Shown here: in pieces, positions 1-64,000 of the stretch
Numbering within the stretch: the first letter of the stretch is position 1
How the letters are laid out: each line of letters starts with the position of its first letter
Assembly (NCBI GenBank): GCA_034336665.1
Contig: JAPFBE010000065.1
Span: forward strand, 1-64,000
DNA length: 64,000 bases
Direction: 5' to 3'
DNA from: Luscinia megarhynchos
Taxonomy: Eukaryota > Chordata > Aves > Passeriformes > Turdidae
Position numbers and translations under genes: made by a program
Notes under the pieces: model-generated
Database searches by the model: none
What the model was told of the DNA's origin: nothing
What the model saw: only the letters and a program-made list of their open reading frames with translations

Positions 1-960
1 GACCCTGGGGGGAAATGGGGGAACTGGGGAGGAAATGGGGTGGAAACATGGCCTTGGGGAACGGAACTGGGGAAACGGAGGATGGAAACGAGGAATGGAA
101 ACGAACGAACAGGAACACAGGAAATAAGGAAATGGAGCCGGCCGGAGTGAGTGCCGGATCGGCCAAGGAGGGCTGGCCAAGGCCAGACCACACCGAACAC
201 GGAAGGCACACCGGACCGACCGACCAAGGAAACGGAGGAAAAGGAAAAGAGGAAATACGAGGAAAATGGAATGGAAACGGAAACGTGGAAATGGAAATGA
301 CGGAAGTGGAAATATGGAACGGAAATGAATGAGGCAGAAAATGGAAATCAGCATGGACCAGGCACGCCAGCCGGATCCCCCAGCCCCGGACCAGAGGATG
401 CAGGAAATGGACCCCACGACATGATCCCCACGACCGGAGGCATGGCCATGGCCGGCCAAGGGGACGGGACGCCGCAGTGGACACACTGGACACAGACCAC
501 CCAGCCAGCCAGGGAGGCCAAGGACCCCGGAGATCCACACAGTGGAAATGGAAATGGAAACAAGGAAACGGAGGAAATGGAAGAGGAAATGGAAATGGAA
601 ATGGAAATGGAAACGAGAAAAAGGAAATGGAAATGGAGGAAAAGAGGTGGAAAATCAATGTGGAACGTGGAGGAAAAAGGAAATGTGGAAATGGAAACAT
701 GTGGAAATGGAACGGGGAAGACAGGAAACGGAAGATGGAAGGAACGATGGAAATGGAAACGACCCGGATAACGGCATGGAAATAAGGAAAGGAGTGGAGG
801 CAGTAGGAGACCGAAAAGGGAATCAACCCCGAACGACCCAGGAATGGAGGAAGGCAGCAGGGCCGGAATCAACAGTGGACAAGGAATCAACCCCTGAACA
901 CCCCCAGAACAACCCTGAACACACAGGGACGAACACCGGAATCAACGGAATCAACTTAGT
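1..960. repeat. Purine-rich (GGAAAT/GGAAAC) tract, no gene recognised
   Basis: The + strand is dominated by GGAAATGG and GGAAACGG words with almost no pyrimidine runs from about 230-345 and 540-790. Two less repetitive pockets (about 140-235 and 345-540, the latter with GCCATGGCCATGGCCGGCC) interrupt it. The frames open here translate to Lys/Glu/Asn/Gly-rich low complexity on + and Phe/Pro/Ser on -, with no domain. It lies upstream of the first SKIC2 exon I can place, so I infer SKIC2 intron. Polypurine tracts of this kind can form triplexes and are poorly covered by some sequencing chemistries. Confidence 0.7.
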
Positions 961-2072
961 GCACCCAGAAATAAATAATGGAAATGGAAATGGAATCCCT
1001 AAACACGCAAAAATCAACTCCCCAAAACACACCTAGAATGCTAGAGCACATGGGGCTGTTGCTGCAGGTATAACACTTAAAATCAGCCCTAGGTCACTCC
1101 TGGAATCAACTCCATAGCACACCTAGAATGCTAGAGACATGGGGGATGCTGTGCAGGTATGAGCACTAAAATGAAATCCTTAAACACCCTAAATCAACTC
1201 TAAAATCAACCTCCTAAAATCAACCCCAAACACTCCCAAAAATCAAACCCCAAAATCAGCTCCTCCTAAATGCAAAATCAACTCCTCCTACGCACCAAAC
1301 GTCCTTTGACACCCTAAAATCAGCTCCTAAAACACCCCGAATCAGGTCAGCTGAGCACCCTAAAAGGCATCCCCAAACACTCAAAATCAACTAAAACACA
1401 CAAAACACCCGTAAAAATCAGCCTAGACACCCCAAAATCAGCTAAAATGCACCTAGGATACCAGGGCACATGGGGCTGCTGCTAGCACTTAAACACCCTA
1501 AAATCAACCTAGAGCACTCAAAGATCAACCCCAAAACCCTCACATTCCCTCAAAGCTCCTCAATCCTCAACTCAAAGCTCAATCAAAGTCCCTGAATCCC
1601 CCAAGTCTCCAAAACCCTCTAACTCCTCTACACTCCAATCTAAAGCCCTCGATACCCCAAAATCCCTGGATCTAAATCTTCCCCAAACCCTCTAACCCTC
1701 CCCCAAAGCCCTCAATCCCCCAAAGTTCCTGAATCTAAATCTCCCCCAAAACCTCTCAATCCCCAGAAACAAATCTCCCCCAAAACTCAATCCCCCAAAC
1801 CCCTCTAACCCTCCTCCAAAGCCCCCAAATCTCCCCAAAACCCCTCAATCCCCCAAACCCCTCTAACCCTCCCCAAAACCCCTCAAGTCCCCCTCTCAAA
1901 ATCCCTCAACTCCCCAAAACCCTCAATCCCCTATAAAGAGCCCTGAATCCCCTCTAAATCTCCCCAAAACCCCCTCAATCCCCACAGGTCTCCTGAATCC
2001 CTCAAATCTCCCCAAACTCCCTCTTCTAAACAAAAAACCCCCCAAAGTCTCCTCTCCCTCCCTCGTGTACAG
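961..2072 (+). repeat. SKIC2 intron: CAAAATCAACTCC repeats with exon-end copies
   Basis: This is a C/A-rich tandem array (CCCAAAATCAACTCCTAAAA-like, later CCCCAAAACCCTCAATCCC). It contains three copies of an exon 3' edge: 1044-1067 reads E-H-M-G-L-L-L-Q followed by gta; 1134-1156 is a damaged copy followed by gtatga; 1465-1484 has lost the donor. The peptide resembles human SKIC2 just before the exon that starts V-S-S, which is the exon found at 2073. The full upstream exon is not visible and probably lies before the window. Confidence 0.6.
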
Positions 2073-2220
2073 GTCAGCTCGGGGCTCCGGGTCGTCCTTC
2101 ACCACCACCCCTGGTGCTGGAGGGAGAAGCCCCCGAGGGGGGCAGTCTCCCCAGAGCCCCCAGGACGCTGCTCCCTACCCCAGGACCTGCTGCTCACCGC
2201 TCTCTTCCCTGCCCGAGAGG
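2073..2220 (+). CDS. SKIC2: SKIC2 exon (V-S-S ... P-Y-P ... L-P-E)
   Basis: The exon follows a tgtacag acceptor. It reads V-S-S-G-L-R, then after a one-base shift F-T-T and L-V-L-E-G-E-A-P, and near the end P-Y-P-x-D-L and L-F-L-P-E. These match the order V-S-S, F-T-T-L-V-L, V-P-Y-P-D-D-L, L-F-L-P-E-G in human SKIC2. At least two indels break the frame. The likely donor is the gt at 2221. Confidence 0.72.
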
Positions 2221-5200
2221 GTCTGCACCCCAGATTTTGGGGGATGGGAGTTTTGGATTTTGAGGATCCTCTGGAGGGGTTTGGGGATTTTGAGTGTTCA
2301 TTAGGTGTCCTCAAGAGTGATTTGGGAGTCCTGGGTCACTTTTGGGGGCGGCCTGAGAGATTTGAGGGGTCCCCATTATCCTGATCACTTTTTGGGGGTC
2401 TGTGAAAGGAATTGGGGGTCCCCGAATTTCTGGGGTCATTTTGGGGTGGTCTCTATAGGGTTTGGGGGTCCCCCTGAGTCCTAGGTCACTTTTGGGGGAT
2501 CCTGAGAAATTTTGGGGTCACTGGGGTCCCATTTGGGGTCTCTAAAGGGGATTTTGGGGAGTCCCCATATTTCTGGATCACTTTCTGGGGGTCTGTGAAA
2601 GGGTTTGGGGGTCCCCGAATTTCTGGGGTCACTTTTTGGGGGATCCCGAGGGATTTTGGGGGTCCCCTAAGGGGATTTGGGGGATCCCCTGAAAGTTTTG
2701 GGGAGGTCTCCAAATCCTTTGGATCACTTTTGGGGAATCCTGAGTGATTTTTGGGGGTCACTGTGTCCCTGAGAGGGATTTTGGGGGGTCTCTGAAGGTT
2801 TTTGGGGTCCCTAAGAGGGATTTAGGGGTCCCTGAAAGTTTTGGGGGTCCCCAAATTTTGGATCACTTTTGGGGAGAATCGCAGGGATTTTGGGGGTCAC
2901 TGGGTCCCTGAGAGGGGATTTTGGGGGGTCCCTGAAGGTTTTGGGGTCCCTAAGAGGGATTTAGGGGGGTCTCTGAAGGGGTTTTGGGGGTCCCCGAATT
3001 CCTGGGTCACTTTTTTGGGGGATCCTGAGAAATTTGGGGTCACTGGGTCCCCATTTTGGGGTCCCCCAGGGAGGGATTTGGGGGTCCCCCATATTCCTGG
3101 ATCACTCTTTTGGGGGTCTGTGAAAGGGATTGGGGGTCCCCGAATTTTCTGGGTCACTTTTGGGGTCTGTGAAGAAGGGTTTGGGGGTCCCCCGAATTCC
3201 CCTGGGGTCACTTTTGGGGGATCCTGAGAGAAATGGGGGTCACTGGGTCCCCATTTTGGGGAGTCCCCCTAGGAGGGATTTTGGGGATCCCCATATTCCT
3301 GGATCACTTTTTGGGGGGTCTGTGAAAGGGATTGGGGGTCCCCGAATTTCTGGGTCACTTTTGGGGTCTGTGAAGGGGTTTGGGGGTCCCCAATTCCTGG
3401 GGTCACTTTTGGGGGATCCTGAGAAATTTTTGGGGGTCACTGGGTCCCCATTTTAGGGTCCCCAGGAGGGATTTGGGGAGTCTCCCAATTTCTGGGGTCA
3501 CTTTTGGGGGTCTGTGAAGGGTTTTGGGGGTCCCCCGAATTTCTGGAGTCACTTTTGGGGGGTCTGTGAAGGGCTTGGGGGGTCCCCCTGAATTCCTGGG
3601 GTCACTTTTTGGGGATCCCGAGAGATTTTGGGGTCACTGGGTCCCCATTTTGGAGTCCCCCAGGAGGGATTTCGGGGAGTCTCCCCGAATTTTCTAGGGG
3701 TCACTTTTAGGGGGATCTGTAGAAGGGTTTCGACGGTCCCTAGTTCCTGGGTCACTTTTGGGGGATCCTGAGGGATTTTTGGGGTCCCCTAAGAGGGATT
3801 TGGGGTCCCTGAAGGTTTTGGGGTCCCCCAGGCCCCGGGCACTGCCTGGAGCAGCTGCTCGCCCCGAGGACATCAGTGGGGTCACGGCAAGACCCTGAGG
3901 GTGAACCGAAAATTCTGCTGCAGGAGCTGCCTCGGGGACCCCGCCCCCTGCACAGAGACTTTGGGTGGGGCTGGGGAAATTTGGGGTGCTGAGGGAAAAC
4001 CCCTGGGGTCCTGGGGGAAAAATTTTGGGTTCTCAAGAGGGAAATAGGGTGCTGGGGTGCACTTTTGGGTGCTGGGGGAGATTTTGGGGTGCTGGGAAAT
4101 TTTGGGAGTGCTGGGGCTGGAGGCCCCTGGGGTGCTGAAGGGAAAATTTGGGGCTGGGGAAATTTGGGGTGCTGGGGAAAATTTGGGTCTCTAGGGAGGG
4201 AAATTGGGGTGCTGGGGGAGAATTGGGGTGCTGGGGAGACTTTTGGGGTGCTGGGGAATTTGGGGTGCTGAAGGAAATTTTGGGGGTGCTGGGGAAACTG
4301 AGTTCTGGGGAAAAAATTTTGGGTTCTAGGGGAAAATTTGGGGTTTTTGGGGAATTGGGGTGCTGGGGAGGAAAATTGTTGACTGACTGACCTGACGATC
4401 TTCGCCGGATCGCCGATCCTGACGTCGATCTCGATCGCCGAAAGACTTTGTTGATCTGCCGGATTCGCCGGATCTGCGCCGGGTCGAGCAAAAGATTTGC
4501 CGGATCTTTGCTGGCGTGCCGGAAGCGGCTGCAAAGATCCTGCCGCAAGATTTTGATTTCGAGTGATTTTGCCGATGGATTTGCCGCGCCGAGCGGGCTG
4601 GCTGATGTTGCGCTGAGTCTCGCCGGATTCTCGCCGGATTTCTGGATCTTTGCCGATGGATTTGCCGGATCTGCCGGACTTTGCCGAGGCCGAGGCGGTT
4701 GAGTGATTTGCCGGAAGCGCAAGCGCAAAGGATTTTTGAGTGATTTGCCGCTGGAGGCGGGTTGAGGCCTGCCGGGCGGAAATTTTTGCCGAGGCTGGAG
4801 TCTTTGGCGCAAGCGCGCAAAAGTCTGGACGCAAAGCTGAGTGATTTTTTGAAAAAGCGCAAGTTGAGGCCTTTGGCGGAAAGATTTTGAGCAAGCGGCT
4901 GATTTTGAGGTTGAGTGCAAGGAGTGGATGGAGTGGATGGATGGGTGGATGGAGACCTAACTCGCACAACTCCTGGGACCCCTAAAATATACACACTGGG
5001 GGACCCCCAAAATAGCACTGGGAGCTCCTAAATACACTCTGGGACCCCAAAACAGCCCCCAAGTCGCTGTTGCTGCCTGAGTAGTCATCAGAGGCTGGAG
5101 GTGGGACTCCAAATACAACCAAAATGGTACCTGGGACTCCCTAAAACCTCCTGGGATCCCCTAAATACCCTGGGATCCCCAAAAATACACCTCTGGGATC

Positions 5201-8200
5201 CTAAAATACACCTCTGGGACCCCAAAACAGCCCCTAAGTTATGTGCTGCTGCCTAGATCACCAGGCTGGAGGTGGGACCTCACATACTTCCAAAATACAC
5301 CCCAAAATAACCCTGGGACCCCAAAATTATACACTGGGACCCCCCAAAATAGCACTGGGAGCCCCAAAATACACCCTGGGACCCCGAAATACACCCTGGG
5401 ACCCCAGCAGCCCCTAAGTCGCTGCTGCTGCTGCTGAGTATCACCAGAGGCTGGAGGTGGGACCCCAAATACACCCCAAATACACCCCAAATACACCCTG
5501 GGACTAGACAGCACTGGGAGCCCCAAAATACACCCTCGGGATCCCCAAAAATACACCCTGGGACCCCAAAACAGCTAAGTCGCTGCTGCTGCTGCCCAAG
5601 TATCACCAGAGGCTGGAGGTGGGACCTAAATCGCCCCAAATACACCCAAATAACCCTGGGACCCCCAAAACGTCCTGGGATCCCTGCAAAATACATCCCA
5701 AAATAGCACTGGGGACCCCAAAATACACCCCAAAATATCCCTGGGACCCTTAAAAAGCCTCCTGGGATCCCCCAAAATAGAGACTAGGGACCCCAAATAC
5801 ACCCCATAATACACCTAGGGGACCGAAAAATAGCCCTGGGATCCCCAAAATAGAGACTGGGACCCCAAATACACCAAAATAGCACTGGGACCCCTCAAAA
5901 TACACCCCAAAAATAGCACTGGGACCCCAAACACATCCCAAAATAGCACTGGGACCCCAAAATGCACCCTGGGACGGGAAAGCACACCCTGGGACCCCAA
6001 AACAGCCCCCAAGTCAGCTGCTGCTGCTGCCTGAGTATCACGCAGAGGGCTGGAGGTGGGACCCCAAATACACCCCCAAATACACCCTGGGACTCGAAAA
6101 TATACACTGGGACCCCCAAAATAGCACTGGGAGCCCCAAATACACCCGAGAAATACACCCTGGGACTAAAATGCACCCTGGGATCCCCAAAATAGAGACT
6201 GGGACCCCAAAATACACCCCAAAATAATGGGACCCCCCAAAATACACCCCAAAATAGACCCTGGGAGCTCCAAATACACCCCAAAATACACCCTGAGAGG
6301 TCTTAAATACACCCTGGGGACCCCCAAAACCCCTGTGTGACCCTGTGTGACCCCTGTGTGACCCTGAGCGACTTTCTGTGACCCCTGTGTGACCCCCCTG
6401 TGCTGACCCTGTGTGACCCCTGTGTGACCCTCTGTGACCCTCTGTGTGACCCTGTGTGACCCCTGTGTGACCCCTGTGGTGGACCCTGTGTGACCCTGTG
6501 TGACCCCTGTGTGACCCTCTGTGCTGACCCCTGTGTGACCCTGTGTGACCCTGTGTGACCCCTGTGTGACCCGGTGTGACCCCTGTGTGACCCCTGTGCT
6601 GACCCCCTGTGTGACCCCCTGTGTGACCCCCTGTGTGACCCTGTGTGACCCGGTGTGACCCCTTGTGTGACCCCTGTGTGACCCTGTGTGACCCTGTGTG
6701 ACCCTGTGTGACCCTGTGACCCTGTGTGACCCTGTGTGACCCTGTGTGACCCTGTGTGACCCTGTGACCCCTGTGTGACCCTGTGTGACCCCTGTGTGAC
6801 CCTCGTGTGACCCCTGTGTGTGACCCGTGTGTGACCCGTGTGTGACCCTGTGTGACCCTGTGTGACCCTGTGTGACCCCTGTGACCCCTGTGTGACCCTC
6901 AGTGACCCGGTGGTGTGACCCGTGTCTGACCCTGTGTGTGACCCTGTGTGACCCCTGTGTGACCCCCTGTCTGACCCTGTGTGACCCCTGTGCTTGACCC
7001 CTGTGTGACCCTCTGTGTGACCCTGTGCGACCCCTGTGTGACCCCCTGTGTGACCCTGTGTGACCCTGTGTGACCCTCGTGTGAGCTGTGTGACCCTTGT
7101 GTGACCCTGTGCTTGACCCCTGTGTGACCCTTTGTGCTTGACCCCTGTGTGAGCCCTGTGTGACCCCCTGTGTGACCCCTGTGTGACCCCTGTGTGACCC
7201 TCTGAGTGACCCTGTGTGACCCCTGTGTGACCCTGAGTGACCCTGCCTGACCCCTGTGTGACCCTGTGTGACCCCTGCGTGACCCCTGTGACGACCCCTG
7301 TGTGACCTCTGTGTGACCCCTGTGTGACCCTGTGTGACCCTGTGTGACCCCTGTGTGACCCTGTGTGACCCTGTGTGACCTCTGTGTGACCCTGACCCTG
7401 TGTGACCCCTGTGTGACCCCTGTGTGACCCTCTGTGTGACCCTGTCTGACCCTGTGTGACCCCTGTGTGACCCCTGTGTGACCCCCTGTGTGACCCCATG
7501 TGTGACCCCTGTGTGACCCCTGTGTGACCCCTGTGTGACCCTGTGTGACCCTGTGCTTGACCCCTGTGTGACCCCTGTGTGACCCTGTGTGACCCTGCTG
7601 ACCCCTGTGTGACCCCTGTGGCTGACCCTGTGTGACCCTGTGTGACCCTGTGTGACCCCTTGTGTGACCCCTGTGTGACCCCTGTGTGACCCTGTGTGAC
7701 CCTGTGTGACCCCTGTGTGACCCCTGTGTGACCCTGTGGCTGACCCCTGAGTGACCCTGTGTGACCCTGTGTGACCCTGTGTGACCCTGTGTGACCCCCT
7801 GTGTGACTTCTGTGTGACCCCTGTGTGACCCTGTGTGACCCCTGTGTGACCCCTGTGTGACCCTGTGTGACCCCTGTGTGACCCCTGTGTGACCCCCTGT
7901 GTGACCCCCAGGTGCTCTGCAGAGCTGGGCTATATCTCGGGAGGTGCAGTAGCTCTGGGCGGCCGCGTGGCTGGCGCTGCTGAGCACTGGAGCAGCTGGT
8001 GCTGACCGAGCTGCTCCTGGGCAATGTCCTGACCCCTGTGTGACCCCTGTGTGACCCTGTGTGACCCTGTGTGACCCTGTGTGACCCTGTGTGACCCCCT
8101 GTGTGACCCCTGTGTGACCCTGTGACCCCTGTGTGACCCCAGGTGCTCTCAGAGCTGGGCTATATCTCGGGAGGTGCAGTAGCTCTGGGCGGCCGCGTGG

Positions 8201-11200
8201 CGGCGCGAGCACGGAGCAGCTGGTGCTGACCGAGCTGCTCCTGGGCAATGTCCTGAGCCGCGCTCCGAGGAGGCCGTGGCTGCTCTCCTGCCTCGTCACT
8301 CCCGGCCGGGGGAGCCCCTGCCCGAGGGGCTGCCCAGCCCCTACTGCAGTGAGAGGGGGGAGGGAAATTTAGGGGAGTTTGGGGGGGTCTGGGTGGGACT
8401 CTGGGGGAAATGGAGGGTCTGTGAGGGAAGCGGATTGGGGGGGTTTGGGGGGGAATTGAGGGTCTGTGAGGGGGGAATTGGGGAAATCTGAGGGGAATTG
8501 GGGAGTCTGGGAAATTAGGGGAGTTTGAGGGGTCTGGGGAAGTGAGAGTCTGTGAGGGGAAAATTGGGGAAATCGGGGAATTGGGAGAGGATTAGGGGAA
8601 ATTTGGGGAGTTTGGGGGGTCTGAGTGGGGAAATTGAGGGTCCAGTGAGGGGGAATTGGGGGAAAGGTGGGGCATCTGGGGGAGAGAATTGGGGAGTTTG
8701 GGGGGTCTGGGGCGTCGGGGGGGGAAATGGAGGGTCTGTGAGGAAAATTGGGGGGATTGGGGGAAATTTGGGGAGTTTGGGGGAAATTTGGGAGTTTGGG
8801 GGGTCTGGGGAGAAATTGAGGGTCTGTGAGGCAGGAATTGGGGAAATTGGGGTGTCGGGTGAGATTGGGGGGGTTTGGGGAGAATTGGGGGTCTGGGGGG
8901 AAATTTGGGGGAGTTTGGGGGGTCTGGGGGGAAATTGAGGGTCTGTGAGGGGAATTGGGGAGTCTGGGGGGGAATTTGGGAGGGAATTGGGGGTCTGGGG
9001 GGATTTGGGGGCAATTGGGGTGTCTGGGGGAGATTTGGGGGAATTGGGGGTCTGGGGGGCAGTCTGGGGGTTCGGGGGTTTTTGGGGTCCCTGACTACGC
9101 CCCCAGGCCCTGGAGCAGCTCCAGGGGGGTCTGTGGATTTTTGGGGAGGAGTTTGGGCTTTTTCGGGTCCCCCAGGCCACGGAGTGGGACCAGGGGGGTC
9201 TGTGGGAGGGATTTGGGGGCTCTGTGGGTTTTGGGGTCCCTGATTCGGGATTTTGGGGGTTCCTGATGTGGGATTTGGAGTCTCTGTGGGTTTTGGGGTC
9301 CCTGATTCGGGTTTTTGGGGTCTCTGTGGGTTTTTGGGGAGGGATTTGGGTTTTTGGGGTCCCTGATTTGGATTTTTGGGGTCTCTGTGGCTTTTTGGGG
9401 TCTCTGATTTGGGATTTTTGGGGTCTCTGACTCGCCCCCCCAGGCGCTGGAGCGGCTCCAGGGGGGTCTGTGGGAGGGGTTTGGGGTCTCTGTGAATTTT
9501 TGGGTTCCCTGATTTGGGTTTTTGGGGTTCCTGATGTGGGATTTGGGGTCTCTGTGGATTTTTGGGATCCCTGATTCGGGCTTTTGGGGCCCCTGATTTG
9601 GGTTTTTGGGGTCCCTGATTCGGGTTTTGGGGTCTCTATGGATTTTGGGGTCCCTGATTTGGGATTTTGGGGTCTCTGTGGATTTTTGGGATCCCTGATT
9701 CGGGTTTTGGGGCCCCTGATTTGGGTTTTTGGGGTCTCTGTGGATTTTTGGGATGGGATTTGGGTTTTTGGGGTCCCTGATTCGGGATTTTTGGGATCCC
9801 TGATTCGGGCTTTTGGGGCCCCTGATTTGGGTTTTTGGGGTCCCTGATTCGGGTTTTTGGGGTCTCTGTGATTTTTGGGGTCCCTGATTCGGGATTTTGG
9901 GGTCTCTATGGATTTTTGGGGTCCCTGATTTGGGATTTTGGGGTCCCTGATTTGGGTTTTTGGGGTCCCTGATTCGGGATTTTGGGGTTTCTATGATTTT
10001 TGGGGTCCCTGATTTTGATTTTTGGTGTCCCTGACTCGCCCCCCAGGCCCTGGAGCGGCTCCGGGCCGTGGCCGCGCGCGTCGGGCGCCTGGAGAAGCTC
10101 CAGGGGGGTCTGTGGGTTTTTGGGGTTCCTGATTCGGGATTTTGGGGTCTCTCTGGGTTTTTGGGGTCTCTGACTCGAGGTTTGCAGGCCCTGGAGCGGC
10201 TCCGGGCCGTGGTCACGTAGCGCCGGGTGCTGGAGCAGCTCCGGGGGGTCTGTGGGTTTTGGGGTCCCTGATTTGGGATTTTGGGATCCCTGATTGGGAT
10301 TTTGGGGTCTCTCTGGGTTTTTGGGGTCTCTGACTCGGGGTTTGCAGGCCCTGGAGCGGCTCCGGGCCGTGGCCGCGCGCGTCGGGTGCTGGAGCAGCTC
10401 CGGGGGTCTCTGTGGGTTTTTGGGGTCCCTGATTCGGGATTTTGGATTCTCTATGATTTTTGGGGTCTCTGACTCGGGGTTTGCAGGCCCTGGAGCGGCT
10501 CCGGGCCGTGGCCGCGCGCGTCGGGCGCCTGGAGCAGCAGCGCGGCCTCGGGCCCGGCCCCGACGAGTTCGTGGCCAAGTTCGGCTTCAGCCTCGTGCAG
10601 GTGGTGTACGAGTGGGCCCGGGGCATGGTGAGAGCCCCAAAATCCGCCTGGGGCACCCCGAAATTCACCTGGGAACCCCAAAATCCACCTGGGAGCCCCA
10701 AAATCCACCTGGGAGACCCAAAAATTCACATGGGAGCCCCAAAATCCACCTGGGAGTGCCCAAATTCAACTGGGAGCCAAAATCCACCTGGGAACCCCCG
10801 AAATCCACCTGGGAGACCCAAAAAATTCACATGGGAGCCCCAAAATCCACCTGGGAGACCCAAAATCCACCTGGGGCACCCCAAAATCCACCTGGGGCAC
10901 CCCGAAATCCACCTGGGAGCCCCAAAATCCACCTGGGGCACCCCGAAATCCGCCTGGGGCACCCCGAAATCCACTGGAGCCCCCAAAATCCACCTGGGAG
11001 CCCCCAAAATCCACCTGGGAGCCCCCAAAATCAGCCTGGGGCACCCCAAAATCCGCCCTGGGAGACCCAAAAAATTCACATGGGAGCCCCAAAATCCACC
11101 TGGGAGTGCCCAAAATTCACCTGGGAGTGCCCAAATTCAACTGGGAGCCGCCAAAATCCACCTGGGAGCCCCAAAATTCACCTGGGAGACCCAAAATCCA

Positions 11201-13345
11201 CCTGGGGGCACCCCAAAATCCACCTGGGAGCAACAAAAAATCACCTGGGGCACCCCAAAATCCACCTGGGACACCCCCAAAATCCACCTGGGGCACCCCG
11301 AAATCCGCCTGGGGCACCCGAAATCCACTTGGGAGCCCCAAAATCCACCTGGGAGCCCCAAAATCCGCCTGGGGCACCCCAAAATCCGCCTGGGAGTGCC
11401 AAAAATTCACCTGGGAGCAACAAAAATCACTTGGGAGCAACAAAATTCCCAATGTGCCCCAATCCCCCAAATCCCCCAATGTCACCAATGTCCCTAATGT
11501 CCCAAATCCCCCCAATGTCCCACAATGTGTCCCCAATCCCCCAATCCCCCCATTGTCCCAAATCCCCCCAATGTCCCCAATGTCCCCAATGTCCCAAATC
11601 CCCCAATGTCCCCCAGTGTCCCCAGTGTCCCCCAATGTCCCTCCAAATGTCCCCAATGTCCCCAATGTCCCAAATCCCCCCAAATCCTCCCAAATCCCCC
11701 AAATCCTCCCAAATCCCCTGTGTCCCCAATGTCCCCCAAATGTCCCCTAATGTCCCTTCAGTGTCCCCCCAATGTCCCCAATCCCCCCAATATCCCCAAT
11801 CCACCCCAATCCCCCAAATTCCCCCAATGTCCCCACTGTCCCCAATCCCCCCATTCCCCCAGTGTCGCTGCTGTCCCCCTAATGTCCTAATGTCCCGTAA
11901 CTCCCCAGATCCCCCCAGTGTCCCTCTGCATGTCCCCAATCCCCCAGTGTCCCCCAACTCTGTGTCCCCAATGTCCCCCAATGTCCCCAATCCCCCCAGT
12001 GTCCCCCAACTCTCTAGTGTCCCCTAATGTCCCCTAATGTCCCAAATCCCCCAGTGTCCCCCCAAATCCCCCCAGTGTCCCAATGTCCCCCAAATGTCCC
12101 CAATGTCCCCTTCAGTGTCCCCCAATGTCCCTAACTCTAATATCCCTAATCACCCCAATCCCCTAAATTCCCCCAATGTCCCCCACTGTCCCCACTGTCC
12201 CCTAATCCCCCCATTCCCCCAGTGTCCCCCAGCTGTCCCAAAATCCCCCGGAATCCCCCCAGTGTCCCCATGTCCCTAATCCCCCAGTGTCCCCCCAAAT
12301 CCCCCAGTGTCCCCAGTGTCCCCAATGTCCCCAATCCCCCCGGAATCCCCCAATGTCCCCACAGTGTCCCCAATGTCCCAAATCCCCCCAATGTCCCCTT
12401 CAGTGTCCCCCCAATGTCCCCAATCCCCCAATATCCCCTAATCACCCCAATCCCCCAAATTCCCCCAATGTCCCCCACTGTCCCCACTGTCCCCTAATCC
12501 CCCCATTCCCCCAGTGTCGCCCACTGTCCAAAAAATCCCCCAATGTCCCCACTGTCCCCTAATGTCCCAAATCCCCCAGTGTCCCCCACTGTCCCCAATC
12601 CCCCAATCTCCCCCACTGTCTAATGTCCCCAATTTCCCCATTCCGCCTAGTGTCCCCACTGTCCCCCACTGTCCCCAATGTCCCAAATCCCCCAAATCCC
12701 CCAAATCCCCCAGTGTCCCCTAATGTCCCCAAATATCCCCAATGTCCCAAATCTCCCCCAATATCCCCAATCCCCCCAATGTCCCCAGTGTCCCCCACTG
12801 TTCCCCGTAAATCCTCCCAATGCCCCCACTGTCCCCCACTGTCCCAAATCCCCGAATCCCCCCCAATGTCCCCAGTGTCCCCACTGTCCCCAATCCCCCA
12901 AATCCTAGTGTCCCCCCCACTGTCCCCAATGTCCCCAATCCCCCCAATCCCCCCAGTGTCCCTAATCCCCCAAATCCCCTCAATGTCCCCAATGTCCCAA
13001 ATGTCCCCAGTGTCCCCACTGTCCCAAATCCCCCAGTGTCCCCAAATCCCCTAATCCCCCAGTGTCCCAAATCCCCCGAATCCCCTCAATGTCCCCTAAT
13101 CCCCAGATCCCCCCAGTGTCCCCCCAGCGTCCCCCACTGCGTCGCCCCGTCGGCCCTCAATGGGACATCGGCCTGGCGCTGCAGGAGGGCTCTGATTGGT
13201 CTGGTGCCATCCAGCGGCTGGAGGAGCTGCTGCGGAGACTCGCGCCAGGCAGCATGGGCTGGGCATCCCGGCTGGCATGAGATGGGAGGCCGGGCCATGA
13301 TCAAGCGCTGACATCGTCTTCGCCGCCAGCCTGTACACGCAATAA
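2073..13345 (+). CDS. SKIC2: SKIC2 (SKIV2L), Ski complex RNA helicase, 3' part of gene
   Basis: SKIC2 is the DExH helicase of the cytoplasmic Ski complex, which feeds mRNA into the exosome for 3'-5' decay and works with SKIC3 and SKIC8. Only the C-terminal part is here: the end of the arch/insertion region and the DSHCT domain. The helicase core would lie upstream. Diagnostic peptides are F-T-T before L-V-L-E-G near 2097-2130, K-T-L-R-V-N at 3891-3912, L-G-Y-I-S-G-G at 8158-8180, V-V-Y-E-W-A-R-G-M at 10601-10627, and the terminal D-I-V-F-A-A-S-L-Y-T-Q then TAA at 13310-13345. Exons seen: 2073-2220, 3832-3964, 8143-8349, 10487-10627 and 13128-13345, plus edge copies of one more exon near 5.05-6.06 kb. 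About 90 residues between the second and third seen exons were not found. Several exons carry indels; the 10487 exon is intact. STK19 follows 1.4 kb downstream on the same strand. Confidence 0.88.
2225..3825 (+). repeat. SKIC2 intron: G-rich composite minisatellite
   Basis: Irregular units combine TTTGGGGGTCCCCGAATTTC, TGGGTCACTTTTGGGGGATC and CTGAGAGGGATTTTGGGG motifs, each recurring many times. Nothing coding is seen. Both strands show long open frames that are repeat translations only. Confidence 0.85.
3832..3964 (+). CDS. SKIC2: SKIC2 exon (C-L-E-Q-L-L ... K-T-L-R-V-N)
   Basis: It starts after cccccag and reads G-H-C-L-E-Q-L-L-A-P, then with a one-base correction E-D-I-S-G-V-T-A-K-T-L-R-V-N. 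This corresponds to the human SKIC2 stretch ending T-T-K-V-L-R-V-N-G-E-K-I-L. The 3' end is uncertain; gtgggg at 3965 is the best donor. Confidence 0.68.
3967..4380 (+). repeat. SKIC2 intron: GGGGTGCTGGGGAAATTTT repeat
   Basis: About 20 bp tandem units of TTTGGGGTGCTGGGGAAA occur on the + strand, with no CpG and no coding signal. The array stops abruptly at 4380, where composition changes. Confidence 0.85.
4381..4930. other. Compositional island, GCCGGAT/GATTTGCCG-rich, unassigned
   Basis: About 550 bp unlike either flank: rich in CpG, no long G runs, and built from words such as GCCGGATTT, GATTTGCCG and CGCAAGCGC. GCCGGAT occurs seven times between about 4400 and 4672. It ends in a GGAGTGGATGGATGGG stretch. 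Minus-strand frames stay open across it (Ser/Arg/Gln/Ala-rich) but show no known domain. It sits where SKIC2 exons for about 90 residues are expected. It could be a diverged repeat, a basecalling or polishing artefact, or foreign sequence. Confidence 0.6.
4960..6310 (+). repeat. SKIC2 intron: CCCCAAAATACACCCTGGGA array with exon-end copies
   Basis: A 20 bp-scale tandem array. Embedded at about 5050-5106, 5228-5272, 5408-5462, 5578-5622 and 6010-6060 are five copies of an exon 3' edge reading (S)-L-L-L-L-P-x-Y-H-Q-R-L-E-V followed by gtggga. This matches the SKIC2 peptide L-L-L-L-P-E-Y-H-Q-R-V-E-V that immediately precedes the V-L-x-x-L-G-Y exon found at 8143. No complete version of this exon is visible. 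Confidence 0.72.
6325..7908 (+). repeat. SKIC2 intron: CTGTGTGACC 10-11 bp minisatellite
   Basis: About 1.6 kb of nearly pure CTGTGTGACC / CCTGTGTGACC units. On the minus strand the units read H-T-G-V-T-Q-G-S in all frames without stops, giving spurious open frames of over 400 codons. The same motif resumes at 8030-8140 and reappears in STK19 introns. Confidence 0.95.
7912..8030 (+). other. Partial 5' copy of SKIC2 exon 8143-8349
   Basis: After a ccccag acceptor the first roughly 119 nt of the next exon are repeated (V-L-x-x-L-G-Y-I-S-G-G, G-R-V, Q-L-V-L-T-E-L-L). The copy then runs directly into the CTGTGTGACC minisatellite after GGCAATGTCCTGA. It differs from the full exon by small indels (extra CTG near 7972 and 7981). 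It is longer than any other exon-edge copy in the window. Confidence 0.85.
8143..8349 (+). CDS. SKIC2: SKIC2 exon (L-G-Y-I-S-G-G, DSHCT domain)
   Basis: It starts after ccccag and reads V-L-S-E-L-G-Y-I-S-G-G-A-V-A-L-G-G-R-V-A, then in a shifted frame T-E-Q-L-V-L-T-E-L-L-L-G and L-L-S-C-L-V. Human SKIC2 has V-L-R-T-L-G-Y, L-A-G-R-V-A, L-L-L-T-E-L and A-A-L-L-S-G-L-V-C in the same order. At least two indels are present. The exon should end C-T-G-C-A-G before gtgaga; one G is missing at the junction, so the exact end is uncertain by a base. Confidence 0.85.
8350..9095 (+). repeat. SKIC2 intron: GGGGAAATTGGGGAGTTTGG repeat
   Basis: G-rich tandem units of GGGGAATTTGGGGAGTTTGG and GAGGGTCTGTGAGGGG on the + strand. 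Nothing coding is seen. Confidence 0.85.
9096..10486 (+). repeat. SKIC2 intron: TCCCTGATTCGGGATTTTTG array with exon-start copies
   Basis: Units of TTTTTGGGGTCCCTGATTCG dominate. Copies of the next exon's 5' edge follow cag acceptors at about 9104, 9444, 10047, 10188 and 10348 (A-L-E-Q/R-L-Q/R, the longest continuing A-V-A-A-R-V-G-R-L-E). A degenerate one lies near 9176. Each runs into GGGGGGTCTGTGGG intron sequence after 20-70 nt. Confidence 0.85.
10487..10627 (+). CDS. SKIC2: SKIC2 exon, intact (A-L-E-R-L-R ... E-W-A-R-G-M)
   Basis: This 141 nt exon gives 47 codons without disruption, bounded by ttgcag and gtgaga. It encodes A-L-E-R-L-R-A-V-A-A-R-V-G, then D-E-F-V-A-K-F-G-F-S-L-V and V-V-Y-E-W-A-R-G-M. 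Human SKIC2 has R-V-R-A-V-A-K-R-I-G, E-E-F-V and V-V-Y-E-W-A-R-G-M here. Its clean frame argues that the gene is functional and that indels elsewhere are errors. Confidence 0.93.
10628..11445 (+). repeat. SKIC2 last intron, part 1: CCCCAAAATCCACCTGGGAG array
   Basis: About forty copies of a 20 bp unit, CCCCAAAATCCACCTGGGAG, with variants GGGCACCCC and GAGACCC. No coding signal is seen. Confidence 0.93.
11446..13125 (+). repeat. SKIC2 last intron, part 2: CCCCAATGTCCCAAATCCCC array
   Basis: About 1.7 kb of 8-10 bp submotifs (CCCAATGTCC, CCCAAATCCC, CCCAGTGTCC). All six frames stay open for long stretches because stop codons are absent from the motif; none is a gene. Confidence 0.93.
13128..13345 (+). 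CDS. SKIC2: SKIC2 terminal exon (I-Q-R-L ... A-A-S-L-Y-T-Q stop)
   Basis: Fragments in shifting frames read L-A-L-Q-E-G, A-I-Q-R-L-E-E-L-L-R-R-L-A, G-H-P-G, M-I-K-R and D-I-V-F-A-A-S-L-Y-T-Q then TAA at 13343-13345. Human SKIC2 ends I-Q-R-L-A-E-M, L-L-R-R-D-I-V-F-A-A-S-L-Y-T-Q. At least four indels are needed to join the pieces. The acceptor is one of the cccag sites between 13106 and 13127. Confidence 0.85.
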
Positions 13346-13346
13346 A
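13341..13346 (+). terminator. SKIC2 poly(A) signal overlapping the stop codon
   Basis: AATAAA spans the last two bases of the final Gln codon, the TAA stop and one further base. The 3' UTR must therefore be only about 10-30 nt. Confidence 0.75.
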
Positions 13347-13359
13347 GGGGCTGCGGGGC

Positions 13360-14660
13360 ACCCCCCGTGCCTCCCGTGGTTCAGCCCGACACCCCCGGAC
13401 TGTGAATGGTTCAGTCTGACACCCTCGGACTCGGAATGGTTCAGTCTGACACTAGACCCCGTGTAGTACAGTCCAACCCCCGGACTGTGAATGGTTCAGT
13501 CCGACACCCCAGACTCTGAATGGTTCAGCCTGACACCGGATCCTGAATGGTTCAGTCTGACCCCCCGGACTCGGAATGGTTCAGTCCAATCCCCCAGAAC
13601 TCTCGTGTGGTTCTGTCCAACTCCCCCCAGACTCTGAATGGTTCAGTCCAATCCCCGTCGACCTTCAGTGGTTCAGTCTGATACCCCCGGACCCTGAATG
13701 GTTCACTCTGACCCCCCATACCCTGAATGGTTCAGTCCAATCCCCCAGATCTCGTGTGGTTTTGTCCAATCCCCCAGACTCTGAATGGTTCAGTCCGACC
13801 CCCGGACTGTGAATGGTTCAGTCTGACACCCCCGGACCCTGAATGGTTCAGTCCAACCCCCCGGACTCTGAATGGTTCAGTCTGACACCCCCAGACCCTG
13901 AATGGTTCAGTCTGACCCCCCTGGACTCTGAATAGTTCACTCCGACCGGACTCGAATGGTTCAGTCCAATCCCCCCAGAACTCGTGTGGTTCTGTCCAAC
14001 CCCCCAGACTCTGAATGGTTCAGTCCAATCCCCTCGACCTTCAGTGGTTCGGTCTGATATCCCCGGACTCTGCATGGTTCAGTCTGACACCCCCAAACCT
14101 CATGTGGTTCTGTCCAATCCCCCCAGGTTCTGAATGGTTCAGTCCAACCCCCAGACCCTGAATGGTTCACTCTGACACCCCCATACCCCTGAATAGTTCA
14201 GTCTGACACCCCTCGACCTTGAGTGGTTCAGTCCAACCCTTCCAGACCTTGAATGGTTCAGTCTAACCCCCGTAGACTCTGAACGGTTCAGTCCAACAAC
14301 CCCATACCTTGAATGGTTCAGTCTGACCCCCCAGTCCCTGAATGGTTCAGTCTGACACCCCCTTAACCCCCTGTGGTTCAGTCTGACACCTCTCGACCTT
14401 GAATGGTTCAGTCTCAAACCCCTTATAACCCCGTGTGGTACAGTCCAACCCCCCTCAATCTCACGTGGTTCAGTCCATTCTCCTATTCGCTTAAACCTCC
14501 CCCCGCACCGTTGGCTCGTTGTGGTTCCTCCCTCCCCCCGCTTTCCGCGTGGTTTAATCCATTCATCCCATTGGTCAGCTCAACGTTCCCTCCCCCCATC
14601 GCCTCACTGTGGTTCGTTCCATCCCCCCTTCCTTCCCCTCCAAATGGTTCAGTCCCGCGT
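13360..14660. repeat. SKIC2-STK19 intergenic array, TGAATGGTTCAGTCTGACAC
   Basis: About forty copies of a roughly 30 bp unit, GAATGGTTCAGTCYRACMCC plus CCCCGGACTCT, fill the interval. Units become degenerate after about 14440. No exon on either strand is seen; in particular no DXO, which lies between these genes in mammals. Confidence 0.92.
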
Positions 14661-14791
14661 CACACCCAGCGCCGCTCCGTGACGTCACCGGGAGGCGCGG
14701 CGTCGCGCCGCAGTGACGCCATCGCGCCGCAGTGACGCCATCGCGCCGCAGTGACGCCATCACGCCGCGCCGGCGCCGTCCCGAGCCCCTC
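14661..14791 (+). promoter_or_regulatory. STK19 promoter: CRE plus triple TGACG repeat
   Basis: A CpG-dense block directly upstream of the STK19 ATG. It has a perfect CRE, TGACGTCA, at 14680-14687, then three tandem 19 bp units (CGCGCCGCAGTGACGCCAT-like, about 14703-14760), each with a TGACG ATF/CREB half-site. There is no TATA box. The 5' UTR must be short. Confidence 0.65.
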
Positions 14792-26479
<11,688 letters not shown>

Positions 26480-26671
26480 CCGCGCCTCCCCCGAATTTTG
26501 GGACGCAAAGGGCGTGGCCCGTTCTGACCACGCCCATTTGGGGCGGGGCCGAGGCGGGGTAATTCCCATTTCCCTGCCTCAGCCCCGCCCCCTCCGCCTT
26601 CAGCCCCGCCCCCCGCAGGCCGGGGGTGTCCCCGCGTTTTTGTGGGGGGGGGGAGGGGAGGGGGGGCGAAA
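26480..26671 (+). other. STK19 3' UTR
   Basis: Non-repetitive GC-rich sequence with several CCCGCCCC motifs and a long G run (26643-26667), ending in the first AATAAA at 26680. No other feature is seen. Confidence 0.55.
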
Positions 26672-27312
26672 CCGAGTGCAATAAAAAATAAAAATAATTT
26701 AAAAAAAAATAATAATAATTCTGATTGCGGACCCCACCCCGCGCGGGCATCGCCGCTTTAAGGGCGGCGTTGCCGCTTTAAGCGAGTGCAATAAAAAATA
26801 AAAATAATTTTAAAAATAAAAATAATAATTCTGAATGCGGACCCCACCCGCGCGGGCATCGCCGCTTTAAGGGCGGCGTTGCCGCTTTAAGCGAGTGCAA
26901 TAAAAAATAAAAATAATTTTAAAAATAAAAATAATAATTCTGATTGCGGACCCCACCCGCGCGGGCATCGCCGCTTTAAGGGCGGCGTTGCCGCTTTAAG
27001 CGAGTGCAATAAAAAATAAAAATAATTTTAAAAATAAAAATAATAATTCTGATTGCGGACCCCACCCCGCGCGGGCATCGCCGCTTTAAGGGCGGCGTTG
27101 CCGCTTTAAGCGAGTGCAATAAAAAATAAAAATAATTAAAAAAAAAATAATAATAATTCTGATTGCGGACCCCACCCCGAGCGGGCATCGCCGCTTTAAG
27201 GGCGGTGTTGCCGCTTTAAGCGAGTGCAATAAAAAATAAAAATAATAATTCTGATTGCGGACCCCACCCCGTGCGGGAATCGCCGCTTTAAGGGCGGCGT
27301 TGCCGCTTTAAG
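26672..27312 (+). repeat. 110 bp intergenic array, each unit with AATAAA
   Basis: Six head-to-tail units with an A/T block (AATAAAAAATAAAAATAATT...) followed by a GC block (GATTGCGGACCCCACCC, GCCGCTTTAAGGGCGG, GTTGCCGCTTTAAGCGAG). AATAAA occurs at 26680, 26790, 26899, 27008, 27118 and 27228, i.e. spacing 109-110. The last unit is shortened to about 93 bp. Units are almost identical, unlike the degenerate intronic arrays, so the array is recent. It supplies the STK19 poly(A) signal and ends 68 bp before the NEU1 ATG. Confidence 0.96.
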
Positions 27313-27379
27313 CGCAGGCCCCGCCCCCCGCGGTAACGCCCGGCGCGCGGCGCTTCCGGTGTCCCTTAAAGGGGCCGCG
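27313..27379 (+). promoter_or_regulatory. NEU1 core promoter region
   Basis: Only 67 bp separate the tandem array from the NEU1 ATG. They hold a GC box (GGCCCCGCCCCCCG, 27317-27330) and an ETS-type CTTCCGG (27353-27359). There is no TATA box and no CACGTG CLEAR element, which might be expected for a lysosomal gene. The transcription start must lie within or beside the array. Confidence 0.55.
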
Positions 27380-27460
27380 ATGGGCGCGGCGCGGGCGCTG
27401 CTCCCGCTGCTGCTGCTCGCCAGCGGCGCCGCCGCGCGATGGGTCGCGACCCCCGACACG
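27380..27460 (+). CDS. NEU1: NEU1 exon 1 (signal peptide)
   Basis: 27 codons from the ATG: basic start, a hydrophobic [10 protein letters not shown] core, and A-A-A-R as likely cleavage site. Donor gtaccg at 27461. An in-frame GTG at 27359 is not needed. Confidence 0.85.
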
Positions 27461-30400
27461 GTACCGGGACCCCCCGCCCCGCCCCCCACCCCGGAGACCC
27501 CCTCCCCCTTCCCCCCACCGGGGGCGGAAGCGTCTCCAGGCAGCCGTTAGCGCCCCTCCCCCACCTCCCGGTGAGAGGGAGGGACCCCCAAAATTCATGG
27601 GGACTCCACCCCCAAAAATTCACGGGAACCCCCAAAGAATTCACGGGGACCCCCCAGGGACCCCCCAAAGGGACCCCCAAAATTTACGGGGACCCCCCGA
27701 GGGATCCCCCAAAAATTCACAGGAACCCCCAAAGGGACCCCCCAAAAATTCCTCCCCAAAGGGAATTCACGGGACCCCCAGGGACCCCCAAAGGGACCCC
27801 CAAAATTCACGGGGACCCCCAAAGGGACCCCCTCAAAATCCCCCGCCCCCCAAAGGGATCGACCCCAAGGGACCCCCAAAGCGACCCCCCAAAATCGCCC
27901 CCCAAAGGGACCCCCATCCTCCCGACCCCCAAAATTCTCCTCCATCCCCTCAATCCCCTCCCCCCCAGCTGCGCCCCCAAACCCCCCAAACCCCTGAGCC
28001 CCCAATTTACCCCCAAATTCCCCTGAGCCCCCAATCCCCCCAAACCCCCCTAACTCCCCCTGAGCCCCCGATTCCCCCCAGCTGCGCCCCCAGCCCCCCG
28101 AGACCCCGATCCCCCCAAATCCCTGACCCCCCAATCCCCCCGCGCCCCCTGAGCCCCCAACACCCCCAAACCCCCCAATTCCCCCCAGCTGCGCCCCAGC
28201 CCCCAATTCCCCCCCAATCCCCCCCAAATACCCCTGAGCCCCCCAGTCCCCCTCCAGCTGCGGCCCCAGGCCCTGACCCCCAAACCCCCCAAATCCCTCC
28301 AAGCCCCCTGAGCCTCCGGCCCCCCAAACCCCCAAATCCTCCCCGACCCCCAATCCCCCCATTCAAGAAAACCCCCTGAGCCCCCCAAATTTCCCCCAAT
28401 CCCCCTGAGCCCCTCGGCCCCTAAACCCCCAAATCCCCTGACTCCCTCAATCCTCCCCAATCGCCCCATGGCTGCGCCCCCAAACTAAATCCCCAATCCC
28501 CTGAGCCCCCTGAGCTCCTCGCTCCCCAGACCCCTCAAACCCCTCAATCCCCTCATGCCTCGCTCCCCCATCCCCTCAAAGTCCCTCAATCCCCCCGCGC
28601 CTCGCTCTCAAACCCCCCAGTCCCCCAATCCCCTCGAGCCCCCGGCTCCCCCACAAACCCCCAAATCCTCCCCAAACCCCTCATCCCTCAAAGCCCCCCT
28701 GAGCTCCCCGCTCCCCCATTCCCCCACTCCCCCACGCCCTCGAGCCTCCGGCTCCCCCAAACCCCCCAAACCCCTCAAATCCTTCCCAAACCCCCTGAGC
28801 CCCCCAATCCCCCCAGGTGCGGCCGCAGGTGCTCCCGCGAGCAGGTGCTGTGGCGCAGCGGGGGCCCGCGGGGGTGCACACCTTCCCGTGCCGCTGCTCG
28901 TGGCCACCGCGGGGGCGCTCTGCCTGCCTGCGCCGAGGGGCGCAAGCTCTCGGCCGCCGACGTGGGCGCCAAAATCATCGCGTGCCGCCGCTCGCCCGAC
29001 GGAGGTGGGGCTGGGGGGCGGGGGGGCGGGGAGGGGCGGGGAGGGGCTGGGGAGGGGCTGGGGGGCGGCTCAAAGAGGGCTGGGGGCGACTGGAGGGGCT
29101 GGGAGCTGAAAAGGGCTGGGGGGCGACTGGGGAGGGGCGTGGGAGGGGCTGGGGAGGGGCTGGGGGGCTGGGGAGGCGGGTTGGGGGCTGGGGGGCTGGG
29201 GAGGGCGCGGGAGGGCTGGGGAGGGGCTGGGGAGGGGCTGGGGGGCGGGGAGGGGCGGGAGGGGCTGGGGAGGGGGCCGGGGAGGGGCTGGGGGCTGGGA
29301 GGGGCTGGGGGCGGGGGTGGGGCTAAAGAGGCTGGGAGGGGCTGGGGAGGGGCTGGGGGCGGGGCTGGGGAGGGCTGGGGGGCTGGGGAGGGGCTGGGGA
29401 GGGGCTGGGGGGGCGGGGGAGGGGGCGGGGAGGGGCTGGGGAGAGGGGCTGGGGGGCGGGGAGAGGGCGGGAGGGGGCTGGGGAGGGGCTGGGAGCGACT
29501 GAAAAGGGCTGGGGGAGGGGCTGGGGGCGGGGGAGGGGCGGGGGAGGGCTGGGGGCCAGGGAGGGGCTGGGGTAGCTCAGAGGAGCTGGGGGGCGACTGA
29601 AAGGGGCTGGGGGCAACTGAAAGGGGACTGGGGGCGACTGGGGAGGGGGCGGGGAGGGGCTGGGGGCTGCCAGAGTTATTGAGGGCTGTGGGGATGGGGA
29701 GGGGGCGGCTGGAGGGGCTGGGGGCTACCGGAGTGATTAATGGGGATGGGAAGTGGGGCTGGGGCGGCTGGGGAGGGGCAGGGGCTACTGAAAGGGCTGG
29801 GGGCTGGCTCAAAAGGGGCTGGGGGGCTGCCAGAGTGACTGACGGCTGTGGGGATGGGGGAGGGGGGCGACTGGGGAGGGGCTGGGGGGCTGCCAAAACC
29901 GTTGTGTGGCCACCGCACTGTGGGGCTGGGGGGTCCCTGGTGATCCCCGGTGGTCCCTGGGCTTTCCTTGTGTTTTTTGGGGAGGGGTCTCCTCTACACT
30001 GCCCCCTCCCCCAGGTGCCACGTGGGCCCCCCACGCAGGTGGTGGCGGATGACGGCTGGGGGTCCCTGGTGGTCCCTGGTGGTCCCTGGGTGGTCCCTGG
30101 TTAATCCCCTGGTGGTCCCAGGTGGTCTCTGAGCTGCCCATGTGTATTTTGAGGAGGGTCTCTCTAATCTGCCCCCCCTCTCCAGGTGCCACGTGGGCCC
30201 CCTACGCAGGTGGTGGCGGATGACGGCTGGGGGGTCCCTGGTGGTCTCTGGGTGGTCCCTGGTTAATCCCCGGTGGTCCCAGGTGGTCTCTGAGCCGCTT
30301 CCTTGTGTTTTTTTTGGGAGGGTCTCTCTCACACTGCCCCCTCCCCCAGGTGCCACGTGGGCCCCCCACGCAGGTGGTGGCGGATGACGGCTGGGGGGTC

Positions 30401-33400
30401 CCTGGTGGTCCCTGGCTGTTCCCTGGTTGATCCCCGGTGGTCCCTGGGCTTTCCTTGTGTTTTTGGGGAGGGGTCTCTTCTCACACTTTACCCCCCCCAG
30501 GTGCCACGTGGGCCCCCACGCAGGTGGTGGCCGATGACGCCTGGGGGTCCCTGGTGGTCCCAGGTGGTCCCAGGTGGTCCCTGGGCTTTCCCCTGCATTT
30601 TTTGGGGGAGGGGTCTCTAGACCTGTCCCCCCCCAGGTGCCACGTGGGCCCCCACGCAGGTGGTGGCGGATGACGGCTGGGGCGGGACGGGCTAGTCTGG
30701 GGGGCGCTGCTGGCGGGCGGGGCGCAGCAGGTGCTGCTGCTGTTCGCGGCTGCGCCCTGGGACTCACACGCAGCCATGCCCCCCAGCACGCTGCTGCTGC
30801 TCGCCCGACGGGGGGCGCTCTGGGGCTCCCCAGAACCTTCGGCCGCCCTGTGGGGGCTGAGGTGTTAGCCTCCGGGCGGGCTCCCGGCATCCAGGTAATG
30901 GGGAGGGGGTGGGGAGGGGGTTTGGGGGTTTTGGGGAGGGGGTTTGGGGGGTCAGAGAGTTCGGGGTTTGGGGAGGGGTTTGGGGGATTTGGGAACTGGG
31001 GAGGGAATTTGGGGTTTGGGGGGTTTGGGGTCAGAGAGTTCGGGGGTTTGGGGAGGGGGTTTGGGGGTTTTGGGGGAGGGGGTTTGGGGGTTCAGAGAGT
31101 TCATGTGGTTTGGGGAGGGGTTTGGGGTTTTGGGGAAGGAATTTGGGGGTTTGGGAGGGGGTTTAGGGTTTTGGGGAGGGGTTTGGGGGTTCAGAGAGTT
31201 CGGGGTTTGGGGAGGGGGTTTGGGGGGTTTTGGGGAGGGGTTTGGGGTCTCGGAGAGTTCGGGGTTTGGGGGAGGGGTTTGGGGTTTTGAAGAAGGAATT
31301 TGGGGGTTTGGGGAGGGGTTTAGGGTTTTGGGGGAGGGGATTTGGGAAGGGAGTTTTGGCTTTTGGGGAGGGGGTTTGGGGGTTTGGGGGTTTTGGGGAG
31401 GGGTTTGGGGTTCAGAGATTTCGGGTTTTGGGGAGGGGGTTTGGGGGATTGGGGGGAGGGGTTTGGGGTTTGGGGGGTTTGGTGGTTCGGAGGGTTCGGG
31501 GGTTTGGGGAGGGGTTTGGGGGTTTGGGGGGTTTGGGGGAGGGGGTTTGGGGATTTGGGGAACTGGGGAGGGAATTTGGGGTTTGGGGGGGTTTGGGGGT
31601 TCGGAGAGTTCGGGGGGTTTGGGGAGGGGTTTGGGGGGTTTGGGGGGTTTGGGGAGGGGTTTGGGGGGCCCAGAGAGTTCGGGGGTTTGGGGAGGGATTT
31701 GGGGGGTTTTGGGGAGGGGGTTTGGGGGTTCAGAGAGTTCGGGGTTTGGGGGAGGGGTTTGGGGAGGGATTTGGGGGGTTTGGGGAGGGGTTTGGGGGTT
31801 CGGAGGGTTCGGGGGTTTGGGGAGGGGGGTTTGGGGGATTTGGGAACTGGGGGAGGAATTTGGGGTTTGGGGGGGGTTGGGGGTTCGGAGAGTTCGGGGT
31901 TTGGGGAGGTTTTGGGGGTTCAGAGAGTTCGGGGGTTTTTGGGGAGGGGGGGTTTGGGGGTTCAGAGAGTTCGGGGTTTTGGGGAGGGGGTTTGGGGTTC
32001 AGAGAGTTCGGGGTTTGGGGGAGGGGTTTGGAGTTCAGAGAGTTCGGGGTTTGGGGGAGGGGGTTTGGGGGTTTTGGGGGAGGGGGGGTTTGGGGTGTGG
32101 GGAAGGGATTTGGGGGTTTGGGAGGGGGGTTTGGGGTTTTGGGGAGGGGGTTTGGGGGTTCAGAGAGTTCGGGGGTTTGGGGAGGGGGTTTGGGGGTTCG
32201 GAGAGTTCGGGGTTTGGGGGAGGGGTTTGGGGGATTGGGGAGGGGGTTTGGGGTTTGGGGGTTTGGGGGTTCAGAGGGTTCGGGGTTTTGGGGAGGGGTT
32301 TAGGGTTTTGGGGAGGGGATTTGGGGGATTTGGGGATTGGGGAGGGATTTTGGGGTTTGGAGGGGTTGGGGGTCTGGAGAGTTCGGGGTTTGGGGAGGGG
32401 GTTTGGGGGTTAGGGGGGGCTTGGGGGTTCTGGGATTTGGAGGGGTTCAGGGGGGATTTGAGGGTTTGGGGTTTTGGGGTTCAGGGGGATTTGGGGTCAG
32501 GGGATTTGGGGTTCAGGGTCTCACCCCCCTTTTCCAGCGCCGCCTCTCCCCAGAAGCAGCGGCTGCTCCGGGGATTTGATGGTTCGCGTTTTTGGGTTTT
32601 GGGGGTTCAGGGGGTTTGGGGTTTGGGTTTTGGGGTTCAGGGGTCTCACCCCTCCCTGCACGCCCCTCCCCGTAGCCAGCTGGCTGCTCGAGGGGATTTG
32701 ATGGTTCGCGTTTTTGGGTTTTTTGGGTTTTGGGGGTTCAGGGGAATTTGGGGTTTGGGTTTTGGGGGTTCAGGGGGGATCTGGGGTTTGGGGCTCGGGG
32801 GTCTCACCCCTTTTTCCCATGGCGCCTCCCAGAAGCAGCGCCAGCGCTGCCCGGGGGATTTGGGGGTTTGGGGAGGGGGTTTCGGATTGGGGTTTGGGTT
32901 TTGGGGTTCAGGGGGATCTGGGGTTTGGGTTTTGGGGGTTCAGGGGTCTCACCCCCTTTTCCCGGCGCCGCCCCTCCCCCAGAAAGCAGCGGGGCTGCTC
33001 CGGGGATTTGATGGTTCGGGTTTTTGGGTTTTTGGGTTTTGGGGTTCAGGGGAATTTGGGGTTTGGGTTTTGGGGCTCAGGGGTCTCACCCCCCTTTTCC
33101 CGCGCCGCCCCCTCCCCAGAAGCAGCGCGCGCCGTTCCGGGGCCGGCTGCTGTTCTGCGGGCACGGCACGCTGGAGCGGGACGGGGTCTCGCTGCTGCTC
33201 AGCGACGACGGGGGGCGCAGCTGGCGCCCGGGGGCGTCCTGCCCGCCATCCCCTTCCGGCCATAAGTCAGCACGACTTCACCCCCGACGAGTGCCAGGTG
33301 CGACCCCCTCCCCAATTCGGGGGGGCTCCGGGGTTGACCCCCTCCGCAATTCTGGGGGTCTTTGGTTAGCCCCTCCCCAATTCTGGGGAGCTCCGGTTAG

Positions 33401-35516
33401 CCCCTCCCCAATTCTGGGGAGCTCCGGTTAGCCCCTCCCCAATTCTGGGGGTCCCTGAGACTGACCCGGTGCCCCCTCCCATTTCCATCGCCCTCCCTCC
33501 CCATTTCTGCTTCCCGGTTCTGACCTCCGTTGCCCCCTCCCCATTCCCGTGCCTCGCTCTGATCCCGTTGCCCCCTCCCCATTTCTACGCCTCCCCATTC
33601 CCCGTGCCCCTTGGTTCTGACTCTGTTTACCCCTCCCATTTCGCGCCCCCCTCCCCATTCCCCGTGCCCTGGTTCTGACTCTGTTCCCCCTCCCCATTCC
33701 CTGCTGCCCCCTCCCCCATTCCCTGCCCAGGTTCTGACCCTGTTGCCCCCTCCCCATTTCTGGGGATCCTGTTCTGACTCCGGGTTACCCCTCCCCATTC
33801 CCGTTGCCCCGGTTCTGACCCGGGTTACCCCTCCCATTCCCGTTGCCCCCTCCCCATTCCCCGTTGCCCCCTCCCCATTCCCGTTGCCCCGGTTCTGACC
33901 CCGCTGCTCCCCTCCCCATTCCCGTTGCTCCCTCCCCATTCCCGTTGCCCTCCCCCCATTCCCGTTGCCCCTCCCCATTCCTGTGCCCCCAGTTCTGACC
34001 CGGTTCCCCCCTCCCCATTTCTGGGGATCCTGTTCTGACCCGGGTTACTCCCTCCCCATTCCCTGCCCCTCCCCATTCCCGTTGCCCCCGGTTCTGACCC
34101 GCTGCCCCCTCCCCATTCCCTCGTGCCCCGGTTCTGACCCTGTTTCCCCCTCCCCATTCCCGCTGCCCCTCCCCATTCCCCGTTGCCCAATCCCCCATTC
34201 CCTGCTGCTCCCTCCCCATTCCCCGCTCCCCCTCCCCCATTCCCTCGTTGCCCTCCCCATTCCCCATGCCCTCCCCCCATTCCCTGCTGCCCCGTTCTGA
34301 CCCCCGCTGCCCCTCCCCCATTCCTCGTCCCCTTCCCCTATCTCGTTGCCCCTCCCCATTCCCGTTGCCCTCCCCATTCCCTCATGTTGCCCCTTCCCCA
34401 TTCCCTTGCCCCTCCCCATTCCCGTTGCCCCTCCCCATTTCGCTTCCCTCCCCATTCCCGTTGCCCCGGTTCTGACCCTAGTTCCCCTCTCCCCATTCCC
34501 GTTGCCCCCTCCCCATTCCCGTGCTCCCCTCCCCATTCCCGTGCTCCCCTGTTCTGACCCTCGCTTCCCCTCGCTGCTCCCCCAGCCCCTACCCCAGGGC
34601 TGCCGGATGGCTCCCATCACTGGCCAGCATCCGAACCAGAACCAGTACTGCTGCGCCTGGGATGCTGAGCAGCTGGGACTTGGGAGTCTGCTGCCCCCAG
34701 CTGCTCGCTGGACCCCGCCTCTGCCCGACCCTCGCTGCGGGTCGCTGGGGGCCCTGATGCAGCCACGGGCTGGTGCTGTTCAGCAACCCCACCACTCTAG
34801 AGCCAGCTGAGCCGGGGGGGGGGGACATTTGGGGACACTGGGGACATTGGGGGATTGGGGACATTGGGGACATTGGGGGATTGGGGGATTGGGGGATTGG
34901 GGACATTGAGGACACTGGGGACACTGGGGGGACATTGGGGGATTGGGGGGATTGGGAGGGATTGGGGACATTAGGGGACATTGGGGGATTTGGGGACATT
35001 GGGAGCCGGGGGGTGGGGACATTAGGGGACATTGGGGACACTGGGGGGATTGGGGGATTGGGGGATTGGGGAAATTTATGGATTTGGGACGTTGGGGACA
35101 TTGGGGATATTTGGGGACATTGGGGGATTGGGGACATTGGGGGGATTGGGGAGCATTGGGGAGCATTGGGGGATATTTGGGGATATTTGGGAACATTGGG
35201 AACATTGAGGGAGGGACATTGGGGGTGGAATTTGGGGTTCAGGGTCCCCCCGCGCTGGGCGTGGCCGCAGTGGGCGTGTCCCAGCCGGCCCCTCCCCCCA
35301 GGTGTGAACCTGACGCTGCGCTGGAGCTTCGACAACGGCAGCACGTGGTGGGGGCGGGGCCTGCGCGTGTGGGCGGGGCCCAGCGGGTACTCGGCGCTGG
35401 CGGCCTCGCCCCCCGACGGCCACGCCCCGCTGCTGTACCTGATCTACGAGAAGGGGCGGAGCCTCTCCACCGAGAGCGTCTCATTGGCCACCATCAGCCT
35501 GGGGGGCGGGGCCTGA
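27380..35516 (+). CDS. NEU1: NEU1, lysosomal sialidase, six exons
   Basis: NEU1 removes terminal sialic acids in the lysosome in complex with cathepsin A and beta-galactosidase. Exons: 27380-27460, 28817-29004, 30637-30894, 33120-33297, 34586-about 34810 and 35302-35516. Sialidase Asp boxes are visible: S-P-D-G-G-A-T-W across exons 2/3, S-D-D-G-G-R-S-W in exon 4 and S-F-D-N-G-S-T-W in exon 6. Other matches to human NEU1: [47 protein letters not shown] and T-E-S-V-S. The N-terminus is a short signal peptide (M-G-A-A-R-A then Leu-rich, A-A-A-R), shorter than the human one. Exons 2, 3, 4 and 5 need indel corrections; exon 6 is open to its TGA. The neighbours STK19 and DDX39B are on the same strand, with only about 100 bp to the DDX39B promoter elements. 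Confidence 0.93.
27465..28815 (+). repeat. NEU1 intron 1: CCCCCAAA-rich array
   Basis: First GGGACCCCCAAAATTCACGG units (about 27580-27930), then CCCCCAAACCCCC/GAGCCCCC units, with GCTGCGCCCC recurring at about 27969, 28082, 28190, 28258 and 28472. The last motif weakly resembles the exon 2 start (GGTGCGGCC) and may be a degenerate edge copy. Confidence 0.88.
28817..29004 (+). CDS. NEU1: NEU1 exon 2
   Basis: After ccccag: V-R-P-Q-V-L-P-R, then shifted [24 protein letters not shown], and [17 protein letters not shown]. Human has E-Q-L-L-W-V-S-G, F-R-I-P-L-I-T-A-T-P and A-E-A-R-K-M-S-S-S-D-E-G-A-K-F-I-A. At least three indels. It ends S-P-D-G before gtgggg. Confidence 0.9.
29005..29930 (+). 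repeat. NEU1 intron 2, part 1: GGGGAGGGGCTGGGG array
   Basis: Very G-rich units (GGGGAGGGGCTGGGG, GGGGGCGACTGAAAGGGGCT). The + strand offers dense G-quadruplex potential. Pro-rich minus-strand frames are repeat translations. Confidence 0.93.
29931..30636 (+). repeat. NEU1 intron 2, part 2: 135-170 bp units with exon 3 start copies
   Basis: Four units before the true exon each contain TGGTCCCTGGTGGTCCC, a TTGTGTTTTTTGGGGAGGGG stretch, a C-rich tract, the acceptor cccag, and the first roughly 45 nt of exon 3 (G-A-T-W-A-P, V-V-A-D-D). Copies start at 30015, 30186, 30350 and 30501; the true exon starts at 30637. Each copy includes CACGTG. Confidence 0.93.
30637..30894 (+). CDS. NEU1: NEU1 exon 3
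   Basis: Encodes [14 protein letters not shown], then after a one-base shift D-G-L-V-W-G-A-L-L and Q-Q-V-L-L-L-F-A-A, later P-S-T-L-L-L, S-P-R-T and [14 protein letters not shown]. Human has G-S-T-W-S-P-T, V-N-D-G, L-N-L-G-A-V-V, V-V-F-L-F-Y, A-S-T-M-L-V-W, T-P-R-N and G-T-E-V-F-A-P-G-P-G-S-G-I-Q. Donor gtaatg at 30895. Confidence 0.9.
30896..32540 (+). repeat. NEU1 intron 3, part 1: TTTGGGGAGGGGTTTGGGGG array
   Basis: About 1.6 kb of G/T repeats (GGTTTGGGGAGGGGGTTTGG) with interspersed TCAGAGAGTTCGGGG. It is close to ciliate-type telomere sequence and to strong G-quadruplex formers. No exon is seen. Confidence 0.94.
32541..33119 (+). repeat. NEU1 intron 3, part 2: units with exon 4 start copies
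   Basis: Four units of about 130-150 bp each end in TCTCACCCC...CCCAG plus the first bases of exon 4 (AAGCAGCG, K-Q-R) and continue into CGGGGATTTGATGG. Copies start at about 32554, 32674 (damaged acceptor), 32834 and 32983; the true exon starts at 33120. Confidence 0.9.
33120..33297 (+). CDS. NEU1: NEU1 exon 4 ([10 protein letters not shown], Asp box)
   Basis: After ccccag: [34 protein letters not shown], then shifted A-I-P-F, and D-F-T-P-D-E-C-Q before gtgcga. Human NEU1 has K-Q-R-E-P-R-K-G-R-L-I-V-C-G-H-G and N-D-F-N-P-D-E-C-Q. The first two thirds are undamaged. Confidence 0.95.
33298..34585 (+). repeat. NEU1 intron 4: CCCCTCCCCATTCCCGTTGC array
   Basis: C-rich units, CCTCCCCATTCCCGTTGCCC with GGTTCTGACCC spacers. 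No exon-edge copies are recognised. The minus strand is G/A-rich and open in all frames. Confidence 0.94.
34586..34810 (+). CDS. NEU1: NEU1 exon 5, heavily damaged
   Basis: After cccag: P-Y-P-R, then shifted L-P-D-G-S, I-R-T-R/N-Q-N-Q-Y, and near the end G-A-L-M and L-F-S-N-P-T. Human exon has P-Y-E-L-P-D-G-S, R-N-Q-N-N-Y, and V-F-F-S-N-P. At least five indels are required and no clear donor follows L-F-S-N-P, so the 3' limit is approximate. Confidence 0.75.
   Translation, partial: PLPQGCRMAPITGQHPNQNQYCCAWDAEQLGLGSLLPPAARWTPPLPDPRCGSLGALMQPRAGAVQQPHHSRAS
34811..35295 (+). repeat. NEU1 intron 5: GGGGACATTGGGGGATTGGG array
   Basis: G-rich 8-10 bp units (GGGGACATT, GGGGGATT). No exon-edge copies are recognised. 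Confidence 0.92.
35302..35516 (+). CDS. NEU1: NEU1 terminal exon 6
   Basis: After ccccccag: [47 protein letters not shown], ending G-G-G-A and TGA at 35514-35516. The frame is intact. It contains the last Asp box. Confidence 0.96.
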
Positions 35517-35524
35517 CCCCGCGC

Positions 35525-35530
35525 AATAAA
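35525..35530 (+). terminator. NEU1 poly(A) signal
   Basis: AATAAA lies 8 nt after the stop, implying a 3' UTR of a few tens of nucleotides. An inverted CCAAT box of the next promoter begins 3 nt further on. Confidence 0.8.
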
Positions 35531-36110
35531 CCCATTGGTTCGGACCGCCTGACGTCATCGCTGGGGGCGCGGCCGGGCGCTGGCGGGAACCGTCGCCATA
35601 GCGACGCTGCGCGGGCTGGGCCTACCTGAGGGCCCCGCAGCGCGGGGTGGCCGTGGCGGTGCCTGAGCGGAGGTCGGCGGGCGGCGGGGCCGGTGCGGGG
35701 CACGGCGGGGGGCGGGGAGCGCGGCGGGCGGTGCGGGGAGCGGCGGGAGCCCCGGTGAGGCGGCGGGGGCGGCGGTGGGAGCGGCGGCGGCGCCGCGCGC
35801 GTTCAGGCGATCGCTGCGGGCAGCCCCGGGGGCCTCGGGCGGGGCCCTTTGGCGCGCGCGGGGCCGGAGCGGAAGTGACGCTCAGCCCCGCCCCTCTCGG
35901 TCGCGGCGGTCGCAGCGCTCGGGTGAGTCGGGCCCGGCCCGCGCCGCATCCGCCGCCATCGCCGCCGCCGCCGCGCATCGCGCGCTCCTGCCGCGCGCTC
36001 CTGCTGCCCCGCGCCCCCCGCGCCCCTCCCCGCGCCCCGGCGCCGCCGCCCCCCGCGGGCCGCGCTTCGGCGCCGCCGCCGCCGTGAGGGCGCTCCAAGA
36101 TGGCGGCGCC
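35531..36110 (+). promoter_or_regulatory. DDX39B CpG-island promoter
   Basis: CpG-dense unique sequence. Elements in order: ATTGG (inverted CCAAT, 35534-35538), TGACGTCA (CRE, 35550-35557), GTCGCCATAGCGAC (RFX X-box-like inverted repeat, 35592-35605), CGGAAGTGACG (ETS plus CRE half-site, 35870-35880) and AAGATGGCGGC (YY1-type, 36097-36107). There is no TATA box. A strong donor GTGAGT at 35923 suggests the transcription start is near 35880. Confidence 0.65.
35880..35922 (+). other. DDX39B: Putative DDX39B non-coding exon 1
   Basis: Inferred from a GG/GTGAGT donor at 35923 just downstream of an ETS/CRE cluster, and from the coding exon having its own acceptor at 40702-40703, so an upstream UTR exon is needed. 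The 5' limit is a guess. Confidence 0.45.
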
Positions 36111-36274
36111 GGGCGGGGGAGGGGCGCGGCGGCGATTGGCGGGAACGGCGCGGGGGGAGGGATCCCTGAGGGGCTCCGGTCCCGCCGCGCTCGCCACGGC
36201 AGCGGCGGCGCTCGCCACGCCCGGTCCCGGTGCTCCCGCGGCTCCTGGGCCCGCGCGGGTCGCGTTCTCGGGGG

Positions 36275-37165
36275 GGTTGGTGGTCCCGGGGGCCCGTTGG
36301 GGTCGGGTGGTGGCGGCCACCGGGCCGGGGTTGGTGGCCCAGGGGTGGGCAGCGATACCGGGGCCGGTCAGTGGCCACCGGGCCGGTGTTGGTGGCCCAG
36401 GGGTGAGCGGCGAAACCGGGGCCGGTCAGTGGCCACCGGGCCGGTGTTGGTGGCCCAGGGGCGGTCAGCGATACCGGGGCCGGTCAGTGGCCACCGGGCG
36501 GGGTTGGTGGCCCAGGGGTGAGCGGCGATACCGGGGGCCGGTCAGTGGCCACCGGGCCGGGGTTGGTGGCCCAGGGTGAGCGGCGATACCGGGGCCGGTC
36601 AGTGGCCACCGGGCCGGTGTTGGTGGCCCAGGGGTGCTCAGCGATACCGGGGCCGGTCAGTGGCCACCGGGCCGGGGTTGGTGGCCCAGGGTGAGCGGCG
36701 ATACGGGGCCGGTCAGTGGCCACCGGGCCGGGGTTGGTGGCCCAGGGTGAGCGGCGATACCGGGGCCGGTCAGTGGCCACCGGGCGGGGTTGGTGGCCCA
36801 GGGGCGGGCAGCGATACCGGGGCCGGTCAGTGGCCACCGGGCGGGGTTGGTGGCCCAGGGGTGCTCAGCGGTACCGGGGCCGGTCAGTGGCCACCGGGCC
36901 GGGTTGGTGGCCCAGGGGCGGGCAGCGATACCGGGGCCGGTCAGTGGCCACCGGGCCGGGGTTGGTGGCCCAGGGCTGGGCAGCGGTACCGGGGCCGGTC
37001 AGTGGCCACCGGGCCGGGGTTGGTGGCCCAGGGGTGGGCGGCGATACCGGGGCCGGTCAGTGGCCACCGGGCCGGGGTTGGTGGCCCAGGGGTGGGCGGC
37101 GATACCGGGGCCGGTCAGTGGCCACCGGGCCGGGGTTGGTGGCCCAGGGCTGGGCAGCGGGCCTG
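36275..37165 (+). repeat. DDX39B intron 1: 58 bp CCACCGGGCCGGGGTTGGTG array
   Basis: About fifteen highly similar units of 55-58 bp: CAGTGGCCACCGGGCCGGGG, TTGGTGGCCCAGGGGTG and AGCGGCGATACCGGGGCCGG. Three-frame translations stay open but show no domain. Confidence 0.96.
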
Positions 37166-37199
37166 AGGCGATGTCGGTGCTCCTGTGGGTGATCAGCGG

Positions 37200-63366
<26,167 letters not shown>

Positions 63367-64000
63367 GTGAGAGAAATTTGGCATTTGGGGATTTTTTGGG
63401 GATTTTTTGGGGATTTTGGGGTTTTTAGGATTTTTGGGGGTTTTTTAGGGTTTTTTGGGTTTTTTGGGGGGTTTTTGGGTTTTTTGGGGGTTTTTTGGGA
63501 TTTTTGGGGTTCTTTTGGGGTTTTTGGGGGATTTTTGGGGTTTTTTGGGTTTTTGGGGTTTTTTGGGGTGTTTTTGGGGTTTTTAGGGTCCTGGGGGTGT
63601 TTTGGGGGTTCAGGGTTTGGGTGAACATCAGCTTAGCCGTCTCGACGAGATCGACATCTCCTCCCACAGTGAGAGAAATTTGGCATTTGGGTTTTTGGGG
63701 ATTTTTGGGGGTTTTTTTTTAATTTTTTGGGGATTTTTGGGATTTTTTGGGGTTTTTTAGGATTTTTTTGAGTTTTTAGGGGTTTTTTGGGGTTTTTTTG
63801 GGGATTTTTTGGGGATTTTTTGGGGTTTTTTTGGGGGTTTTTTGGGGGATTTTTGGGGTTTTTGGGGGTTTTTTGGGGGGTTTTTAGGGGTTCTGGGGTG
63901 TTTTTGGGGGTTCAGGGTTTGGGTGAACATCAGCGAAGCCGTCTCGGACGAGATCGACATCTCCTCCTACAGTGAGAGAAATTTGGCATTTGGGGATTTT
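63367..64000 (+). repeat. DDX39B last intron: TTTTTTGGGGATTTTTGGGG array with two exon-end copies
   Basis: T/G array containing two copies of the preceding exon's 3' edge (GTGAACATCAGC...GACGAGATCGACATCTCCTC, E-I-D-I-S-S) at about 63621-63668 and 63922-63972, each followed by GTGAGAGAAATTTGGCATTT exactly as after the true exon. The window ends inside the third such post-donor sequence. Confidence 0.95.

Follow-up and report, generated by a model that had tools for sequence, protein, structure and literature searches.

Tandem copies of exon edges with their splice sites in minisatellite introns of SKIC2, STK19, NEU1 and DDX39B

The window analyzed here is a stretch of 64,000 nucleotides of Luscinia megarhynchos DNA that carries, in this order on the + strand, the 3' part of SKIC2 followed by STK19, NEU1 and DDX39B. 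The genes were located by tblastn, using human protein queries, and their translations were compared with chains of the PDB. The translation of DDX39B matched a chain of that name (E 2e-38), that of NEU1 a sialidase-1 chain (E 3e-17) and that of SKIC2 a helicase SKI2W chain (E 2e-9); the STK19 translation gave a weak match to the STK19 chain (E 0.009). Using protein matches and splice sites, we annotated 26 exons and 24 introns, with two introns cut by the window ends. The gene models were made by hand, three exon ends were placed by eye, and the last SKIC2 exon, the first NEU1 exon and the introns adjoining them were left out of the annotation. Tandem Repeats Finder assigned 78% of the intron bases to tandem repeats, compared to 9% of the exon bases, and in the bins counted no tandem-repeat exon base lay farther than 60 nt from a border. 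The exons are not internally expanded.

An earlier note on this DNA had claimed that the introns of all four genes contain copies of exon edges together with their splice sites. We searched the window with 45 exon edges, each as a 32-nt query made of 28 exon and 4 intron nt, and accepted matches with at most 8 edits (the border screen). Copies were recovered for 17 of the 45 edges, and the remaining 28 had none in this screen. Among the 97 non-self matches, 82 were in the adjoining intron, in direct orientation and on the expected side. The same 45 queries produced a mean total of 3.7 matches in three order-1 Markov shuffles of the window and 7 matches on the reverse strand, which rules out chance similarity as the source of the 82 copies. 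Four of the 15 matches away from the expected place are those of a small SKIC2 exon; the other 11 are scattered, have 6-8 edits of 32 each and look like chance matches. A stricter screen with published criteria compared each exon with the introns of its own gene by blastn-short (at least 20 nt and at least 42.1 bits) and yielded 36 matches, all of them direct and all in the intron adjoining the source exon, with no distal match in the other introns of the same gene. In introns that had been shuffled in two ways, five times each, the top score was 24.3 bits. The matches of this screen reached the exon border within 1 base in 28 of 36 cases, and in 8 of 10 expansions. At least one copy was present in 14 of the 24 introns by the border screen and in 9 of the 24 by the bit-score screen. 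Both screens bear out the presence of exon-edge copies with splice sites in the introns of all four genes, with the corrections given below. The claim that the copies are always in + orientation agreed with the 36 strong matches, among which no inverted copy occurred. The proposal that acceptor copies always precede and donor copies always follow the true exon agreed with 82 of the 97 border matches but not with the small SKIC2 exon, which has copies on both sides. Transposon-like copies, inverted or dispersed, were considered as a separate candidate and numbered zero among the 36 strong matches.

Table 1. Exon-edge copies and related repeat units in the window
Gene	Feature	Positions	Strand	Detected by
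SKIC2	Small exon (41-50 nt), five occurrences, each with AG and GT	5056-5100, 5231-5271, 5411-5456, 5575-5618, 6006-6055	+	Border screen, border-centred 30-mer
SKIC2	One acceptor-side copy, reaching exon position ~114, before exon 8143-8348	7913-8032	+	Both screens
SKIC2	Five acceptor-side copies before exon 10487-10627	9102, 9439, 10047, 10187, 10348	+	Both screens
STK19	Four acceptor-side copies before exon 25470-25611	24663-25149	+	Both screens
STK19	One donor-side copy after exon 25470-25611	25712-25763	+	Both screens
NEU1	Four acceptor-side copies, 46 nt of exon each, before exon 30637-30894	30016, 30187, 30351, 30501	+	Both screens
DDX39B	Ten donor-side copies after first coding exon (40712-40922)	to 42559	+	Both screens
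DDX39B	Four donor-side copies after second coding exon (43219-43346)	to 44106	+	Both screens
DDX39B	Five acceptor-side copies before third coding exon (45072-45163)	44442-44995	+	Both screens
DDX39B	Seven degenerate acceptor-side copies before fourth coding exon (47733-47919)	from 46110	+	Border screen
DDX39B	Intron-only unit, start 12 nt past exon 47733-47919	47931-51109	+	9 matches including self, at most 14 edits in 50
DDX39B	Six acceptor-side copies before sixth coding exon (56429-56580), poor-quality sequence	54301-56096	+	Border screen
DDX39B	Five donor-side copies after seventh coding exon (58298-58407)	to 59348	+	Border screen
DDX39B	Sixteen acceptor-side copies before eighth coding exon (60975-61122)	59470-60908	+	Both screens
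DDX39B	Nine donor-side copies after eighth coding exon	to 62684	+	Both screens
DDX39B	Two weak acceptor-side copies before ninth coding exon (63220-63366)	ends 62937, 63113	+	30-mer matches; 0 by border screen
DDX39B	Two donor-side copies after ninth coding exon	ends 63668, 63971	+	Border screen

The number of copies per exon agreed only in part with the earlier count, as we assigned its numbers to the exons. For DDX39B, we recovered the claimed numbers at the first (10), second (4), third (5) and eighth exons (16 acceptor and 9 donor) and on the donor side of the ninth exon (2), but the border screen gave lower numbers than claimed at the fourth (7, claimed 10), sixth (6, claimed 7) and seventh exons (5, claimed 6). 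On the acceptor side of the ninth exon, the two claimed copies appeared with a border-centred 30-mer but not in the border screen. In NEU1, the four copies claimed for exon 3 were all found, whereas exon 4, also with a claim of four, gave none in the border screen and two with the 30-mer. STK19 exon 6 has the single donor-side copy that was expected, but four acceptor-side copies by the border screen instead of six; exon 5, for which four copies had been proposed, gave one by the border screen and two others by the border-centred 30-mer. At the 5' edges of the SKIC2 exons, the claim of one copy was correct and the claim of six was reduced to five by the border screen. The small SKIC2 exon occurs five times with the assigned exon included, against an earlier count of five.

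We took 5575-5618 as the small SKIC2 exon, which is an assignment only. Whole copies of this ~45-nt exon, with both splice sites, are located three upstream and one downstream of it. The order of acceptor copies before and donor copies after fails at this exon because the repeat unit is longer than the exon and, since the exon is copied whole on both sides, not every copy in the window is a half-exon, that is, an exon edge with its splice site. The SKIC2 array at 9102-10627 contains two acceptor types and two joints; three of its copies have a C-rich tract and two have the exon's own pyrimidine-poor acceptor. The first SKIC2 array of the earlier note (~1030-1490) was seen by eye only, its exon body not being recognizable in the window, and tblastn found no SKIC2 exon body before 1030. 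The sequence at 1-1020 is A-rich and 'ggaaatgg'-like, with no SKIC2 match. A donor-edge-like motif recurs after it, by eye, at ~1060, ~1150 and, in a weaker form, at ~1480.

The copies become fewer with distance from the exon border. Leaving out the small SKIC2 exon, we counted how often each 20-nt exon window recurs in the facing intron; the mean was 1.36 copies at the border and fell to 0.52 at 20-29 nt and to 0.10 at 50-59 nt, with none past 110 nt. The exon part of a copy has a median length of 36 nt and a range of 12-117 nt (79 of the 82 copies). A gap-tolerant alignment placed AG in 49 of 50 acceptor copies and GT in all 32 donor copies, a count that is biased upward because the query contained these bases and gaps were cheap; at fixed offsets, AG was present in 40 of the 50 and GT in 31 of the 32. 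We further analyzed the exon-intron joints of the 11 arrays with at least four copies. One or two joints are common to the copies in eight of these arrays. In NEU1, all four copies end at exon position 46. In DDX39B, four of five copies of one array end at exon position 36 and three of four copies of another at 68; seven copies of the first array end at 149-151 and three at 123. The copies of the sixth DDX39B exon all end within 12-17 (6 of 6), and those of the eighth exon within 113-115 on the donor side (9 of 9) and within 28-34 on the acceptor side (14 of 16). The SKIC2 array has two end points, with three and two copies. The exon end points are scattered in the other three arrays, which are those of STK19 and of the fourth and seventh DDX39B exons. 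The spacing from copy to copy varies, and some copies have variants in common that are absent from the exon. The common end points suggest that most arrays go back to one or two duplications across the border, with amplification afterwards. Ordinary GC-rich intronic minisatellites consist of imperfect tandem units that measure from tens of bases to hundreds, and the arrays described here are similar in being made of imperfect tandem units. In ordinary minisatellites, however, one would not expect to see coding edges and splice sites included again and again in one gene after another.

The earlier note had also raised the option that the arrays are an artefact of long-read consensus. In an assembly or consensus artefact, one or a few real edge copies per intron would have been multiplied by a noisy long-read consensus. 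We assessed the base quality as the smallest number of edits that each DDX39B exon needs to become one of the possible coding sequences of the human protein, from which the protein of the analyzed species may differ a little. The values from the first to the ninth exon were 1.9, 0, 2.2, 3.3, 16, 22, 11.8, 5.5 and 8.1%, with edits in eight of the nine exons and 5.5-22% in the five exons at 53108-63366. The exon lengths were at most 3 nt off expectation in eight of the nine, and one exon, in poor sequence, was 20 nt longer. We read the edit-laden exons at 53108-63366 as low consensus quality, a decaying gene copy being less likely. The detail past ~47 kb is unreliable because the DDX39B exons there need 3-22% edits, and the copy numbers past 47 kb are provisional because of this poor base quality. 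The segment at 4381-4960 is odd as well, with many 'gccgga' and 'gcgcaag' strings; tblastn gave no SKIC2 protein match there, although SKIC2 coding sequence would be expected near this position by comparison with the human protein, and the segment looks like failed base calling or consensus. The edit rates of the six DDX39B exons past 47 kb, this garbled segment and the lack of a common joint in three of the 11 larger arrays are all compatible with an artefact. However, the arrays are also present in the clean sequence before 45.2 kb (0-2.2% edits), where the second DDX39B exon has 0 edits and four copies, and the uneven spacings, the common variants absent from the exon and the joints shared in 8 of 11 arrays are unlike independent errors. 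In addition, for PHF8 of chicken, other authors verified the general structure of such repeats in raw nanopore data (PMC12954441). We consider it unlikely that the arrays were produced in this way; the artefact option holds at the level of single bases (3-22% edits past 47 kb) but not for the arrays themselves, which occur in clean sequence too.

Tandem expansion of a unit that spans the exon-intron border, as originally proposed in the earlier note, explains the fall-off from the border, the conservation of AG and GT and the joints shared in 8 of 11 arrays. We therefore believe that these are very likely stuttering introns, in which border-spanning tandem duplications arose within minisatellite introns, were tolerated and were then amplified. 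The introns would be largely minisatellites that have expanded locally, and tandem duplications within them would be frequent and would occasionally span an exon border. A duplication that crosses the border would generate one complete exon plus an extra half-exon on the intron side, and it could escape selection because the mRNA need not change. Duplications inside an exon would alter the protein and would hence be removed, so that selection would pass border-crossing units and keep the exon interiors single. The new border-bearing unit would then be amplified along with the array, by slippage or by unequal recombination, with the extra copies probably neutral. The order of the copies would need no separate rule because duplication of an acceptor leaves the extra acceptor upstream and duplication of a donor leaves the extra donor downstream. 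Against this reading stand the 28 of 45 edges that gave no copy, the scattered end points in 3 of the 11 larger arrays, the whole copies of the small SKIC2 exon, the edits in eight of nine DDX39B exons, through which copy numbers may be wrong, and the two clean copies with purely synonymous exonic substitutions.

Exon definition is an established principle of splicing, and decoys that are half-exons without a second splice site would be disfavored by it; splicing presumably uses the edge that is continuous with the exon body. We modelled 79 uses of decoys. A stop interrupts the reading in 69 of them and the frame is shifted in 4, while 6 remain open and in frame. Regular use of the decoys would therefore usually destroy the message, and maintenance of the reading frame as a general rule of the decoys is ruled out (6 of 79 open). 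The same numbers argue against the possibility that the arrays are kept for a function, such as regulated alternative edges or decoys that slow splicing. A function would agree with the alignment of AG or GT in 81 of 82 copies (a count biased upward; 71 of 82 at fixed offsets) and with the six decoy uses that stay open in frame, including all four after the second DDX39B exon. However, young copies should still have their splice dinucleotides in any case, and the length of the introns with exon copies is very variable between individual chickens, which speaks against a maintained copy number (PMC12954441). A role of this kind is, in our view, very improbable. Behind the second DDX39B exon (43347-44106), the four decoy donors follow at distances of 156, 345, 522 and 756 nt, each of which is a multiple of three. 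There is no in-frame stop between them, and read-through would repeat the last residues of the exon in frame; the copies are 93-100% identical to the exon. The chance of frame alone for these four donors is about 1 in 81, with 14 arrays looked at.

In addition to the border-spanning duplications that we favor, the copies and the working exon edge might exchange sequence, by gene conversion or by deletion between the exon and a copy. We put this addition forward tentatively, as possible rather than probable. The copies would then not be dead, and the exon edges and splice sites might conceivably be replaced from the array repeatedly, under coding selection. Two copies of the first DDX39B array, ending at 41088 and 42258, have 101 nt downstream in common with 1 substitution. 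Their exonic parts show six substitutions over 86 sites, each of them at a third codon position and synonymous in the standard code (p 0.0014 for codon position, a comparison chosen after inspection; p 0.049 for exonic versus intronic density). Five one-base indels between the two copies, two exonic and three intronic, were left out of the test and count against exchange. The all-synonymous substitutions in two clean copies suggest a pattern not expected of purely neutral fossils; repeated seeding from a coding version, or exchange with it, would explain the differences, and a paralogue or a second haplotype is possible as their source. Over all arrays, the third codon position accounts for 19 of 32 recurrent variants (those in two or more copies) compared to 22 of 62 singletons. 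Among the sites of the clean arrays at which at least two rows carry the minor base, 10 of 13 are third positions, and the first DDX39B array contributes 8 of 9. The SKIC2 exon at 10487 also points to exchange, since its acceptor is of the same type as those of the copies at 10187 and 10348 and unlike those at 9102, 9439 and 10047, as if it had been renewed from the array. On the other hand, the codon signal comes essentially from one array. With the first DDX39B array set aside, third positions make up 10 of 21 recurrent variants (p 0.12), and a third-codon excess as a general rule is unsupported there; the clean arrays without it gave 2 of 4, and the noisy arrays showed no excess (9 of 23). 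The proposal that introns and exon borders co-evolve thus received suggestive support, essentially from the first DDX39B array, but the excess was not significant elsewhere. If exchange does occur, conversion inside the gene would contribute to the evolution of coding edges, and the arrays would archive the edges of their exons or supply them with variants. Should the synonymous-only substitutions hold in error-free sequence, the arrays would demonstrate sequence exchange between introns and coding edges.

In the literature that we searched, we found the phenomenon described only as exon stuttering in chicken, where the outer part of an exon and the donor or acceptor next to it recur as copies along the neighboring intron (Hron et al. 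2026, Genome Biol Evol, PMC12954441). The arrays of the four genes are a dense new case of exon stuttering. As in the published account of the chicken introns, the copies here consist of a partial exon and a splice site, are tandem and direct, and are located in the neighboring intron; the median exon part of 36 nt, the repeat-filled introns and the intact coding exon are also alike. The chicken study counted 1,345 copies, spread over 236 introns in 115 genes, and 190 of these introns belong to dot chromosomes. A single expansion comprised 1-44 copies, and the copied exon parts measured 20-187 bp (median 36). The source sequence lies within 1 base of the exon border in over 90% of the chicken expansions, and the corresponding 8 of 10 expansions in our window are somewhat below this value. 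With 9 of 24 introns compared to 190 of 5572 (3.4%) introns of the chicken dot chromosomes, the density here is higher, in a window that was picked as striking and annotated by hand. Whole-exon copying, as in the small SKIC2 exon, is a feature of our window that the account in PMC12954441, as far as it was available, does not mention for chicken, and the terms NEU1, SKIV2L, STK19 and DDX39 are absent from the main text of that paper. Its authors left the mechanism open between replication stress or DNA structures and meiotic non-crossover conversion, and reported that the read consensus was too poor for an analysis of short nucleotide variation.

A tandem duplication over an intron-exon boundary has also been described as a source of intron gain, in which the splice signals are doubled and a new spliced intron is made (2016, PMC4974935). 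The arrays described here are similar in that a boundary-crossing duplication doubles the splice signals. They differ from that account in that one duplication there led to a new spliced intron, whereas here there are many copies within an existing intron, seen in genomic sequence. The cluster of SKIC2, STK19, NEU1 and DDX39B is well suited to tests of how the splicing machinery passes over dozens of decoys that are nearly identical. The partial exon copies and frameshifts of the window are also a warning to annotators, since they carry the risk of wrong annotation in the form of false alternative exons and false pseudogenes. The border screen found no donor-edge copy of exon 47733-47919 in the repeats at 47931-51109, whose units are spaced ~290-490 nt apart, and DDX39B shows both intron-only stuttering and exon stuttering within one gene.
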